Shown: positions 1 through 64,000 of the stretch, in pieces
Position numbering within the stretch: the first letter of the stretch is position 1
How the letters are laid out: every line of letters starts with the position of its first letter
NCBI GenBank assembly: GCA_013138735.1
Contig: WTCE01000041.1
Span: 1-64,000 of the forward strand
Origin: Crocinitomix sp.
Lineage (GTDB): Bacteria; Bacteroidota; Bacteroidia; Flavobacteriales_D; Crocinitomicaceae
Length of the DNA stretch: 64,000 bases
Reading direction: 5' to 3'
Translations under genes and position numbers: made by a program
Notes under the pieces: model-generated
The model's input: only the letters and a program-made list of their open reading frames with translations
The model's database searches: none
Told to the model about the DNA's origin: nothing

Positions 1-3
1 TGG

Positions 4-97
4 CTCAAGAACCCCGAAGAAGATAAGGTCTGATACTCAGCTTAAGTCGTTAGCTTGGCTGTCGAACTAGTTCACCTTGTCTTCTCTGGTTCTTCAG
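4..97. repeat. Imperfect long inverted repeat, function unknown
   Basis: Bases 7-13 plus 18-29 can pair with 74-85 plus 88-94, giving a long stem with one internal mismatch and a small interior loop; weak pairing continues outward to 4 and 97. The 44-base loop contains two further small hairpins: CTGA-TAC-TCAG at 30-40 and the palindrome GAACTAGTTC at 64-73. It could be part of a structured RNA or the end of an element that begins left of the window. No T-run follows, so it is not a simple terminator. Confidence 0.4.
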
Positions 98-374
98 TAT
101 TCTAATAAAATTAAATGATAAATATATACGGGTCAAGTTATTAACAAAATAATCGAGTTATGAGTCTCCCCCTAGAACCCCCTCCTTATAACATCAATAA
201 ATCATCTTAATTTTATGAATTGCTAATCTAATGGCCTGTCGAAGGGTGCAATTATCAATACGATTTGATGCGGGGTTTTAATGATTTAATATTTTATATT
301 CGAGATCTCTTTTTTTTTTAAATTAAAAGTCTTTTTTCTTTAATCTAACAGCAAAGCGGTCTAATATCTATCGC
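98..374. other. Intergenic stretch with no recognised feature
   Basis: This AT-rich stretch holds no convincing open reading frame. There is a short C-rich patch near 167-183 and a T-run at 310-319. It lies downstream of the minus-strand acyltransferase gene, but no clear hairpin ending in T-residues for that strand was found. Confidence 0.4.
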
Positions 375-1364
375 CTATTGTCCAATTTTCTTAGCCCATT
401 TATGACTCGGTTTTTCTACAAATCGATAAAGGATATAGGCAGATCCTACACTTATAGCAAAGCCCAAACTAATCACGATAAATTTTTGATAAGGTTCTTT
501 GTAACTATGGGATAAATAGTTAATAAAGGCCGCCCCAAGCATAGAGTGAAGGAGATAGAGTGAATAAGAAATTTTACCCAAAAATAAGGTCAGCTTGGTT
601 TTGAAGTTGGATAAATAGTGGATCAATAATAAACTAACAATTGCAATTCCTAAATCTACTGGACCAAGGTTAATATAGATGATTGGTGCTAACACAGCTG
701 CAACAATTCCAAATTCAAGTTTTGTAATCACTTCCTTACGCATTAATATATATATAATACCTACTAAAAAATAAGGACTCCAATGCGGAAAAAACGCATA
801 AGAAAGTGTAGCGAAACCTCCACCGATAAAAATGGCATAGAAAATTGAGCGATAGAATAATTTGCCCGTTAAAACTAAAGGGAAGAGTACCGAAAGTGCC
901 AAATAATATTGAAATTCAACCGCCAAGGTCCAAAAAACAGGATTCACCCAATTAGCATTCTCCACAAAAGGAATAAGGTAACCTAAGTGGAGTACAATTT
1001 CAGTAAAACTTGGTGTTAAATCCACCGCAACTGTTCCTGGAACATAATTTCTAGCAATCAAATAAATAATTCCAATAGCGACTGCAACTAAATAAGGTGG
1101 CTCAATTCTGATAAACCGTTTAAGGATAAAACTTTTCCATTTCTTTAGAGTATAAGCACTGTTAATCATGGATAAAGGGATCACTATCCCCGAAATGATG
1201 AAGAACAGTTGTACACCGCGATCACCAAATTCAAAAATTGAAAGCAATGTTTCATCCGTCACATAGTCTTGTGTAGTGACAATAAAATGGTAAAAACAAA
1301 CCGCCGTGGCAGCTAAGCCCCGTAAACTATTAATAATTAATATGTGGTCATTTTTTTTATCCAT
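375..1364 (-). CDS. Acyltransferase 3 family membrane protein (OafA/YrhL-like)
   Basis: This is an integral membrane O-acyltransferase of the acyltransferase 3 family, which moves acetyl or other acyl groups onto surface sugars. The N-terminus has the family LRGLAA motif (residues 14-19) followed by FYHF with the conserved His26, then an FFIISG segment near residues 54-59 and the FWTLAVEFQYYL block typical of the family. About ten hydrophobic segments cover the 329 residues, the usual length for a core domain without a C-terminal SGNH hydrolase. It is transcribed away from the polymer-related cluster that starts at 1781. A role in modifying a cell-surface glycan is inferred from family and neighbours; the substrate cannot be read from sequence. 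Confidence 0.88.
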   Translation of the reverse strand: MDKKNDHILIINSLRGLAATAVCFYHFIVTTQDYVTDETLLSIFEFGDRGVQLFFIISGIVIPLSMINSAYTLKKWKSFILKRFIRIEPPYLVAVAIGIIYLIARNYVPGTVAVDLTPSFTEIVLHLGYLIPFVENANWVNPVFWTLAVEFQYYLALSVLFPLVLTGKLFYRSIFYAIFIGGGFATLSYAFFPHWSPYFLVGIIYILMRKEVITKLEFGIVAAVLAPIIYINLGPVDLGIAIVSLLLIHYLSNFKTKLTLFLGKISYSLYLLHSMLGAAFINYLSHSYKEPYQKFIVISLGFAISVGSAYILYRFVEKPSHKWAKKIGQ

Positions 1365-1437
1365 TCCTTTCGTTCAGATTCAACTGAAGCGCATTTAATC
1401 GATTTGTTTGCGGGCTAAATATAGTTATTCGCGCGCA

Positions 1438-1529
1438 ACTGAAATTTGTATTTTTGTTAAGAATGAGCTTCGCAGTAATTTGTAATCCTGCGATTGCAAG
1501 GTCTATAAATGCAAAGTACAAATTTCAGT
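1438..1529. repeat. 13-bp inverted repeat in a 416-bp divergent intergenic region
   Basis: ACTGAAATTTGTA at 1438-1450 is exactly reverse-complementary to 1517-1529; allowing one G-T pair the stem extends inward to about 17 bp. The 66-bp interior is AT-rich. It sits between the divergent acyltransferase gene (starting at 1364) and the phosphatase-like gene (starting at 1781), so it could be a regulatory dyad or a small non-autonomous element. Apart from this the 1365-1780 region shows nothing recognisable. Confidence 0.45.
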
Positions 1530-1780
1530 AATTTGAAATAGTTAAAAATGTTATAGAAGAGAAAACTGAGCACACTTGAATATTCGTCACAGCATTTAAT
1601 CTAGCATGCGTTTTTGAACTTCAAAATTAATTTGAACTAGGACAATTACTGATAACAATCATATTTAATTCCTGCCTTTAATGCGACTCAATCACCCGTT
1701 TTTCGGCTTTTTTAACTACATTTACAAGTTGATGTTTCTTATTAAAAATATCGCCAAAAACCGCGCAAGATCTGATTGGA

Positions 1781-3184
1781 ATGAATAAAATTATACTTTA
1801 CGAATTAAATGAAGTGCCCATTCGAATAATCGAATATTATTGTAAAATGCGTCCTAATTCTTGGATTGCGAAAAACATTTCATCCTTAAAAAAGTTTGAA
1901 ACTTATTGCGAAAATGGAGGACATATTTCACCTTGGAATACTTGGCCAACATTGCATAGAGGCGTAACTAATCAGGAGCATTATATTTCAGATTTTAATC
2001 AAGATTTATCAAAAGTAGACGCGGAATTCCCACCAATTTGGCAAATTTTAGCTAAAAATGGTATTAAAACAGGTGTTTTTGGATCATTACATTCATATCC
2101 TCCACCTGAAACGCAAGGCCATTATAGTTTTTATGTGCCTGATGTTTTTGCTATTGGCAAAGAATGCTTTCCTAAAAACATAGAACTTTTTCAAGACATT
2201 AATTTAAAATTAAGTCGCAAATCTGCTCGAAATGTTGATTCAACAATCCCGTATAAGGACATGTTTAAACTGTTTGGTAAAATTGGCAGTTTAGGATTCA
2301 AAGCCGGAACAATGAAAGACATTGGCGCACATTTGATTCAAGAAAAAAGAACGCCTTGGAAAACCGTTAGACGTAGAACCTATCAAACCATTTTGAGTTT
2401 TGATGTCTTTTTCAAATTACTGAAAAAAGAAAAGCCTGCTTTTACCACCTTTTTCACCAATCACGTGGCTTCAAGTCAACACCGTTATTGGGCGGCCGTT
2501 TTTCCAACCGAATATAAGGATATGAAATACGGTCAAGACTGGATTTCGACCTATGAGAACGAGATTCTTTTTACAATGGGAAAAACGGATGAAATGTTGC
2601 AGAAACTAGCTTCATTTGTAGATAAAAATCAAGATTATAAATTGGTGATTACTTCTAGCATGGGCCAAGAGGCCGTTGAATCTGAACCAATTGAAACGCA
2701 ATTATATGTGACAGATCATGATTCCTTTTTTAAACTAATGGGTATTGCACCAAATGACTATGAGTTTTTGCCATCTATGTTACCACAATTCAATTACTCG
2801 GTAAAGGATGTTGCGGCTTTTAAGGCAAAAATTGATACAATGAAAATTAATACCAAACCCGTTCAATATCGGGAAATGGGCGAAGGAAGATTTTCGATTG
2901 ATTTAGGTCAGCAAAATTTAAAAACAGTGATGGTTGAATTGGATGGAACAGAAATACCTTTCGATCAATCAGGCTTAGAAAATGTGATCATTGAGGATAA
3001 GTCATCCGCAACTGCATATCACATTCCAGAAGGGCATTGTTATATCTATCATCCTTCTTATAATGCAAGTGAAATGAGTACGCATCAAGTTTCTACACGA
3101 GAATTAATGCCTACAATTTTGCAGAACTTCGCAGTTGATGTACCTTCGTATGCTCAAAGACCGAGCATAAATATTTTAAGCTAA
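1781..3184 (+). CDS. Alkaline-phosphatase-superfamily protein, likely polymer-related
   Basis: The 467-residue protein resembles the nucleotide pyrophosphatase/phosphodiesterase branch of the alkaline phosphatase superfamily. The PWNTWPTLHRG segment (51-61) matches the nucleophile region, with Thr54 the probable nucleophile, and TNHVASSQHRYW looks like a metal-site block. However, the usual SDHG metal motif reads SSMG at residues 292-295, so metal binding may be altered or lost. There is no signal peptide, suggesting a cytoplasmic location. It opens a tight plus-strand cluster (next gene 7 bp downstream) with CotH-like and O-antigen-ligase-like genes, pointing to synthesis or modification of an exported polymer. 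Substrate unknown. Confidence 0.7.
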   Translation: MNKIILYELNEVPIRIIEYYCKMRPNSWIAKNISSLKKFETYCENGGHISPWNTWPTLHRGVTNQEHYISDFNQDLSKVDAEFPPIWQILAKNGIKTGVFGSLHSYPPPETQGHYSFYVPDVFAIGKECFPKNIELFQDINLKLSRKSARNVDSTIPYKDMFKLFGKIGSLGFKAGTMKDIGAHLIQEKRTPWKTVRRRTYQTILSFDVFFKLLKKEKPAFTTFFTNHVASSQHRYWAAVFPTEYKDMKYGQDWISTYENEILFTMGKTDEMLQKLASFVDKNQDYKLVITSSMGQEAVESEPIETQLYVTDHDSFFKLMGIAPNDYEFLPSMLPQFNYSVKDVAAFKAKIDTMKINTKPVQYREMGEGRFSIDLGQQNLKTVMVELDGTEIPFDQSGLENVIIEDKSSATAYHIPEGHCYIYHPSYNASEMSTHQVSTRELMPTILQNFAVDVPSYAQRPSINILS

Positions 3185-3191
3185 TCAATTT

Positions 3192-3596
3192 ATGAGTACG
3201 ATTCAAGATTTTTTCACTGACCTGTTAAATGGTTTTGCCGTGGATCAAATTCCACTTTTTTTGTTTCAATTACTTTGTGCGGCGCTTGCGGCTCATATTT
3301 TACAACTCATTGTCAATAAAAAACTTGGAGAAAAACTCTTAGAATACAGCGCTTTAATAGCTGTCTCGGCGGCTTTAATGGCTTCTTTGGTGAAAATGAC
3401 AGAACCGCTTGCTATTTTAGGTGCGGCCGTTTTATTACTGCTTTTACGCGGAAAAGAAAAAGGAAAATTAGAAACCATTGCAATGGTAATGGTCGTGCTA
3501 ATAGGTATTGGATGTGGCGTTGGAAGTGTGGTGCAAACAGGTATTGGTTGCATAGTATTATTCGGTGTAGTTTTGTTTACCCCACTCAAAAAATAA
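3192..3596 (+). CDS. Small DUF4956-like membrane protein
   Basis: A 134-residue protein with about four hydrophobic segments. Its middle (near residues 74-115: a short positively charged RGKEKGK loop followed by a Gly-rich hydrophobic helix) resembles the pattern of DUF4956 proteins, which are commonly encoded next to CotH or VTC-domain polyphosphate-polymerase-like proteins. The match is only by pattern and the protein is shorter than typical DUF4956 members. It lies between the phosphatase-like and CotH-like genes with gaps of 7 and 12 bp, so it is almost certainly co-transcribed. A role as membrane partner of the CotH protein is inference. Confidence 0.6.
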   Translation: MSTIQDFFTDLLNGFAVDQIPLFLFQLLCAALAAHILQLIVNKKLGEKLLEYSALIAVSAALMASLVKMTEPLAILGAAVLLLLLRGKEKGKLETIAMVMVVLIGIGCGVGSVVQTGIGCIVLFGVVLFTPLKK

Positions 3597-3608
3597 GTTA
3601 GTTCTGCA

Positions 3609-5258
3609 ATGTTAAAGAAACTAGGCATAGATTCACTCTTGCTGTTCTTCGTCTTGAGCATTGCTTTTTTATGGCTGGCTTTTCCTAGTATTCAAGAATC
3701 AATTTTTGGACAAACGAAAAACACAATTTCTAGTCTTTCTGTTGATGATCAGGTTAAATTTCCTGAGCAAGGAGGTTATGAAAAAGGAGAGATTCGTTTG
3801 AATAATGATAATTTGACCTTACTATACTCTCGAAACGGCGGTGACGATTTTGTTGTGGCGGATGATGGTCTTATAAATATCAACGACTTCAGCAATGAGG
3901 CCATTATTTATAAAAGTACGTCTATTCGTTGGCGACATCCAAAAGGAGGATTTCCAGAATTGAAGAATATTATTGTAAAGGTTCGGGATGAGGACAAGAA
4001 GACGGAATCAAAGCCTAAGGTGTTAACTTATTTTAAAAGAGGGATTTGTGATTATAATTCACTCGTCAATATTACGATTAGCGAGGATGATTTATTCGAT
4101 TGGGAGAAAGGATTAATGATCTACGGGGAAGAGTCGTCACATGATGAAGGTTTTCAAAAGGATTGGTGGTACCGAACTGCCAATTTTGCGAGTAGAGGAT
4201 CTGAGTGGGGCAGAGCTGTTACCGTGCAATTTTTTCAGGATTCTCAGAATGATAAATTGAATTTTGAATATAATTGCGAAATGAAAATCAGTGGCAATGC
4301 TACGCGTTATTTCCCTCAAAAATCTCTCAAATTTAAAATCTTGGATGAGCAAGGAAAGCCCACAAAAGTACCTCTGTTTGATTCAGATCCAACACATAAA
4401 TCTGAGCAAGCTACAAGTTTCCTTCTGCGTCAAGGTGGAAATGATAATAGCCGCACTTTGTTTGCCGATTTACTAATGCACCGCTTGGCAAGTGGTTCAG
4501 AGGTTGCTATATTAAAAGGAGTTTCTCGTTCAGTATTTATAAATGGAAATTATTGGGGAGAATATAACGTCCGTCAGCGTATTGACCCTTTAATGATTGC
4601 GGAATTAGAGGGTGTAAAAGAAAAGAACGTAACAATTCTATACTGCGAAGTTTATGGAGATCGTTCAATTTTGAAGGCTGGATCCAAAAAACAAAAGATT
4701 CGTTTTGATTCTTTGATCCAAAGTTTGCCTGAAAAAATAATTGATAAGTCCGATTATGAACTTGTGAAAGATCAAATTAGCATTAAATCTTTCATTGATT
4801 ATATCATTTTTGAGACTTATTTTGCGAACCAAGATTGGTTGCACAATAACACCACTTGGTATAAAGCGGCTGATAAAAAATGGAAATGGATTTTAAATGA
4901 TTTGGATTATAGCTTGGCTTATCCAGGGACAGGTAATGTGAATGCGAACTTGTTTGATAAATTACTCACAAAGAATTCAATTACAAGTCAGTTGTTTTCT
5001 AGTCTGATAGCCTATCCAAAATTTAATGAGCGGTTTAAAAATAGAGTAACGGAAATATTAGCAGATGAATTGGCTGCAAAAACGATAAGCACAAGGTGTG
5101 CAAGTGTGAAAAGAAATTATTCAGAAGGTATCGATCGTCAAATAAGAAGATGGCGATTTATCGATTCAATTGAACAATGGGAAAAAGATTGTGCTGAAAA
5201 TGAGACTTTTTTGCTTGAACGCCGTACAATCTATCAAAAACAGGTTCAAGCACTCTAA
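3609..5258 (+). CDS. CotH-like kinase family protein
   Basis: This 549-residue protein belongs to the CotH family, atypical protein kinases known from spore-coat phosphorylation in Bacillus and widespread in exported-polymer loci. One N-terminal hydrophobic segment (about residues 10-27) suggests membrane anchoring with the bulk outside the cytoplasm. Family features include a LLRQGGNDNSRTLFADLLMH-type block, the VFINGNYWGEYNVRQ segment near 308-322, and the acidic metal-binding motif DLD at residues 431-433. The stop codon overlaps the next start (TAATG), implying translational coupling to the O-antigen-ligase-like gene. Target of phosphorylation is unknown. Confidence 0.8.
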   Translation: MLKKLGIDSLLLFFVLSIAFLWLAFPSIQESIFGQTKNTISSLSVDDQVKFPEQGGYEKGEIRLNNDNLTLLYSRNGGDDFVVADDGLININDFSNEAIIYKSTSIRWRHPKGGFPELKNIIVKVRDEDKKTESKPKVLTYFKRGICDYNSLVNITISEDDLFDWEKGLMIYGEESSHDEGFQKDWWYRTANFASRGSEWGRAVTVQFFQDSQNDKLNFEYNCEMKISGNATRYFPQKSLKFKILDEQGKPTKVPLFDSDPTHKSEQATSFLLRQGGNDNSRTLFADLLMHRLASGSEVAILKGVSRSVFINGNYWGEYNVRQRIDPLMIAELEGVKEKNVTILYCEVYGDRSILKAGSKKQKIRFDSLIQSLPEKIIDKSDYELVKDQISIKSFIDYIIFETYFANQDWLHNNTTWYKAADKKWKWILNDLDYSLAYPGTGNVNANLFDKLLTKNSITSQLFSSLIAYPKFNERFKNRVTEILADELAAKTISTRCASVKRNYSEGIDRQIRRWRFIDSIEQWEKDCAENETFLLERRTIYQKQVQAL

Positions 5259-6589
5259 TGATAACCGCGTACAAACAGCATTCACAGTTTATATTGATTC
5301 TAGCAATCATGTATATCTTGGGTGTTTGGGGGGGTCCATTAATCTTTCCTGTTTACCCCGCTTTTCTCTTCCTTTATGGGCTTCGTGGCCGTTATTTTGA
5401 AATGTTTATCATTGCCATTTGGACATTGATGTTAGCAGATTATGTCCCCGTTGAAAATGCGACTTATGACGATTTAAAATGGATAAAAACCTTGAAGCCA
5501 TTAGTGCCTTTGACCATGTTCTTCTTTTTTCTGAGGGATCGCGAAAGCTTTAAACCTTATCCCAAACTGTTTATTTACTTCATTCCTTTCGTACTTATTG
5601 TAACAATTGGTTTAACAGATTCCATTAACCTGCAAGTTGGTTTTCAAAAAACACTCTCCTTTGTTCTAATGTACCTCTGCGTTCCTATGTTTGTTGTGAT
5701 ATTGCACCGTAGAGACCAACATAATTTTTGGAAAGCCGTGTTTACCTTCATCATTGGAATGTTAACTATTGGCTTGATATTGCGCTTTGTGGCACCTGAT
5801 ATTGCCATGAAAGTTGGGCGTTTTAAAGGTGTGCTTGGAAACCCTAATGGACTAGGTGTATTTTTGAATTTAACCTTCATTCTGTGGGTTTTAGTTCGGC
5901 GGTTTAATTTGACAACCTTCACCAAAAAAGAGAATTTATACATTGTTTTCGTAATTCTACTTTCCCTTATTTGGACAGGTTCTCGGAACGGAATGATGAG
6001 TATGTTCCTCTTTTATGTGATGTACAAAATGATTCAAATTAACTGGTTTTTTGCACTCGTTTTATTGGCCGGGATTTTAGCGTTTAATGACCAAATATTT
6101 ATTGTTTTTGTTGTCTTAGTAGAGTTTTTTGGCTTGGAAGGATTTTTCAGAATTGATTCGATCGAGGAGGGATCAGGGCGTTCAATCGCTTGGGCATTTG
6201 CCTGGCTAGAGTTGCAAGACTATTTCTTTGTAGGTGGTGGCTTTGGACATGATGAACATGTCATGCGTCCGAATTATAAAATGCTCTCCATGCAAGGGCA
6301 CTCAGGCGGTGTGCATAATTCCTATTTGTCTATGTGGATGGATGCTGGAATCTTAGGGCTTTCGGCATACTTCATAGGAATCCTTGCTATTATTGGTAAA
6401 ACAATGAAAAACAACTATATTATCATTGCTTTTATCACATCAATTGCATTTAATATTTATTTTGAATCGTGGTTAGTGGCTTCTTTGAATCCGTTTACCA
6501 TTATTTATTTAACAATTCTGACCATATTTATAGCTAACTTGAGTGGGGATGACTACGTACAAGAAGAAATCAGTATAGAGGATGAGTAG
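5258..6589 (+). CDS. O-antigen ligase/polymerase-like membrane protein
   Basis: A polytopic membrane protein of 443 residues with about eleven hydrophobic segments, of the O-antigen ligase/Wzy-type family that joins or polymerises lipid-linked glycans. The pattern LGNPNGLG, a WTGSRNGMM segment, and the large-loop motif GHSGGVHNSYLSMWMDAGILGL near the C-terminus are typical of the family, including the conserved His in HNSYL. It starts on the last base of the upstream CotH gene and overlaps the next CotH-like gene by 8 bp. This strongly suggests the cluster builds or attaches a surface glycan; which glycan cannot be told. Confidence 0.8.
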   Translation: MITAYKQHSQFILILAIMYILGVWGGPLIFPVYPAFLFLYGLRGRYFEMFIIAIWTLMLADYVPVENATYDDLKWIKTLKPLVPLTMFFFFLRDRESFKPYPKLFIYFIPFVLIVTIGLTDSINLQVGFQKTLSFVLMYLCVPMFVVILHRRDQHNFWKAVFTFIIGMLTIGLILRFVAPDIAMKVGRFKGVLGNPNGLGVFLNLTFILWVLVRRFNLTTFTKKENLYIVFVILLSLIWTGSRNGMMSMFLFYVMYKMIQINWFFALVLLAGILAFNDQIFIVFVVLVEFFGLEGFFRIDSIEEGSGRSIAWAFAWLELQDYFFVGGGFGHDEHVMRPNYKMLSMQGHSGGVHNSYLSMWMDAGILGLSAYFIGILAIIGKTMKNNYIIIAFITSIAFNIYFESWLVASLNPFTIIYLTILTIFIANLSGDDYVQEEISIEDE

Positions 6590-8978
6590 AAAAATCAATA
6601 AAGGACGTTTATTTCGCAATGTGATTTTGATTGCATTGGTTATTGGTGCGGCTGGTTTGTACTTGTCCAATAAGTATGTCAAAACAAAGGGGTTCGATAA
6701 TATTGGTGATTTTGTGTCCAACTATCAAACCAATAAAAAGCTATCAGACGGTGTTGAAGCAGAGGCAATTCAATTGCTTCTTTCAGATGGAGATTATCAA
6801 TTTTTAAAAGATAAACGCCAAAAAAGTTTAGACCGTGGAATACAAGTCAATAGAGGCGATAATTATGTGAATTGCAAATTGCTGTATAAAGGTGATACAA
6901 TCAAGGGCGAAATGCGCTTAAAAGGTCACATGACTGATCATTTGGAAGGAGAAAAATGGTCTTTTCGGGTGAAAACCGAGGATGAGGTGATGGGCATGTA
7001 TCGCTTTTCATTGCAAAATCCGGCCACAAGAAATTACGCTTACGAATGGATTTATCATGAATTATTAGAAAATGAGGAGGTGATCCATCTTAAATATGAT
7101 TTTATCAAGCTTAAATTAAACGATCAAGATTTGGGAATTTATGCCATTGAAGAACATTTTGGGCAACATATTTTACGTAACAATGATCGCCCGCCAGGTG
7201 CCATTTTACGTTGGAATCCAGAACTGTATTGGGAGCACCGTTTGGATGAATTAGATGGTGTTTATATAGATGAAGGGTATTCAAATTACAGCGCATCTTT
7301 TCCGGAGGCTTATGATCAAGGTGTGGTTGAGAAGGATCCTAAACTAGTTGAAACGTATCAAAAAGGAGCACTTTTATTAGAGCAATTTAGACGAGGGTTC
7401 AAAACAACTTCTGAAGTTTTTGATGTCGAGAAAATGGCTCGCTTTCATGCGGTAATTGATTTAGTAGGCGGATATCATTCTTTAGATTGGAGTGATGTGA
7501 AGTTTTATTATAATAGCGAAACAGGGAAAATTGAACCTGTAGGATATGAAAGTTTTTCAGTGAGAAAAACCGTAAAAATTGCAGGACAACGAACACCAGA
7601 AGATTATGCAACGGTTGGATTTAATTATCATGATCGTTTATTTGCTGATCCTGAATTTTTCAAAGTCTATATTCAGAGTTTGCAACGCATTTGTGATGAG
7701 GCCTATTTTAAAACATTTACAGATAAAATAGAGGAGGAGCTGAATAATAAACGCGGGGTGCTGGCGGCTGAATTTGCCTATATTAAGTTTTCCTTCCAAC
7801 CTTATTATGATAATATTGAATTGATTCGAAAGAATTTAGAATTGCCAAAACCTTTTCATGCATTTCTAGAGGCATCAACTGACTCTACAGTAACAATTAC
7901 TGTTTCACCAGTGAGTGATTATCCAATTGAAATATTGTCTTTGGTAGTGAACGAGAAGAGAACTTATAATCTTGATTCTGCATTTGTTTTACCACCGAAA
8001 GCTAGAAATACATACGCGCATTATTTTAAGGTTGAATTTAAGCATGATGGTAAAAAGTTGAAGAATTTAAAAGTTGGTGCTAAAATTCCAGGCGGAGACA
8101 CTTTTTTTGAGATCCCAGTTACTGATTTGCCAATGTCTACAGGTTATGAAATGCAAGAAATTAATCCATTGGATAGTAGGATGGATAGTATCCTAACTTG
8201 GGTAAATGATTCTATTGCTTTTTTATCAGACAGTCACACACTACTTTCGGGTATTGTTGAAATTCCATTAAATAAAACCTTGATTGTTAATGCAGGTCAA
8301 TCCATAGATTTTGAAAATGAAGGAAGATTTATCGTAAAAGGAGAATTAAAATTTTTAGGAAGTGATTTGAATGAAGTGATGGTGAGTGCATCCGCCTTAG
8401 TACAGGATAGACCTTGTTTGACTTTTTTAGGTGGAAGTTTGGTGGCGGTACATACGCAATTCTCCAATATTCAAAACAATTTGATTGAGATGGAAAATGG
8501 AAATTTATCTTTTCAAAAATGTGTAATAGCGGACTCCGAACGAAATTTGATCCAAGCACAGAAATCAACGCTAACTTTTGTGAATTGTTCAAGCGGAACT
8601 ATGAGCTCATTGGGCATCTTTAATCAATGTATAGTTAAAATAAAATCCTTTACAGCAAAAGTGGGGCGTACATTTATAGAAGCTTCAGGTTCAGATATTG
8701 AAATGCATCAATCTAAAATTTCAGGATATGATTTCGTTTCGGATTTGGATTTTTCATCCGATTTTAGTTCATGGGGCTCAGTTTTTGAGAATAACGAAAT
8801 GATAAGTGGATTGAATAATGTTTCCACATTCAAAACTTATGGGAGCACTATAGTTTCGGGTAGTGCCGGAGTTTATATTTACGATACAGAGAGACCTGAC
8901 GGTGCGGAATCCAGTTATTTGTTTTATAAAACGCCCACTGATAAATTAACGAATGAAGTTTTACGATCAAACGGTTAA
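6582..8978 (+). CDS. CotH-like protein with C-terminal beta-helix-like region
   Basis: A 798-residue protein with one N-terminal membrane segment (about residues 10-27). Residues roughly 60-410 resemble CotH-type kinases (segments such as GEMRLKGHMTDHLEG, LNDQDLGIYAIEEHF and the FYYNSETGKIEPVGYESF region). The acidic metal-binding motif at the last position is not the usual D-x-D, so kinase activity is doubtful. From about residue 590 the sequence becomes repetitive beta-strand-like, with phrases such as NNLIEMENGNLSFQKCVI recurring in pattern, consistent with a right-handed parallel beta-helix. It overlaps the upstream gene by 8 bp and abuts the next gene (TAAATG). Probably an extracytoplasmic carbohydrate-acting or structural partner of the first CotH protein. 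Confidence 0.65.
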   Translation: MSRKINKGRLFRNVILIALVIGAAGLYLSNKYVKTKGFDNIGDFVSNYQTNKKLSDGVEAEAIQLLLSDGDYQFLKDKRQKSLDRGIQVNRGDNYVNCKLLYKGDTIKGEMRLKGHMTDHLEGEKWSFRVKTEDEVMGMYRFSLQNPATRNYAYEWIYHELLENEEVIHLKYDFIKLKLNDQDLGIYAIEEHFGQHILRNNDRPPGAILRWNPELYWEHRLDELDGVYIDEGYSNYSASFPEAYDQGVVEKDPKLVETYQKGALLLEQFRRGFKTTSEVFDVEKMARFHAVIDLVGGYHSLDWSDVKFYYNSETGKIEPVGYESFSVRKTVKIAGQRTPEDYATVGFNYHDRLFADPEFFKVYIQSLQRICDEAYFKTFTDKIEEELNNKRGVLAAEFAYIKFSFQPYYDNIELIRKNLELPKPFHAFLEASTDSTVTITVSPVSDYPIEILSLVVNEKRTYNLDSAFVLPPKARNTYAHYFKVEFKHDGKKLKNLKVGAKIPGGDTFFEIPVTDLPMSTGYEMQEINPLDSRMDSILTWVNDSIAFLSDSHTLLSGIVEIPLNKTLIVNAGQSIDFENEGRFIVKGELKFLGSDLNEVMVSASALVQDRPCLTFLGGSLVAVHTQFSNIQNNLIEMENGNLSFQKCVIADSERNLIQAQKSTLTFVNCSSGTMSSLGIFNQCIVKIKSFTAKVGRTFIEASGSDIEMHQSKISGYDFVSDLDFSSDFSSWGSVFENNEMISGLNNVSTFKTYGSTIVSGSAGVYIYDTERPDGAESSYLFYKTPTDKLTNEVLRSNG

Positions 8979-10031
8979 ATGAAGCTATTTAACTACATAT
9001 CAATCCTTGTCATTTGTTTGTTTTCAGTGTCCGTTTACAGCCAATATAAATCTCCTTTTAATCAAAATGAAATTCAAACTGAAGGAACACAATATTCTTT
9101 TATTGTAAGTGGCCACTTTTATGGAGATGGAGGAAATAAATCGCGTTTTCCAGTCAATACCCTATTGGCAAATTTAGATTGGATCAATGGCTCAAATGCC
9201 GTTATGCTCGTTTGTTTAGGTGATTTATTTAAAGATGTTTCTAACGATATTCCCAATTACCAAACCAGTTTATTTGACAAGCTTGAAATGCCCTTGGTCA
9301 ATGCTGTTGGAAATCATGATTTAACGGATAATATCTATCAAGACAATTTTGGCAAAACTGCCTTTTCTTTCCAAATCAATCAAGACGTTCATATTGTTTT
9401 AGATACCGAGCGTGATAATGGAGATATTACTGGTGAGCAACTCGATTTATTGAAGGATGCTAAGACAAAGGTTAACAATGGAGTTATCCAAAATGTATTC
9501 ATTTACACGCACCGCACCATTTGGAAAGAAGCCTATTCAGAAATGGATGGCATTTTTGAAGACAATACACAAAGCATAGGCGGAACAAATTATGAATCAG
9601 AAGTGCTTCCCATTTTAAAAGAAATGGGTGAAAAAGTACACGTCTATTTGTTTTCCGGATCATTGGGAACTGCGCCTGCATCCTTCTTTCATTTTTATGA
9701 TAAGGAAAATAATGTTAAAATAATCGCTACTGCTATTCGCGGTTTGCCAAGAGATGCAATGCTGGAAGTAATGGTAAATGAAATGGGAGAAGCCAGTTTC
9801 ACTACCAAAAGTTTAACAGGCGAAAAATTAGACCCATTGAATTATTATGATGTAGAATATTGGCAAACGGAAGTGGGTACAGAACCGTTCAATTGGAAAA
9901 TGATTCCTTACTATATTGAACTCATGTTAAAACACCGTTTTTTCTGGTACGGAGTAGGATTGACCTCCCTTGGTTTTTTCATCCTCATTTGGTTTGCTAA
10001 AAGGAGAAATCAATCTAGATATAGGGTTTAA
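8979..10031 (+). CDS. Secreted/membrane-anchored metallophosphoesterase homologue
   Basis: The 350-residue protein starts with a signal peptide ending near SVYSQ and ends with a membrane helix (about 325-343) followed by a positively charged tail, so the domain faces the periplasm or cell surface. It has the calcineurin-like phosphoesterase fold motifs LGDLF (motif II), GNHD (motif III) and YTHRT (motif IV). Two motifs are abnormal: motif I reads SGHFYGD rather than DxH, and the final GHxH is replaced by SGSLG. Catalysis may therefore be altered. The start directly follows the CotH-like gene's stop, so it belongs to the same operon. A hydrolase acting on the locus's polymer or its precursors is an inference. 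Confidence 0.7.
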   Translation: MKLFNYISILVICLFSVSVYSQYKSPFNQNEIQTEGTQYSFIVSGHFYGDGGNKSRFPVNTLLANLDWINGSNAVMLVCLGDLFKDVSNDIPNYQTSLFDKLEMPLVNAVGNHDLTDNIYQDNFGKTAFSFQINQDVHIVLDTERDNGDITGEQLDLLKDAKTKVNNGVIQNVFIYTHRTIWKEAYSEMDGIFEDNTQSIGGTNYESEVLPILKEMGEKVHVYLFSGSLGTAPASFFHFYDKENNVKIIATAIRGLPRDAMLEVMVNEMGEASFTTKSLTGEKLDPLNYYDVEYWQTEVGTEPFNWKMIPYYIELMLKHRFFWYGVGLTSLGFFILIWFAKRRNQSRYRV

Positions 10032-10073
10032 TAAACTGTTGGAATTAATGAGAACAATACTACTCAGTGAAAA

Positions 10074-10829
10074 ATGAAATTTTTAGCAGCCCTCATTATT
10101 CTAATAATCTTTGTATTAATCGCAAAAGTATTTCCTTATAAGAAAAGTGCCTCAAAACCATCAAAACATTTTGAAGCATTAAAGCTAGAATACAAAGCGT
10201 GGGAATGGAAATTTGCTCTGATGATCCTTGTTATTACAGTTGTTTCAGCATTTTTAATCAAACCATTACTCGCATTTATTAGTTCAAGCGCAATAGCACC
10301 CGGAAACTCAGTCTATTATGTTGTGCCTGAAGCTAATATATGGTTTGTGCCAGCAACTATTTTAGGACTTGCTATTAGCATTTACGTCATTGATTATTTA
10401 GGTAGACTTATCTTAAAATATAGAATGGCAGAATATCATCATTATACTAACTTAAAGCATGGTTATGATGGAAGTAAATTTGTGAAACCTATTACGTGGT
10501 TTTTATTGGCTGTTGCAATGGTTGTAACACTCGGTTATTCCAATAATTTCATTTCAATTGGCGAAGATGAAATCGTTTATCATGAACTAAGAACGATCTC
10601 CCCAAAAAGCTACTCCTTTGATGAAATTGAAGGAGTTTATTATGTTGAAAATAAAAAACATGACGATAATTTGGTCTACGATCCGCATTATTATCTTGAA
10701 TTTAAAGATGGAGCTATTTGGAATACATTGACTGGATTAACCCAAAATGAAAAAGATCAAGAAATCTTTAAATTCATAAGCTTTAAGGCAAACCTTGCGA
10801 TTGAGAAGGTGCCGTATTTAGAGAAGTAA
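10074..10829 (+). CDS. Hypothetical membrane protein
   Basis: No family was recognised. The 251 residues contain four hydrophobic segments: an N-terminal one (2-20), one near 50-72, one near 85-110 and one near 140-160. These are followed by a soluble C-terminal region of about 85 residues rich in Asp, Glu, Tyr and Lys. The tail resembles in style small bacterial proteins with a PH-like soluble domain after membrane helices, but this is only an impression. It lies 42 bp after the polymer cluster on the same strand and may be its last gene or stand alone. Confidence 0.7.
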   Translation: MKFLAALIILIIFVLIAKVFPYKKSASKPSKHFEALKLEYKAWEWKFALMILVITVVSAFLIKPLLAFISSSAIAPGNSVYYVVPEANIWFVPATILGLAISIYVIDYLGRLILKYRMAEYHHYTNLKHGYDGSKFVKPITWFLLAVAMVVTLGYSNNFISIGEDEIVYHELRTISPKSYSFDEIEGVYYVENKKHDDNLVYDPHYYLEFKDGAIWNTLTGLTQNEKDQEIFKFISFKANLAIEKVPYLEK

Positions 10830-10958
10830 TTATTCGTAAAAATTTTGTTTTAATTAAAAATTGACGTTTTCAATTAAACCATTCTTCAAGTTAACAGTCT
10901 GATTAAGAACAACACGAAGTTATTTAGGAATAAAAGACTTCATTTAAAGCGGAGAGGT

Positions 10959-11033
10959 ATGGTAGAAGTTAGACTTAAGGTATTGAACACAATAATATAT
11001 GTACTTTTGGGTGCAGTTTTGTTCCTCATTTAA
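10959..11033 (+). other. Possible 24-codon membrane microprotein or gene remnant
   Basis: A short frame starts at ATG 10959, a few bases after a purine-rich GGAGAGG, and encodes 24 residues of which the last 14 are hydrophobic. It ends at TAA 11031-11033 in the 247-bp gap before the YHYH gene. It could be a tiny membrane peptide, the head of a lost gene, or chance. The strong-looking ribosome binding sequence is unusual in this AT-rich, weak-SD genome, which is why it is listed. Confidence 0.2.
10983..11009 (+). promoter_or_regulatory. Candidate promoter for the YHYH gene cluster
   Basis: TACTTTTG at 11002-11009 matches the Bacteroidota -7 consensus TAnnTTTG. A TTG lies at 10983-10985, but the 16-base spacing is shorter than the usual 19-20. 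It would give a leader of about 60 bases before the start at 11077. Confidence 0.3.
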
Positions 11034-11076
11034 ATCCTATTGAAACCAAACCAATGAAATCATCTAATTCAAAATT

Positions 11077-11829
11077 ATGCGAAAAGTAAATATAGTGCAA
11101 GGCGGATTTTTTATCATACTCGGAGTGATCTTACTTTCAGGATGTAAAAAAGAGGGAGAAGGAGTGGACGAAGAGCTACCCGCAGTATATCAAAAATTTT
11201 ATAATATCGAATCTGTTTATCAAGATGGTGACTTTGTTGTAATTGAAACAGCTGGCATTCCAGACCATAAAAGTCCTTATTATGAAGGAACTTCATGGGA
11301 GTCTGAATTATATGAAACTTATACAGGAAGCAATCCAGATTTTGTACAAAATCCAAACGATATTGCGGCACAAGATTATACGTTTAAAATTCCGATTAAT
11401 CCTGGAGTTGACGGCGCACATTCTTCAACGCCGCTGGGTCCAATTGGAGTTGCACTTAATGGAGTAGCTATATTTAACCAATATGCTGGTCCGGGAGAAG
11501 AAGCTTTGGAAGGAGAAATTAATACCTTCGATCAGTTTAACGGTCATCCTACGGGGACAAAAGCCTATCATTATCATATTGAGCCAGTTTATTTAACTAG
11601 TACGTTAGGTTCAAGCGCCTTAATTGGATTTTTATTAGACGGTTTTCCAGTTTATGGCCCAATTGAGGATGGCGAATTGGTGACGAATGACGATTTAGAT
11701 ACTTATCACGGGCATTCTCACGCAACGTTTGATTATCCTGACGGGATTTATCATTATCACATCACAGCCGAGGATCCTTATATTAACGGAGATGGTTTTT
11801 ATGGTACGGCCGGTACAGTTACGCAATAG
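11077..11829 (+). CDS. YHYH-domain lipoprotein
   Basis: A 250-residue lipoprotein: signal peptide followed by the lipobox LLSGC with Cys22-23 region, then a mature domain of the YHYH type. Diagnostic motifs are KAYHYHIEPVYL, the GFLLDGFPVYGPI stretch, YHGHSHATFDYPDGIYHYH and the closing GTAGTVTQ. YHYH proteins are of uncertain function; the repeated His pairs suggest metal binding, and the genomic link here to a SCO protein suggests copper. The last 29 bases overlap the start of the next lipoprotein gene, indicating translational coupling. The metal role is inference. Confidence 0.82.
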   Translation: MRKVNIVQGGFFIILGVILLSGCKKEGEGVDEELPAVYQKFYNIESVYQDGDFVVIETAGIPDHKSPYYEGTSWESELYETYTGSNPDFVQNPNDIAAQDYTFKIPINPGVDGAHSSTPLGPIGVALNGVAIFNQYAGPGEEALEGEINTFDQFNGHPTGTKAYHYHIEPVYLTSTLGSSALIGFLLDGFPVYGPIEDGELVTNDDLDTYHGHSHATFDYPDGIYHYHITAEDPYINGDGFYGTAGTVTQ

Positions 11830-12295
11830 TCTTTTTCTTTCACTCATTTTGCTTTGCACTTTTGCATGCGAAACAGAAAAAAAGCGTCATGATGTGGATA
11901 GCGATCATGATAAACTGCTTAAACTAAAAGGCACTTACTATTATTTTGACGAAGCTTTGAATGGACGGATTATAAGCTATTTTGAGAATGGCGACACAGC
12001 CGCAACTGCTGAATATATTGATGGCGTAAAAAATGGTGTAACGCGCAAATGGTATAATGGCGGGCGACTAAAGTTTGTTGGGCATTACGAAGATGGAAAC
12101 TACGAAGGCACGGTTGCAGAATGGTATCCGAGTGGTCAACCATACAGTTTATTTAATTACAAGGCAGGTAAAGAAGTTGGGCGGCAACAAGCTTGGCTTG
12201 AAAACGGGAAATTTAAAGCCAATTATGAAGTCATTGGTGACCGAAAATATGGTTTAACAGGAATAAAGAATTGCAGCAATGATTGGGAAGAATAG
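11801..12295 (+). CDS. MORN-repeat (YwqK-like) lipoprotein
   Basis: The chosen start at 11801 gives a 164-residue protein with a positively charged N-terminus, hydrophobic core and lipobox TFAC; an upstream in-frame ATG at 11729 would destroy this signal peptide. The mature part carries repeated MORN-type units such as GRIISYFENGDTAATAEY, GVTRKWYNGGRLKFVGHY and GTVAEWYPSGQPYSLFNYK. Proteins of this form are often labelled YwqK-family antitoxins, but nothing here indicates a toxin-antitoxin function; an outer-surface beta-sheet scaffold is more likely. The gene overlaps both the YHYH gene (29 bp) and the SCO gene (17 bp). Confidence 0.78.
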   Translation: MVRPVQLRNSLFLSLILLCTFACETEKKRHDVDSDHDKLLKLKGTYYYFDEALNGRIISYFENGDTAATAEYIDGVKNGVTRKWYNGGRLKFVGHYEDGNYEGTVAEWYPSGQPYSLFNYKAGKEVGRQQAWLENGKFKANYEVIGDRKYGLTGIKNCSNDWEE

Positions 12296-12938
12296 TTTTT
12301 TTGTGTTGCTTGCGTTTGCATTCTGTGCTTGCACTACAGATAATGCCGTTGAGGCATCCATAGTGCCAATTACGGTTGATGCTTTGCCCTATTATCACAC
12401 CCCCAACTTTGATCCTATTTGGGAGGTAGGTGATTTAGATACCTTGCATACGATTGCAGATTTTAGTTTTACGGATCAAAATGGTCTTTCAGTAACTGAA
12501 GAAACCATTGCCGATAAGATCTATATCTCCAACTTTTTCTTTACAAACTGTGGCGGAATTTGCCCGAAATTGACACGAAACATGGAAATAGTGCAGGGTG
12601 CCTTTGAAGCAGAAGAGGATGTTTTATTTTTATCACATTCAGTTGCACCCGAAATAGATTCGGTGCCGAAATTAAAAGCCTATACCAATAACTTTAATGT
12701 AAATGATGCCCGCTGGCACTTTTTAACGGGATCAAAAACCGAAATCTATGAAATGGCAAGACAATCCTATTTCGCAGAAGAGGTCCCGGGTTTTAATAAG
12801 GATTCAACCGAATTTCTGCACACCGAACATTTTATTTTAGTGGATCGCGATAAACATATTCGTGGTATTTATAACGGTACAGTTGAACTAGAAATGGATC
12901 GAATTATTGAGGATATTAATTTGTTGCTCAATGAGTAG
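12279..12938 (+). CDS. SCO1/SenC family protein
   Basis: A 219-residue thioredoxin-fold protein of the SCO family, which delivers copper to the CuA site of cytochrome c oxidase or acts as a thiol redox protein. The CxxxC motif is CGGIC (Cys91 and Cys95), followed by Pro, and the third ligand His lies in HTEHFILVD (His181 or His184). The N-terminus is a hydrophobic signal with a candidate lipobox (FAFCAC), so the protein is probably tethered to the membrane facing the periplasm. It is the last of three overlapping genes after the YHYH and MORN lipoproteins. Copper transfer is known for the family; the partnership with its neighbours is inferred. Confidence 0.85.
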   Translation: MIGKNSFFVLLAFAFCACTTDNAVEASIVPITVDALPYYHTPNFDPIWEVGDLDTLHTIADFSFTDQNGLSVTEETIADKIYISNFFFTNCGGICPKLTRNMEIVQGAFEAEEDVLFLSHSVAPEIDSVPKLKAYTNNFNVNDARWHFLTGSKTEIYEMARQSYFAEEVPGFNKDSTEFLHTEHFILVDRDKHIRGIYNGTVELEMDRIIEDINLLLNE

Positions 12939-13068
12939 GGTATGACTCTTCTGCGAAGCGCGAGGAATCAGATCTTTGATGATATTCTGTTATTCCACAG
13001 CGAGTAAGAATTTGACACTTATCAGTCAGTTTAGTACATTTGGAACAAAACTATTAACCTACTCAGCT

Positions 13069-13890
13069 ATGAGATTTCTATTTTTATTAAGTTTTTTATT
13101 AGGAGCAACAAGTTCAATTGGACAATGTGAAGACTTTGTTATAACCTTTGTTACTAATAATCCAACCTGTTATGGTTTTTCTGATGGATCTGTCACTGCC
13201 AATACTACAGGAGGAACAGGCGGCTCTTATTTCACAATAACAGATGTGGATGACGTTGTTTTGAGTATAGACGGAAGCAATACAGCTAATACATTACCCG
13301 AAGGATGGTATTTTATTCAGGCGATTGATGAAGAAGGCTGCGTGGTTGAAGATTCAATTTTTATAGAACAACCTGGGATTATGGAAATAGATCTTATTGT
13401 AATGACCTCAAATCCTGATCCAGATTGCGACGGTTCCGCGATTGTTGACACGGTTTACAATGCTACAGGTGATTATGCCAATATTTCTTATTATTGGACG
13501 CCAAATCCAAGCGGCATAAATGGTATTGGAACCGATACTATTTATGATTTTTGTCCTGGCGATCATACGATCACTGTGAATGATGAAAATGGCTGTTCAA
13601 AAGTCTTTGATTTCGTGGTTGGTGAATTAGTAAGTATAGATGAAAGCTTAGATAGTCAAATTCAATTTGTTTCCAATGCCGTAACTGGTGCAATTACCGT
13701 TCAACTTAATTCATTTAAAGAGCCATTGGCGATAAATTTCTACGAAACTTCAGGGAGATTAGTCTATAGTGCGATACTGAATGAAACGCTAACGGTAATC
13801 AATCCTAATTTTGCTTCAGGAACAAATATCTACACAATTGACACTGCGGATTTAATTCTAGAAACGGGTCAATTTGTTGTGCCGCAGTAA
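13069..13890 (+). CDS. Secreted protein with SprB-like repeat and C-terminal sorting domain
   Basis: Starting at ATG 13069 gives 273 residues beginning with a clean signal peptide ending at SSIGQ; the longer frame from 12976 would bury it. The mature N-terminus has SprB-repeat-like sequence (NPTCYGFSDGSVTANTTGGTGG, then EGWYFIQAIDEEGC), a beta-domain found in gliding adhesins and gliding-related surface proteins. A second similar unit follows near residues 110-200. The last 70 residues look like a divergent T9SS sorting domain with an INFYETSGRLVYSA-like strand pattern. Likely exported to the surface or medium by T9SS. Confidence 0.7.
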   Translation: MRFLFLLSFLLGATSSIGQCEDFVITFVTNNPTCYGFSDGSVTANTTGGTGGSYFTITDVDDVVLSIDGSNTANTLPEGWYFIQAIDEEGCVVEDSIFIEQPGIMEIDLIVMTSNPDPDCDGSAIVDTVYNATGDYANISYYWTPNPSGINGIGTDTIYDFCPGDHTITVNDENGCSKVFDFVVGELVSIDESLDSQIQFVSNAVTGAITVQLNSFKEPLAINFYETSGRLVYSAILNETLTVINPNFASGTNIYTIDTADLILETGQFVVPQ

Positions 13891-13937
13891 ATAGTAGTAG
13901 TATTTATAGATATTAATTTTAGCGAAGCTGAATCAAC

Positions 13938-15263
13938 CTATGTCACCACATCTTTATCTGCCACTTCAGGCATACTTTCATTCTCTTTAGCGGGAATGAA
14001 AAACAAGGCCAAAAATCCAAGGACAAAGAAAACAATCAAGGCTAATACGGAAGTTCGCATATCTCCTGAAGTTGCTTCAACATAACCGAAGATCACCATT
14101 CCAATTACAATCCCGATTTTTTCAGTAATATCAAAAAAGCTAAAAAATGATGCTGTGTCTGTTGTTTCTGGAATATATTTCGAATAAGTTGAACGTGCCA
14201 ATGATTGAGTTCCGCCCATTACAAATCCAACAAAACCCGCTAATAAGTAGAAATTAAATGGATCATAAACAAATAAGTAAGCATAAGCACAACAAAGTGA
14301 CCAGATGAATAAAGCTATTCCTAATGTTTTGATATTTCCAATTTTTTTAGAGGCCCAACTGAATGCATACGCGCCAGGAATCGCTATAAATTGGATGAGG
14401 AGTACTGCAATTATCAAGCCTGCATCATTTTCATTTTCCCCAACAAAAACTTGTTTTTTTGCAAATAAAACAGCCACTAGCATGACAGTTTGAACCCCCA
14501 TACTAAACAAAAAGAAAGAATATAAAAAGCGTTTTAAACGTTTTGTGGTTTTAATAAAGTTGCCAACTTTTTTTAATTCTCTAAAACCGTCGCCCAATAT
14601 TTTACGGGTCATTTTATTGCTAGATTGTGAATTGGGAAGTATCCGATAGGTGATTTGACTAAATCCAATCCACCAAATACCTGTTAAAATAAAAGCGTAT
14701 TTGGCTGGCATGTCAAATACTTTAATTGCGATTAAGCACCCAATAAGTAAAATCGAAGCACCTGCATAACCCAATGAGAAACCTTTGGCACTTAGCCGAT
14801 CGTGATCCTTTTTTTCGGCAACCTCAGGAAGGTATGCGTTATAGAATACTAAACTGTTCCAAAAGCCCAAGCTTGCAAAAAATAGAGATAACATACTCCA
14901 TTCCATTCTTGTTGGATCGAAGAAAAATAATGAGGCTGTTGCGATTGCACCTAAATAACAGAAGAATTGTAAGAAACGTTTTTTACTTCCGCTATAATCT
15001 GCAACTCCAGAAAGTATTGGGGAAAGTATACAGACCATTAGAAATGAAGCTGCAACGATATATGAATAAAGCACTGTGTTTTTAATCTGGCTCCCCCAAA
15101 ACATGACTTCATCACCATTTTCACCTAAACCAACTTGTTCAGAGGTAACAGTTTCATAAAATATTGGAAAAATTGCTGTGGAAATAACTAAAGGGTAAAC
15201 CGAATTGGCCCAATCATAGAACGCCCATCCGTTCATTATTTTTTTGTCTCCTTTTTTAATCAT
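13938..15263 (-). CDS. MFS transporter of the UMF1/Atg22-like family
   Basis: A 441-residue integral membrane protein with about twelve hydrophobic segments. The N-terminal signature NGWAFYDWANSVYPLVI is typical of the UMF1 family related to yeast Atg22, whose members are thought to move amino acids or similar small molecules out of compartments. A GGTQSLARSTYSKYIPE segment in the second half is also characteristic. It is convergent with the SprB-like gene (47-bp gap). Substrate is not predictable. Confidence 0.85.
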   Translation of the reverse strand: MIKKGDKKIMNGWAFYDWANSVYPLVISTAIFPIFYETVTSEQVGLGENGDEVMFWGSQIKNTVLYSYIVAASFLMVCILSPILSGVADYSGSKKRFLQFFCYLGAIATASLFFFDPTRMEWSMLSLFFASLGFWNSLVFYNAYLPEVAEKKDHDRLSAKGFSLGYAGASILLIGCLIAIKVFDMPAKYAFILTGIWWIGFSQITYRILPNSQSSNKMTRKILGDGFRELKKVGNFIKTTKRLKRFLYSFFLFSMGVQTVMLVAVLFAKKQVFVGENENDAGLIIAVLLIQFIAIPGAYAFSWASKKIGNIKTLGIALFIWSLCCAYAYLFVYDPFNFYLLAGFVGFVMGGTQSLARSTYSKYIPETTDTASFFSFFDITEKIGIVIGMVIFGYVEATSGDMRTSVLALIVFFVLGFLALFFIPAKENESMPEVADKDVVT

Positions 15264-15323
15264 ACAGCTAAGTAGGTTTTAAGCAAAAATGCTAAAAATA
15301 AAGCAGACCCTTGGAACTAATGC

Positions 15324-15362
15324 AAAAAAAAATCCCATCCGCCTCAGGCGGATGGGATTTTA
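15324..15362 (-). terminator. Intrinsic terminator after the OmpA-family gene
   Basis: The sequence around ATCCCATCCGCC and its complement GGCGGATGGGAT forms a stem of about 15 bp with a three-base loop. Read on the minus strand it ends in a long T-run. It lies about 20 bases past the stop of the gene at 15382 and before the MFS gene at 15263. Confidence 0.85.
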
Positions 15363-15381
15363 AAATCGTTTTATATAAGAA

Positions 15382-16524
15382 TTACTTAACCAATTGGAAA
15401 GTAACTCTTCTGTTTTTAGCTTTCGCTAAATCAGTTCCAGAAGCATCAGCTTTCTTTGTGTTCTTTGCATTTTCTGTTACTACTTTAGTATAGTTAATAC
15501 CGTTTTCCATAAAGAATAATTTAACGGCTTCAAGACGCTCATCACCTAGTGTTGTTAAAGATGGATTTTCATCTTCACTTTCATCTGTATGTGAAGTGAT
15601 CATAATTTTTGTGTCACGATTTTCTAACCACATTTTTAGCATTACATCTAAGTGTTTTTGGCTGTTTTCTGAAATTTCAGATGAACCAGAAGAAAAATAG
15701 ATTGAAGTGTTCTTAGCAACCGATTCAGCTGTCATTCCTTCAATACTTGACATTGGCGCCACCTCATAAATGAATTTCGTTTCTGGCTCTCTTGCATCAA
15801 CTTCACATTCACACATTGTTTCATCATCAATTGCAACGACAGAAACATTGTCAATAAAGTAATAAGCACTTACTACTGCAGCACCAGAGAATGTTTTACT
15901 TTTCTTTAAACGTTGATTCGTTGTTGAACCATTTGCAGAAAAGTTACCAATGGTTAAGAATTTCTCTCCACCAGTTGCTTTATAAACACCACAAACTTCA
16001 TCCCATCCAAACTGTCCGTTAAATACAGGATTGTCTTTATGCATAACGCTAGTCTTAGTCATAATACTTTTAGCTTCGCTTATATTATACTGTTTTTTAG
16101 AAAAATTGATCCCAATATTGTTTGAAGCATATTTAGATGCTTCGGCCAAGTTTACATAAAACTTAACGCAATATTTTTGATCTTTCTTCATAGTCATTTT
16201 TAACTTCGAAGAAATATAATTACGCGGCTCCTTGTCATTATAACTAAATGCACGGATTCCAACATAGTTTTCGCCATCCATTGCCTCTTCAACACCTAAA
16301 TTGTTGTTTGGTGTACTGTAACCCACTTTCACAGACCCTGCAAACATATCAGCAGCAGCTTTTGTTGGAGACATCCAACCTACAGCTACAGTAATTGCTC
16401 CACCTCTTTTTATTCTTCCCTCCGTTTGTTCAAAACTTCCATTTTCAACCAAGTTATCCATATCTTGAGCCGATACACTTAGTATCATCCCCAAGGATAA
16501 AAACGAAATAATAATTTTCTTCAT
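15382..16524 (-). CDS. OmpA family outer-membrane protein
   Basis: A 380-residue exported protein with a signal peptide ending near SVSAQ. Residues about 25-235 form a beta-rich domain with a NGSFEQTEGR-type start that looks like a carbohydrate-binding or jelly-roll module rather than a beta-barrel. The last 110 residues are an OmpA/MotB peptidoglycan-binding domain (IYFSSGSSEIS, TSHTDE, LGDERLEAVKLFF, AKNRRVTF). It probably tethers an outer-membrane lipid-side domain to peptidoglycan. It starts 12 bp after hemE and is followed by a strong terminator. Confidence 0.82.
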   Translation of the reverse strand: MKKIIISFLSLGMILSVSAQDMDNLVENGSFEQTEGRIKRGGAITVAVGWMSPTKAAADMFAGSVKVGYSTPNNNLGVEEAMDGENYVGIRAFSYNDKEPRNYISSKLKMTMKKDQKYCVKFYVNLAEASKYASNNIGINFSKKQYNISEAKSIMTKTSVMHKDNPVFNGQFGWDEVCGVYKATGGEKFLTIGNFSANGSTTNQRLKKSKTFSGAAVVSAYYFIDNVSVVAIDDETMCECEVDAREPETKFIYEVAPMSSIEGMTAESVAKNTSIYFSSGSSEISENSQKHLDVMLKMWLENRDTKIMITSHTDESEDENPSLTTLGDERLEAVKLFFMENGINYTKVVTENAKNTKKADASGTDLAKAKNRRVTFQLVK

Positions 16525-16536
16525 TTTTCTTTTTTT

Positions 16537-17574
16537 TTAATTAATTGAATGTGCTTTCACAGTTTCAATAAAACATTTAACCTTTTCTGGGTCAGTGTCC
16601 GGATATACTCCGTGCCCCAAATTAGCAATATGCCGCCGATTACCAAAGGAATTCAACAAGTTTTTTGTTTTCATTTCAATTGATTTAAAGTCGGAATACA
16701 ACACGCAAGGATCTAAATTTCCTTGAAGCGTTTTATCCATTCCAATGATTTTCCGACTTTCTTCAATATCCATGTTCCAATCCAGTCCAATAGTCTGGCA
16801 ATCTAACGTGGCGAGTTCCTCTCTCGCATAATACGCACCTTTGGCGAAAACAGTTACAGGAACTTCGTTTATTGCTTCACATATCCTACTTACATATTTC
16901 GCGCCAAACTCAGAATATGTAGTCTGGTCAAGGACTCCAGCCCATGAATCAAAAACTTGAACAATGTCAACGCCAGCTTCTATTTGTAGTTTTAAGTACT
17001 TTATCGTAACGTTTGTAATTTGATTTAAAAGTTTATGAGCAAGTTCTGGATTTGAATATAAAATGCGTTTTGCCTTTGAAAAAGTTTTAGATCCTTCTCC
17101 TTCGGTCATATAACAAAAAATGGTCCAAGGAGCGCCCGCAAAACCAATTAGCGGAACGCGGTTATTTAATGCTTTTTTTGTACACTTAATGGCTTCCATC
17201 ACATATCCAAGGCGATCAGCAACGTCAATATTATCAGAAACACGTTTTAAATCGTCTGCATTGGCAATTACGTTTTCAAACCATGGACCTTTTTTCTCAA
17301 TCATTTGGTAAGGAAGCCCCATGGCTTCAGGTACTACTAGAATATCTGAAAAAATTATGGCCGCATCAACTCCCAAAATATCGACAGGTTGTATCGTTAC
17401 TTCTGCCGCCAATTCAGGCGTTTCAACTAATTCTTTAAAACCGCTTAAACTTGAACGAATTGCTCGGTATTCAGGCAAAATTCTTCCAGCTTGGCGCATT
17501 AACCAAACGGGAAATCGGTCCGTTTGTTCACCGTTAATCATTTTTAAAATTGTGTCGTTCTGATAAGTGCTCAT
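16537..17574 (-). CDS. hemE: Uroporphyrinogen decarboxylase
   Basis: HemE converts uroporphyrinogen III to coproporphyrinogen III in cytoplasmic haem biosynthesis by removing four carboxyl groups. The 345-residue length is normal. The diagnostic N-terminal motif [16 protein letters not shown] and the second signature [13 protein letters not shown] are both present, as is the [15 protein letters not shown] block at the C-terminus. The gene starts 4 bp after ung, and the OmpA-family gene follows 12 bp downstream, so the three are probably co-transcribed. Confidence 0.97.
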
Positions 17575-17578
17575 GCTT

Positions 17579-18247
17579 TTACCAATTTATAGGTGTTTTA
17601 TTTTGCAAAGCTAACAGTTCATTTGTTTTACTAAAGTGTTTACAACCAAAAAATCCGCGATAAGCTGATAATGGTGATGGATGTGGAGCTGTTAAAATAT
17701 GGTGTTTTGAACTGTCAATTAATTTAGCTTTCTGCTGCGCTTGTGCACCCCACAATAAAAACACAACCCCGTCTTGCTGTTCAGATATGGTTTCTATTAC
17801 TTTTTCGGTAAAGGTCTCCCAACCAAATTTTTTGTGCGAATTTGGACTATAGGCATTCACGGTAAGGACAGTATTTAGTAAAAAAACGCCTTGTGTTGCC
17901 CAACGTTCAAGATTTCCGTGTTCAGGAGTTTCAATTTTTAAATCGCTTTGAATTTCTTTAAAAATATTTTTCAATGATTTGGCTAATGGCTTTACTGATT
18001 CAGGAACTGAAAAGCATAAACCATGTGCATGGCCAGGAGTAGGATAGGGGTCTTGTCCTAAGATAACTACTTTTATTTTATTGATTGGACAGTGATCAAA
18101 AGCTTTAAAAACATCTCGTTCCCTTGGCCATACGTCATTCGAATTGTAGGCAACTGCGACATGTTCAACCAATTGTTTAAAATAAGGCTGTTCAAATGTG
18201 CTACCTAAAGCAGTTTTCCACGAAGCTTCGAATTTCAAATCCATCAA
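17579..18247 (-). CDS. ung: Uracil-DNA glycosylase
   Basis: Family 1 uracil-DNA glycosylase removes uracil from DNA to start base-excision repair. The 222-residue protein contains the water-activating motif GQDPYP (Asp66) and the second catalytic motif [10 protein letters not shown] with His189. The start could be either of the two adjacent Met codons (18247 or 18244). It is separated from the upstream rpsT by an intrinsic terminator and leads the ung-hemE-OmpA run. Confidence 0.97.
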
Positions 18248-18265
18248 TAGAAACGGTATAAACGG

Positions 18266-18296
18266 AAAAAGGTCTAGTACATTAAGTACCAGACCT
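18266..18296 (-). terminator. Intrinsic terminator after rpsT
   Basis: On the minus strand an 11-bp stem (one G-T pair) with a five-base loop is followed directly by five T-residues. It lies about 22 bases beyond the rpsT stop and just upstream of ung. Confidence 0.85.
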
Positions 18297-18317
18297 TACA
18301 GTGTTTTTTTTACAACC

Positions 18318-18569
18318 CTAAAGGGCGTTAACGTGCGTCGTCAAGCTTGAAATTAAGTTTCCAGCTTTGTTTTTGTGAATTACACGTCTTTTAGCCAATC
18401 TGTCAATCAAAGAAGCTACTTTAGGTAACATTGCTACTGCTTCTTTCTTGTCTTCAGATGTTCTAAGAACCCTAATTGCATTTCGCACAGTCTTGTGCTG
18501 ATACTTATTTCTTAAACGCTTAGCGTTGTTTGAACGGATTCTTTTTATTGCCGATTTATGATTTGCCAT
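18318..18569 (-). CDS. rpsT: 30S ribosomal protein S20
   Basis: S20 binds 16S rRNA near the bottom of the small subunit. The 83-residue basic protein has the family start MANHKSAIKRIRSNNAKR and the typical helical, Lys/Arg-rich composition through to NKAGNLISSLTTHV. It is monocistronic, with a terminator directly downstream and tRNA-Glu genes upstream on the same strand. Confidence 0.97.
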   Translation of the reverse strand: MANHKSAIKRIRSNNAKRLRNKYQHKTVRNAIRVLRTSEDKKEAVAMLPKVASLIDRLAKRRVIHKNKAGNLISSLTTHVNAL

Positions 18570-18674
18570 AATCTATATTATATATTCTTTCTTTTAACTC
18601 AATTCTAATTTGAATTTGATGTAACAAGCAAAAGGACACTCCTCTATACTCAAAACGCAAACTCAATACTCACT

Positions 18675-18749
18675 TGGTAGCCCATAGGAGAATCGAACTC
18701 CTGTTTCCAGGATGAAAACCTGGCGTCCTAACCACTAGACGAATGGGCC
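18675..18749 (-). tRNA. tRNA-Glu (UUC), CCA encoded
   Basis: The minus strand folds as a cloverleaf: acceptor GGCCCAT/ATGGGCT with discriminator A, anticodon stem CCAGG/CCTGG with loop TTTTCAT (anticodon TTC), and a T arm with the GTTCGATTC core. The 3' CCA is encoded (TGG at 18675-18677 on the plus strand). Identical in body to the copy at 18826-18897. Confidence 0.95.
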
Positions 18750-18825
18750 AATACAGCCGAGAGTTTTGAGTTTTGAGCACGAGGAAACCCTCTAAACTCT
18801 AAACTCACACTCAATACTGAAATCG

Positions 18826-18897
18826 TAGCCCATAGGAGAATCGAACTCCTGTTTCCAGGATGAAAACCTGGCGTCCTAACCACTAGACGAATGGGCC
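18826..18897 (-). tRNA. tRNA-Glu (UUC), second copy, CCA not encoded
   Basis: The 72-base body is identical to the neighbouring copy, with anticodon TTC. The three bases after the discriminator read CGA on the tRNA strand, so CCA must be added after transcription. The two copies repeat with a 148-bp period and share flanking ACTCAATACT words, indicating a tandem duplication. Confidence 0.95.
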
Positions 18898-18983
18898 GCT
18901 ACAAAAAGGAAAACGTTTTTTCCGATTTTGGAGTGCAAATATAATTCTAAATTCTCTAACTACAAATAAATTGAATAACTTTT

Positions 18984-19688
18984 TCAAGTTATATTTTCAT
19001 CTGCTTCAAATTTAAACCCTAATCGTTTGCCTGTCTTCAATTGAGAACTGTGGTTAAGCGTCTGTAAATCTTGCACAGTAGCTGTTTGTGCAGCTCCATA
19101 TGGAGGAATGAAAAGGTCAAAATCTAACGCATGAATACTTACCCTTAAAATAATATCTTTAATCACTTCTTTCGTTAAAACTTGATGCATAAAATCTTTA
19201 TACATAAAACCCAATTGCCCTTTGCCTTGCATTAAAAAATGACTTTCACGGTTAATTAAAATTCGTCCAATCATATAACCAACATCATGATGCCGATTAT
19301 ATTCGTAAGAATCTGCTAAGAAATCATAAATCCGAATTATTCCACAAAACCCGTTCAAAGGATTTTGACGCACGTAAGATGTTTGGCTGGCATAATTACG
19401 GGGACTTAACTGGAAAACGTTTGTGTGCATATTAAAAATGATCACGTCACTACCAATAAATAGTTGAGCTTCGGCATCACCTTTCTCAACATATCTTAAG
19501 CGAATGCGATCGTCGTCAATTTCTTGTTTAATTAAGTCAATACAAGCTGCTAATTCAAGTTTAAACACCTTGAACCATTCCATAGTATTCTTATAAACAT
19601 CAAGCTTGGCGCCTGTTTTATTTTTAAGAGTGTTTACCAAATAGTCTCTTCCTTGCGCCAGATGTTCTTCAAATTTATTGTTCTCCAT
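18984..19688 (-). CDS. Conserved hypothetical protein downstream of proS
   Basis: A 234-residue soluble protein without signal peptide or membrane segment and without a motif I can name. It is mixed alpha/beta in composition, with an N-terminal helical part (EHLAQGRDYLVNTLKNK) and a central beta-rich part. It begins 2 bp after the proS stop, so it is co-transcribed with proS. I recall similar proteins next to proS in other Bacteroidota, but no function is attached. Its C-terminus is Asp/Glu-rich and ends close to the tRNA-Glu genes. Confidence 0.75.
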   Translation of the reverse strand: MENNKFEEHLAQGRDYLVNTLKNKTGAKLDVYKNTMEWFKVFKLELAACIDLIKQEIDDDRIRLRYVEKGDAEAQLFIGSDVIIFNMHTNVFQLSPRNYASQTSYVRQNPLNGFCGIIRIYDFLADSYEYNRHHDVGYMIGRILINRESHFLMQGKGQLGFMYKDFMHQVLTKEVIKDIILRVSIHALDFDLFIPPYGAAQTATVQDLQTLNHSSQLKTGKRLGFKFEADENIT

Positions 19689-19690
19689 AA

Positions 19691-21169
19691 TTAATATGCT
19701 TTTGCAAAAATTACACGTCTTTTAGATGGTTTTCCTGTCACAATACATTTGCCATCTTCTTCAGGTGCATCCAATGGAATGCAACGTATGGTAGCTTTTG
19801 TTTCTTTTTGAATTTTCTCTTCTGTTTCAGTAGTTCCATCCCAATGCGCTAAGAAAAAGCCAGGTTCGCTATTCAACTTTTCTTTTAATTCATCATAACT
19901 TTCTACCTTTTGCGTATTACCATTATGTCGGTTCAACGCTCTTGTATAAAGGTTTTCTTGAATCTCTTCTAAGAGATTTTTAATATGTTCAACTGCGTCG
20001 TCCAATTGTATTGAAGCCTTTTCTTGCGTGTCGCGTCTAGCAACTTCAATTTGGTTGTTTGCTAAATCTCTTGCACCAACAGCTAATCGAACAGGTACGC
20101 CTTTCGCTTCATATTCAGCAAATTTCCAACCCGGTCTTTTTTGATCGTCATCATCAAATTTCACCGTGATATCTGCTTCACGAAGCGCTGATATAATTGG
20201 ATCTAGTTTTTCTTTAATCTCTGCTAACTGTTCATCTCCTTTATAAATAGGGATAATAGCAACATGAATTGGGGCTAATTTGGGAGGTAATACAAGACCT
20301 AGATCGTCAGAATGAGACATGATTAATGCGCCCATCAAGCGGGTTGACACACCCCAAGAGGTGGCCCAGACATGTTCGAGTTTCCCTTCCTTATCGGAGA
20401 ATTTCACATCAAATGCTTTCGCAAAATTTTGTCCTAAAAAGTGAGACGTTCCAGATTGCAAGGCTTTTCCATCCTGCATCATGGCTTCAATCGTATAGGT
20501 TTCTTCTGCTCCCGCAAAACGTTCACTTTCAGATTTTACACCTCGAATAACTGGCATTGCCATAAAGTCTTCTGCAAATTTGGCATAAACCTCAATCATT
20601 AATTCAGATTCAGTAATCGCTTCTGCTCTAGTAGCGTGCGCAGTATGTCCTTCTTGCCACAAAAATTCTGTGGTTCTTAAAAATAAACGTGTACGCATCT
20701 CCCAACGAACAACGTTGGCCCACTGGTTAATTAAAATTGGTAAATCACGGTAAGATTGAATCCACTTTTTATAAGTACTCCAAATTATTGCTTCACTAGT
20801 TGGACGAACAACAAGTTCCTCTTCTAACTTTGCTTTTGGATCAACAATTAGCTTTCCTTTATTATCTGGATCTGCTTTTAAACGATAGTGAGTTACTACA
20901 GCGCATTCTTTTGCAAAACCTTCTGCGTTTTTTTCTTCTGCCTCAAATAAACTTTTTGGCACGAAAAGTGGAAAGTAAGCATTTTGATGACCAGTTTCTT
21001 TAAATCTTATGTCTAATTGGGCCTTCATTTTCTCCCAAATTGCATATCCATACGGTTTAATTACCATACATCCTCTAACTTCAGAATTCTCAGCTAAATC
21101 AGCGGTTTTGACTATGTCGAGATACCATTTTGAGTAGTCGTTTTCACGCGAAGAAATTTTTTGTGCCAT
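19691..21169 (-). CDS. proS: Prolyl-tRNA synthetase
   Basis: ProS charges tRNA-Pro. This is the shorter archaeal/eukaryote-like type without the inserted editing domain, as in many Bacteroidota. Class II motifs are visible: the [23 protein letters not shown] block (motif 2 region [20 protein letters not shown]) and the C-terminal zinc/anticodon-binding part ending [10 protein letters not shown]. The start at 21169 ([10 protein letters not shown], 492 residues) is chosen over the longest frame from 21247, whose extra 26 residues are not family-like and would run into the divergent lipoprotein gene; a promoter candidate lies in between. Confidence 0.96.
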
Positions 21170-21206
21170 TTTTTGGTATAATTTTTGTAACTTTCTTAAA
21201 TCAAAA

Positions 21207-21237
21207 CAAATGTAATTATAAGTTTCATCCATTCCAA
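21207..21237 (-). promoter_or_regulatory. Candidate Bacteroidota promoter for proS
   Basis: On the minus strand TACATTTG (21207-21214) matches the -7 consensus TAnnTTTG, and TTG (21235-21237) lies 20 bases upstream, close to the usual spacing. It is 38 bases before the chosen proS start and supports that start. Confidence 0.5.
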
Positions 21238-21248
21238 TTGATCGCACT

Positions 21249-22889
21249 ATGAAAAAATTAATTTATTTATTACCTGTTCTGATCCTCGCTTCATGCGCCG
21301 GAACGAAAGATGTATATGACGACGTATACACTAAAGTAGAAGTTCAACAACCTGAAGAGGTTAATGAAGATTTAGGTTACGCTGACTATATAAAGAACAG
21401 CGAGAGTAACTATGAAGTAGAAGTAGACTCTAACAATCAAAATAAAAACGGTCTTTACGATTCTTACTACACCAATACTGGTGATGTTAACGTTTCAAAT
21501 TACGACAATAACAATAATAACAATGCCTATAATAATGGGTATAATAACGGTTATAACAATGGCTTGAATAACGGCTATGGTAATTCATGGAATAATAATT
21601 CATGGAATAACTCATGGGGATATAATCCTTGGTATAATAGCTGGGGATACGGAGGTTACTATGGCAACAACGGTCGTTACGGCTGTAATAGCTGGCGTTA
21701 TAACAGTTTTTATTATGGTGGACACCACCATCACCACAACCATGGTTGGGGATATGATTCTTGGGGCTATGGCGGATATTACGGCGGTGGCTGGGGATAT
21801 GATCCTTGGGGATACAATCCGTATGGCTATAACAATGGTTGGGGATATCCAAACAATAATAACGGCTGGAACAATAACTCTGGAGACGGAAACGGAACCT
21901 TCGGGCCTACTGATAATACTATTTATGGTCACCGTGGTAGCACAAATACAGATTCGCCAAATACCACGGCATACGTACATACTGTAAAAGCTCCAGTACC
22001 TGGTGGTTCTGGTTCTACTAAACCATTTCCTGCATATGACGATTCGAAAGCAATCGCTTCAACAGGAGCTGGCATTATAAACGGAGGGAACTCAAAACCT
22101 GTAGATTTTAAACCTGGCACTGGTGCTGGATTTATTTCAGACGGAGCAGTTAAACCTGTTAGCACTGGTACTAATACTGGTATTGCTAACACAAATGGAT
22201 CTGGAATAACAAATGACAAACCAGTACTTGGAGCTACAAATGGTTCTCCTACAGATAATAATCAAGGTCTTGTTGCTGTTGATAGAAAGAAACCAGTCAA
22301 TGTTGCACCTGTAGCGGCTAACACTACAACGAACAAAGCAACAAACCGTTTTGGTACTGGAACTGCAAATACTGGTAATACAGGCGCAGGAACTGCAAGT
22401 ACAGGACAAAATACTTCAGGTGGTACAACGCAACGTAAGTATACACCGCAAAATGGTAATACTGGCAACACTGGTAATACTGGTAATTCTGACAGAACGT
22501 ATACTAATCCGAATAATAGACCGAGTACAGGGACGAATACGAGACCTTCTGGATCAACGACAAACAGACCTTCTGGTACTACAACGAACAGACCATCAGG
22601 AACTAATAATAGACCTTCAGGTTCTTCAACGAACAGACCGTCTAACAATCGTCCTTCAGGTGGTTCTTCAACGAATAGACCTTCAAGCAATCGTTCTTCA
22701 GGATCTTCAACGAATCGACCGTCAAGTTCAGGTTCTTCAAGAAGTAGTGGAGCATCTTCTGGAGGTTCTTCTCGTAGCAGTGGTTCATCATCTTCTAGTG
22801 GTTCTTCTCGGAGCAGTGGATCATCATCTTCTAGTGGATCATCAAGAAGTAGTGGTTCATCAAGTTCAGGAAGTTCGAAAAAAAGATAG
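21249..22889 (+). CDS. Low-complexity lipoprotein, Asn/Gly/Tyr/Trp- then Ser/Thr/Pro-rich
   Basis: A 546-residue lipoprotein with signal peptide and lipobox LASC (Cys16). After an acidic start, residues about 80-215 are dominated by Asn, Gly, Tyr and Trp in short repeats ([15 protein letters not shown]) and contain a run of His near 159-166. Residues about 330-450 are rich in Asn, Thr and Gly, with NTGNTGNTGN repeats; the tail repeats RPSGT/TNRPS units and then [10 protein letters not shown] units. Such sequence is likely disordered, adhesive or matrix-like. Long open frames on both strands across the repeats are composition artefacts. Function unknown. Confidence 0.85.
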
Positions 22890-22963
22890 ATTCTTTTTTT
22901 AAGAACAGTTTTATTTACAAACCCATATTTGAGTTTGTCTCAAATAGATCGCAAATTTAGACT

Positions 22964-24439
22964 ATGATTAAATTAATACTAGGGATTAGCGCTTTGCTAA
23001 TTGGGCAACTGACCTACGCTCAAAACGAAGATGACGCCTTGCGTTATTCACAAACATTTTTCGGTGGTACCGCACGTAATACAGGTATGGCTGGTGCAAT
23101 GACAGCTTTTGGAGGAGACTTTTCTGTCGCCACCCAAAATCCAGCAGGATTGGCACGAATTAGAAAAACAAATTTTTCTACCACATTAAATATTGAAAGT
23201 GTGATGTCAAATACAAGTTTCTATGGTCAAACAACCAAAGATCAAGGAACTGCTGGTAATTTGAGTAATATTTCTTATGTCAAGGCATACGAGCTTGATC
23301 CTAAAAAACGCAGTAATTGGTATAGTGTACAGCTTGGAATGGGGATGACAAGAATTAAGAGTTTCCAACAACGTATAGACTATGGTGGTACGGTAGACTC
23401 TTCCATCTTACATTCTTTTATTAATGAGGCAAATGGTATACCAGATACTTTGTTGTATGATAATTACCCCTTTTCATCTTGGTTGGCGTATTGGACATAC
23501 GGTATTGACCCGATTGATGGAACAAATAATTATTCAACCGACTTTGATTCGGGTAAATCAATCCACAGTCGCTCAATAACAAGACGCGGCGGAATGTCGG
23601 AATATAGCTTTACTCTCAGTGGGAATTATGCCAACAAATTGTATTTAGGTGGGGCATTTAATCTGACTCGTGTAAAATATGAAGAAGTATTTTCTCACAA
23701 AGAATCATTTACTGATGAGGATTTATGGTTGCATAATATCAATTATACAGGTTCTCTTGATGTAGAAGGTTGGGGATATAATTTGCGTTTAGGGGCCATT
23801 TTTTTACCAACGGATTGGATTAGTGTAGGTTTGTCGGCTCAAATGCCAACGGTTTATAATTTGTCAGATTCCTATTCAAATAATATGACTACTGTGACCA
23901 ATGACCAAGTGTATTCAATAGATGCTGATGACGTACCGCGAGGGGCTTACGATTATCGCGTAACAACACCTTTTAAGAGTAATTTGTCGCTCGGAATTGT
24001 TTTGGAGAAATTTGGTTCAATTGGTATGGAAGTTGAATATGTTGATTATTCAGCTGCTACTTTAAAATCGCGCCGTTACAGTGATGCACCGTATAACTTT
24101 ATCAGTGAAAATTTTCAAATTGAAAACCTTTATAAGTCCTCTTTTAATTATAAAATTGGGGCAGAAGCACGGATTAATTCTCAAACTTATTTGCGTGCTG
24201 GTTTTGCATTGTATAATTCGCCTTATGAGGCAGGAAAAGGGAATGAACAATTTCCAACTTTATTTTATACGGGTGGTGCAGGCTACAATTGGGGTAAAGT
24301 TTACTTAGATGCTTCATGTGTATTAAAAAAGTCACAGGCTGATTATTATGCTTATGATCCTACAATTAATGGGAGTAAGGCTTCAATTGATCAAAGCAAT
24401 TTAAATTTTAAAGTAACGCTTGGATTGCGAATAGACTAG
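22964..24439 (+). CDS. OmpP1/FadL-like outer-membrane protein
   Basis: A 491-residue exported protein with a signal peptide ending near LTYAQ and the start of mature sequence DALRYSQTFFGGTARNTGMAGAMTAFGGDFSVATQNPAGLA, the hallmark of Bacteroidota OmpP1/FadL-like outer-membrane beta-barrels. The rest is beta-strand-like with alternating hydrophobic residues, ending KVTLGLRID with the conserved C-terminal outer-membrane pattern. FadL relatives move hydrophobic compounds across the outer membrane; the cargo here is unknown. Confidence 0.82.
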   Translation: MIKLILGISALLIGQLTYAQNEDDALRYSQTFFGGTARNTGMAGAMTAFGGDFSVATQNPAGLARIRKTNFSTTLNIESVMSNTSFYGQTTKDQGTAGNLSNISYVKAYELDPKKRSNWYSVQLGMGMTRIKSFQQRIDYGGTVDSSILHSFINEANGIPDTLLYDNYPFSSWLAYWTYGIDPIDGTNNYSTDFDSGKSIHSRSITRRGGMSEYSFTLSGNYANKLYLGGAFNLTRVKYEEVFSHKESFTDEDLWLHNINYTGSLDVEGWGYNLRLGAIFLPTDWISVGLSAQMPTVYNLSDSYSNNMTTVTNDQVYSIDADDVPRGAYDYRVTTPFKSNLSLGIVLEKFGSIGMEVEYVDYSAATLKSRRYSDAPYNFISENFQIENLYKSSFNYKIGAEARINSQTYLRAGFALYNSPYEAGKGNEQFPTLFYTGGAGYNWGKVYLDASCVLKKSQADYYAYDPTINGSKASIDQSNLNFKVTLGLRID

Positions 24440-24455
24440 GCACTAAATAGAAATT

Positions 24456-24490
24456 AAAAAGCCATCCGCCTTAGGCGGATGGCTTTTTTT
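24456..24490. terminator. Bidirectional intrinsic terminator
   Basis: AGCCATCCGCC and GGCGGATGGCT form a stem flanked by A-run and T-run, so it can terminate both the porin-like gene (plus) and the convergent gene ending at 24519 (minus). Its core resembles the terminator at 15324. Confidence 0.9.
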
Positions 24491-24518
24491 GTTGGTTGCG
24501 ATAAAGGGGGTAACGCCT

Positions 24519-25697
24519 TTATCTGATGATAAGCTTTTGCGTATTAGCTATATCATTTTGCTGTAAAGTAATAAAATAGATTCCTTTTTCAATCTCCTTT
24601 AATTGAATTTCTTTTTTATCAGTACCATTCCCAGTTAAAATTACACGGCCATTAAGGTCAGTAATTTGAAAGTTGAATTGGCTTGCAAGTGCAATATTTA
24701 CATTACCAGTTTCAGTTGGATTCGGATAGATTTTAAAATCAAGTGCATGCTCATTTAAGCCATCTGTATCAGGTTCGTCTTCTTCTTCTTCAAAAACAAC
24801 GTCTCTTTTAAATGCTGTAGCAAATGAAAACCATTCAGATGCTGCTTTTCCAGGAGGGATGTCTCCAATTTTATAGGCAACTCCAAAAGCTTGATCAGCT
24901 ATTGCTGAAGAACCTTCCGTAGTAGTTAATCCGGCCGCTCCATTCCACATGTCTGATGCGTCTCTATTACTAAATCCGCCTCTAAACCCTTTCCAATCCT
25001 CACCATATGCATGTAAAACAACTTCTGAGAAATAGGGAAGGTCTTGGCTAGCACTAACTATGACCGAATCATCTGCCATTTCAGATTGTGATTCAATGGT
25101 GTTGGTTGTAACATAGGATCCGCTAATTGACTGGTTATTGTCTGGATCAAAATTTCTATAATAGAAAACATCCGTATAGTCATCTAGCCCACTATTGTCT
25201 ATCAGCATTGACGTGGTATAGAAATGTTCATCTTTTTTAATCTCATACTTCACCGTTAAATCAAGATCCATTATCGTTCCATCCCAAATAACAGTAATAG
25301 AGTCTACAGTTTCTGTGTAGCTTGTAATTGATCCTGCAATTTGATCTATACTAAATCCATTATTGCCAAAAGTGTAATTCGTCCCTAAATGATCGAACTC
25401 TAATCCGAATCCATTTTCAGGAGCGCCAACGCTATAAAAATCACCGTTAAAAATTATCCAGCCGTCCATTTCTGGATTTGCAGTAAAACCTAAAACACCA
25501 AATTCTCCACCGCCTCCTCTACAATGTATAGTGTCACCACCTGGGCATGGCGCACCTTCGTATCCGCCTTCATTGATGCCGATTTCTACATAATCGCCTA
25601 GCATGAATGCGTTAGCGCCGTCCATTTGAGCAAAGGATTGCCCCATTCCAGCAAATAAAAGGAGTGATACAGAGGTTTTAAGTAAAGATAATTTCAT
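24519..25697 (-). CDS. T9SS-exported hypothetical protein, paralogue 1
   Basis: A 392-residue secreted protein with a signal peptide ending near GQSFAQ. The body is beta-rich with repeated acidic/Gly motifs (GDYVEIGINEGGYEGAP, NRDASDMWNGA) and no family I recognise. The last 80 residues are a type A T9SS sorting domain (FKIYPNPTETGNVNI ... GIYFITLQQND ... KLIIR). It shares order, length and many segments with the gene at 26105, such as DPDNNQ and ESQSEMADDSVIVSA. Function unknown; likely an extracellular or surface protein. Confidence 0.8.
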   Translation of the reverse strand: MKLSLLKTSVSLLLFAGMGQSFAQMDGANAFMLGDYVEIGINEGGYEGAPCPGGDTIHCRGGGGEFGVLGFTANPEMDGWIIFNGDFYSVGAPENGFGLEFDHLGTNYTFGNNGFSIDQIAGSITSYTETVDSITVIWDGTIMDLDLTVKYEIKKDEHFYTTSMLIDNSGLDDYTDVFYYRNFDPDNNQSISGSYVTTNTIESQSEMADDSVIVSASQDLPYFSEVVLHAYGEDWKGFRGGFSNRDASDMWNGAAGLTTTEGSSAIADQAFGVAYKIGDIPPGKAASEWFSFATAFKRDVVFEEEEDEPDTDGLNEHALDFKIYPNPTETGNVNIALASQFNFQITDLNGRVILTGNGTDKKEIQLKEIEKGIYFITLQQNDIANTQKLIIR

Positions 25698-25720
25698 AGG
25701 CTTTTGTTTTGGTTCTAATT

Positions 25721-25737
25721 AAGGTTTGTTAAACCTT
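25721..25737 (-). promoter_or_regulatory. Small dyad in the leader of paralogue 1
   Basis: AAGGTTT-GTT-AAACCTT is a perfect 7-bp inverted repeat lying 23 bases upstream of the start codon at 25697. It could be a leader hairpin or an operator. No similar dyad was seen before the paralogue at 26105. Confidence 0.3.
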
Positions 25738-25818
25738 GACGTTAAAACAAGTCCATAAGTTGCCAATATGATTTTTAAATCAATTAATTCTGAAAATAGA
25801 AATACCTTGATTCTTAGA

Positions 25819-26016
25819 TTATTGCAGCGCAATTTTTTGTGTGTAAATGTAGTTGTTTTGTTCTACTTGAATAAAATAGATTCCTTTCTCAATGTCCAAT
25901 AAATCAATTTGCGTAACATCATTACCCGTACCTTTTAGAAGTTGGTTTCCTTTTATATCCATGACGACATAAGAAAATGTACCGCTAATTTCTAAGGCTA
26001 CTAAATTGGTTTCGCA
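25819..26016 (-). pseudogene. Relic of a third paralogue: T9SS sorting domain only
   Basis: The minus strand encodes 65 residues that align over their length with the C-terminal sorting domains of the two flanking paralogues (for example GTFSYVVMDIKGNQLLKGTGN and DIEKGIYFIQVEQNN, ending KIALQ). There is no start codon, an in-frame stop lies directly upstream at 26017-26019, and no signal peptide or body is left. It is the remains of a third tandem copy whose 5' part was deleted. Confidence 0.85.
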
Positions 26017-26047
26017 TTAATGACAAAAAATTTAATAAACCGTTGCC

Positions 26048-26081
26048 AAAAAAAAGAGACTGCCTTAATAGACAGTCTCTT
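26048..26081 (-). terminator. Intrinsic terminator after paralogue 2
   Basis: AGAGACTG at 26055-26062 pairs with CAGTCTCT at 26073-26080, and read on the minus strand the stem is followed by an eight-base T-run. It lies just past the stop of the gene at 26105. Confidence 0.88.
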
Positions 26082-26104
26082 GTAATCAAAATATGTTAAG
26101 TCTT

Positions 26105-27283
26105 TTATCTGATAATCAACTTTTCAGTGGCGTTTGCACCATTTTGTCGAATATTGATAATGTAAATTCCTTTTTCAATTGATTTTAAATCAATTTGTGT
26201 GTAGCCATTTCCTTGACCATTTAATACGATACTTCCTTTTAAATCTACAATTGAATAAACAAATTCACCTGTAATTTGTAAATCAACAATATCTCCTGTA
26301 TTTGGATTAGGGTAAAGGTTGAAGTCAATATCATGTTCATTCAATCCATCTGTATCGATAGGTTCATCTTCATAAACTATATCTCCTTTGAAGGCTGTAG
26401 CGAATGAATAAACTTCACTTTCTACTTTTTTTCTTCCAGGTGGCAGTGTCGCTATTTTTAAAGTGATACCAATCGCTTGATCAGCAAAATTTGTATAACC
26501 TTCTGTACCAGTTAATGATCCTGCTCCATCCCACATTTCTGAAGCATCTCTATTTGCAAAACCTCCCGTGTATCCTTTCCATTCTGGTCCATAAGCTTCA
26601 AATAGCATAATTGAAGTCCAAGCACTAATTGAAACTGCTGATACAATCACAGAATCGTCTGCCATTTCTGACTGAGAAACGATTGTATTAGTAGTTGCGT
26701 ATCCCCAGCCTAGTTCTTGATTGTTATCGGGGTCAAGTGTTCTATAGTAATATACATCTGAATATGTTTCAGAACCAACATTGTCAAACTCTATAAAAGT
26801 TCTATAAAAATGCTCGTCTTTTTTTAGCGTATACTTTAACTTTACTAAGATGCTATCTCCAATTGGCATTCCTTCCCAGTCAACAATAATAGAATCTACG
26901 GTTGAGTAATAAGAGGTGATTTCGCCTGGAATTTCAAATAGTCCAACGGCATTATTACCATAATCATAATCAACTCCGGCTCTTGTAAAACCAATTCCGA
27001 AACCTGATTCAGGTGAACCAGGGATATAGAAATCACCGTTATATTCTACCCATCCGTCGGCAGCAGGGTTGGCAATAAAGCCTAGTCTGTCAAAAGTGCC
27101 TCTAGCATGAGTTGCTATGGAGGTATCTATAGGCGCGCCTTCATAGCCCGCTTCAAATATTCCAACTTCAACGTAATCGCCAATCATAAAGGCATTATCG
27201 CCGCTTACTTGTGCATTAAGGTTCGCGCCTGTGCCAAGCGCAGCCATTGTTAAAATGGCAATAGAGAGTCTCATTTTTTTCAT
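26105..27283 (-). CDS. T9SS-exported hypothetical protein, paralogue 2
   Basis: Another 392-residue secreted protein with the same layout as the gene at 24519: signal peptide (ending near NLNAQ), a beta-rich unknown body and a type A T9SS sorting domain (FNLYPNPNTGDIVDL ... KGIYIINIRQNG ... KLIIR). Shared blocks include GDYVEVGIFEAGYEGAP, YYRTLDPDNNQE and SQSEMADDSVIVSA. It is therefore a tandem duplicate. A candidate -7 box (TATATTTG) lies about 50 bases upstream. Function unknown. Confidence 0.8.
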   Translation of the reverse strand: MKKMRLSIAILTMAALGTGANLNAQVSGDNAFMIGDYVEVGIFEAGYEGAPIDTSIATHARGTFDRLGFIANPAADGWVEYNGDFYIPGSPESGFGIGFTRAGVDYDYGNNAVGLFEIPGEITSYYSTVDSIIVDWEGMPIGDSILVKLKYTLKKDEHFYRTFIEFDNVGSETYSDVYYYRTLDPDNNQELGWGYATTNTIVSQSEMADDSVIVSAVSISAWTSIMLFEAYGPEWKGYTGGFANRDASEMWDGAGSLTGTEGYTNFADQAIGITLKIATLPPGRKKVESEVYSFATAFKGDIVYEDEPIDTDGLNEHDIDFNLYPNPNTGDIVDLQITGEFVYSIVDLKGSIVLNGQGNGYTQIDLKSIEKGIYIINIRQNGANATEKLIIR

Positions 27284-27333
27284 TTAATTTAAATTAGAGG
27301 TTAGTAATAATGGTTAAAATTAGGTTGCACACT

Positions 27334-27341
27334 CAAATATA
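27334..27341 (-). promoter_or_regulatory. Candidate -7 box for paralogue 2
   Basis: TATATTTG on the minus strand matches TAnnTTTG; no good upstream TTG at the expected distance was found, so support is weak. Confidence 0.25.
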
Positions 27342-27446
27342 GTTGAAAAATTTGGTTTTCTAGTATTTAGATAAACTATTGACTCGATTTAACAACTGTT
27401 TGTAAGGCTGTTAGTATTCACACGACATACCTTTAAAATCAATCAA

Positions 27447-28433
27447 ATGCGACGTTTTTATTTCCTATTACTAAGTGTACTTCCAATGTTTGCAACTGCG
27501 CAAGAACGTATTAATGGAGAATTTCCATTTGATACAGATCCAGCTAAAAAATATTCACTTTATATTCCTTCAACCTATACAATTGGTGAAGCGAATAAGG
27601 TTATGTTGGCCCTACATCCTTTTAATACATCTCGCTGGGATGGAGAAAGTTGGTGCGATACGTTAGTTGACTTTGCAGAAGCGAATGACTTAATTCTAAT
27701 ATGCCCGGATGGTGGAGCTGACGGTAAAATTGATGACGCAATAGATACTGCTTTTACTTCTGTTCTAATAGATTCTGTGGCGAACTGGTATGCATTGGAT
27801 TTTGACAAATTTTATGGGATTGGTTTTTCTTGGGGAAGTAAAGGCTTATATACTTATGGCTTAAGCCATGGTGATTTAATAAAGGGTTATATCCCTGTTG
27901 GAGCGGCCATTAGTGGGACGTCAGAAGTGAATGAAACGCTTCAAATGAATGCAAATGGGAAACCCTTCTATATTGTTCATGGCGCATCAGATTCCCCGAC
28001 CACACGCTTTTATCCTGTTCGAGACTCTTTGATTGCTAAGGGAGCAATTGTTGCCACAAATTTAATGGCTGGGGTAGGGCACACGATTGATTTTCCTGAC
28101 CGAAATGCGATATTAACGGTTGCTTTTAATTGGATTGATTCAGTCAATTGCTCGTCCTTATTATTACCGACATTTGAGCCAGCTAATACTGCTGTAAGTG
28201 TGTACCCAAATCCGATACCCTATGGGGAATCTTTATTAATAAATTTAGCTGATCAAGGAGCGAATGAATACTTAATTCGTGTTTTTGGTTTAGATGGACG
28301 ATTGGTTTATGCCAATAAGCAATATTTAAATGCAGGACAAAACATGATTCCTGTCTCCTTAAAAAAAGGGAATTATATTTTGAGCATTTCAAATGTTGAA
28401 TACAAACAAGAATTGCAATTAGTGGTGCAATAA
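27447..28433 (+). CDS. Secreted alpha/beta hydrolase (esterase) with T9SS sorting domain
   Basis: A 328-residue protein with a signal peptide (cleaved near FATAQ), then an alpha/beta-hydrolase domain of the poly(3-hydroxybutyrate) depolymerase/feruloyl-esterase-like LpqC type. The nucleophile elbow is GFSWG (GxSxG), a likely acid lies in the GASDSPT loop, and the catalytic His in GVGHTIDFP. The final 80 residues are a type A T9SS sorting domain (VYPNPIPYGESLLI ... GNYILSISN ... LVVQ), so the enzyme is exported. It ends 3 bp before the convergent pxpC gene. Substrate not predictable. Confidence 0.82.
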   Translation: MRRFYFLLLSVLPMFATAQERINGEFPFDTDPAKKYSLYIPSTYTIGEANKVMLALHPFNTSRWDGESWCDTLVDFAEANDLILICPDGGADGKIDDAIDTAFTSVLIDSVANWYALDFDKFYGIGFSWGSKGLYTYGLSHGDLIKGYIPVGAAISGTSEVNETLQMNANGKPFYIVHGASDSPTTRFYPVRDSLIAKGAIVATNLMAGVGHTIDFPDRNAILTVAFNWIDSVNCSSLLLPTFEPANTAVSVYPNPIPYGESLLINLADQGANEYLIRVFGLDGRLVYANKQYLNAGQNMIPVSLKKGNYILSISNVEYKQELQLVVQ

Positions 28434-28436
28434 TTT

Positions 28437-29279
28437 TTAGTCAAAAAATTTAAATCTAAAAATTGAACCAGTTCTTTTCTGGGCCAAAATTGAACGAGAC
28501 TTTGCTGATAATTGAAGGATTCTGGCATAGCCTCCCGTGGTTTGACAATCAGCCATGAGTACAATTAACTTTCCTGAAGGTGTCAATTGTACAGTTCCAG
28601 GTTGAACCGGAGCGGTTAAAATTTCAGCAGCTTCAAGTGGGGTTTGAGCATCAATTCGGTAACCCATTCGATTGATTTCATTAGATACCGTAAAAGAACT
28701 ATTTAGTAAGTTTTTCACTGTTTTCGGATCGATTGTATCATAATCTGGTCCTTTCGAAGCGAAAATTTCTTGTGTATTGAAATCAATTAATTCAATTTTA
28801 TTGGATATTGACAGCGCCTGAAATGACTGAGAGTTAAATTTCAATATTTCGCCTTTCAAAATACGTTGGTTTGAAGTGATGCCTTTATAGTGAGCAAGAC
28901 TATTTAATATTTTTTCTCCTAAAAAACCGCCCATAATTGCTAAATAGCCAAACGAACCTGCTGAACATCTACCAACTTTAAGGCAATCATTGACTTGGAC
29001 TTTAATTGGAATATTAACAGCTATTTTTTCGTCATTCAATGTTGGCGAATCAGTGGCTCCAGTTATTGCGATTGTTGCAGCTTGGTTAAATTTTAACACG
29101 GCGCCTTGCAGCATAAACTCTAACAATGCTGCATTGGGTTCATTATTTAATATCCGATTCGCATTACGTGCAGAAATAAGATCCATTGGACCTGAAATTG
29201 GCACACCATAATTGCGATAGCCAAAGCGACCTTGATCTTGAAGTGTCGTATAAATTCCGGTGGATATTACTTCTATCAT
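28437..29279 (-). CDS. pxpC: 5-oxoprolinase subunit PxpC
   Basis: PxpC is the biotin-dependent-carboxyltransferase-like subunit of ATP-dependent prokaryotic 5-oxoprolinase (PxpABC), which converts 5-oxoproline (pyroglutamate) to glutamate. The 280-residue length and signature start STGIYTTLQDQGRFGYRNYGVPISGPMD match the family, as does the C-terminal VQPGTVQLTPSGKLIVLMADCQTTGGYARI block. It overlaps pxpB by 4 bp and is the last gene of the operon. Confidence 0.93.
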   Translation of the reverse strand: MIEVISTGIYTTLQDQGRFGYRNYGVPISGPMDLISARNANRILNNEPNAALLEFMLQGAVLKFNQAATIAITGATDSPTLNDEKIAVNIPIKVQVNDCLKVGRCSAGSFGYLAIMGGFLGEKILNSLAHYKGITSNQRILKGEILKFNSQSFQALSISNKIELIDFNTQEIFASKGPDYDTIDPKTVKNLLNSSFTVSNEINRMGYRIDAQTPLEAAEILTAPVQPGTVQLTPSGKLIVLMADCQTTGGYARILQLSAKSRSILAQKRTGSIFRFKFFD

Positions 29280-29998
29280 CTATGCGTTCCTTTCATGACT
29301 TGATAAGCCCCAACTTCTATTTCTGCATAAATACCCTCAAGTTCATCTCGGGTAACAGGTTGGAATTGAATAAAATCACCAGATAAAAAAGGCGCAGGTT
29401 TTGTCTTTGATAAGTCGAAGAGTTCAATAGGTGTGTGTCCAATAATTCGCCATCCACCAGGGCTCTCATTTGGATAAATTCCAGTTTGCGATCCGCCAAT
29501 AGCCACTGCCCCTTTAGGGATTCGTAAGCGCGGTGTTTCTTTTCTTGGCGTGACAATTTGCTCGGGCAATCCTCCTAAGTACAAAAATCCAGGTAAAAAA
29601 CCAGTAAAGTAAATCCGATATGGTTGCGCTGAATGCAGAGCAGCAACTTCAGCTATGCTTAGCTTATTATGTTCCGCCACAAGTTCTATATCCCAAGCAA
29701 ATTCTATATCATAACATACTGGAATTGTCCAAGTGATTGGTTTTCGCTGATTACTTTGCTGAATTTCAGCATCAGCAGTTTGAATGAAAGTGGTGAGTTC
29801 CTTTATTGGTGCTTGATTTTTAAAATACAGAGCCATTTCGGCATAAGTTACTACCAAATCTAAAATGTCATTTTTGAATTGCTCTTTTAGTAACATTTCC
29901 CAAGCCAATATTTCAGCATGCATTTTTGCATCTAAAACAGTTGGCCATTTCAGTAATAATGCATTTTCGCCGTATGTGCTAATAGTTGGTTTAAGCAT
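29276..29998 (-). CDS. pxpB: 5-oxoprolinase subunit PxpB
   Basis: PxpB is the allophanate-hydrolase-subunit-1-like partner of PxpC. The 240-residue protein contains the family blocks VCYDIEFAWDIELVAEH, GFLPGFLYLGGLP, RLRIPKGAVAIGGSQTGIYPNESPGGWRIIG. Together with PxpA and PxpC it cleaves 5-oxoproline in the cytoplasm. Overlaps pxpA by 8 bp and pxpC by 4 bp, indicating co-translation. Confidence 0.94.
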   Translation of the reverse strand: MLKPTISTYGENALLLKWPTVLDAKMHAEILAWEMLLKEQFKNDILDLVVTYAEMALYFKNQAPIKELTTFIQTADAEIQQSNQRKPITWTIPVCYDIEFAWDIELVAEHNKLSIAEVAALHSAQPYRIYFTGFLPGFLYLGGLPEQIVTPRKETPRLRIPKGAVAIGGSQTGIYPNESPGGWRIIGHTPIELFDLSKTKPAPFLSGDFIQFQPVTRDELEGIYAEIEVGAYQVMKGTHR

Positions 29999-30710
29999 TG
30001 TTCAATTGCTGTTTGATATAAAGGAGCAACTCAACACAATGCTCCGTATCGCCATGTATGCAATACGTTTCTCCAATTATGGAAATCACTTCATTATCGC
30101 TAGTTTTTACTGTCCCTTTGTTATAGGCCTTTTCAATCTGTTTCCATGCTTTTAAAGGATCTTTGATTATGGCGTTTTTATGATGTCGCGGCGTTAAACT
30201 ACCGTCATTTTGATAAGTTCTATCGATAAAAATTTCTGGAATTATCTTGTAATCAGCTTCACCAGCTTTTTGGAGGGCTGATTGATGCGGGGCATAAATA
30301 TAAAAATTGGTCCCGATTTCTAAAAAGGCGGCAATCACCGCATTAGCCATATCGGTATTCTTTGCTGCTAAATTATAGAGGGCACCGTGTAGTTTTACAT
30401 GGCTCATGACCATACCCATTTCGGAGGCAATTGATTGAAAGCGCTCTACTTGCTCAATTATGCTAGTTTTTAATGCTAGTGGTTCTAGCTCCATATGCGC
30501 CCTGCCAAAATTGAGTGGATCAGGAAAAGACGGATGTGCACCTACTTTAACGCCATGTTTTTTTGCCAATGCAAGAGTTGTTCTAATTGTTTCTTTTGTT
30601 CCGTAATGTCCACCACAAGCAATACTGCAGGAATTAATGAGGGGCATAATTTCCGCATCATTGCCGGCTCCCTCGCCTAGGTCACAATTAATGTCAATAT
30701 CCCAACTCAT
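29991..30710 (-). CDS. pxpA: 5-oxoprolinase subunit PxpA (LamB/YcsF family)
   Basis: PxpA carries the ring-opening site of the 5-oxoprolinase complex. Signatures seen: the N-terminal DINCDLGEGAGND, NSCSIACGGHYG, GAHPSFPD and HVKLHGALYN blocks, plus EIFIDRTYQNDGSLTPR. The 239-residue length fits. It directly abuts the Nramp-like transporter gene (stop at 30711) and overlaps pxpB, forming a four-gene operon. Confidence 0.95.
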   Translation of the reverse strand: MSWDIDINCDLGEGAGNDAEIMPLINSCSIACGGHYGTKETIRTTLALAKKHGVKVGAHPSFPDPLNFGRAHMELEPLALKTSIIEQVERFQSIASEMGMVMSHVKLHGALYNLAAKNTDMANAVIAAFLEIGTNFYIYAPHQSALQKAGEADYKIIPEIFIDRTYQNDGSLTPRHHKNAIIKDPLKAWKQIEKAYNKGTVKTSDNEVISIIGETYCIHGDTEHCVELLLYIKQQLNNA

Positions 30711-31937
30711 TTATGTAAAAAAGACCTTAATGATAGTTTTAACACCTATTGAAATTGTTATGAGAATGATAATAATACCCATGATGTTTTGCGCGCGTGA
30801 ATTCACATATTTGCCCATAACAGCCGATTTGTTGACCACCCAAAGCAAGAACAGTGCAATAATTGGAAGTAATAATCCATTGGCAACTTGAGCAAACGTA
30901 ATAATATCTGTAGGTTTAGAACCAAGCGCTGCATAAATAACACCTACAACTAATACGAAAGTCCAAACCACTCTGAATTTGGTCGATCGTGTATCTCCCG
31001 TCCAACCAAAACAGCCTTTGGCTACAAAGGCGGCCGCTAAAGGTGCGGTAATTGCTGAGGTAATACCAGCTGCAAAGAGCCCAATTCCTAAAAAGTATTT
31101 TGCGAAATCTCCATATAAAGGTTCCAAACCTTTGGCTAAATCTCCTGCATTATTAATTGAATGTTGAGAAATTGCCGCGGCAGAAATCACTATGGACATA
31201 GAAACAAATCCTCCCAATAAAATGGATATAAAGGTGTCTTTTCGAACCTTCTTCAAATCTTTTTCACCATTCCATTTTTCTTGAACCAATGAGGCATGTA
31301 AGAATAGATTATAAGGTACCACTGTAGTTCCTATTAAGCCCATAATAATGAGCAAACTGCCGTTTGGTAGACTTGGTATAAAAATTCCGGTAAAGACGGC
31401 TCCCCAATCGGGTGTTGTCATTAAAGCTGTGATAATAAAAGAAAAACTCATCAGTAAAACCAGGGATATTAAAGCGCGCTCTAATAGTTTATAATTACCA
31501 ACATAAAGTACGACGAATGCAATGGCTCCAATAATCACGGCGAGGTAATTGAAAGAATAAGCACCAAAATTAAGATGAGTATCAGGTAGTAGCGGTTCTA
31601 AACCAAGAATTCCACCGCCTATATTTCCAGCTTGATATGCGCTATTCCCAATTAGAATGGCAGAAACGATAAGTGTAACAGCAATGTATTTCGCGGCTTT
31701 AGTTTTTAATTGCCCGCGAACAGCTTCCGCTAATCCTTTTTGATGAATTAAGCCTAAGCGCGCGGCCATGCCTTGTAAAACAATTGCTGCGAAAATGGAT
31801 AAAACAAGCGCCCATAATAAACTAAAACCAAACCCAGCACCAGCTTGTGAACAAACGGTTATAGTTCCTGGGCCTATAAAGGCGGCAGCAACCAGCGTGC
31901 CCGGCCCTAAATTTTTAAATGGATTAAATCGACTCAT
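30711..31937 (-). CDS. Nramp-like transporter lacking the canonical metal ligands
   Basis: A 408-residue membrane protein with about eleven helices and clear Nramp-family architecture. In canonical Nramp transporters helix 1 carries DPGN and helix 6 carries A-x-x-M-P-H; here helix 1 reads GPGT (residues 22-25) and helix 6 reads GTTVVPYN (203-210), so the metal-binding Asp, Asn and Met are all replaced. A Mn/Fe transporter is therefore unlikely. It is the first gene of the pxpABC operon, as an Nramp relative (YcsG) also sits beside the YcsF/PxpA gene in Bacillus subtilis, which suggests uptake of 5-oxoproline or a related compound. That substrate is inference. Confidence 0.85.
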   Translation of the reverse strand: MSRFNPFKNLGPGTLVAAAFIGPGTITVCSQAGAGFGFSLLWALVLSIFAAIVLQGMAARLGLIHQKGLAEAVRGQLKTKAAKYIAVTLIVSAILIGNSAYQAGNIGGGILGLEPLLPDTHLNFGAYSFNYLAVIIGAIAFVVLYVGNYKLLERALISLVLLMSFSFIITALMTTPDWGAVFTGIFIPSLPNGSLLIIMGLIGTTVVPYNLFLHASLVQEKWNGEKDLKKVRKDTFISILLGGFVSMSIVISAAAISQHSINNAGDLAKGLEPLYGDFAKYFLGIGLFAAGITSAITAPLAAAFVAKGCFGWTGDTRSTKFRVVWTFVLVVGVIYAALGSKPTDIITFAQVANGLLLPIIALFLLWVVNKSAVMGKYVNSRAQNIMGIIIILITISIGVKTIIKVFFT

Positions 31938-32056
31938 TCGAACCCTAAATTAAGAAGAACTTTTTGATTGAAGAGATTAAGTAAGGTCAGTTTAAAAGTT
32001 TAGAATAATGCAGTAAGGAAAAGGCCTTTCTTCTGCGAATAGATATAATTAGTGCT

Positions 32057-32340
32057 GTGAATTCAAATCCAGAAAAACGGTCAAATTATCTTGTCATCTT
32101 TTTAATGATGTTGGCGAGTGAATCCATTTTTTTGCTGCCTTTTGTGATCTCCCGTATTTTTCGACCAACAGTACTGACCGCTTTGGAATTGGACAATACT
32201 GTTGGGGGACTGTTTTTCAATCTAATGGCTATAAATTGGTGTTCGAATTTTTGATGATTTGCTCCACGATAGGCTTAATTGCAAGCCAGTTATTTTACCG
32301 CATAGCAATAGCTAATCGACATAAAAATAAGCGGTTTTAA
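32057..32340 (+). pseudogene. Decayed MFS transporter: N- and C-terminal ends fused out of frame
   Basis: The first ~52 codons (SNYLVIFLMMLASESIFLLP, then VISRIFRPTVLTALELDNT) match the N-terminus of a Bacteroidota MFS transporter. A shift of frame near 32218-32226 then reveals the family's C-terminal helix in the +1 frame (NGYKLVFEFLMICSTIGLIA, then LFYRIAIANRHKNKRF) ending at TAA 32338-32340. The roughly 330 middle codons are gone. This is an internal-deletion pseudogene; the short frame ending at 32254 is not a real product. Confidence 0.8.
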
Positions 32341-32439
32341 AGCAACAAAAATGCAATAAGCCAATAAAGGCAACCTATGTTTTAATCAAAAAAAAATGGG
32401 ATTGAATGAAGAAGTTAGCTGAAATTCAGCTCTTCATTA

Positions 32440-32670
32440 TCAGGCAGTTTTTTTGCCTTTGTTTTTACCGTCGAGCCACTTGCCTTCTTTAACTTGTCCT
32501 AAGTATGTTACGATTTTACTTCTACCGTATTGTTCCATTGCCAAGTCAACCTCCGCCATGTTTTCTCTTCTTATTTTTACTGGAGAATTAGAACCTTTAG
32601 TTCTTAACTCAATGTAAAACCCCTCTTTTAGTTCAGCTTGTTTAGTAGCCGGTCTTCCTTTGCGTTTCAT
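32440..32670 (-). CDS. Small conserved basic protein
   Basis: Starting at ATG 32670 gives 76 residues beginning MKRKGRPATKQAELKEGFYI, which I recognise as a common Bacteroidota small protein type; the longer frame from 32787 adds hydrophobic residues unlike it. The N-terminus has an AT-hook-like KRKGRPA and the whole is strongly basic, so DNA or RNA binding is possible, but no function is known. It is followed by no obvious terminator. Confidence 0.75.
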   Translation of the reverse strand: MKRKGRPATKQAELKEGFYIELRTKGSNSPVKIRRENMAEVDLAMEQYGRSKIVTYLGQVKEGKWLDGKNKGKKTA

Positions 32671-32873
32671 GTAATAATTTTGACCTAATTTAACAGAATT
32701 ATGCCGAAAAGAAAGGTTTTTAGCTAAAAATATTACAAAATGACCGAAATAGCCGATAATCTGCCATGATTCAACCGAGGAAATCACCTTTTGTGTGCAA
32801 TCAAATGTGAATTCGATTCTTTAGAAATGAATTGAAACCTTTATTTATTGTTGGTTTAATCTTTGAAAACAGG

Positions 32874-33764
32874 TTAATAGGGAGTAACATTGTTTAAATG
32901 ATAGAGTAAACGCGTATCCGCTTTGTGAAGATCATTTTCCCAACCAATATAATACTTGGTAATTGGAGAAAGCATGAGTTTGTCAATGTTTTTATGCGAA
33001 ATCCGCATAATTTCGTCTGGATATTTTTCTGCAATTTCTGAGTAATTGAAATTGGCTTGTTGTCTATGCGGATAAAGGTCAACGGCTCCAAATAAATGCA
33101 GCAATTCATGCGCTATGTCGCTAGGGTTTTTATGGGTGATTAATGAGAATTCGACATTAGGACTGCTTGTTTGAGAATTAAATGTAAAGGATCGTGGACG
33201 TTCATAATATCCGTTAATAAAGAACATAAGAGATATATGGTCCGTTTTATATTGGTCACGAAGTCTAGCTATAAGTTGCTCGGTGTTATTCACGCGAATT
33301 TTCGTGCCCAATTTTGATGATTTTTGTCTCTTTATTCCGCGTGAAGCATATCTTGAAATTTTGTCGGCCCAACCCATAAGGTGATTATAATGCCTCCTTT
33401 TTCTTGTCCCAATATCACGCAACGATAACCGTGCTAACACCCTTCTTTCGTGGAAGGAAAGTTTTCCGCGAGTTTTGTGAAGAATAGGTTTGATTGAAAG
33501 TGTTACATGGTTTGTGTCTGCCTGTTTTTGAATCCAGTTGCATGCCTTTTGAACCGAATCCATAGTAGATTGAATGTCATATTGAGTAAAGGGGTGTAAT
33601 TCATTCACGTCAATAAAAATCGCATATAAAATTACGCTATCTTTCAAATGTCCACAAACGTTCATGTTTCTGCTGGAAACTATATGATCTTGTGGGCCTA
33701 CTATATAGAGCGAGCAGGACGAGAGTAAAAGGAGTAATATTGGAATGAGGTTGGATTTACACAT
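32874..33764 (-). CDS. Lipoprotein metalloprotease with HExxHxxGxxD motif
   Basis: A 296-residue lipoprotein (lipobox LSSC, Cys17) whose only recognisable enzyme signature is HELLHLFGAVD at residues 219-229, the extended HExxHxxGxxD zinc motif of metzincin-like snapalysin-type peptidases, with Asp as third ligand. A basic stretch (RKRRHYNH, GIKRQKSS) lies in the middle. Nothing else matches a family. It is probably anchored in the outer or inner membrane and active outside the cytoplasm. Substrate unknown. Confidence 0.7.
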   Translation of the reverse strand: MCKSNLIPILLLLLSSCSLYIVGPQDHIVSSRNMNVCGHLKDSVILYAIFIDVNELHPFTQYDIQSTMDSVQKACNWIQKQADTNHVTLSIKPILHKTRGKLSFHERRVLARLSLRDIGTRKRRHYNHLMGWADKISRYASRGIKRQKSSKLGTKIRVNNTEQLIARLRDQYKTDHISLMFFINGYYERPRSFTFNSQTSSPNVEFSLITHKNPSDIAHELLHLFGAVDLYPHRQQANFNYSEIAEKYPDEIMRISHKNIDKLMLSPITKYYIGWENDLHKADTRLLYHLNNVTPY

Positions 33765-33813
33765 GTTTTCTTTTTAAGTACATGTGCATATTAAAAGAAA
33801 GTAACCAAAAAGT

Positions 33814-33837
33814 GCGCAACCAACGAATTGGTTGCGC
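33814..33837. repeat. Perfect 10-bp hairpin with four-base loop
   Basis: GCGCAACCAA-CGAA-TTGGTTGCGC is unusually GC-rich for this region. No T-run follows on either strand, so it is not a standard terminator; it could be an operator or leader hairpin for the lipoprotease gene that starts at 33764. Confidence 0.6.
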
Positions 33838-34051
33838 TAATGGTCCAAGATTAACCCGAGATGGACCAAAGATTAGTGTTGCAAAAACAAACGTGTGTTA
33901 GGTGAAGGCTTTATAAGATCCTAATGAGTCTAAGGATCTAATATCGTCGACTTGAATTACATTTATGTTTTGTCGTGCAAACTACTTTCAGTTTTGAGCA
34001 ATTATTAATATCGTTGCTTGTGACAAATTTGCGTATAAAGTGATTTAGTTT

Positions 34052-34070
34052 ATAGGTAGGAAATACCTAT
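34052..34070. repeat. 7-bp dyad after the response regulator gene
   Basis: ATAGGTA-GGAAA-TACCTAT, about 50 bp past the end of the response regulator gene. No T-run. Possible operator or remnant. Confidence 0.35.
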
Positions 34071-34119
34071 CTGGATGAAACCGTAATAAATACCCGAACT
34101 CAAATTGGACGGAATAATG

Positions 34120-34794
34120 CTAAATTATTGGCAAACTATCAGCATTAATAATTCCGTTTTGAACGGCGTATATTACTAGTCCTGCTACATTTTTAGCGCC
34201 TGTTTTAACAAAAAGATTATTCTTGTGTCCTTCAACAGTTCTTTTGGTAATGAAAAGTTTTTCACCAATTTCTTTCGCGGTTTTTTGTTGACATAGTAAT
34301 TTCAAGACATCAATTTCCCGTTCAGATAAAATGTTCTCTATCTCTAAAACAGGTTTTGGAAATTTGGAAGAAAGCTGATCACGGATAATCTCAAGCTGTT
34401 CAGGATTGAAATAATAGCCACGTTGCTTCACCTCTTTAATCATTAAAAGTAAATCTTTCGTTGAAATACCTTTGGGAGCAAATGCAGAAACGCCTGTTTT
34501 AAGCATAAACCCCATAAATGATACTTTATAATGTGAAGAAATAATAATGGTTTTAATATTTGGATACTCTTTTTTTAGGACTTGTGTGGTTTCAATTCCG
34601 TTCATCTCATCCATTTTTAAATCCATGAGCAAAATTTCAGGAACGGCATCTAATTCTTTTAATTTTTGAAGACAATCTTTACCATTTGACGCTGTTAGGC
34701 GCACGTCCATATCTTCTTGTCCGTCTAAAAAATTTTTTAGTAGGTTGACAATGAGGGCGTCATCATCTACTATTCCTATTGATATCTGATCCAT
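34120..34794 (-). CDS. NarL/FixJ-type response regulator
   Basis: A 224-residue two-domain regulator: receiver domain (acidic pocket Asp10-12, phosphoacceptor Asp58 in LLMDLKM, Lys near FAPKG), then a LuxR-type helix-turn-helix (ILSEREIDVLKLLCQQKTAKEIGEKLFITKRTVEGHKNNL, about residues 155-200). It would be phosphorylated by the adjacent sensor kinase at 34832 and then control transcription. Cytoplasmic. The target genes are unknown. Confidence 0.92.
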   Translation of the reverse strand: MDQISIGIVDDDALIVNLLKNFLDGQEDMDVRLTASNGKDCLQKLKELDAVPEILLMDLKMDEMNGIETTQVLKKEYPNIKTIIISSHYKVSFMGFMLKTGVSAFAPKGISTKDLLLMIKEVKQRGYYFNPEQLEIIRDQLSSKFPKPVLEIENILSEREIDVLKLLCQQKTAKEIGEKLFITKRTVEGHKNNLFVKTGAKNVAGLVIYAVQNGIINADSLPII

Positions 34795-34831
34795 AGTTAT
34801 TGAGTTTAAAGCAATTTAATCATTTTTTTTC

Positions 34832-35587
34832 CTATTCTTGCGGGATTAGGAATAGAAAAGAGGTCATGTGCATGGGTTTAGAACGGACTTTATATTTAGC
34901 GTTGATATATTGCACCCTACTTTCAATGCTCTTTAAGCCTAATCCATGTTTCATTTTGTCAACATCTATTCCTTTTCCGTTATCACTTAGTTTAAGTGCC
35001 AATAATCCCTTGGTTTGACGAATATGAAAAATGATTTGGGTGGCTTCAGCGTGTTTTGTTATATTGGTTATTACTTCTTGAAATATTCGTGTTAACTGAA
35101 TTTTTGTTCGAGGCGATAATTCAAATTCGTCTCGTATATCTAATTGATTTGTTATTTCATAAGTGGCACTCCATGGTGCAATTAAGGCTGTTAAAATGTC
35201 GCATATTGATGTATGTTCAATTAATGGGGGACTTAAGTCGTGCGTGATTCTTCTCGCTTCAACAATGGTTTCTCCCATCATTTCATCAATCTCATCTTTG
35301 TCACCTTCCATTTGACTTTTTAGCCGAATCACGGTTAATTTCCCGATCAAACTGTCATGCAAATCGGCTGCAATTCTGTCGCGTTCTTTTTCTTGAATTT
35401 GAATATTTGTTTCCAATAATTCGCGTTGATGCATAAGTTGTGTTGCAGCCTCTTCCTTACTTCGTGCTAACATTTTTTCATAGTTAATACGTACCAAAAT
35501 AATGATGGATGTTACTAATAAGAGTACAAAAACAATTACAATTCCGAACCAGAGCGCAAGCGTTTCGGGGTCCTGCCATTTTTCCAT
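34832..35587 (-). CDS. Sensor histidine kinase (HisKA_3 type)
   Basis: Start at ATG 35587 (MEKWQDPETL) gives 251 residues: one membrane helix (about 14-33), a coiled-coil, then the HisKA_3 dimerisation helix with phosphoacceptor His77 in RIAADLHDSLIGKL, and a HATPase domain (ITNITKHAEA, SDNGKGI, HGLGLKSIESRV). There is almost no sensory domain, so it may sense through its membrane helix or through the membrane protein at 35536, whose gene overlaps it by about 52 bp. It lies upstream of the response regulator on the same strand. Confidence 0.88.
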   Translation of the reverse strand: MEKWQDPETLALWFGIVIVFVLLLVTSIIILVRINYEKMLARSKEEAATQLMHQRELLETNIQIQEKERDRIAADLHDSLIGKLTVIRLKSQMEGDKDEIDEMMGETIVEARRITHDLSPPLIEHTSICDILTALIAPWSATYEITNQLDIRDEFELSPRTKIQLTRIFQEVITNITKHAEATQIIFHIRQTKGLLALKLSDNGKGIDVDKMKHGLGLKSIESRVQYINAKYKVRSKPMHMTSFLFLIPQE

Positions 35588-36216
35588 ATTGAAAAGGTTA
35601 TTATAAGATAAAAGAGTGTAACAATTGAAATATAAGCAAACCAAAAATAGAATTTTAGATTAATTGAATTTTCGCCAATTAAAAAGTTCATGGGTAAAAG
35701 AAATATGAGGTTCAATGAAAAAAAGACCAATATTTTAGCATTTAGCTGTAATGCTGAATCATTCAAATCGGTGCCCTTCGAAAGTTTGTCAAAAAAGTAA
35801 ATCATACTAAATACAACAATAATAAAGGCGTCAACTGCTCTTGCGTATGACTGGAACTCGCCAGGCTCAGCAATATTGACCGTACAACATTCATAAAGGA
35901 TATATCCACCGCCAAGTAAACTAAGAACCAGAATAGTGACCCTTAATTTGCCAAGGTTCATATAGTACATATATAAAATTGTGAATAAAGCCAATTCGAA
36001 AAATCCAAAAAGTGGGATTAGAATTAAATTATTTCCAAAAACATCTCCAAGCAATTTCATTCCAATATTGGCTACTAAAGACAATATGAGGTAGAACCAT
36101 AAAACCTTGAAATGAGTCTCAATTCGTTTATACTTTATGGCTCCAATGATAATACAAAACAACAATAGATAAGGCATGACCTTATCTATTTGTTGTGCAA
36201 TGTAATAGGCCTCCAT
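35536..36216 (-). CDS. Polytopic membrane protein coupled to histidine kinase
   Basis: A 226-residue protein with seven hydrophobic segments and no known domain. Its 3' end overlaps the kinase gene and it stands first in the operon membrane protein, kinase, regulator. In several Flavobacteriia I recall similar membrane proteins paired with short HisKA_3 kinases, suggesting a separate sensory subunit; that role is inferred. The C-terminus is short and basic (KNGRTPKRLRSGSEL) and would be cytoplasmic. Confidence 0.75.
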   Translation of the reverse strand: MEAYYIAQQIDKVMPYLLLFCIIIGAIKYKRIETHFKVLWFYLILSLVANIGMKLLGDVFGNNLILIPLFGFFELALFTILYMYYMNLGKLRVTILVLSLLGGGYILYECCTVNIAEPGEFQSYARAVDAFIIVVFSMIYFFDKLSKGTDLNDSALQLNAKILVFFSLNLIFLLPMNFLIGENSINLKFYFWFAYISIVTLFYLIITFSIWKNGRTPKRLRSGSEL

Positions 36217-36234
36217 ATGTTTTTTTCGTAATTA

Positions 36235-36846
36235 CTACGTCAGCAATGTGTACAGATAAAAATCAGCTTCAGTTAGACCGCCTCCACCAGGAAATGGCGG
36301 AACTGGAAGCGCGGTATCAAAATATTCTATCACTCTACCATCAACGTCTTGCACAACCATGTCTGAATCAACTCCTGTTGCACCTGAATTCGTTTTAAGT
36401 GCCAACATTGCATTGTGTATTGTACCATAAGAAGAATCCGACTGAGGTACTCTGAACGCTTGAAATATGGTTGAAATATTATTACCAATCCACGTTGAGT
36501 AATTATTAATCCAATATTGGGCGTATTCGTATTCAGTAGAATTATTCCCAGAGCTTGCTGGATCAAGCCAACTCGTAGCACAAATCTCTATGTCACTCAA
36601 AATATTGGTATTGGTTGAAACATCATTATATGCAGAAATAACAAAAAACACCAATGTATCACTAACTATGCCTGGGTATACATGAATATAAGCCTCCGTA
36701 GCGGGAGGGATGGGTTGATTGTTATTGTCGCGGGTATAAGGAAACGTGTTACGGTTATTGTACCATCCTTGCATGGTGGCTGCGCCTGCTGTGTTTCTTT
36801 GATTAGCGTACGCTTGCATTGCTGCGGTAATTTCAAGTAAAGTCAT
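36235..36846 (-). CDS. Hypothetical protein of unknown function
   Basis: A 203-residue protein with no signal peptide and no membrane segment. Its composition is Asn/Thr/Tyr-rich and acidic, with a GGGGLTEADFYLYTLLT tail that follows a Pro/Phe-rich linker (PVPPFPGGGG). No family was recognised. It sits just upstream of the kinase operon on the same strand, 18 bp before it; the two may be co-transcribed. It reads as a folded soluble domain. Confidence 0.6.
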   Translation of the reverse strand: MTLLEITAAMQAYANQRNTAGAATMQGWYNNRNTFPYTRDNNNQPIPPATEAYIHVYPGIVSDTLVFFVISAYNDVSTNTNILSDIEICATSWLDPASSGNNSTEYEYAQYWINNYSTWIGNNISTIFQAFRVPQSDSSYGTIHNAMLALKTNSGATGVDSDMVVQDVDGRVIEYFDTALPVPPFPGGGGLTEADFYLYTLLT

Positions 36847-37141
36847 AAAAATCAGGTTTTAATTGGTCAATTCATGAATGAATAATTCGGTCATGAATCT
36901 TCCGGGTTTTTGTAAATGTAGCATTTTAAAAATGAAAATGCAATTCGTTTTTTATCCTTTTAAAATTGAAATAATCAAATAGAAATGTGATCACAAAGCA
37001 ATATTTTATTGCTTTTTATTGCTTTTTATGGCTTCATCAAATAATCAACGTGGATAAAATCAAACGAAAGGTTCTGAGTAAAGCGGAATTTGATTTACTT
37101 TTGTTTCTAATTGTTAATGAGTTGATAAACAATTAAAAACA
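36847..37141. other. Divergent intergenic region
   Basis: The region separates the minus-strand hypothetical from the plus-strand membrane protein. TTCATGA (36871-36877) is mirrored by TCATGAA (36891-36897), a possible weak operator. Near 37003-37033 TTTTATTGC is repeated twice followed by a variant. No gene is seen. Confidence 0.3.
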
Positions 37142-37546
37142 ATGCGAAAAAATAATGTTATATGGGTTATTTGGGGCAAAATCATTTTGCCGTTAATAAT
37201 TCTTGGGGCACTTTTTTTTGCAGCCTGGTATTTATTCAATGTTTATCAAAAACAAGGAATCGAAAAGTTTTTATCTTCTTTAGTATTGGTAAGCGCCTTG
37301 GTAATAGGATGCGCCCATATTATTTTATTCAGTTTAAGAAAGGCGTATGAGTCGAAAAATTCGCATGCATATAAGCGCAAAAAAAGGCATTTAGAAAAGT
37401 GGCGAAACATAGTCAATTATTTAACCCCCTTTGTTTTAGTTGCCATGCTCTACCATTTTTGGATGAAAAGTTGGGTCTTGGCGACTGTCATTGTTGCTGT
37501 GCTGCTTTTTGATCGAATAAATGAATTGAGAAGAAAAAACAAATAA
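37142..37546 (+). CDS. Small membrane protein, hypothetical
   Basis: A 134-residue protein with four hydrophobic segments (about 8-30, 40-65, 95-105 and 108-122) separated by a charged loop (KAYESKNSHAYKRKKRHLEKW). No family was recognised. A short gap (92 bp) separates it from the M23 peptidase gene downstream on the same strand. Confidence 0.6.
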   Translation: MRKNNVIWVIWGKIILPLIILGALFFAAWYLFNVYQKQGIEKFLSSLVLVSALVIGCAHIILFSLRKAYESKNSHAYKRKKRHLEKWRNIVNYLTPFVLVAMLYHFWMKSWVLATVIVAVLLFDRINELRRKNK

Positions 37547-37638
37547 AATTTTCCATTTGTTTTAGAATAGAAAAATTCCCAAAAATGATTAATTTTAAAA
37601 GGATCATTTACATTTTTTTTTTGAATAAAATAGTCGCC

Positions 37639-39000
37639 ATGAAATATATTTTAAGTTCACTTTTACTATTTGCAATAGCCGCACCTCTTTTTGCGCAAAA
37701 CAATTCAATTTCCTTTGGCGGAGGAGAATATGTGGTTCCACATACTGAGGATAATTGTTTGAGTGAAGAAGATCGCCTTGAGATACGAAGTCAGTTGAGA
37801 ATAAATGTTGAAGCTTTACGTGCCGAGGGAAAATTAAACTTTTCTGGAGATCGAGAAGATGTTAAATTTATTTGGCCTTTGCAAAAAGCAACTGGTTTTG
37901 AATGGAATAGTTACTACGGGATATCTAATTATGTTGATCAAAATCCTGCAGCGCCAGGATTAGGCGATTATCATTGTGATGAAAGAACTTACGAAGGACA
38001 TAAAGGAACTGATATTTTTACCTGGCCTTTTCCATGGTATATATATGAAAATGATTTAGTCGAAGTAATTGCTGGTGAAGAAGGTGTGATTATTAACAAA
38101 GCAGACGGATTTGATGATGACCATTGTGAATGCTTTGGTTCTTGGAATGCCATTTATGTGCAACATGCAGATGGCTCTGTGGCTTGGTACGGGCACATGA
38201 AAAGGGGATCATTGACCGATAAAGAAGTTGGTGATGATGTAAGTGAAGGTGAGTTTTTGGGCGTTGTTGCCAGCTCGGGTTGTTCTAGTGGTCCGCATTT
38301 GCATTTAGAAGTATATGACGCAGATGGCGGTTTAATTGATCCATACGCAGGAGATTGTAATGATTTGAATGTGGATTCTTGGTGGGAAACACAAGGCGAT
38401 AATCGTGAGCCAACATTAAATACAATTCTAACCCATGATGCCGCACCAGAACACGGTTGCCCTACAATTAATGAGGATCCACATTTTTCCAATGACTTTT
38501 ATGAAGGGGATGAAGTATTTACTGCATTTTATTTTCATGATGGTATGGTAGGATCTGAAATGAATTGTAGGATTAAAATGCCAGACGGAACCGTTTGGAA
38601 TGATTGGACCTTTGATCTAACCGGTACATACAATGCATCATGGTGGTATTGGTCATGGTTTTTGCCTGCAGAAGGGCCTAATGGCGTGTGGGCATTGGAG
38701 GCCGATTACGAAGGAGAAACATTGGTTCATGAATTTAATTATGGCGTTTATGTTGGGGTAAAAGAACTGGATGATAGCGACATTAAAATTATTCCAAATC
38801 CAGCCAATACAGATTTGATTCAAATCGCTGGAATTCCAATTGAAAACAATATTGAATTTTATGACGCCGCTGGTAAAAGTATCAAAAGCTTTTCCAATGA
38901 TACGTTTTTGAATGTTGCAGATTTAGCTCCAGGCCTCTATTATGTAACCGTTCGTTTTGCGGATGGTGCAACCGTAGTTAAAAAGTTTGTCAAAAATTAA
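37639..39000 (+). CDS. Secreted M23 peptidase with T9SS sorting domain
   Basis: Beginning at ATG 37639 gives a 453-residue protein with a clean signal peptide ending LFAQ; the longer frame from 37585 would bury it. The catalytic domain is an M23 LytM-type zinc endopeptidase: HKGTDIF (HxxxD), WYGHMKRG and SGPHLHLEV (HxH) supply the metal ligands. A beta-rich module follows, then a type A T9SS sorting domain (IIPNPANTDLIQI ... PGLYYVTVRFADG ... KKFVKN). M23 enzymes usually cut peptidoglycan crosslinks. Here it is exported, so it may act on other bacteria or on self wall. Confidence 0.88.
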   Translation: MKYILSSLLLFAIAAPLFAQNNSISFGGGEYVVPHTEDNCLSEEDRLEIRSQLRINVEALRAEGKLNFSGDREDVKFIWPLQKATGFEWNSYYGISNYVDQNPAAPGLGDYHCDERTYEGHKGTDIFTWPFPWYIYENDLVEVIAGEEGVIINKADGFDDDHCECFGSWNAIYVQHADGSVAWYGHMKRGSLTDKEVGDDVSEGEFLGVVASSGCSSGPHLHLEVYDADGGLIDPYAGDCNDLNVDSWWETQGDNREPTLNTILTHDAAPEHGCPTINEDPHFSNDFYEGDEVFTAFYFHDGMVGSEMNCRIKMPDGTVWNDWTFDLTGTYNASWWYWSWFLPAEGPNGVWALEADYEGETLVHEFNYGVYVGVKELDDSDIKIIPNPANTDLIQIAGIPIENNIEFYDAAGKSIKSFSNDTFLNVADLAPGLYYVTVRFADGATVVKKFVKN

Positions 39001-39028
39001 GAACCCTAATTAAAATTAGGAACCCATC

Positions 39029-39571
39029 ATGCATGCAGAATATTTATTCCAGTCGGAACGTTTAGGATTTAGAAACTGGAAATTGTCCGATCATGAACCG
39101 TTCGCAAAATTGAATAGTGATCCAGAAGTCATGGAGTTTTTTCCAAAACTATTAACCCCCGAAGAATCTTCAGCCATGATTGAACGAATGCAAAAAACAT
39201 TCGAGGAGTTAGGATATACATTTTTTGCCGTGGACATACTCGAAAGAAGTCAATTTATCGGCTTTATAGGAATTATACGTGCAACTTTTGATGCTTTTTT
39301 TACACCTTGTTATGAGATTGGTTGGCGGCTGCAAAAATCGTCTTGGAACCAAGGTTTTGCTACAGAGGGAACTTTGGCTTGCTTGAACTATGGTTTTAAT
39401 GTGTTAAATATGAAAACAATTCATTCAATTACGGCCGTAATCAATAATAAATCTGAACACTTAATGAAAAAAGTAGGCATGGAAAAAATTGGAGTTTTCG
39501 ATCATCCTAAATTAGCGAATAACGACCCTTTGAAACCGCATGTAGTTTACCAAATCTCTAACAATCAATAG
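39029..39571 (+). CDS. GNAT N-acetyltransferase (RimJ/RimL-like)
   Basis: A 180-residue cytoplasmic acetyltransferase. The N-terminus (SERLGFRNWKLSDHEPFAKLNSDPEVMEFFP) is the RimL-type GNAT signature, followed by GWRLQKSSWNQGFATEGTLACLNYGF, the acetyl-CoA-binding motif A region, and an NNKSEHLMKKVGM motif B. These enzymes acetylate N-termini of ribosomal proteins or small molecules. The specific substrate is unknown. Confidence 0.9.
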   Translation: MHAEYLFQSERLGFRNWKLSDHEPFAKLNSDPEVMEFFPKLLTPEESSAMIERMQKTFEELGYTFFAVDILERSQFIGFIGIIRATFDAFFTPCYEIGWRLQKSSWNQGFATEGTLACLNYGFNVLNMKTIHSITAVINNKSEHLMKKVGMEKIGVFDHPKLANNDPLKPHVVYQISNNQ

Positions 39572-39586
39572 CGACCCAAAACCGAT

Positions 39587-41098
39587 ATGAAAAAACCATC
39601 TGACCATCTTTTTAAATTAATAAAAACCTTAACTAAAAGTGAAAAAAGAGCGTTTAGGTTAAACGCTATGTCTGGGAAAGATGCGAAAAAATATGTGGCC
39701 ATTTTTGACGCCATTGATCACCAAGAAGTATACGACGAAGCCGCAATAAAAGAGAAGTTTGCGAAAGAAAAATGGATTGGTCGATTCAATGCGGCAAAGG
39801 ATTATGTTTATCGTGCCTTGTTGAATGATTTAGCCGTTTACAATCAAAAACACGAACCACAATATCAATTGGCAGATTTTTTAGTCCATATCCGTGTTTT
39901 GCAAAGCAAAGGCTTTTATCAACGGTGCACAAAATTGATTGAAAAAGCAAAATCCTTAGCTGTTGAATTAGGCGACCATCTTAAATTATTGGAGTTATTA
40001 AATCTAGAAGGAGTGAATCATCCGGGAGGAATAAATCCGCATCATGCTGAAGATATTAGGGTTCAGCAGCAAGCTGTGTTCAAAATGCTTGAAATTGATG
40101 CTGAATTTGATGAGGTTTATAAAAAAACTTATCAAATCACCTCACGAGCAGGCTATACCAATTTCAGTAAAGAAGTATTGACTGATTTTGATAAAATAAT
40201 GGCCTTACCAATTTTAAAAAAAGAGGGGATGCCTGCTAGTTTTAAAGCCAAGAGACAATATATCAACATACATTATTTTTATGCTCAAGGAAAAGGATTA
40301 GACCAAGATACGCACCATTGGATAATCAAGGCAAAAAATTTATTTGAATCTAATCCACATTTGATTATACAACATGCCGTAAATTATGCCACCACTTTGC
40401 TCAATTTACACAGTTCTTTCTTAGGTTTAAAGAAATATGATCAGGCATTTGACACATTGAGCCTTCTGCGAACATTTTACCCTAAAAGTCAACTAAAAAC
40501 ACATGAAAGGTTAACCTATATTATTGAATATGCTGGATTGCATCATGAAATTACAAGCTATAATAAAATGGGAGAATTTAATAGAGCCGTGGAAGAAATT
40601 CCAGTCCTCGAATCCAATTTAAAGAAACATGAACAAGAAGTAAGTCTCTCCATAACCATTCGTCATTATTATTTAATGGCCTTGTCATATTTCGGGATTG
40701 GATCATTTAAACTATGTAAAGAAAAATTGAATCAAATGTTGGATTTATCAACTGTTGATTTAAGAGAGGATTTAAAAAAACAAGCCAAAATTTTAATACT
40801 CGTTATTTGGGTTGAAACAAAAAAGTTTGATCTGCTCGAATACGAACTCCGCGCCGAACAACGCTATTTTCATAAAAATGGGGGATTAAATGAGTTGGAA
40901 AAATTACTCTTTAAAATGTTAAATTTTGCTTGTAATCATTTTAGCGATAAGGAAAAAGCCGTGCATACATTGAACGAAATGAAGGCCTTAAACACGCTCC
41001 AAAAATTCAATCCCAATTATAACGAAGTTATTCTTTGGTTTGAAGGAAAGTTGACGGGTAAAACATACCTTGAATTGGTGAAAGCGTCCTCAATTTAA
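39587..41098 (+). CDS. Conserved hypothetical, all-alpha repeat protein
   Basis: A 503-residue soluble protein, all helices by composition, with a start (KLIKTLTKSEKRAFRLNAMSG) I recognise from Bacteroidota hypothetical proteins. Repeating pairs of helices in the middle suggest TPR-like or similar helical repeats. No signal peptide, so cytoplasmic. It follows the GNAT gene by 15 bp. Function unknown. Confidence 0.75.
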   Translation: MKKPSDHLFKLIKTLTKSEKRAFRLNAMSGKDAKKYVAIFDAIDHQEVYDEAAIKEKFAKEKWIGRFNAAKDYVYRALLNDLAVYNQKHEPQYQLADFLVHIRVLQSKGFYQRCTKLIEKAKSLAVELGDHLKLLELLNLEGVNHPGGINPHHAEDIRVQQQAVFKMLEIDAEFDEVYKKTYQITSRAGYTNFSKEVLTDFDKIMALPILKKEGMPASFKAKRQYINIHYFYAQGKGLDQDTHHWIIKAKNLFESNPHLIIQHAVNYATTLLNLHSSFLGLKKYDQAFDTLSLLRTFYPKSQLKTHERLTYIIEYAGLHHEITSYNKMGEFNRAVEEIPVLESNLKKHEQEVSLSITIRHYYLMALSYFGIGSFKLCKEKLNQMLDLSTVDLREDLKKQAKILILVIWVETKKFDLLEYELRAEQRYFHKNGGLNELEKLLFKMLNFACNHFSDKEKAVHTLNEMKALNTLQKFNPNYNEVILWFEGKLTGKTYLELVKASSI

Positions 41099-41153
41099 GC
41101 AAAACATCTTATGCAATTTATTTAAGAGTTGCATCCAGTACAAAACCAAGAAT

Positions 41154-42116
41154 ATGAAAACATTCATTTATTTAATAATCCTATTTTCAGCTACAAACTT
41201 AGGAGCTAAAAATCAACCCGTAAACTCATTAATTGGAGACAAAGGTTTTGCTGTAATAATGGGTCATTATCCCAATAGTAATTCCAATGAAAATTTGCGT
41301 GTTAAATGTCATTTATTATATGTGGCCCATGTTTTAAAACAGAAAAATTGTGATCATTTATCGCAAAATCTGCAAAATAAAAGAGCGAAAGCAATTGACC
41401 TATTGCAGCAGTATGCGTTAAAAGGTAAATATCCTAAAAATAAGTATCACGAAGCGACTAGAAAACCCTGCTTCATTGATGATGAGGGAACAATTTGCGC
41501 AGTTGGGTATTTACTCGAATCAACAGAAGGTAGAGCGTTGGCAGAAGAAGTGAATAATAACTATCAGTATTCCGAAATCTATGAAATGGATGTGGACTTT
41601 ATCGAAAGCTGGGCCATTGAAAATGGACTCACTTTGCAAGAATGTGCCATGATTCAACCCACCTATGATGATATCTGGTATCGAAATTATCAACGAACTT
41701 TGATGTTTTCGCTTGGCACTTCATTGCGTTTTGACGGGAATTATTATTCCAAATTTGACTTAGCTTATTCATTCAGTAACGTTTTTAAAAGGCGCTTTAA
41801 ATCTTCGGTAAATTTGCAATACATTCCTTTTCGAAACGGTAATTATTCTGCTGCATTGGCTTATTATAAAACAATCTACATTCAAAACAAAATTAAGGCC
41901 TTTGCTGGGCTCGGTGGAGAATTATTTGCAGCAGATATGCAGCAAGGTTGGAATATGGTTCCTGAAATAGGAGCGGCCTACCAACACATAAAAAAAAGAA
42001 TGATATTTAATACACAATTGACCTACGCTTACCATGTTGGTTTGCAAAATACAGCGGGCTATGCGCCAAACAGGAATGAAGTCTCGTTATTAATTGGATT
42101 AGGATTCAGACTATAA
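41154..42116 (+). CDS. Secreted hypothetical protein of Bacteroidota-specific type
   Basis: A 320-residue protein with a signal peptide (ending near NLGAK). Residues about 100-175 contain a block (RKPCFIDDEGTICAVGYLLEST ... ENGLTLQECAMIQPTYDD) that I recognise as recurring in Bacteroidota secreted proteins with no known role. The last 150 residues look like outer-membrane strands (alternating hydrophobic residues, ending LIGLGFRL), so the C-terminus may be a small beta-barrel. It contains several Cys residues. Confidence 0.65.
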   Translation: MKTFIYLIILFSATNLGAKNQPVNSLIGDKGFAVIMGHYPNSNSNENLRVKCHLLYVAHVLKQKNCDHLSQNLQNKRAKAIDLLQQYALKGKYPKNKYHEATRKPCFIDDEGTICAVGYLLESTEGRALAEEVNNNYQYSEIYEMDVDFIESWAIENGLTLQECAMIQPTYDDIWYRNYQRTLMFSLGTSLRFDGNYYSKFDLAYSFSNVFKRRFKSSVNLQYIPFRNGNYSAALAYYKTIYIQNKIKAFAGLGGELFAADMQQGWNMVPEIGAAYQHIKKRMIFNTQLTYAYHVGLQNTAGYAPNRNEVSLLIGLGFRL

Positions 42117-42153
42117 GATTTAATCCTTAATATTGGCTAAAATTTATTTTTCC

Positions 42154-42888
42154 ATGCATACTTCAACCGCTAAATTTAAAGCACCAATTTTCATTGGAAC
42201 AGCGGTACTAATTGTTGGTATTCTTTTTAAAATTATGCGTTGGCCATATGCAGACTTGTTGCTTCTTATTGGGGCATGCGGGATCTTATTTTTCTATTTC
42301 TTACGATTTTTCAGTAAAACAGAAAAGGTGAAATTGGATTATGCAAAATTAGCCGTAGTCATCTTCTTTTGTATTCGGTATGTCGTTTATGTCTTTGATT
42401 TACCCGGTAGGGCGATTGCGAGCTCAGCTTTTTTAATTTCGCTCGGTGTTTTTGTTTCACTCCTAATAGGTGTCCCATTTTTTCAGGATAAAACCAATGA
42501 GGAGGAATCTTCACAGTCGCAAAGCACTATCATAATAATAAAAAATGTTGTCGTCATCCTTGGCATTTTTGCCATTGTTTTAGGGTCAGTTTTCAGAATT
42601 ATGCATTGGCCTGGAGCAGGATTGTTATTATCTCTTGGCTTAGCTATTACAGCTGCATGGGTAATAATCGTTTTTTTTCTGGACAAGACAAAGGAAGATG
42701 GTTCGGCTCAACCCAAGAGTCTTACCAATAAAATAAAAAATATTCTTGTCGTAATAGGGGGTTTTGCAATAGTCGGTGGATCAATCTCTAAAGTCATGCA
42801 TTGGCCTGGTGCAAACATATCACTAATTATAGGTTTAATAATTATCGCGGTTTGGGCTATTGTGGATTTATTGTTGACCAAGGATTAA
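42154..42888 (+). CDS. Membrane protein with three GldL-like motifs
   Basis: Start taken at ATG 42154 (MHTSTAKFKAP), giving 244 residues; the longer frame depends on a TTG. The sequence has three copies of a helix motif: FKIMRWPYADLLLLIG, FRIMHWPGAGLLLSLG and SKVMHWPGANISLIIG. The motif MHWPGA in a transmembrane setting is the signature of GldL, the T9SS/gliding motor protein. Here it is repeated three times with about six or seven helices in total, so this is a GldL relative but not GldL. A link to the secretion system or motor is inference. Confidence 0.65.
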   Translation: MHTSTAKFKAPIFIGTAVLIVGILFKIMRWPYADLLLLIGACGILFFYFLRFFSKTEKVKLDYAKLAVVIFFCIRYVVYVFDLPGRAIASSAFLISLGVFVSLLIGVPFFQDKTNEEESSQSQSTIIIIKNVVVILGIFAIVLGSVFRIMHWPGAGLLLSLGLAITAAWVIIVFFLDKTKEDGSAQPKSLTNKIKNILVVIGGFAIVGGSISKVMHWPGANISLIIGLIIIAVWAIVDLLLTKD

Positions 42889-42974
42889 ATTTTCATTTCA
42901 CATCTAAATCGTTTGAAACAAAAGTCAACGAATAAAAAGACCTTAAAACACCTTGAAATTAATTTTAGATTCTC

Positions 42975-43004
42975 TTGGTTTATAGAAAAAAATGATTACA
43001 TTTC
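42975..43004 (+). promoter_or_regulatory. Candidate promoter of the eCIS operon
   Basis: TTG at 42975-42977 and TACATTTC at 42997-43004 are separated by exactly 19 bases and match the Bacteroidota -33/-7 pattern with one mismatch in the -7 box. It would give a leader of about 230 bases before the first eCIS gene at 43245. Confidence 0.35.
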
Positions 43005-43155
43005 CAAAACCAAAGATTAACCCGTATAGTCTTTTACCCACGAAAACTCAGTAGCATTTTTGGTTCAAAATAATGTGCCAATTTGTACGGAATAGGTGCG
43101 TCCTTTTCCAAACGATCAAAGCTTAATAAAGATCATTCAGGTCCTGTCTTAGGAG

Positions 43156-43179
43156 GGATATTTCTATGTAGAAATATTC
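43156..43179. promoter_or_regulatory. Perfect dyad in the eCIS leader
   Basis: ATATTTCTA-TG-TAGAAATAT, 9+9 bp with a two-base centre, extended by one G-T and one G-C pair outward. It lies 66 bp upstream of the chosen first eCIS start and is the strongest symmetry in the 356-bp leader region; a candidate repressor or activator site, or leader hairpin. Confidence 0.45.
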
Positions 43180-43244
43180 GATAATTAACCAGTTGTAATA
43201 TTTCGCAGTTCGATTTATTGCAACCTAAACCCACAGGTCACAAA

Positions 43245-43811
43245 ATGATTGATAGAGTCATTAAAACTGTAACGGACGAACTAATTGCGTATTTAGATTT
43301 GATTGGAGGATTAGAAGAACCTGCAACCAATATCGTAGAAATATCGCATCTGTTTAATTCCTCAGGGGAACCAATTCCTACAGAGTTGGGTGTGACATTA
43401 GTGAATATAGAAGAAGACCGAATTAATCGTGCCATTGATCCATACCTCAAAACGGAAAGTGGTGTAACAAGGGTCAACCCAGAACTTAAACTCAATCTTT
43501 TTGTCCTTTTTTCTGCAAATTTTGATTCTAATTATTCAGAAGCTTTAAAATTCATTTCATACGTAGTGCGCTTTTTTCAAAGTAAAAATGTCTTTACAAC
43601 GGAAAATACGCCCGCACTAGATGCAGATGTGAAAAAATTAATTGTTGAATTGCATCCAATGAGTTTTGAGCAACAAAATTACTTATGGGGCATGGTTGGT
43701 GGAAAGTATTTGCCATCTGCTTTGTACAAGTTTAGATTATTAGTGGTTCAAGAAAACATGGCCACGGAAGGAGTTTCAGAAATAGAAGAAATTAACGAAA
43801 ACATTTCATGA
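43245..43811 (+). CDS. eCIS DUF4255/Pvc16-like tail-terminator protein
   Basis: Start set at ATG 43245 (MIDRVIKTVTDEL), giving 189 residues; the longer frame begins with a TTG at 43218. The N-terminal part matches the Pvc16_N (DUF4255) family, whose members cap the distal end of the sheath and tube in PVC/Afp-type particles. Features seen are the VNIEEDRINR block, LNLFVLFSANFDSNYSEALKFISYVVRFFQ and the GGKYLPSALYKFRLLVVQ C-terminus. It is the first gene of the eCIS operon, with 6 bp to the next. Confidence 0.85.
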   Translation: MIDRVIKTVTDELIAYLDLIGGLEEPATNIVEISHLFNSSGEPIPTELGVTLVNIEEDRINRAIDPYLKTESGVTRVNPELKLNLFVLFSANFDSNYSEALKFISYVVRFFQSKNVFTTENTPALDADVKKLIVELHPMSFEQQNYLWGMVGGKYLPSALYKFRLLVVQENMATEGVSEIEEINENIS

Positions 43812-43817
43812 TAGCAC

Positions 43818-44816
43818 ATGACTAGATTTTATAAGAGACTATATCAATTTGATTTTAATCATACGTTTTACACCGATCGTGAAACGAGTGATTTTAGTAT
43901 GACGGCCTTTAGCGAAACAGTCGCCCAATTGCGGACAAATGGTTTGCTTCTAAAAACACGTGATACAGGTTTTGATTTAGTTTATCAAAAATTAACTGAT
44001 GTAGGCAATTTGCCTTTAATTGCAATAACGAGTTCAGAAAAATTAATGTTTAAAATTGAAGTGAGCAATCCCGATATTTTAAACGTTACAGACCTTGGAA
44101 CAAAAACAAATGCAACAGATATTTATAATTGTCAAGGAAAATTTTCTGATCCATTAGCCTTAAGCACTATTGCAACGCGCCAGCCTAACTTTACGGAAGA
44201 ATATACCTATACATTTGATAAAATAACGTTTAAAATAGAGGATGTTGATGGAGATATAATCTATGAAGAAGTACAAACAGGAACTCAAGATCCAGACGTT
44301 CCAACAAATTACAATTTTTCTTTTTCGGTGAATTTATCCAGCGGTTTTAAGCAAGATTATTATACGCTAAAAACTTATCGAAACGGCGTTCAAGAAGATG
44401 CGCTAGATGTATACCTATTTAATCGCTTATCGTACCCTAATTTGGTTGGGATTTTCGAACTGGAACTAGATGCTACTTTGGACTACAGCTTGGTTCCGTA
44501 TCAGGCCGTGCTAACTCTTAATGCCTTAGCAACTAAATGGGCTTATCAAATAGAGCTAACAAGAGATTTTACTGGTGGAATCATGAATGTAGTAGACAAT
44601 TCAAGTACTGTCGTTTTCACCGAAGACTTGCCAACTCCTGTATATGGAATTGGAGAAACTGTTGGCTTTACGTCAACAACAGAGATCACAAAAACAGAGA
44701 AAGCTATCGCTGATTTTAAGTTGGTAGTCACCTCACCTGGATTGGATGTAACGCTTGAAAAACTGCCAAATCCAACACATAATAATTTGAATTCAATTGT
44801 TTATTTAAAAATATAA
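43818..44816 (+). CDS. eCIS-associated protein of unknown function, possible cap adaptor
   Basis: A 332-residue soluble protein, no signal peptide, rich in beta-strands. The N-terminal part (RFYKRLYQFDFNHTFYTD) is followed by two or three beta-sandwich-like units; I do not recognise a family. Its place between the DUF4255 terminator and the sheath gene suggests a structural role at the distal end; AlgoCIS of Algoriphagus has a cap adaptor, and this would be a candidate equivalent, but no sequence link was tested. Gap to sheath is 17 bp. Confidence 0.6.
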   Translation: MTRFYKRLYQFDFNHTFYTDRETSDFSMTAFSETVAQLRTNGLLLKTRDTGFDLVYQKLTDVGNLPLIAITSSEKLMFKIEVSNPDILNVTDLGTKTNATDIYNCQGKFSDPLALSTIATRQPNFTEEYTYTFDKITFKIEDVDGDIIYEEVQTGTQDPDVPTNYNFSFSVNLSSGFKQDYYTLKTYRNGVQEDALDVYLFNRLSYPNLVGIFELELDATLDYSLVPYQAVLTLNALATKWAYQIELTRDFTGGIMNVVDNSSTVVFTEDLPTPVYGIGETVGFTSTTEITKTEKAIADFKLVVTSPGLDVTLEKLPNPTHNNLNSIVYLKI

Positions 44817-44833
44817 TATAAAAATCAAAACCT

Positions 44834-46957
44834 ATGCCTAGTACGTATAAAACACCTGGTGTCTATATCGAAGAGATTTCGACACTCCCGGCCTCCATTG
44901 CACAAGTGGAGACTGCCATTCCTGCTTTTGTAGGATTTACAAAAGATGCCAAAAAGAATGGAAAGGGCATCACGAATAAACCAACGAGAATAGTATCTCT
45001 ATTGGAATTTGAAACCTATTTTGGTAAAGGACCAGATGATTTAGGTGTTGACGTATATCTTAATACAGATAATTCAGTAGATAATATCGAATTCTCATCT
45101 AGCTTCTGTCTTTATGATAGTATGCGTATGTTCTTTTCGAATGGTGGCGGACCTTGTTATATCGTTTCTGTAGGAAATTATGATACTGTAAACACAGCTT
45201 TTTTCACGCTGTTAGCTGATGGGGTTGAAGCCTTAAGGAAAGAGGATGAACCCACTTTAATTCTTTTTCCTGATGCCGTGCAAGTTGAATTGCCAGTAGC
45301 AGATCAGCCCAATCATAAAGCGTTTTTAGGGACATTGCAAAAAACAGCCTTAAAGCAATGTAATGATTTACAAGATCGGTTCTGTATTTTCGATTTATTA
45401 AATGGGGATGTTGAATTAAATATTCCTGATGCAGGTGGAGAAACACCAGATAAAGCATTTAGAAATAATATTGGCGTGCAATATTTAAAATATGGTGCAT
45501 CCTACTACCCAAATCTTAAAACAACTTTAAGTTTTGAATTTGGCTATGAAAATATTTCAAAAATAGAAAAGAGTGGTGCTTCCGTTTCGCTTTCTGCCAT
45601 TAGTATTGATCCAACATATGTAGATCACTTAGTAAGCGTGATTGCAGATTCTGAGGAATTTAAGGCCTATACCTATGATCCAGGTGCTGACACTATATTC
45701 ACCGCAACATCATTGTTAGATGTAGCTCCAATTAATGCGGAAGACGTATACAATGGTTTCGGAGTAATTGGTGATTTCTATGGGGTTACTACAGCTGCTC
45801 AAGCCAAAAATCAAGTAATCGCTAAGATTCAATACATGTATTTCATGCTCGAATCTTTCGTTACTATGGTTCATGCGGATATAATGGATGAAGATCTAGA
45901 TGATGATGGTGTCACAAAAGATGACTTGAATCTAGCACATGAAGCTATGATTGATACAACTGACAGTCGAGTTTATGACATCCTAAAGAAGTTACACTTC
46001 TATAATGGAAGTTATTCAACAAAAGGAACAACAGCAGTAATGGCAGATGTTACTGATTTGGGAGTTGTACCAGCTACAGGTGCGCTTACTAATTTTGGTG
46101 CAACTGTAACGGTTACTTATGTTCTCGCGGCCGCATTAATTAGTGATGCCACTCTAGCAGCCGATTCCATTTACGGTGACGGATTAGCACCTGCAACGCA
46201 AGTAGCCATTGCTGCTATTGCAGCTCCTGCTTTGCAAGAATTGTATGAAGAAATTGCAAGTCTCTATCGCGATTATGAAGCGACAGTTAAACTGAGAAAA
46301 GATAATTTAGAACTCTTAATTCAAGATACGAATTCAATTTATGCAAACATTGTTGCGGCAGTTAAAAAAGAAGGACTCGTATTACCTCCAAGTGGAGCTG
46401 TAGCTGGAGTTTATGCAGCAACGGATAATGAGCGTGGTGTATGGGTTGCTCCTGCAAACAGAAGTTTAAACTCTGTAGTTGGACCAAGTGTTAACGTTAC
46501 TGCGTCAGATCAATCTGGCTTAAATGTAGATGTTACAGCTGGTAAATCAATCAATGCAATTCGTTCTTTCACAGGACGTGGAACATTAATTTGGGGAGCA
46601 AGAACAACTGCAGGTAACAGTAACGAGTGGAGATATGTTCCCGTTAGAAGACTGTTCAACATGATTGAAGAATCAGTGAAAAAAGCAACCGAATTTGTTG
46701 TTTTCGAACCGAATGATAAAAATACATGGGTACGTACCAAAGCAATGATTGATAATTTCTTGAATTCTATTTGGAAAGCGGGCGGATTAGCAGGTGCTAA
46801 GCCAGAACATGCTTATATCGTGAAAGTAGGCTTAGGTGAAACTATGACAGCGCAGGATATTTTAGAAGGTAGAATGATTGTTGAAATTCATTTAGCAGCT
46901 GTTCGACCAGCAGAATTTATCATCTTAAGATTCATGCACAAATTACAAGAATCATAA
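44834..46957 (+). CDS. eCIS contractile sheath protein
   Basis: A 707-residue phage-tail-sheath-like protein. The N-terminus (YKTPGVYIEEISTLPASIAQVETAIPAFVGFTKDA) and the C-terminal arm (GRMIVEIHLAAVRPAEFIILRFMHKLQE) are the classical sheath ends that interlock by strand exchange. The middle is longer than usual for a sheath and contains an Ala-rich insert about residues 396-460, plus the typical NERGVWVAPANRSLNSVVG and AIRSFTGRGTLIWGARTT blocks. It is the only sheath gene seen; Afp and PVC carry three, whereas MAC and AlgoCIS-type systems have fewer. Confidence 0.95.
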   Translation: MPSTYKTPGVYIEEISTLPASIAQVETAIPAFVGFTKDAKKNGKGITNKPTRIVSLLEFETYFGKGPDDLGVDVYLNTDNSVDNIEFSSSFCLYDSMRMFFSNGGGPCYIVSVGNYDTVNTAFFTLLADGVEALRKEDEPTLILFPDAVQVELPVADQPNHKAFLGTLQKTALKQCNDLQDRFCIFDLLNGDVELNIPDAGGETPDKAFRNNIGVQYLKYGASYYPNLKTTLSFEFGYENISKIEKSGASVSLSAISIDPTYVDHLVSVIADSEEFKAYTYDPGADTIFTATSLLDVAPINAEDVYNGFGVIGDFYGVTTAAQAKNQVIAKIQYMYFMLESFVTMVHADIMDEDLDDDGVTKDDLNLAHEAMIDTTDSRVYDILKKLHFYNGSYSTKGTTAVMADVTDLGVVPATGALTNFGATVTVTYVLAAALISDATLAADSIYGDGLAPATQVAIAAIAAPALQELYEEIASLYRDYEATVKLRKDNLELLIQDTNSIYANIVAAVKKEGLVLPPSGAVAGVYAATDNERGVWVAPANRSLNSVVGPSVNVTASDQSGLNVDVTAGKSINAIRSFTGRGTLIWGARTTAGNSNEWRYVPVRRLFNMIEESVKKATEFVVFEPNDKNTWVRTKAMIDNFLNSIWKAGGLAGAKPEHAYIVKVGLGETMTAQDILEGRMIVEIHLAAVRPAEFIILRFMHKLQES

Positions 46958-46980
46958 GATTAATAAATGGACATAAGCTA

Positions 46981-47014
46981 TTGTTATTGCGAGAATGCAA
47001 TGAAATAGTAACAA
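46981..47014 (+). promoter_or_regulatory. Hairpin between sheath and tube genes
   Basis: TTGTTA...TAACAA with an inner ATTGC...GCAAT stem forms an interrupted hairpin in the 95-bp gap, the largest inside the operon. It may act in RNA processing or in adjusting the sheath-to-tube ratio. No T-run follows, so full termination is unlikely. Confidence 0.35.
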
Positions 47015-47052
47015 CAAAAATTAAATAGAACTTAATATTAAATACATAAAAT

Positions 47053-47487
47053 ATGGCAACTAATTATCCAATAACAGCATTCCATTTCAGAGTTGAATGG
47101 GGTGGAGCTACAGGCGCATTTACCGAAGCTTCTGGACTAAATTTAGAGCATCAAGTAGTTGAATATCGTGATGGATTAAGCAAAACGTATTCAACCATTA
47201 AAATGCCAGGAATGAATACCAACGGTGAGATTACACTCAAACGCGGAATTTTCAGAAAAAACAATGAATTCTATGATTGGTGGAATACTGTTTCAATGAA
47301 TGAAGTGGAAAGACGTGACATTACTGTTAGTCTTTTAGATGAAAATCATGAAGCAACAATGGTATGGAAATTCACGGACGCATGGCCTTCTAAAATTGAG
47401 GGAGCAAGTTTGAATTCAACTGGAAACGAAGTCGCGATTGAATCCATTACATTGGTTCATGAAGGGATGACTATATCCAATGATTAA
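47053..47487 (+). CDS. eCIS inner tube protein (gp19-like)
   Basis: A 144-residue T4 gp19-like tube protein (phage tail tube family, Pvc1-like). The signature is the N-terminal TAFHFRVEWGG with TEASGLNLEHQVVEYRDG, then KMPGMNTNGEITLKRGIF and the closing NEVAIESITLVHEGM. Hexameric rings of this protein stack into the tube inside the sheath. Its stop shares a base with the next gene's start (TAATGAG overlap). Confidence 0.95.
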   Translation: MATNYPITAFHFRVEWGGATGAFTEASGLNLEHQVVEYRDGLSKTYSTIKMPGMNTNGEITLKRGIFRKNNEFYDWWNTVSMNEVERRDITVSLLDENHEATMVWKFTDAWPSKIEGASLNSTGNEVAIESITLVHEGMTISND

Positions 47488-47939
47488 TGAGTTTATTATT
47501 TGAAAGGCCACCTTCGGGTTTTCATTTCGCAGTTATATTTGAATTATTGCCTCAGGCACCTAGTGATTTTAGGTTCCAAGAAGTTTCGGGGCTTACATCA
47601 ACTGTTGAAACAGAAGATTTTAAAGAAGGTGGTGAGAATAGATTTACGCATAAACTACCTAAAAGAAGTAGTTATAGTTCCCTTGAACTAAAGCGTGGCA
47701 TGTTTACAGGCTCGTTTATTGTGGATTGGTGTCGAGAAGCGATTGAGAATTTCAATTTCAAACCGGTAAACATTACCGTTATGCTTTTGAATGATCTGCA
47801 TCTGCCCATTGCAGGGTGGTATGTTGTAAACGCCTATCCCATTGAATGGAGTACTTCTGGTTTCAACGCCCAATCAAGCGACTTAGTGGTGGAATCTATT
47901 AAACTCAATTATTCATACTTCAACACCTTAAGAATTTAA
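47487..47939 (+). CDS. eCIS second tube protein, likely tube initiator
   Basis: A 150-residue paralogue of the tube protein (FHFAVIFELLPQAPSDFRFQEVSGLTSTVETEDFKEGG ... LELKRGMFTGSFIVDWC ... ESIKLNYSYFNTLRI). In PVC-type particles a separate tube-like protein (Pvc5) forms the first ring on the baseplate; this one's divergence and position fit that role. It overlaps the first tube gene by one base. Confidence 0.9.
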   Translation: MSLLFERPPSGFHFAVIFELLPQAPSDFRFQEVSGLTSTVETEDFKEGGENRFTHKLPKRSSYSSLELKRGMFTGSFIVDWCREAIENFNFKPVNITVMLLNDLHLPIAGWYVVNAYPIEWSTSGFNAQSSDLVVESIKLNYSYFNTLRI

Positions 47940-47945
47940 GAAAAA

Positions 47946-48116
47946 ATGCCCTTAGAGATTAAAGAAATAGTGATCACAGCTAGTGTCAGCGAATTAGTTG
48001 ACGGTGAAATGGGAATTGCTGCTTCAGGCGGAACGTCTGAAGAAAGTCGTGCGCAATTAATAGCAGATTGTGTCGAGCAAGTTTTGGAAATACTAAGTGA
48101 AAAAAGAGAACCCTGA
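47946..48116 (+). CDS. DUF5908 microprotein of the eCIS operon
   Basis: A 56-residue protein that starts PLEIKEIVITASVSEL and matches DUF5908, a short family found in contractile-injection loci between the tube and LysM genes. It is acidic, probably one beta segment followed by a helix (RAQLIADCVEQVLEILSEK). The stop overlaps the next start (ATGA), so it is translationally coupled. Function unknown; a chaperone or small baseplate filler is plausible. Confidence 0.85.
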   Translation: MPLEIKEIVITASVSELVDGEMGIAASGGTSEESRAQLIADCVEQVLEILSEKREP

Positions 48117-48868
48117 TGAGCGGCAAATTAGAAAAGTTAAGCATATTATCCTTTGAAACGGCGAAATTTGAAAAAGTCAAGCATACATATGTTGCGCTAA
48201 TTAATCCGGAACAGTTGGCGGTTGAAACAAGCATTAAGTTTGAAGACTCAGCGACCAGCGGTGCTACAAGTACTCAGAAAAATTTCAAAGGCACCAGTTC
48301 GCCTAAATTGAATATCAAATTTTTATTTGATAGCACAGGAATAATTAAGCAAGACAATCATGAAATTTCTTTCAGTTTAGGTGGAGGTTTTGACACGTCT
48401 GGAACTTCATCTGGCTCTAAATTAAGTGGCAAATCTAACGGGGGAAGTGTTGAAGAACAGATAGAGGCATTCAAACTAGTAACGTTGAAATGTGATAAAG
48501 GAACGCACGAACCAAACTATGTTAAATTGGTATATGGCGAATGGCTTTTTGTAGGGCGCCTTTCTAACTTTAAAGTCACTTATACTTTATTTGATAAGGA
48601 TGGAACAGCATTGCGTGCTACAGGTGACGCAGCATTTTCGGAATCCGTTGAAAAAACGTTCGAAGTAAAAAACAGAAAATTCGAATCCCCAGATTTGACA
48701 CATGTGAGGACGGTGCAGGAGGGGGATACACTTCACTTGATGTGCCAGACTATTTACAAAAACCCAAAATTGTATCTGGAAATTGCACGCGTGAACAAGT
48801 TGAGTAATTACAGGAAATTGACAACAGGTGAAAAATTATTCTTTCCACCAATAAAAGAATTGACCTAA
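48116..48868 (+). CDS. eCIS LysM-containing tube-baseplate adaptor (Pvc7-like)
   Basis: A 250-residue protein. The first 195 residues resemble the Pvc7/Afp7 adaptor that links spike and tube (EQLAVETSIKFE, then EPNYVKLVYGEWLFVGRLSN and YTLFDKDGTALRATGDAAF). A LysM domain fills about 196-250 (VRTVQEGDTLHLMCQTIYKN ... LTTGEKLFFPP), a module also seen at this place in T4 gp53-like and R-pyocin relatives. It sits with zero gap before the spike gene. Confidence 0.9.
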   Translation: MSGKLEKLSILSFETAKFEKVKHTYVALINPEQLAVETSIKFEDSATSGATSTQKNFKGTSSPKLNIKFLFDSTGIIKQDNHEISFSLGGGFDTSGTSSGSKLSGKSNGGSVEEQIEAFKLVTLKCDKGTHEPNYVKLVYGEWLFVGRLSNFKVTYTLFDKDGTALRATGDAAFSESVEKTFEVKNRKFESPDLTHVRTVQEGDTLHLMCQTIYKNPKLYLEIARVNKLSNYRKLTTGEKLFFPPIKELT

Positions 48869-50698
48869 ATGGCTGAAACTTTAGCAAATAACATCACTAA
48901 AGAGGCCCAGGTGCCGCATAGCTTTGAGATTTATCTCAGTGATTCACCTGTGGATGAAGGGGACGTTGTGAGTGCCGTTAATGAGCCGTTTCATATTGTG
49001 ATTGGAAAAATGGCGAATAAAATTGCCTATGCAAAACTGCTCATTGAAGACGGTCAAGTGGCGACACAAGACTTTCCAATAAGTAACGAAGATCAATATG
49101 CGCCGGGCAAATTCATCACTATTAAAATGGGAGATGTAAATGGAATGGAAACAGCCTTTAAAGGGATGATTGTAAAACATGGCATAAAAATTAAAAAGAA
49201 CAGAAAATTACATTTAACAATTGATTGTAGAGATAACGCTGTGGCAGCTACAACGCAAACCAAAAATAAATACTTCGCTGAAAACACGCTCGATTCTGAT
49301 GCGTTTAAAGAACTGCTCGGTGAGTACAAAAATGGAAAAGATCAATTAATAGACGTTTCGGGGATCGAGGACACCAATGTAGAACACGAAGGATTAGTAC
49401 AGTATAATACTACTGATTGGGATTTTATTGTAAAACGAGCCAACGCCGCAGGTCAATTAGTATATACCGATAATGGCATATTAACTACAGTTACACCCAC
49501 TATTGCAGCAAAGGAAGATTATACATTGCTTTTTGGGGATGAAATATTGGAGTTTGAAGCAGAAATTGATGCGAAAACACAATTTAATGAAGTAATTCTG
49601 AACGCTTGGGACTCATCAAAGCAAGAAATTGGAACGGAAGAATTAGGTAGTCTCGCAGGTATTGATTTAGATAAACCTGGTGATTTCAGCAATGAGGATT
49701 TATCTGCCCTTTTAAACGAGGATGGACTTAATATTAATTATCCAGGACATTTAGTGGCAGATGATTTGAAAAATTTTGTAAAAACAGAATTGATCAAATC
49801 TAAGTTGGCCCGTATAAGAGGACGTGTGTCGTTTGTCGAATCAACATTGATAAATCCTAGAAAAACCATTATGCTTGAGGGGGTAGGGAATCGATTTAAC
49901 GGTTTGGCCTATATCACAGGCGTAAGGTATGAATTTTCGAACAATATTTGGACCACTGATTTACAATTTGGATTAAGTCGTGATTGGTGCGAAAGTAGCG
50001 TCAAGGAAGTGGATCGGACAATGAATAGAATTCCAGAAATGTCTGGTTTACACATTGCCACAGTCACACGTTTAGATGACCCTTCGGGCGAAGATCGTGT
50101 AAAAGTGAGGATTCCGATTATTGATCCTAAGAGCGAAGGAGTTTGGGCAAAAATGTCTAGAACAGATGCTGGCGAACATAGAGGAATGTTCTTTCTTCCA
50201 GAGTTGGATGATGAGGTTTTAGTTGGGTTTTTAGGATGCGATCCGAGATATCCAATGATTGTTGGAATGCTGAACAGCAGTGCCAAACCAGCACCAGTTG
50301 CAGCATTGGAAAAAGATAACCTGAAGGGTTATTATTCAAAAGAGGGTAGTCGCTTAGAGTTTGATGACAAAAATAAAACGATTAAAATTCAAACATTAAG
50401 CAATAAGGAAGCTAAGAAATTGGAAGATTTCAGATCAGGCACGCCAGATCTAGAAAAGAATAATACCATTTTTATTGACGATAAGAAAGGAACAATTCTA
50501 ATCAAAGATAAAAATGGGAATCACATCAAATTTAGCGACAAAGAAATTCACATTTTTGGTAAAAAAAGGATCAATATAGAAGCACCAGACGTGTTTATTA
50601 AAGCAACTAAAAAACTAGAGACAGATACTGGTAAAAGTACTTTGCACGCCGGTGGTGAAACAAAAATAACGGGTTCACCAATTAATTTAAACCCATAA
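48869..50698 (+). CDS. eCIS VgrG-like spike protein (Pvc8-like)
   Basis: A 609-residue trimeric spike protein equivalent to fused T4 gp27-gp5 without lysozyme. The hub domains span about 1-390, followed by an OB-fold (SGLHIATVTRLDDPSGEDRVKVRIP ... VWAKMSRTDAGEHRGMFFLPELDDEVLVGFLGCDPRYPMIVGML) and a C-terminal beta-helix (FIDDKKGTILIKDKNGNHIKFSDKEIHIFGKKRINI). It ends where the PAAR gene starts (overlap of one base), as the PAAR cone sits on its tip. Confidence 0.94.
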   Translation: MAETLANNITKEAQVPHSFEIYLSDSPVDEGDVVSAVNEPFHIVIGKMANKIAYAKLLIEDGQVATQDFPISNEDQYAPGKFITIKMGDVNGMETAFKGMIVKHGIKIKKNRKLHLTIDCRDNAVAATTQTKNKYFAENTLDSDAFKELLGEYKNGKDQLIDVSGIEDTNVEHEGLVQYNTTDWDFIVKRANAAGQLVYTDNGILTTVTPTIAAKEDYTLLFGDEILEFEAEIDAKTQFNEVILNAWDSSKQEIGTEELGSLAGIDLDKPGDFSNEDLSALLNEDGLNINYPGHLVADDLKNFVKTELIKSKLARIRGRVSFVESTLINPRKTIMLEGVGNRFNGLAYITGVRYEFSNNIWTTDLQFGLSRDWCESSVKEVDRTMNRIPEMSGLHIATVTRLDDPSGEDRVKVRIPIIDPKSEGVWAKMSRTDAGEHRGMFFLPELDDEVLVGFLGCDPRYPMIVGMLNSSAKPAPVAALEKDNLKGYYSKEGSRLEFDDKNKTIKIQTLSNKEAKKLEDFRSGTPDLEKNNTIFIDDKKGTILIKDKNGNHIKFSDKEIHIFGKKRINIEAPDVFIKATKKLETDTGKSTLHAGGETKITGSPINLNP

Positions 50699-50988
50699 TG
50701 GCAGCAGCAGCAAAAATATCAGATAAGCACTTTTGTCCTAAGGTTGAACCAGGATCAGGTCCGCACAAGGGATTAAATATAATTATGGGAAGTGCTGATG
50801 TTTTTATTAATGGATTGGGGGCGGCGCGTAAAGGAGATTTGGCGCCTTGTATCGGTCCTCCCGATAGTATTTCTGAAGGTTCATCAAAGGTCAACATAAA
50901 TGGTAAACCGGCAGCTAGAGAGGGTGATCCTACAAAACATGAGGGCAAAATTATGTCAGGTAGTGATAACGTGAATATTGGTGGATAA
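50698..50988 (+). CDS. eCIS PAAR-domain spike tip
   Basis: A 96-residue single PAAR domain, the cone that sharpens the spike and can carry effectors. The repeats GPHKGLNIIMGSADVFINGLGAARKGDLAPC and SSKVNINGKPAAREGDPTKHEGKI are typical, with His and Cys residues placed to bind one metal ion. No extension domain is fused, so it does not itself carry a toxin. Confidence 0.94.
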   Translation: MAAAAKISDKHFCPKVEPGSGPHKGLNIIMGSADVFINGLGAARKGDLAPCIGPPDSISEGSSKVNINGKPAAREGDPTKHEGKIMSGSDNVNIGG

Positions 50989-51014
50989 TAAATAATTAAA
51001 GTAAAAAAGAAGAA

Positions 51015-51434
51015 ATGAACAGCAAAGAATTGGATACGCTTTTTCTTGGAAGAGGTTGGGGATTTCCGCCAACATTTAATAAGGGAGATAGAAGCCTAGA
51101 AATGGTGAGTGGCGAAATTGACATTCGTCAAAGTTTAGGAATTCTTCTAAGCACAACTCTTGGCGAACGAACCATTCACCCAGATTTTGGTTGTCAATTG
51201 GACGAATACTTATTTCAACCCATGACAACCAGTTTAACCACTCTAGTAAAAGATATTGTAGAAAGAGCAATTGTAGAACACGAATCTAGAATTGAATTAC
51301 TCGGGATAAATTTAAATTTAGAACAAGAAGTAGAAGGAGTATTGCTCCTTGAAATTGAATACCTGATTAGCGCAACAAATTCACGGAGTAATTATGTCTA
51401 TCCCTTCTATTTAGAAGAAGGAACTAATACCTAA
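51015..51434 (+). CDS. eCIS gp25-like baseplate wedge protein
   Basis: A 139-residue gp25/GPW-family protein, comparable to Pvc9 and T4 gp25, which starts sheath assembly on the baseplate. The diagnostic segment is IDIRQSLGILLSTTLGERTIHPDFGCQLDEYLF. The 2-bp gap to the next gene indicates co-translation with the large wedge protein. Confidence 0.94.
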   Translation: MNSKELDTLFLGRGWGFPPTFNKGDRSLEMVSGEIDIRQSLGILLSTTLGERTIHPDFGCQLDEYLFQPMTTSLTTLVKDIVERAIVEHESRIELLGINLNLEQEVEGVLLLEIEYLISATNSRSNYVYPFYLEEGTNT

Positions 51435-51436
51435 TC

Positions 51437-54400
51437 ATGCCAGAGCAAAATTGTAATAAAATAAATCCATTAAGACTGCAAGGAACGGCACAGGAAGACC
51501 GATCCCCAAAATTGTTGGATCCTGATTTGGTAAAAATCGACGGTAAAACACCGCAAGATTATCATGACATTATTACCAAATTGGCAGGAATTACCCAGTA
51601 CTATAATTCTAATAATCGACGAGACGGAGATTGGGAAGCATTTTTCAATGGAATCACATCAGAAAGTGATGATCCGCACTTAGCATTATTTAATGCATTT
51701 ATAGAATTAATAAAGTATGCCCAAAACGATATTAATGACCTTACCGAAAAACATTTAGCCTTTTATTATGAAGATGTTTTACAAATTGCAAAAAAGGCCG
51801 CAACACCAGATGAAGCACATATTCTATTTACATTAGCCAATAATATTAACGCACATTTAGTAGAAGACGAAACAGCACTAAAGGCGGGTAAAGATGCTAA
51901 TGGAAAAGGAAGGGTATTTGCCACAAATGATGAAATAGTTGTTAATAATGCAAAAATTTCAGGCCTTAAGTCAGTCTTTACAAAAGTAGATGACGTAACT
52001 GGAATTCAAAAGGTTTATGCCGCTCAAATTGCAAATTCAGGAGATGGAATCGGTGGAGATTTGGATGAAGAAAATCCTAAATGGGCTGCTTTTGGAAAAC
52101 CTCAAGCAGGATTGGATTCAGTAACCATGGAAGACGCGGCATTGGGCTTCGCCATTGTTAGCCCGTTTTTATTGATGAAAGAAGGGGTAAGAACGCTTGA
52201 GTTGACATTTACATTTGTTTCTACTCATGAAATTGAAGCAACAGATTTAACGGTTGATGACTTCACAATATATCTTTCTGGTGAGGAAGAGTGGATTAGT
52301 GTTACACCTACAGCAGTTTCTGTACCAAGTACTTCAACATTCGCTATAAGTTTCTCTTTGGCAGCAGACGAAAAACCTGTAATGGGATATGATGAGGATG
52401 TTTTTGAAGAAAATTATAACACTACCGAACCAATTTTGAAACTTTTGGTGAATCAATCTGATTCAAAAAATGTTTATTCCAAATTACTCAAATATGGGCT
52501 AAGTTCAGTAGCAATAAACTTAGCTGTCAACGGTGTAACGGAATTGGTTTTGCAAAATGAAACGGGAACATTAGATCCTTCAAAACCATTTGCACCCTTC
52601 GCTTCGCAACCTGTAATAGGTTCTGAATTTTATATTGGAAGTAAAGAGATTTTTAGTAAACCTTTGACTGATTTAAGATTTGATATTGATTGGCAAGATA
52701 GGCCGTCCGTTTTCAATGATGTATATGATGAGTACAGCAGTTCTACGATCAATACTTCCGATTTTAAAATTAAACTGAATGCCTTAAGAGCAAAAAGTTG
52801 GGGGCATTACCTTTCTGAAGATGATATTAATTTGTTTGATGATGCAACAGATGATATTATTGGTACAGCATCCCTCGGTTCGGTATTTGATAAAGTGGTT
52901 GATGTTGCCGATTTTGACGAATATGCAACAAGTTTAAATAATGGCTTTGTACGAATGGAACTTACTGGCCCCAATGATACTTCTAATGGGTTAATTGCAT
53001 TTGGACATGGACAATATCAAGATCTATACGTAACGGCATCCATCAATAAATCAAGGTGGGATATCGATCCAGATACGGTAGTATTACCGAAAAAACCTTA
53101 TACCCCCAAAATAAAATCAATCGCCGTAAATTATTCGGCGGCACTAACAATTAGTTTAGTCGCAAGTCCGTCAAGCGATTCAATAGATGGCAGTTTTTTC
53201 CATATTGGACCTTTCGGGATTGTTGAAAAAGAACCAGTTTTGGCGGTGGGCGTTGGTTTTATTCCTGAATTTATAAATGAAGGAAATTTTTATGTTGGAT
53301 TGGAAGACTTAGTGCTACCCCAAAATCTGAATATTTTATTCCAAGTGGCAGAAGGAAGCGAAAATCCAGATTTATTGCCAGCCGAGATTCAATGGAAGTA
53401 TTTAGTGAATAATGTATGGCATAAGTTTGTCTCAACAGAAATTTTAGGCGATTCAACCAATGGATTGATTAATTCTGGAATCATAAAACTTGCTTTGCCA
53501 AAAACCATGAATGATGATAATACATGGTTACCACCAAATTACTATTGGCTTAAAGGTGAAGTTTTAACCGAATCCGATTCAGTATGCGAGCTAATTAATT
53601 TGCATCCACAAGCCATTACAGCCACTTTTAGCGATAATGAAAATGATGTTTCGCATTTAGCGGATCCTTTAGAAGCTGAAACAGTTAACAAATTGGCAAG
53701 TAGCAATAGCGCTATTCGCAAAGTAGAGCAGCCTTATGCCTCATTTAAGGGGAAATTACCCGAAGAAGAGGATAATTATTACCAACGAGTAGCAGAACGT
53801 TTACGCCATAAAAATCGCGCGATCACAATTTGGGATTATGAACGAATTGTATTGGAAGAATTTCCTTCCATTTACAAAATAAAATGTTTGAATCACACGC
53901 GAATGACTGTTAAGTATTCTGAGCAAGCTCCAGGCAATGTATCGCTCGTTGTTATTTCAAACCTTAGAAATCAAAACGCAATAAACCCATTTCAACCGAC
54001 TACAAGTTTAGCCACGCTTCAAGCGATTGCGGCCTTTTTAGAACCTTTGAAAAATCCTTTCACAACATTGCATGTGAAAAACCCATATTTCGAAGAAATT
54101 AAAGTCAAGTTTAATGTGCGTTTATTACCCAATAAAGATGAAGGTTTTTATGAATTGCAATTAGAAATTGATTTGAAAAAATACCTGTCTCCATGGGCTT
54201 ATGAAGAAGGAGAGGATATTTCTTTTGACGGTATAATTCACAAGTCAAAAATTATAAATTTCATTGAAGAGTTAGACTATGTTGATTATTTGACATGTTT
54301 TGAAATGTATCATGTTATTGAAGGTGATGAATCAAACTTAAAAGATACAAATCAAGCAGAAGCATCCAAGTCAAGTGCAATTCTAGTTTCATCTGGTTCA

Positions 54401-54526
54401 CATGCTGTAACAGTACTAACAACAGACGATTGTGCTTGTGATGGAGATAACGTTATAAATGAAACAATTACGGATGGCATTGGAGCAATGACCGTCAATT
54501 ACGACCTATTAGTTAATAAACCATAA
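51437..54526 (+). CDS. eCIS large baseplate wedge protein (Pvc11/gp6-like)
   Basis: A 1029-residue baseplate-J/gp6-like protein. The block YQRVAERLRHKNRAITIWDYERIVLEEFPSIYKIKCLNH at about residues 780-815 is characteristic of Pvc11-type proteins, followed by a KVKFNVRLLPNKDEG strand region. The middle (about 230-760) is beta-rich and poorly conserved in style. It would pair with the second wedge protein at 55560 to build the baseplate ring. The C-terminus (ACDGDNVINETITDGIGA) is typical of Bacteroidota versions. Confidence 0.9.
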   Translation: MPEQNCNKINPLRLQGTAQEDRSPKLLDPDLVKIDGKTPQDYHDIITKLAGITQYYNSNNRRDGDWEAFFNGITSESDDPHLALFNAFIELIKYAQNDINDLTEKHLAFYYEDVLQIAKKAATPDEAHILFTLANNINAHLVEDETALKAGKDANGKGRVFATNDEIVVNNAKISGLKSVFTKVDDVTGIQKVYAAQIANSGDGIGGDLDEENPKWAAFGKPQAGLDSVTMEDAALGFAIVSPFLLMKEGVRTLELTFTFVSTHEIEATDLTVDDFTIYLSGEEEWISVTPTAVSVPSTSTFAISFSLAADEKPVMGYDEDVFEENYNTTEPILKLLVNQSDSKNVYSKLLKYGLSSVAINLAVNGVTELVLQNETGTLDPSKPFAPFASQPVIGSEFYIGSKEIFSKPLTDLRFDIDWQDRPSVFNDVYDEYSSSTINTSDFKIKLNALRAKSWGHYLSEDDINLFDDATDDIIGTASLGSVFDKVVDVADFDEYATSLNNGFVRMELTGPNDTSNGLIAFGHGQYQDLYVTASINKSRWDIDPDTVVLPKKPYTPKIKSIAVNYSAALTISLVASPSSDSIDGSFFHIGPFGIVEKEPVLAVGVGFIPEFINEGNFYVGLEDLVLPQNLNILFQVAEGSENPDLLPAEIQWKYLVNNVWHKFVSTEILGDSTNGLINSGIIKLALPKTMNDDNTWLPPNYYWLKGEVLTESDSVCELINLHPQAITATFSDNENDVSHLADPLEAETVNKLASSNSAIRKVEQPYASFKGKLPEEEDNYYQRVAERLRHKNRAITIWDYERIVLEEFPSIYKIKCLNHTRMTVKYSEQAPGNVSLVVISNLRNQNAINPFQPTTSLATLQAIAAFLEPLKNPFTTLHVKNPYFEEIKVKFNVRLLPNKDEGFYELQLEIDLKKYLSPWAYEEGEDISFDGIIHKSKIINFIEELDYVDYLTCFEMYHVIEGDESNLKDTNQAEASKSSAILVSSGSHAVTVLTTDDCACDGDNVINETITDGIGAMTVNYDLLVNKP

Positions 54527-54530
54527 TATT

Positions 54531-55553
54531 ATGTCTACAGATAGAGATTTAATTAAAGAGAAATTCCAAAACGGTGATAAACCGAATGCAGCCGATTTTG
54601 CACGAATAATCGATTCTACCATCAATTTTACAGATGATAATGTGTCCGTTGTTGGAGGGAAAGTTGGTATAAAAACTACAGATCCAAAGGCAACCTTGCA
54701 TGTTTATGATGATAATCCTGATGGTGTTACTCCAGGAATTGGTGGGGCAGCATTAATGATCGGTAATCAGGCTGGTAAAAATATTTCTATAGACGCCAAT
54801 GAAATTACTGCGAAAAACGTGGCGGCGCCAAGTATTCTGCATTTAAACCCTGATGGTGGCCATGTCACAATTCATTCAAATCCTATAAGCGATTCTACAA
54901 TTATTTTCAATGATACCGGTAAGGTTGGTATAGGAACATTATCACCTCAAGGCCCATTTCATGTTAATACGGCTAATAATCCTGTCATAGTTGATGATTC
55001 AGGTAATTTAGGAATCGGCACGACAACACCGAGTGACTCGTTGCATATAAAAGAGACGGATCCGATATTAAAGATTGAACGCAGAAATGGTAGCGGAGTT
55101 AATGCACGCATGACAATTTCTGCCAATACAATTAATAGTGATCAATTTCCGGATAGTTGGGGGTTGGTTTTACAAGAGAATGAAGATCCGCTTTTTGTTT
55201 TTGGGGATCTTTTTTACAGTAAATCATTTTCAGCAATTTCCGATAAAAAAATGAAAAAAAATATCACCAAGTTAAAGCTTGGCTTGGCGGATATTTTAAA
55301 GTTGAATCCAGTTACATTTAATTGGAAGAAGGATGATGCCGGAACCGAAAAAACAATCGGACTTATAGCACAGGAAGTAAATGAAATTATACCTCAGGCA
55401 ATCAATCAAGGGACAAGTGAAGGAGCTCCTATGGGAATTTCCTATAACGAGTTGACACCAGTATTAGTTAAGGCTGTGCAAGAGCAACAAAGCCATATTG
55501 AAAAGCTAGAAGCAAGATTAGCGAAATTGGAAAAAATGATGCAAAAAAAATAA
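54531..55553 (+). CDS. Short tail fibre with S74 intramolecular chaperone domain
   Basis: A 340-residue fibre. After a start (IKEKFQNGDKPNAADFARIID) recurrent in Bacteroidota fibre proteins come three GIGT-type repeats (GIKTTDPKATLHVYD, GIGTLSPQGPFHVNT, GIGTTTPSDSLHIKE) that probably form a triple beta-helix. The C-terminus is a Peptidase_S74 chaperone: Ser237-Asp238 (SDKKMKKNITKLKLGLADI), then TIGLIAQEVNEIIPQA, YNELTPVLVKAVQEQ and a coiled coil. S74 domains release themselves by autocleavage at the Ser. A receptor-binding role is inferred. Gap to the next gene is 6 bp. Confidence 0.85.
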   Translation: MSTDRDLIKEKFQNGDKPNAADFARIIDSTINFTDDNVSVVGGKVGIKTTDPKATLHVYDDNPDGVTPGIGGAALMIGNQAGKNISIDANEITAKNVAAPSILHLNPDGGHVTIHSNPISDSTIIFNDTGKVGIGTLSPQGPFHVNTANNPVIVDDSGNLGIGTTTPSDSLHIKETDPILKIERRNGSGVNARMTISANTINSDQFPDSWGLVLQENEDPLFVFGDLFYSKSFSAISDKKMKKNITKLKLGLADILKLNPVTFNWKKDDAGTEKTIGLIAQEVNEIIPQAINQGTSEGAPMGISYNELTPVLVKAVQEQQSHIEKLEARLAKLEKMMQKK

Positions 55554-55559
55554 GACAAC

Positions 55560-58500
55560 GTGAGTAGCCAAGACCACATAACGATAAGTGCAAAACCTTC
55601 TGAAAAAGAAAGCAAAAATTTCGATTTATTGCGTGAAGAGGGAATTAACTACCTGCAAAAAGTTGCAGGCAAAATTTGGACGGATTATAACTTGCATGAT
55701 CCTGGTGTTACAATATTAGAGCAATTGTGTTATGCAATTAATGATATTGGATACCGTGCCAATTTAGATATAAAAGATCTGCTTGCCATTAATGAGGATG
55801 ATGACACAAGCGCGGATTTAAATAATTTTTATACTGCCCGTGAAATTTTAACCAATGCACCCTTCACAAAAAATGATTATCGAAAATTATTAATTGATTG
55901 TGATGGAATTAAAAATGCTTGGTTTGATATTACTAAAAAATCTGAGGTTGATTTTTATGTCGATCCAAACGCCAAAGAAATAACATACATTGAAAATGCT
56001 TTTACTGGCAAAATTGATCTAAATGGATTGTATGACGTTCTCTTAGAATTTGATTATTCTGATGAATTTGGTGATTTAAATGACAATACACTTGTACATG
56101 AAATTGAAATAGAAACAGGTGATTTAAAAGGACTGATTCTTGAAATTACTATTGAGTTTCCGTATTGGGATGTTGAATGGGAAACAGGTAAAAGCTGGGA
56201 TGATTTAATTGATGTAAAAGAAAGCATTAAAAAGATATACATTGAATTGAATAATTCAGTAAAAGGATTTACAATTGAGATTGAAGTCAGTCCAGCAAAT
56301 GTTATTTCAGTTCAAGTAGCAGATAGTAGCGGGATTTCATTTGTGGATAAGCCCTTATTAGCGGCAGCATTAAAAACAACAATAGATGATCTTTTAGACG
56401 TAGCAGGTGCAGGAGATGATAATTTATTGGTGCAACAACAAAACAAAGTAGCAGAAACATTACTGCTGTTGGACAAAGCAAAAGCCGTGCTGCACGAAAA
56501 CCGCAATTTATGCGAAGATTTTGTGCGCTTTAGTGCCCTTAAAATTGAAGAAATTGCCATTTGTGCTGACATTGAATTAATGGCAGATGCAAATACAGAA
56601 GAAGTATTGGCAGAAATTTATTTCCTCGTAGGACAATTTTTAGCGCCCGATATCCATTTCTATTCCTTCGCAGAAATGTTGGAAAAGGACAATACAACAG
56701 AAGAAATATTTGAAGGTCCACGTCTCGATCATGGTTTTATTGATACCACCGAATTAGAGGCAAGCAGCCGAATGAAAAATATCCATGTTTCTGATCTCAT
56801 TAGCATCATTATGGATATTGAAGGCGTTGTTGCCGTTAAAGAAATTCAAATTGGTAGTATTCCTTTGGGTGATTCCTCAGTTGTTGCTCAAAGTGTGCTT
56901 TGGTGTTTGGAACTTGCTTGGGAAAAGAATTTTGTTCCGCGTATAAGTCCAGAACAATCTAAAATTATCTTCATAAAAAAAGGAATTCCTTTCATTGCTG
57001 ATGAAGAAATTGTTGAAGACCTATTAGAAGCTAAAAAGGCTGAGGTAAGTGCTGTAAATGCTGTTGTTACTCAACCAGATTTGCCAGTACCAAATGGCTT
57101 ATTTTATAATTTGGCTGATTATGAAACCATACAAACGGGTTTTCCAGAAAATTATGGGATCGGTAATGTTGGCTTAGCAGATTCTGCTTCTGATGAACGC
57201 AAATCTCAAGCCAATCAACTTAAAGCATATTTATTGTTTTTTGATCAGTTTTTGGCAAATTATTGCTCACAATTGGCAAACGTCAAAGAACTATTTTCAA
57301 TGAATAGTGACATTGATAAAACCTATTTCCATCAATCGTTATTTGATATTCCAAACGGAGCAAACCTGTTTAAAGATTTTATTGATCAAGCTGGATTGAA
57401 AAGTGACCCAACAAAAGATAGTACAGATGATGTTAAATTAGCCTGGGAAGCATTTAAGGCAAAAGATCAATTGATTACAGAGCAATTCCTTTGTGATGAC
57501 GCAATTGAAAAATCAAGGGCAGATACTTTAGGATGTATCATTGAAGGAAAAGAAGCCTTTTTGAAACGCCGTAACATGTTTTTAGACCATTTGCTAGCAA
57601 GGTTTAGTGAGCAGTTTACTGATTATGCCATGCTCGCATACAAAATGGACGGAGCTAAAGCAGATCAAGAACTGATTGATGATAAGTTGGCGTTTTTACA
57701 ATGTTATCCAGAACTGAGTTATAGAAGAGGGCAGGCCTTTAACTATCTCAAACCAGCTTGGGATAATGATAATGTTGCGGGACTTCAAAAAAAAGTAGCA
57801 AGCTTATTAGGAATCGATAACTATAATCAACGCGACTTAAGTTGTCCTCCACCTTTGACCAATTTTATAAAATTCAAAGACTCAGATGGAAAATGGCGCT
57901 TTAGATTTGTAAATAAGGGCAATGACATTTTATTAAAAAGTGAAGCCTACAATAGTACTTCGGGCCGAACAACTGGTATTAAATCCGTTTTAAATAATGG
58001 GATTACGTATGCCAATTATGATTTGTTAACTGCGGTAGATGGGAAATTCTATTACAACCTTGTAGCGCAAAATGGCGAAATAATTGGAACAAGTAATTTG
58101 TATGAAACCATTGCGGAACGGGATGACGCCTTGGAACAATTAGTCACCATCTTGAGAGGAGAATGTAGTGGAGAAGGATTTTATTTATTGGAGCATATTT
58201 TGCTTCGACCAAGAGTGGCACCTGAAGACGACTTTTTACCCGTAAGCTTTCAAGAGGATTGTTATTGCGAAGGAAATGAAGATGCATACTCATTTAGAGC
58301 GACTTGCATTTTACCCTACTGGATCGGTAGGTTTACGAATATGGATTTCAGAAGATTTGTGGAACGTACAATTCGGGAAGAAACTCCAGCGCATATTTTT
58401 ATGAAAATTTGTTGGATCGATCAAGAGCATATGTCGGATTTTCAAGTTGCACATAAGGCGTGGCTTGAAGCTTTGGAACCTTGCCCTCCAATTCAAACAG

Positions 58501-58658
58501 AATTAACTGAAAAGCAAAATAATTTAATTGCAGTTCTGAATACACTCAGAAATGTTTACCCCGTATCGCATTTATACGATTGTCAAGAATCACAAGACAG
58601 TCCAGTCATGTTAGGACAATCAATTTTAGGAACTTTTATACCGAACGAAAATGAGTAA
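55560..58658 (+). CDS. eCIS second large baseplate protein (Pvc12-like)
   Basis: A 1032-residue wedge protein with a GTG start at 55560. The N-terminus (FDLLREEGINYLQKVAGKIWTDYNLHDPGVTILEQLCYAINDIGYR) is the conserved start of Pvc12-type baseplate proteins. The mid-part (AYLLFFDQFLANYCSQLANVKELFS) and the C-terminal LLEHILLRPR followed by IREETPAHIFMKICWID are also recurring in eCIS loci. It overlaps the next gene by 8 bp. It would bridge wedge and outer baseplate. Confidence 0.9.
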   Translation: MSSQDHITISAKPSEKESKNFDLLREEGINYLQKVAGKIWTDYNLHDPGVTILEQLCYAINDIGYRANLDIKDLLAINEDDDTSADLNNFYTAREILTNAPFTKNDYRKLLIDCDGIKNAWFDITKKSEVDFYVDPNAKEITYIENAFTGKIDLNGLYDVLLEFDYSDEFGDLNDNTLVHEIEIETGDLKGLILEITIEFPYWDVEWETGKSWDDLIDVKESIKKIYIELNNSVKGFTIEIEVSPANVISVQVADSSGISFVDKPLLAAALKTTIDDLLDVAGAGDDNLLVQQQNKVAETLLLLDKAKAVLHENRNLCEDFVRFSALKIEEIAICADIELMADANTEEVLAEIYFLVGQFLAPDIHFYSFAEMLEKDNTTEEIFEGPRLDHGFIDTTELEASSRMKNIHVSDLISIIMDIEGVVAVKEIQIGSIPLGDSSVVAQSVLWCLELAWEKNFVPRISPEQSKIIFIKKGIPFIADEEIVEDLLEAKKAEVSAVNAVVTQPDLPVPNGLFYNLADYETIQTGFPENYGIGNVGLADSASDERKSQANQLKAYLLFFDQFLANYCSQLANVKELFSMNSDIDKTYFHQSLFDIPNGANLFKDFIDQAGLKSDPTKDSTDDVKLAWEAFKAKDQLITEQFLCDDAIEKSRADTLGCIIEGKEAFLKRRNMFLDHLLARFSEQFTDYAMLAYKMDGAKADQELIDDKLAFLQCYPELSYRRGQAFNYLKPAWDNDNVAGLQKKVASLLGIDNYNQRDLSCPPPLTNFIKFKDSDGKWRFRFVNKGNDILLKSEAYNSTSGRTTGIKSVLNNGITYANYDLLTAVDGKFYYNLVAQNGEIIGTSNLYETIAERDDALEQLVTILRGECSGEGFYLLEHILLRPRVAPEDDFLPVSFQEDCYCEGNEDAYSFRATCILPYWIGRFTNMDFRRFVERTIREETPAHIFMKICWIDQEHMSDFQVAHKAWLEALEPCPPIQTELTEKQNNLIAVLNTLRNVYPVSHLYDCQESQDSPVMLGQSILGTFIPNENE

Positions 58659-61600
58659 TACAGTAACAACATTAGCAGATGAATTGAATAATTCATATCC
58701 GGTTTTCGAAGCCAATCAATTGCTTACAAGCACACACTTAAATCAGTTGCGCACTTATTTGGACGTACAAGACCGCTTGAGTCGAGTAAAGTTGGTTGGA
58801 ATGGGAATCGTATGCGGATTGGAAGTCTCATACGATAGTAACGTCATTTCAATAAGTGGCGGTACAGGAGTGACCTCACAAGGTTTTCTTGTTGAAATTC
58901 CTGAAAGTAATTTCCCTAAGTGTACCTTGGCTAGTTATTTCGATCCAGAAAATTATGCGCCATTTATTACGGAAGCACCTACATTAACAGGGCAAATACC
59001 TATGTATGAATTGCTCCCTTCGGGTGCAACGGAGCCAGCAACACTCGAAGTAATTAATTTTAATGACTCTGATTTTGCAGGGTTTTTAGAAGACAAAGTA
59101 GTGGTACTGTTTGTTGAATTTGAAGATATAGATCTAGAATCTTGCTTGGGTCAAAATTGTGACGATAGAGGGATTTCTCGCAAGTTCACTATCCGTAGAC
59201 TTTTGTTGAATTGTGATGATGTAGACGCGATAATTAAAAGCGGGTATAATATCATATCTCCTCAAACATTGGATGGTAACTTTAATCAAAGATTTAATCA
59301 GAATTATGCGGCAATGCCATCCGCTTCATTGATTCCTCACAACACATTACCGGCGAATTTTAATACAGCCTATCAAAGTTTAAATACAGCTGAAACGCTT
59401 CAAGACAGATTTGAAGTAATCTTTCCCAATCTTGCGCTCAATCCATTACGTGGGTTAGATACATTAATCACTGAAGCCTATCAAAGATTTTCGCCTTTAT
59501 TACAAAACTTAATTAGCATCACACAAATAAACGATCTTCAAACCGATTTTGATGCTTTTTTGGCCGAATGTAAAACAAATAACACCGTTCAATATTATTA
59601 TGATTTTGCTAAAGACATTATAAAAGCATACAATGAATTTTTTGATGGAGCATTTGATTTAACCGCCGAGTGCTGTCCAGATCAAGATGCTTTTAAACGA
59701 CACCTAGTGTTGGGTAAAGTTAAAGCAGGCTTTGGTTGTCCAGAAACAGAAGATGAATGCAGACCAAAGCTTTATCGTACACATTTCATTCAGTCACCAA
59801 TTTATAATCAACAAAAAGATAAATTGGCCGAAGTGCGTAATAATTTTAAACGCCTAGTTGAAATGATTTCAGGATTTCAAACTTCACATCCGGCCATTGG
59901 GCCTTTAAAAGTAACACCGAGTGATGAAAAACAGCACCTGTTGGAGTATCGAAGTATCCCGTTCTACTATTCAGTAGCGCCTTTATTTAAATATTGGAAT
60001 TATAACCTGTCAAAAAAATGCCGTTCTGAATGGAATTTAGGCTATAATGCTGATGCATTTGATGTGCCCAATGATTCAAGCCAATATCCGCTTGCTTTCT
60101 GCAAGGATAAACATAATTTTTATCGGATTGAAGGGCTTTTAAATAAGCCGCATAACGAAATTAGAGAGCAACTAGAAATACTCAAAAGAAAGTATCAACT
60201 TGAATTTGATGTGATGGCATTGAAATTACAAAAAGGTGTTGCTCCTGTTTCACATAAAGCCAATTGTGGAATTATCGATATTAAAGAGGATTATCTGCAA
60301 TTAAGAAATGAAATAATTGCGGAAACAAAAAAATATTCGTGGTTACTCTCCAAGTTTTTTTACTTCATTTCTAATGCGAGTGACATAATGGCTAGCATTT
60401 TTAAAGAAGGTGTAGTTGTAACCAATCAAAAAACGCACAAAGAGACACCTTTTGTTGGTGCAGCTTCAGATACAGGATTGGAAACGGGCGGCGCTCCTGA
60501 TTTATCAATTTTTGCAGACGTATTGCAATCGATTAATGAGGTAGAAGAGTTAGTTAATGCAATGCCTATTTGTATTGAAGATTTTAACTATGATGAATTC
60601 AAAAATGCATTTAAAGAATTGCAAGAACTATCCTTTGTTATAGCTGTTTCCTTCGAAAATGTAATACGCAAGTTTTATACAGGTAATTCCATTGCCTTGA
60701 TTTTAATGGCACCATTGATTCAAAATTTCATTGAGCGTTTTTTCTTAGTAAACTTTGGGTTCATAGGAAGTATTTATGATTTAAATGATATCCTTCGAAG
60801 TCATTGGGATGTGAAAATGAAATCAATCTATTTTTCCTATAAAAAACGTTTAGACGCAATTGACAATGCTAAACTATTTTCAAATTTCGCGAAGAATAAT
60901 CCAGGTTTAGAACATATGGCTGGCGTGCCTATAGGAGGAACGTTTATTATGGCGTACGAATCTGAAACTTCGCCTAATGTTGTGATGGACTATGCTTTAC
61001 ACGGAAAACCTTGTTGCATTGATTATTTTCCAATGTGCAATGAAAATGCGCCTAAATATCCACCAGTGGCTAAAAACGTTTATTTCTTTTTAAATGATAA
61101 AATTGATCAAGGCGTCCCGGTTTATATTGATGTATTGGAATTCGCTATTGACTTAAATGAACCAACAGAAACATTAGACCTTGCTGAGTTCCCAGTTTTT
61201 ACAACAGAGCAACAAAGCACAATGAAAGGAATTCCAGTGCGGATTCATAGTGAAGTGTTAGGAAGGGCAGTTGTTGAATATACCAGCACAAATAATTTTG
61301 ACCTTGGAATTGATAAGTTTGAATTTACTGTAGTGAATGATAGAGGTGAAACTGACACAGCATGCGTTTTTGTTACAAAAGCAATTATAGGTGGAAACAT
61401 CTTCTTGACAGTTGCTAAAAAGTTTGATGATTTCTTTAATACAGCAAATGACGCAGACGGAGAACAAGTAGAATTAGATGATGGTGGTCTAACTGGACCT
61501 GGAGGAGCTTATGATTATTCTAAGGAATTAAGGGGGCATCACCTAAACGGAGAATCAGAACTGGCCAAAGTTTATGCAGGAGGAATCGCGGCAGATAATA

Positions 61601-62094
61601 ACAAAGCTTTAATTTATATTGGTAAAACGGAGAAGGAACTTCAAACTGTAATCGATTTAGGTGAATTGGCCAGTGATGCCACTGCTGAAGATAAAAAAGT
61701 GTATGAACTAGCAGTGATTAACTCGGTTGGAATCTTAATGGAAGATACCAAAAATGAAATTCAGGAATTGGAAGTGTTAATTGGTGTAACGCCAACAAAT
61801 CCGAAAGAGGCATTACAGCACGGATTAAGAAATGCGCAAAAGATTAACGAAAAAGAAGCATTAATCTCGTTGTACGGAGAACAAACTGAAAGATTGAGAA
61901 AGATTGTTGAAAGCCAAGATTTAGCGACAGATGTAGATAGTGAAATGTATAAGTTTATAGATCTAAATGTACGGGCGCAAGGAGCAGTAATTCATAAACA
62001 TACCACACGAATTAATGATGGATTTGTTGCCTATGCAGGTAAGGATGGAATTAATGCAACAAGAAAAGATTTATTTGGTTCATTTAACGGTTAA
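58651..62094 (+). CDS. Large eCIS-associated protein with Ig-like segment, unrecognised
   Basis: A 1147-residue soluble protein. The first 200 residues (SYPVFEANQLLTSTHLNQLR, then VKLVGMGIVCGLEVSYDSN, GVTSQGFLVEIP) look like a docking region. Residues about 480-760 are helical with coiled-coil character. Near 810-910 is a segment like bacterial Ig/cadherin-like domains (VYFFLNDKIDQGVPVYIDVLE ... DLGIDKFEFTVVNDRGETDTACVFVT), and the last 200 residues are charged and helical. Position after the baseplate and before the tape measure suggests an outer baseplate or fibre protein. No family name was available; overlaps the preceding gene by 8 bp. Confidence 0.7.
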   Translation: MSNTVTTLADELNNSYPVFEANQLLTSTHLNQLRTYLDVQDRLSRVKLVGMGIVCGLEVSYDSNVISISGGTGVTSQGFLVEIPESNFPKCTLASYFDPENYAPFITEAPTLTGQIPMYELLPSGATEPATLEVINFNDSDFAGFLEDKVVVLFVEFEDIDLESCLGQNCDDRGISRKFTIRRLLLNCDDVDAIIKSGYNIISPQTLDGNFNQRFNQNYAAMPSASLIPHNTLPANFNTAYQSLNTAETLQDRFEVIFPNLALNPLRGLDTLITEAYQRFSPLLQNLISITQINDLQTDFDAFLAECKTNNTVQYYYDFAKDIIKAYNEFFDGAFDLTAECCPDQDAFKRHLVLGKVKAGFGCPETEDECRPKLYRTHFIQSPIYNQQKDKLAEVRNNFKRLVEMISGFQTSHPAIGPLKVTPSDEKQHLLEYRSIPFYYSVAPLFKYWNYNLSKKCRSEWNLGYNADAFDVPNDSSQYPLAFCKDKHNFYRIEGLLNKPHNEIREQLEILKRKYQLEFDVMALKLQKGVAPVSHKANCGIIDIKEDYLQLRNEIIAETKKYSWLLSKFFYFISNASDIMASIFKEGVVVTNQKTHKETPFVGAASDTGLETGGAPDLSIFADVLQSINEVEELVNAMPICIEDFNYDEFKNAFKELQELSFVIAVSFENVIRKFYTGNSIALILMAPLIQNFIERFFLVNFGFIGSIYDLNDILRSHWDVKMKSIYFSYKKRLDAIDNAKLFSNFAKNNPGLEHMAGVPIGGTFIMAYESETSPNVVMDYALHGKPCCIDYFPMCNENAPKYPPVAKNVYFFLNDKIDQGVPVYIDVLEFAIDLNEPTETLDLAEFPVFTTEQQSTMKGIPVRIHSEVLGRAVVEYTSTNNFDLGIDKFEFTVVNDRGETDTACVFVTKAIIGGNIFLTVAKKFDDFFNTANDADGEQVELDDGGLTGPGGAYDYSKELRGHHLNGESELAKVYAGGIAADNNKALIYIGKTEKELQTVIDLGELASDATAEDKKVYELAVINSVGILMEDTKNEIQELEVLIGVTPTNPKEALQHGLRNAQKINEKEALISLYGEQTERLRKIVESQDLATDVDSEMYKFIDLNVRAQGAVIHKHTTRINDGFVAYAGKDGINATRKDLFGSFNG

Positions 62095-62096
62095 TC

Positions 62097-63683
62097 TTGA
62101 GCGCCAGCGGTCACATAGTTAAAAAGTTAGCACTTAATTTGGAGATCGATAAAGGGCTTTCCGTTGAAAATGTTAGAAATAGCATGTTGGATTCGTTAAA
62201 TGGCCAACTTAAAACGGAATTGAATCATGTAATGGATGAATTATGTGGAGATGGTCAAATGGTGCGGATTGATTGTTTAGAATTGGATTTAGGAAATGTA
62301 ACGCCGCAAAATTTGAATCATGGTTTAATTGAAGAACTGAGGTCTGAATTAAGAAAGGCCGTAGTGAATCAATATGGGGATGATATTCGCAAAGCCCAAG
62401 CCAATGATCAGCCAGGCACCGAGGGTGGAGTTGAATTAATTACAGAAGTCAGGATTGAAAACGACGTTCCAGTAGATCGAACTTTAAACAGTTTTGTGTT
62501 CTTTTTGGAAACAGGAACATTTCCGTGGTGGGCCACATTACATAGCCTAAAAGAGATTGAGACATATGTTACCGAAGATTTATTCATTCAAAAATCTGAA
62601 AATCAAACGGCTCATGCACATGCCCTTAAAAAAGTATTACACGTCATAACCGCTAATACACGGGCAAGAAAAAGGTTTTTCCAGCAATTGCCAACAGCTA
62701 TTATAATCCAATTTTCAGAACAGTGGTTCGGATCAAAATCAAAACAATATAGTGCTGTAATGCAATGGCTCCTAATAATTTTTAGACCCATTATACAGCA
62801 GAAGGAAACAACGCTCACGAGCTATTTGCACCTAGCGTTCATCAACCAACTCTTGTCAATTCAAAGTGAAACGAGGCAAAAAGCAGTACATGAAATTATC
62901 GCGGGCTTTGTTAAAGAATATCTAGTGATAACTAAAACTTCTTTTTCAAGCAAACAAATCAGTACCCTTAAAGCGCTGGTATTAAATCAAGAAAAAATAA
63001 AGCAGTTGAAAAAGGCGGTCAATAAGCCAAACCAAAAAGAACTAATCGCTTTGGTCATTGCTGAAATTCAAACCCATCAAAAAACAAGATCAAAGGCTCC
63101 TATCACCGAGTCTGTTAAAAAGCAAGGGGAAAATAAAGTTGAAAGTGAAAAGGAAAGAATCAAAGAAGAACCTGAACTTTTTGACATAGCGGCCGAGTTT
63201 GGCTACGCAGGGGCTGTTATTCTTTGGCCTATGCTCACAACATTTTTCAAAAGCAGGAATCTAATCGAGGGCAAAGCATTTAAAGATGAAGCTGCACAAG
63301 CTAAAGCACTGCAACTTTTAAATTATTTAGTTTCCGGTTTTGATGAATTGCCCGAATTTGAAATGCCCCTCAATAAAATATTATGCGGCATCCCAATTAA
63401 GGAAGTCATTATCTTTGATACAGAATTAACTGAAGATGATAAGACCGAAATCAATGCGCTATTAGAACATGTTATCACCAATTGGTCGGTCTTAAAAAAT
63501 ACAACGCCACGCGGTTTGCGCGAAGGGTTTATTTTCCGAAAAGGAGAATTAACAGAGTTTGAAGAAAGTTGGCTTTTAACCGTGGAACAAAAGGGAATAG
63601 ACATTATAATGAATAAATTACCATGGGGTTATTCAATGATTAAACTACCATGGATGGATAAAATATTACAAGTGCAATGGTAA
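62097..63683 (+). CDS. Contractile injection system tape-measure protein
   Basis: A 528-residue protein with a TTG start at 62097. It matches the CIS tape-measure (CIS_TMP) family: N-terminal HIVKKLALNLEIDKGLSVENVR ... MVRIDCLELDLGNVT, and a C-terminal region AGAVILWPMLTTFFKSRNLI ... LLEHVITNWSVLKNTTPRGLREGFIFRKGEL ... LPWGYSMIKLPWMDKILQVQW that is nearly diagnostic. The middle helical part is short, so the tube is likely short or this half only sets the ends. It overlaps the ATPase gene by 7 bp. Confidence 0.92.
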   Translation: MSASGHIVKKLALNLEIDKGLSVENVRNSMLDSLNGQLKTELNHVMDELCGDGQMVRIDCLELDLGNVTPQNLNHGLIEELRSELRKAVVNQYGDDIRKAQANDQPGTEGGVELITEVRIENDVPVDRTLNSFVFFLETGTFPWWATLHSLKEIETYVTEDLFIQKSENQTAHAHALKKVLHVITANTRARKRFFQQLPTAIIIQFSEQWFGSKSKQYSAVMQWLLIIFRPIIQQKETTLTSYLHLAFINQLLSIQSETRQKAVHEIIAGFVKEYLVITKTSFSSKQISTLKALVLNQEKIKQLKKAVNKPNQKELIALVIAEIQTHQKTRSKAPITESVKKQGENKVESEKERIKEEPELFDIAAEFGYAGAVILWPMLTTFFKSRNLIEGKAFKDEAAQAKALQLLNYLVSGFDELPEFEMPLNKILCGIPIKEVIIFDTELTEDDKTEINALLEHVITNWSVLKNTTPRGLREGFIFRKGELTEFEESWLLTVEQKGIDIIMNKLPWGYSMIKLPWMDKILQVQW

Positions 63684-64000
63684 AAAACGAATCAAATTTA
63701 AATGCAAATGCCCTTTCCAAAGAAATGGATTGGTTGGCCGAAGTCCTAGATTGCCGCTTTCAAAATTATTTTAAAAATGAAGGAAAATTTGATTCCATTC
63801 GAGATGTAAAACCGCTTGCATTTAGGAATCACAAATCAAAATTTGCAGAGTTCATCAAAACCTACGATTTGTCATTTGATGAACGAGTTTTGGTCGCTAT
63901 GGCATTGGCTCCGCATGTTAAACCCGAATTGTTAGATGTTTTTTTTATTCAGAACTCAACTTTTAATAGAGGATTTAGTGAGTTTGGGGGAGTAAAAGGA
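63677..64000 (+). CDS. eCIS AAA+ ATPase, N-terminal part (runs off window)
   Basis: The first 108 residues of a gene cut by the window edge. The sequence shows a helical N-terminal region, then LALAPHVKPELLDVFFIQNSTFNRGFSEFGGVKG, which is the lead-in to the AAA+ domain of Bacteroidota eCIS ATPases (Pvc15-like). The Walker motifs lie beyond the edge. Such ATPases are encoded in most eCIS loci and may handle cargo loading or assembly. Starts inside the tape-measure gene's last codons. Confidence 0.85.
   Translation, partial: MVKNESNLNANALSKEMDWLAEVLDCRFQNYFKNEGKFDSIRDVKPLAFRNHKSKFAEFIKTYDLSFDERVLVAMALAPHVKPELLDVFFIQNSTFNRGFSEFGGVKG

Follow-up and report, generated by a model that had tools for sequence, protein, structure and literature searches.

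A YegP-related module in the Cis12 wedge of an extracellular contractile injection system operon from Crocinitomix sp.

A run of genes for tail-like parts closes a 64,000-nucleotide stretch of Crocinitomix sp. DNA (contig WTCE01000041.1, positions 1 to 64,000; here called the window). The locus raises the question of which kind of contractile injection system (CIS) it encodes, and whether two of its proteins, which a first-pass annotation had left nameless, are new parts of the particle. The contig reaches 114867 in a genome of 6.84 Mb, and the analysis was extended beyond the window edge.

Gene content of the operon

Sixteen close-packed genes lie on the + strand at 43245-65029, against fifteen originally counted; 15 are complete within the window and the ATPase gene is cut by its edge. 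All 16 ORFs are open and co-directional, with intergenic gaps of -8 to 95 bases from 43218 to 65029. This almost gapless arrangement and the Pfam matches of the named genes bear out the set of tail-like parts read from 43245..64000 and, judged by the E-values, chance is no concern for the family matches. Cis names follow PMC8894135 and PMC8894136, with Cis5 and Cis6 named by order and family. Cis16A was scanned from an upstream TTG at 43218, and the ATG at 43245 agrees with its 188-aa relatives. The genes, in order and with their assigned parts, are as follows.

43245..43811, +, Cis16A, tube terminator/cap, 188 aa (Pfam Pvc16_N, formerly DUF4255, 1.7e-33)
43818..44816, +, Cis16B, cap adaptor, 332 aa (fold search)
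44834..46957, +, Cis2, contractile sheath, 707 aa (Pfam Phage_sheath_1C 6.1e-12)
47053..47487, +, Cis1, inner tube (Pfam Phage_T4_gp19 3.5e-46)
47487..47939, +, Cis5, tube initiator (Pfam Phage_T4_gp19 8.3e-37; named by order)
47946..48116, +, Cis6, spike plug, 56 aa (Pfam DUF5908 5.5e-15; named by order and PMC8894136)
48116..48868, +, Cis7, tube initiator with a C-terminal LysM-like part (Pfam CIS_tube 7.5e-40; LysM weak, below cut-off)
48869..50698, +, Cis8, VgrG-like spike (Pfam Phage_base_V 1.5e-19; TIGR01646 9.4e-48)
50698..50988, +, Cis10, PAAR tip (Pfam PAAR 1.4e-29)
51015..51434, +, Cis9, gp25-like (Pfam GPW_gp25 4.6e-21)
51437..54526, +, Cis11, J-like wedge with spike-cage domain (Pfam Baseplate_J 4.3e-05; phmmer Algo11 7aeb_G 1.9e-157)
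54531..55553, +, Cis13, short fibre ending in a Peptidase_S74 intramolecular chaperone (Pfam S74 1e-14)
55560..58658, +, Cis12, wedge (phmmer All3315 5.1e-163, Algo12 1.5e-127)
57846..58166, +, YegP/UPF0339 (DUF1508) module of Cis12, residues 763-869 (curated profile, 78.6 bits)
58651..62094, +, Cis19, crown/tail fibre, 1147 aa (phmmer All3314 8.1e-64; AlgoCIS fibre 9wt0_a 5.2e-43)
62097..63683, +, Cis14, tape measure (Pfam CIS_TMP 5.9e-99)
63677..65029 (window ends at 64000), +, Cis15, AAA+ ATPase (Pfam AAA 4.7e-26 on L007:1678-3027)
65141-68509, T9SS-type adhesin-like gene, after the ATPase
68805-77039, first giant eCIS_core (DUF4157) protein
77305-85590, second giant eCIS_core (DUF4157) protein, followed by a gene of 331 residues

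The "LysM adaptor" of the first-pass annotation corresponds to Cis7, for which CIS_tube holds and LysM is reduced to a weak match. Extension to the right completes the ATPase at 65029 and bears out the expectation of cargo genes just past 64000: four eCIS_core stretches occur at contig positions 69309-81186, two in each giant protein. Genes for head, portal, terminase, TssJ/L/M and ClpV, named beforehand as signs of a prophage or a T6SS, gave no match among the ORFs scanned from 36238 to 101673. This search addressed the ORFs of the locus, and its downstream part covered 18 of the 25 ORFs listed at 62097-101676 (all except 76996, 89395, 90155, 92854, 97694, 97931 and 100731).

Cap adaptor, fibre and class of the system

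The proteins encoded at 43818 and 58651, like the 56-aa plug, received no usable name from PHROGs or NCBIfam, where the sole rows were for 43818 (E 0.066) and 58651 (E 0.017). A sequence search of the PDB with the 43818 protein was also empty, but the fold search was positive, and its predicted model, of moderate confidence (pLDDT 79.2, from 8 sequences), folds like the cap adaptor Cis16B. By its phmmer matches to All3314 and to the AlgoCIS fibre, the 58651 protein is the tail fibre Cis19. Neither is retained as the new part that had been suspected.

The operon combines sheath, gp19 tubes, VgrG-like spike, PAAR, gp25 and J-like wedge with a Pvc16_N terminator, CIS_tube, CIS tape measure, AAA+ ATPase and 3' eCIS_core (DUF4157) cargo. 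It also has the cap adaptor Cis16B, the spike cage in Cis11 and the Cis19 fibre that mark AlgoCIS-like (clade Ib) systems. By these genes, the locus is an extracellular CIS (eCIS) of AlgoCIS/Anabaena type, in agreement with the Afp/PVC/MAC/AlgoCIS kind first proposed from its tape measure, DUF4255 and AAA+ ATPase and its lack of capsid, terminase and T6SS membrane-complex genes.

AlgoCIS of Algoriphagus machipongonensis (PDB 7aeb, 7adz, 9wsz, 9wt0; PMC8894135, PMC13314943) shares with the window the Cis16A/16B cap, a single sheath gene, the plug, the caged Cis11, a Cis12 with a YegP-like region, the Cis19 fibre and DUF4157 cargo. Cis11 is closest to AlgoCIS, its single alignment stretch running over Alg11 chain residues 110-1038 and spanning the cage domain (278-643, boundaries from PMC8894135). 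Unlike AlgoCIS, the window has an S74-bearing Cis13 between Cis11 and Cis12, and its cargo proteins carry two eCIS_core domains each. Afp and PVC (PDB 6rao, 6j0n) share the core contractile parts, and Cis11 and Cis12 of the window match theirs; however, PMC8894135 reports no homologue of Alg19 in AFP/PVC and sets the cap adaptor against other known eCISs.

The thylakoid-anchored CIS of Anabaena PCC 7120 (all3313-all3327; PDB 7b5h, 7b5i; PMC8894136) has the same gene order round the wedge and the Cis16B fold. Its Cis12 extension, the "wide connector", is what extends to the thylakoid membrane; PMC8894136 leaves open whether Cis12 contacts that membrane directly or via a partner. The solved PDB chains nearest to Cis12 and Cis19 of the window come from this membrane-anchored system, not from a released eCIS, and the order Cis11-Cis13-Cis12-Cis19 is that of all3317-all3314 (PMC8894136), as would be expected if the baseplate were tethered to a cellular membrane and the particle not released. 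However, Cis13, which in Anabaena provides the anchor through its transmembrane helix, ends here in Peptidase_S74 (residues 237-290) and has no hydrophobic segment (maximum 19-residue Kyte-Doolittle mean 0.77). The Ser237/Lys242 pair is spaced as in the endosialidase dyad. The long Cis12 extension (All3315 610-1100) is absent too: where All3315 has five matching stretches, the window has a single module of 107 residues. Fibres with S74 have been described for eCISs (PMC12923769). Because Cis13 ends in S74 and has no hydrophobic segment, a released eCIS appears more likely than a membrane-bound CIS, and anchoring is considered improbable.

Still less credit is given to a decayed, non-functional eCIS, which we consider very unlikely. 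Four eCIS loci in the genome could mean redundancy, and a same-genus copy of Cis12 (60% identical, genome G008) has an internal stop; against this, 16 of 16 ORFs are open and tightly spaced, and in two other genomes of the genus (G003 and G005) the pieces of Cis16B and Cis12 have stayed 80-91% identical and free of stops. CIS_TMP occurs in 21 of 149 genomes compared, the host included, and its four places in the host are the most among them (three each in G003 and G005, where G005 also shows a weak fourth match that stays below cut-off). Since genomes with two to five eCIS copies have been reported (PMC8213781), four loci are not exceptional. The sheath, tube, gp25 and VgrG-like parts are common to prophage tails, R-type tailocins and T6SS, and the spike matches the T6SS VgrG model TIGR01646; yet CIS_TMP, Pvc16_N, DUF5908, Cis16B, Cis19, the AAA ATPase and eCIS_core cargo occur here all together, with none of the head, portal, terminase, TssJ/L/M or ClpV genes among the scanned ORFs, which makes any of these origins extremely improbable.

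The YegP-related module of Cis12

The first-pass annotation did not mention a YegP/DUF1508 module in the wedge at 55560, and it is the unexpected part of the locus. The module is near-canonical: it far exceeded the cut-off of 22 bits of the curated YegP/UPF0339 (DUF1508) profile, and its predicted model has the two-repeat YegP fold. By sequence and predicted fold, the module is homologous to YegP. The YegP/UPF0339 structures PDB 2k8e (titled "unknown function") and 2k49, which share its two-repeat fold and sequence, are small standalone proteins, whereas in the window the domain forms part of a baseplate wedge.

To what extent relatives share the module was assessed in 80 named loci, the nearest Cis12 being that of a Crocinitomicaceae MAG (60%). 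An insert of more than 20 residues was present at the module site in 76 of the 80, and one of 90-125 residues in 69. A profile built from 18 modules matched 63 of 80 Cis12 proteins (45 of the 62 outside profile building), and 67 of its 68 domain matches fell within the module region, the outlier being a second copy in L090. With a YegP-only profile (5 sequences), 12 of 80 were found, every match within the module. Shuffled controls for the YegP-only and 18-module profiles gave 0 and 1 of 800; a stricter scan with the module profiles placed the module in only 42 of 80. Two relatives, L090 and L157, have two modules each.

Among solved systems, the Cis12 extension of All3315 contains five successive profile-matching stretches, two significant alone and three weak. 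Alg12 has one matching half-module stretch (598-641, E 1.7e-5) against the near-canonical module of the window, and in Afp12 and Pvc12 the YegP-module profile found nothing at E<=10. Foldseek matched the window module to the All3315 chain (E 4.7e-3), and VIA-align aligned 105 residues; its fit is spread over All3315 residues 616 to 1163 (first and last aligned), so the matched copy is not told apart. Cyanobacterial Cis12 DNA was found neither among the 80 loci nor in the best 30 of 59 plasmid records, and the Anabaena result therefore rests on PDB sequence and structure only. Inserts of 238-598 residues occurred in 6 of the 80 loci, with only one or two stretches matching the module profile (none in L096), and these inserts are therefore not taken as YegP arrays. 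YegP arrays as a thylakoid or transmembrane-anchor adaptation were not supported: none of these loci is labelled cyanobacterial, and the gene directly upstream, fibre-like in four and Cis11 in two, had no 19-residue hydropathy mean >1.65.

Cis19 was found in 77 of the 80 loci (68 under an earlier, stricter ORF rule) and was absent from L078, where the contig ends, L090 and L113. An extra set of 32 loci (28 from relatives, 4 from the host genome) fell to 29 after removal of 3 without Cis12; the 9 that have Cis19 all carry inserts of at least 110 residues. Of the 20 without Cis19, five have inserts of 8-19 residues, L139 was judged by eye to lack the insert despite a computed gap of 206, L133 and L159 have a module, and the other 12 could not be scored (L142-L152 and the host's C15, some with long unassigned gaps). 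A strict rule that the module requires Cis19 was not upheld, with exceptions both ways: L105, L110 and L115 have Cis19 without a module (L059 is a broken frame), and L090, L113, L133 (by profile match) and L159 (by eye) have a module with no Cis19 found. Co-occurrence of the two is frequent, not strict; the loci are mutually related and the 80 were chosen by similarity to the window, and therefore no statistics are claimed.

Proposed function and meaning of the module

PMC8894135 describes the gp7-like part of Alg12 as laterally exposed and in contact with tail fibres, and calls it a "hotspot" of evolutionary re-engineering; according to PMC13314943, the Alg19 fibre is held by loops in domain VI of Alg12. 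The Alg12 model in PMC8894135 covers residues 3-551, and the Alg12 module (about 598-720) is placed in the gp7-like part by inference. At such a site, the YegP module may act as an arm of the wedge that contacts surfaces or braces the fibre.

Given the gene set, the identities of Cis16B, Cis19 and Cis13, the homology of the module to YegP and its several copies in the Anabaena Cis12 extension, we hold it very probable that the locus is an intact eCIS of AlgoCIS/Anabaena type with eCIS_core cargo and a YegP module on Cis12. By analogy with the AlgoCIS and Anabaena particles, a sheathed tube with a Cis16A/Cis16B cap would be assembled in the cytoplasm, Cis11 would form a cage round the spike, and six Cis19 trimers would make the long fibres. 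The YegP module would be displayed in the exposed gp7-like part of Cis12. The particle would most likely be freed by lysis and may bind its target via Cis19 and the S74-folded Cis13 fibre; the tube would then be fired, carrying as cargo the giant eCIS_core proteins, which are nuclease- and peptidase-tipped. The probable use of such a syringe is the delivery of proteins into other cells.

The copy numbers (undetected in Afp/PVC, one in the window, apparently one in AlgoCIS, two in L090 and L157, up to five in Anabaena) tentatively suggest that the module could be a general outer arm of the CIS wedge, tunable through its copy number, a reading we think rather doubtful. If it is true, copy number would set the reach of the baseplate contact surface, and YegP domains would be modules that bind proteins or surfaces and whose role could be located in a machine.

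A YegP/DUF1508/UPF0339 domain in a CIS wedge was not found in print (supplements, subscription journals and preprints stood outside the search, and it may be reported elsewhere). DUF1508, YegP and UPF0339 do not occur in PMC8894135, nor UPF0339 in PMC8894136; no literature was found that joins DUF1508 with contractile injection, YegP with contractile, or Crocinitomicaceae with "contractile injection", and no UPF0339 paper was on CIS by title.

The operon itself is a further well-preserved eCIS, of a kind already known, in a genome that has four of them; the useful part is the link across YegP, the AlgoCIS hotspot and the Anabaena extension. Recognition of the re-engineered Alg12/Anabaena Cis12 region as YegP-like assigns that region to a fold and a family and opens its role to tests in two strains for which genetics and cryo-EM already exist, and the orphan YegP/UPF0339 domain gains a physical location in a machine.

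Cargo genes and other neighbours of the AlgoCIS-type operon

Two giant cargo proteins, each with two DUF4157 cargo domains (eCIS_core), are encoded past the ATPase gene on contig WTCE01000041.1 (C29; fetched right-flank stretches L007 and L008):

C29:68805-77039 (L007:6806-15040), giant cargo protein 1
C29:77305-85590 (L007/L008), giant cargo protein 2

The proteins are 2744 and 2761 aa long and 74% identical over their first 250 residues (N-terminal), whereas their C termini differ, one being an AHH nuclease and the other an M35 peptidase. By their domain content, they are predicted to be tandem effectors in one chain. The double core was seen only in these two of 55 core-type ORFs, a count made in the fetched loci by a crude pattern and with overlapping loci left in.

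Between the ATPase and cargo genes lies a T9SS-type secreted adhesin-like protein with IgGFc_binding, PKD, SprB and CHU_C families (C29:65141-68509; L007:3142-6510), and downstream of the cargo genes a WD40-repeat protein with a C-terminal caspase domain (Peptidase_C14; C29:93966-97031; L008:11967-15032). A GldL_N-like membrane protein (window 42133-42888) is encoded shortly before Cis16A; by eye, two same-genus genomes (loci L125 and L126) have a similar sequence upstream of their Cis16A.

Variation in Cis12 and the tape measure

The wedge protein Cis12 reaches 1872-2289 aa in loci L133, L154, L155 and L159 and at C1:17074-22932 of the host genome. The fibre protein Cis19 was not found in these five loci, where the long Cis12 may possibly contain a fused fibre. 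In L090 and L157 (reverse strand), one Cis12 holds two YegP-like modules, intermediate between one in the window and five stretches in Anabaena.

Very long tape-measure genes occur at C15:86609-90907 in the host genome and as frames of 960-1446 aa in relatives. Each gives two matches to the CIS_TMP profile, and the two often cover overlapping parts of it (profile positions 1-253 and 125-463 for C15), as would be seen after internal duplication or a large insertion.

Further eCIS loci in the same genome

The host genome carries three additional eCIS loci:

C117:8114-20000, eCIS locus
C15:77788-105250, eCIS locus
C1:5003-35841, eCIS locus

Cis19 was found in none of the three within the stretches fetched. 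One C117 cargo protein is a fusion of eCIS_core with Peptidase_M23, and because this family includes peptidoglycan hydrolases, the fusion hints at bacterial targets.
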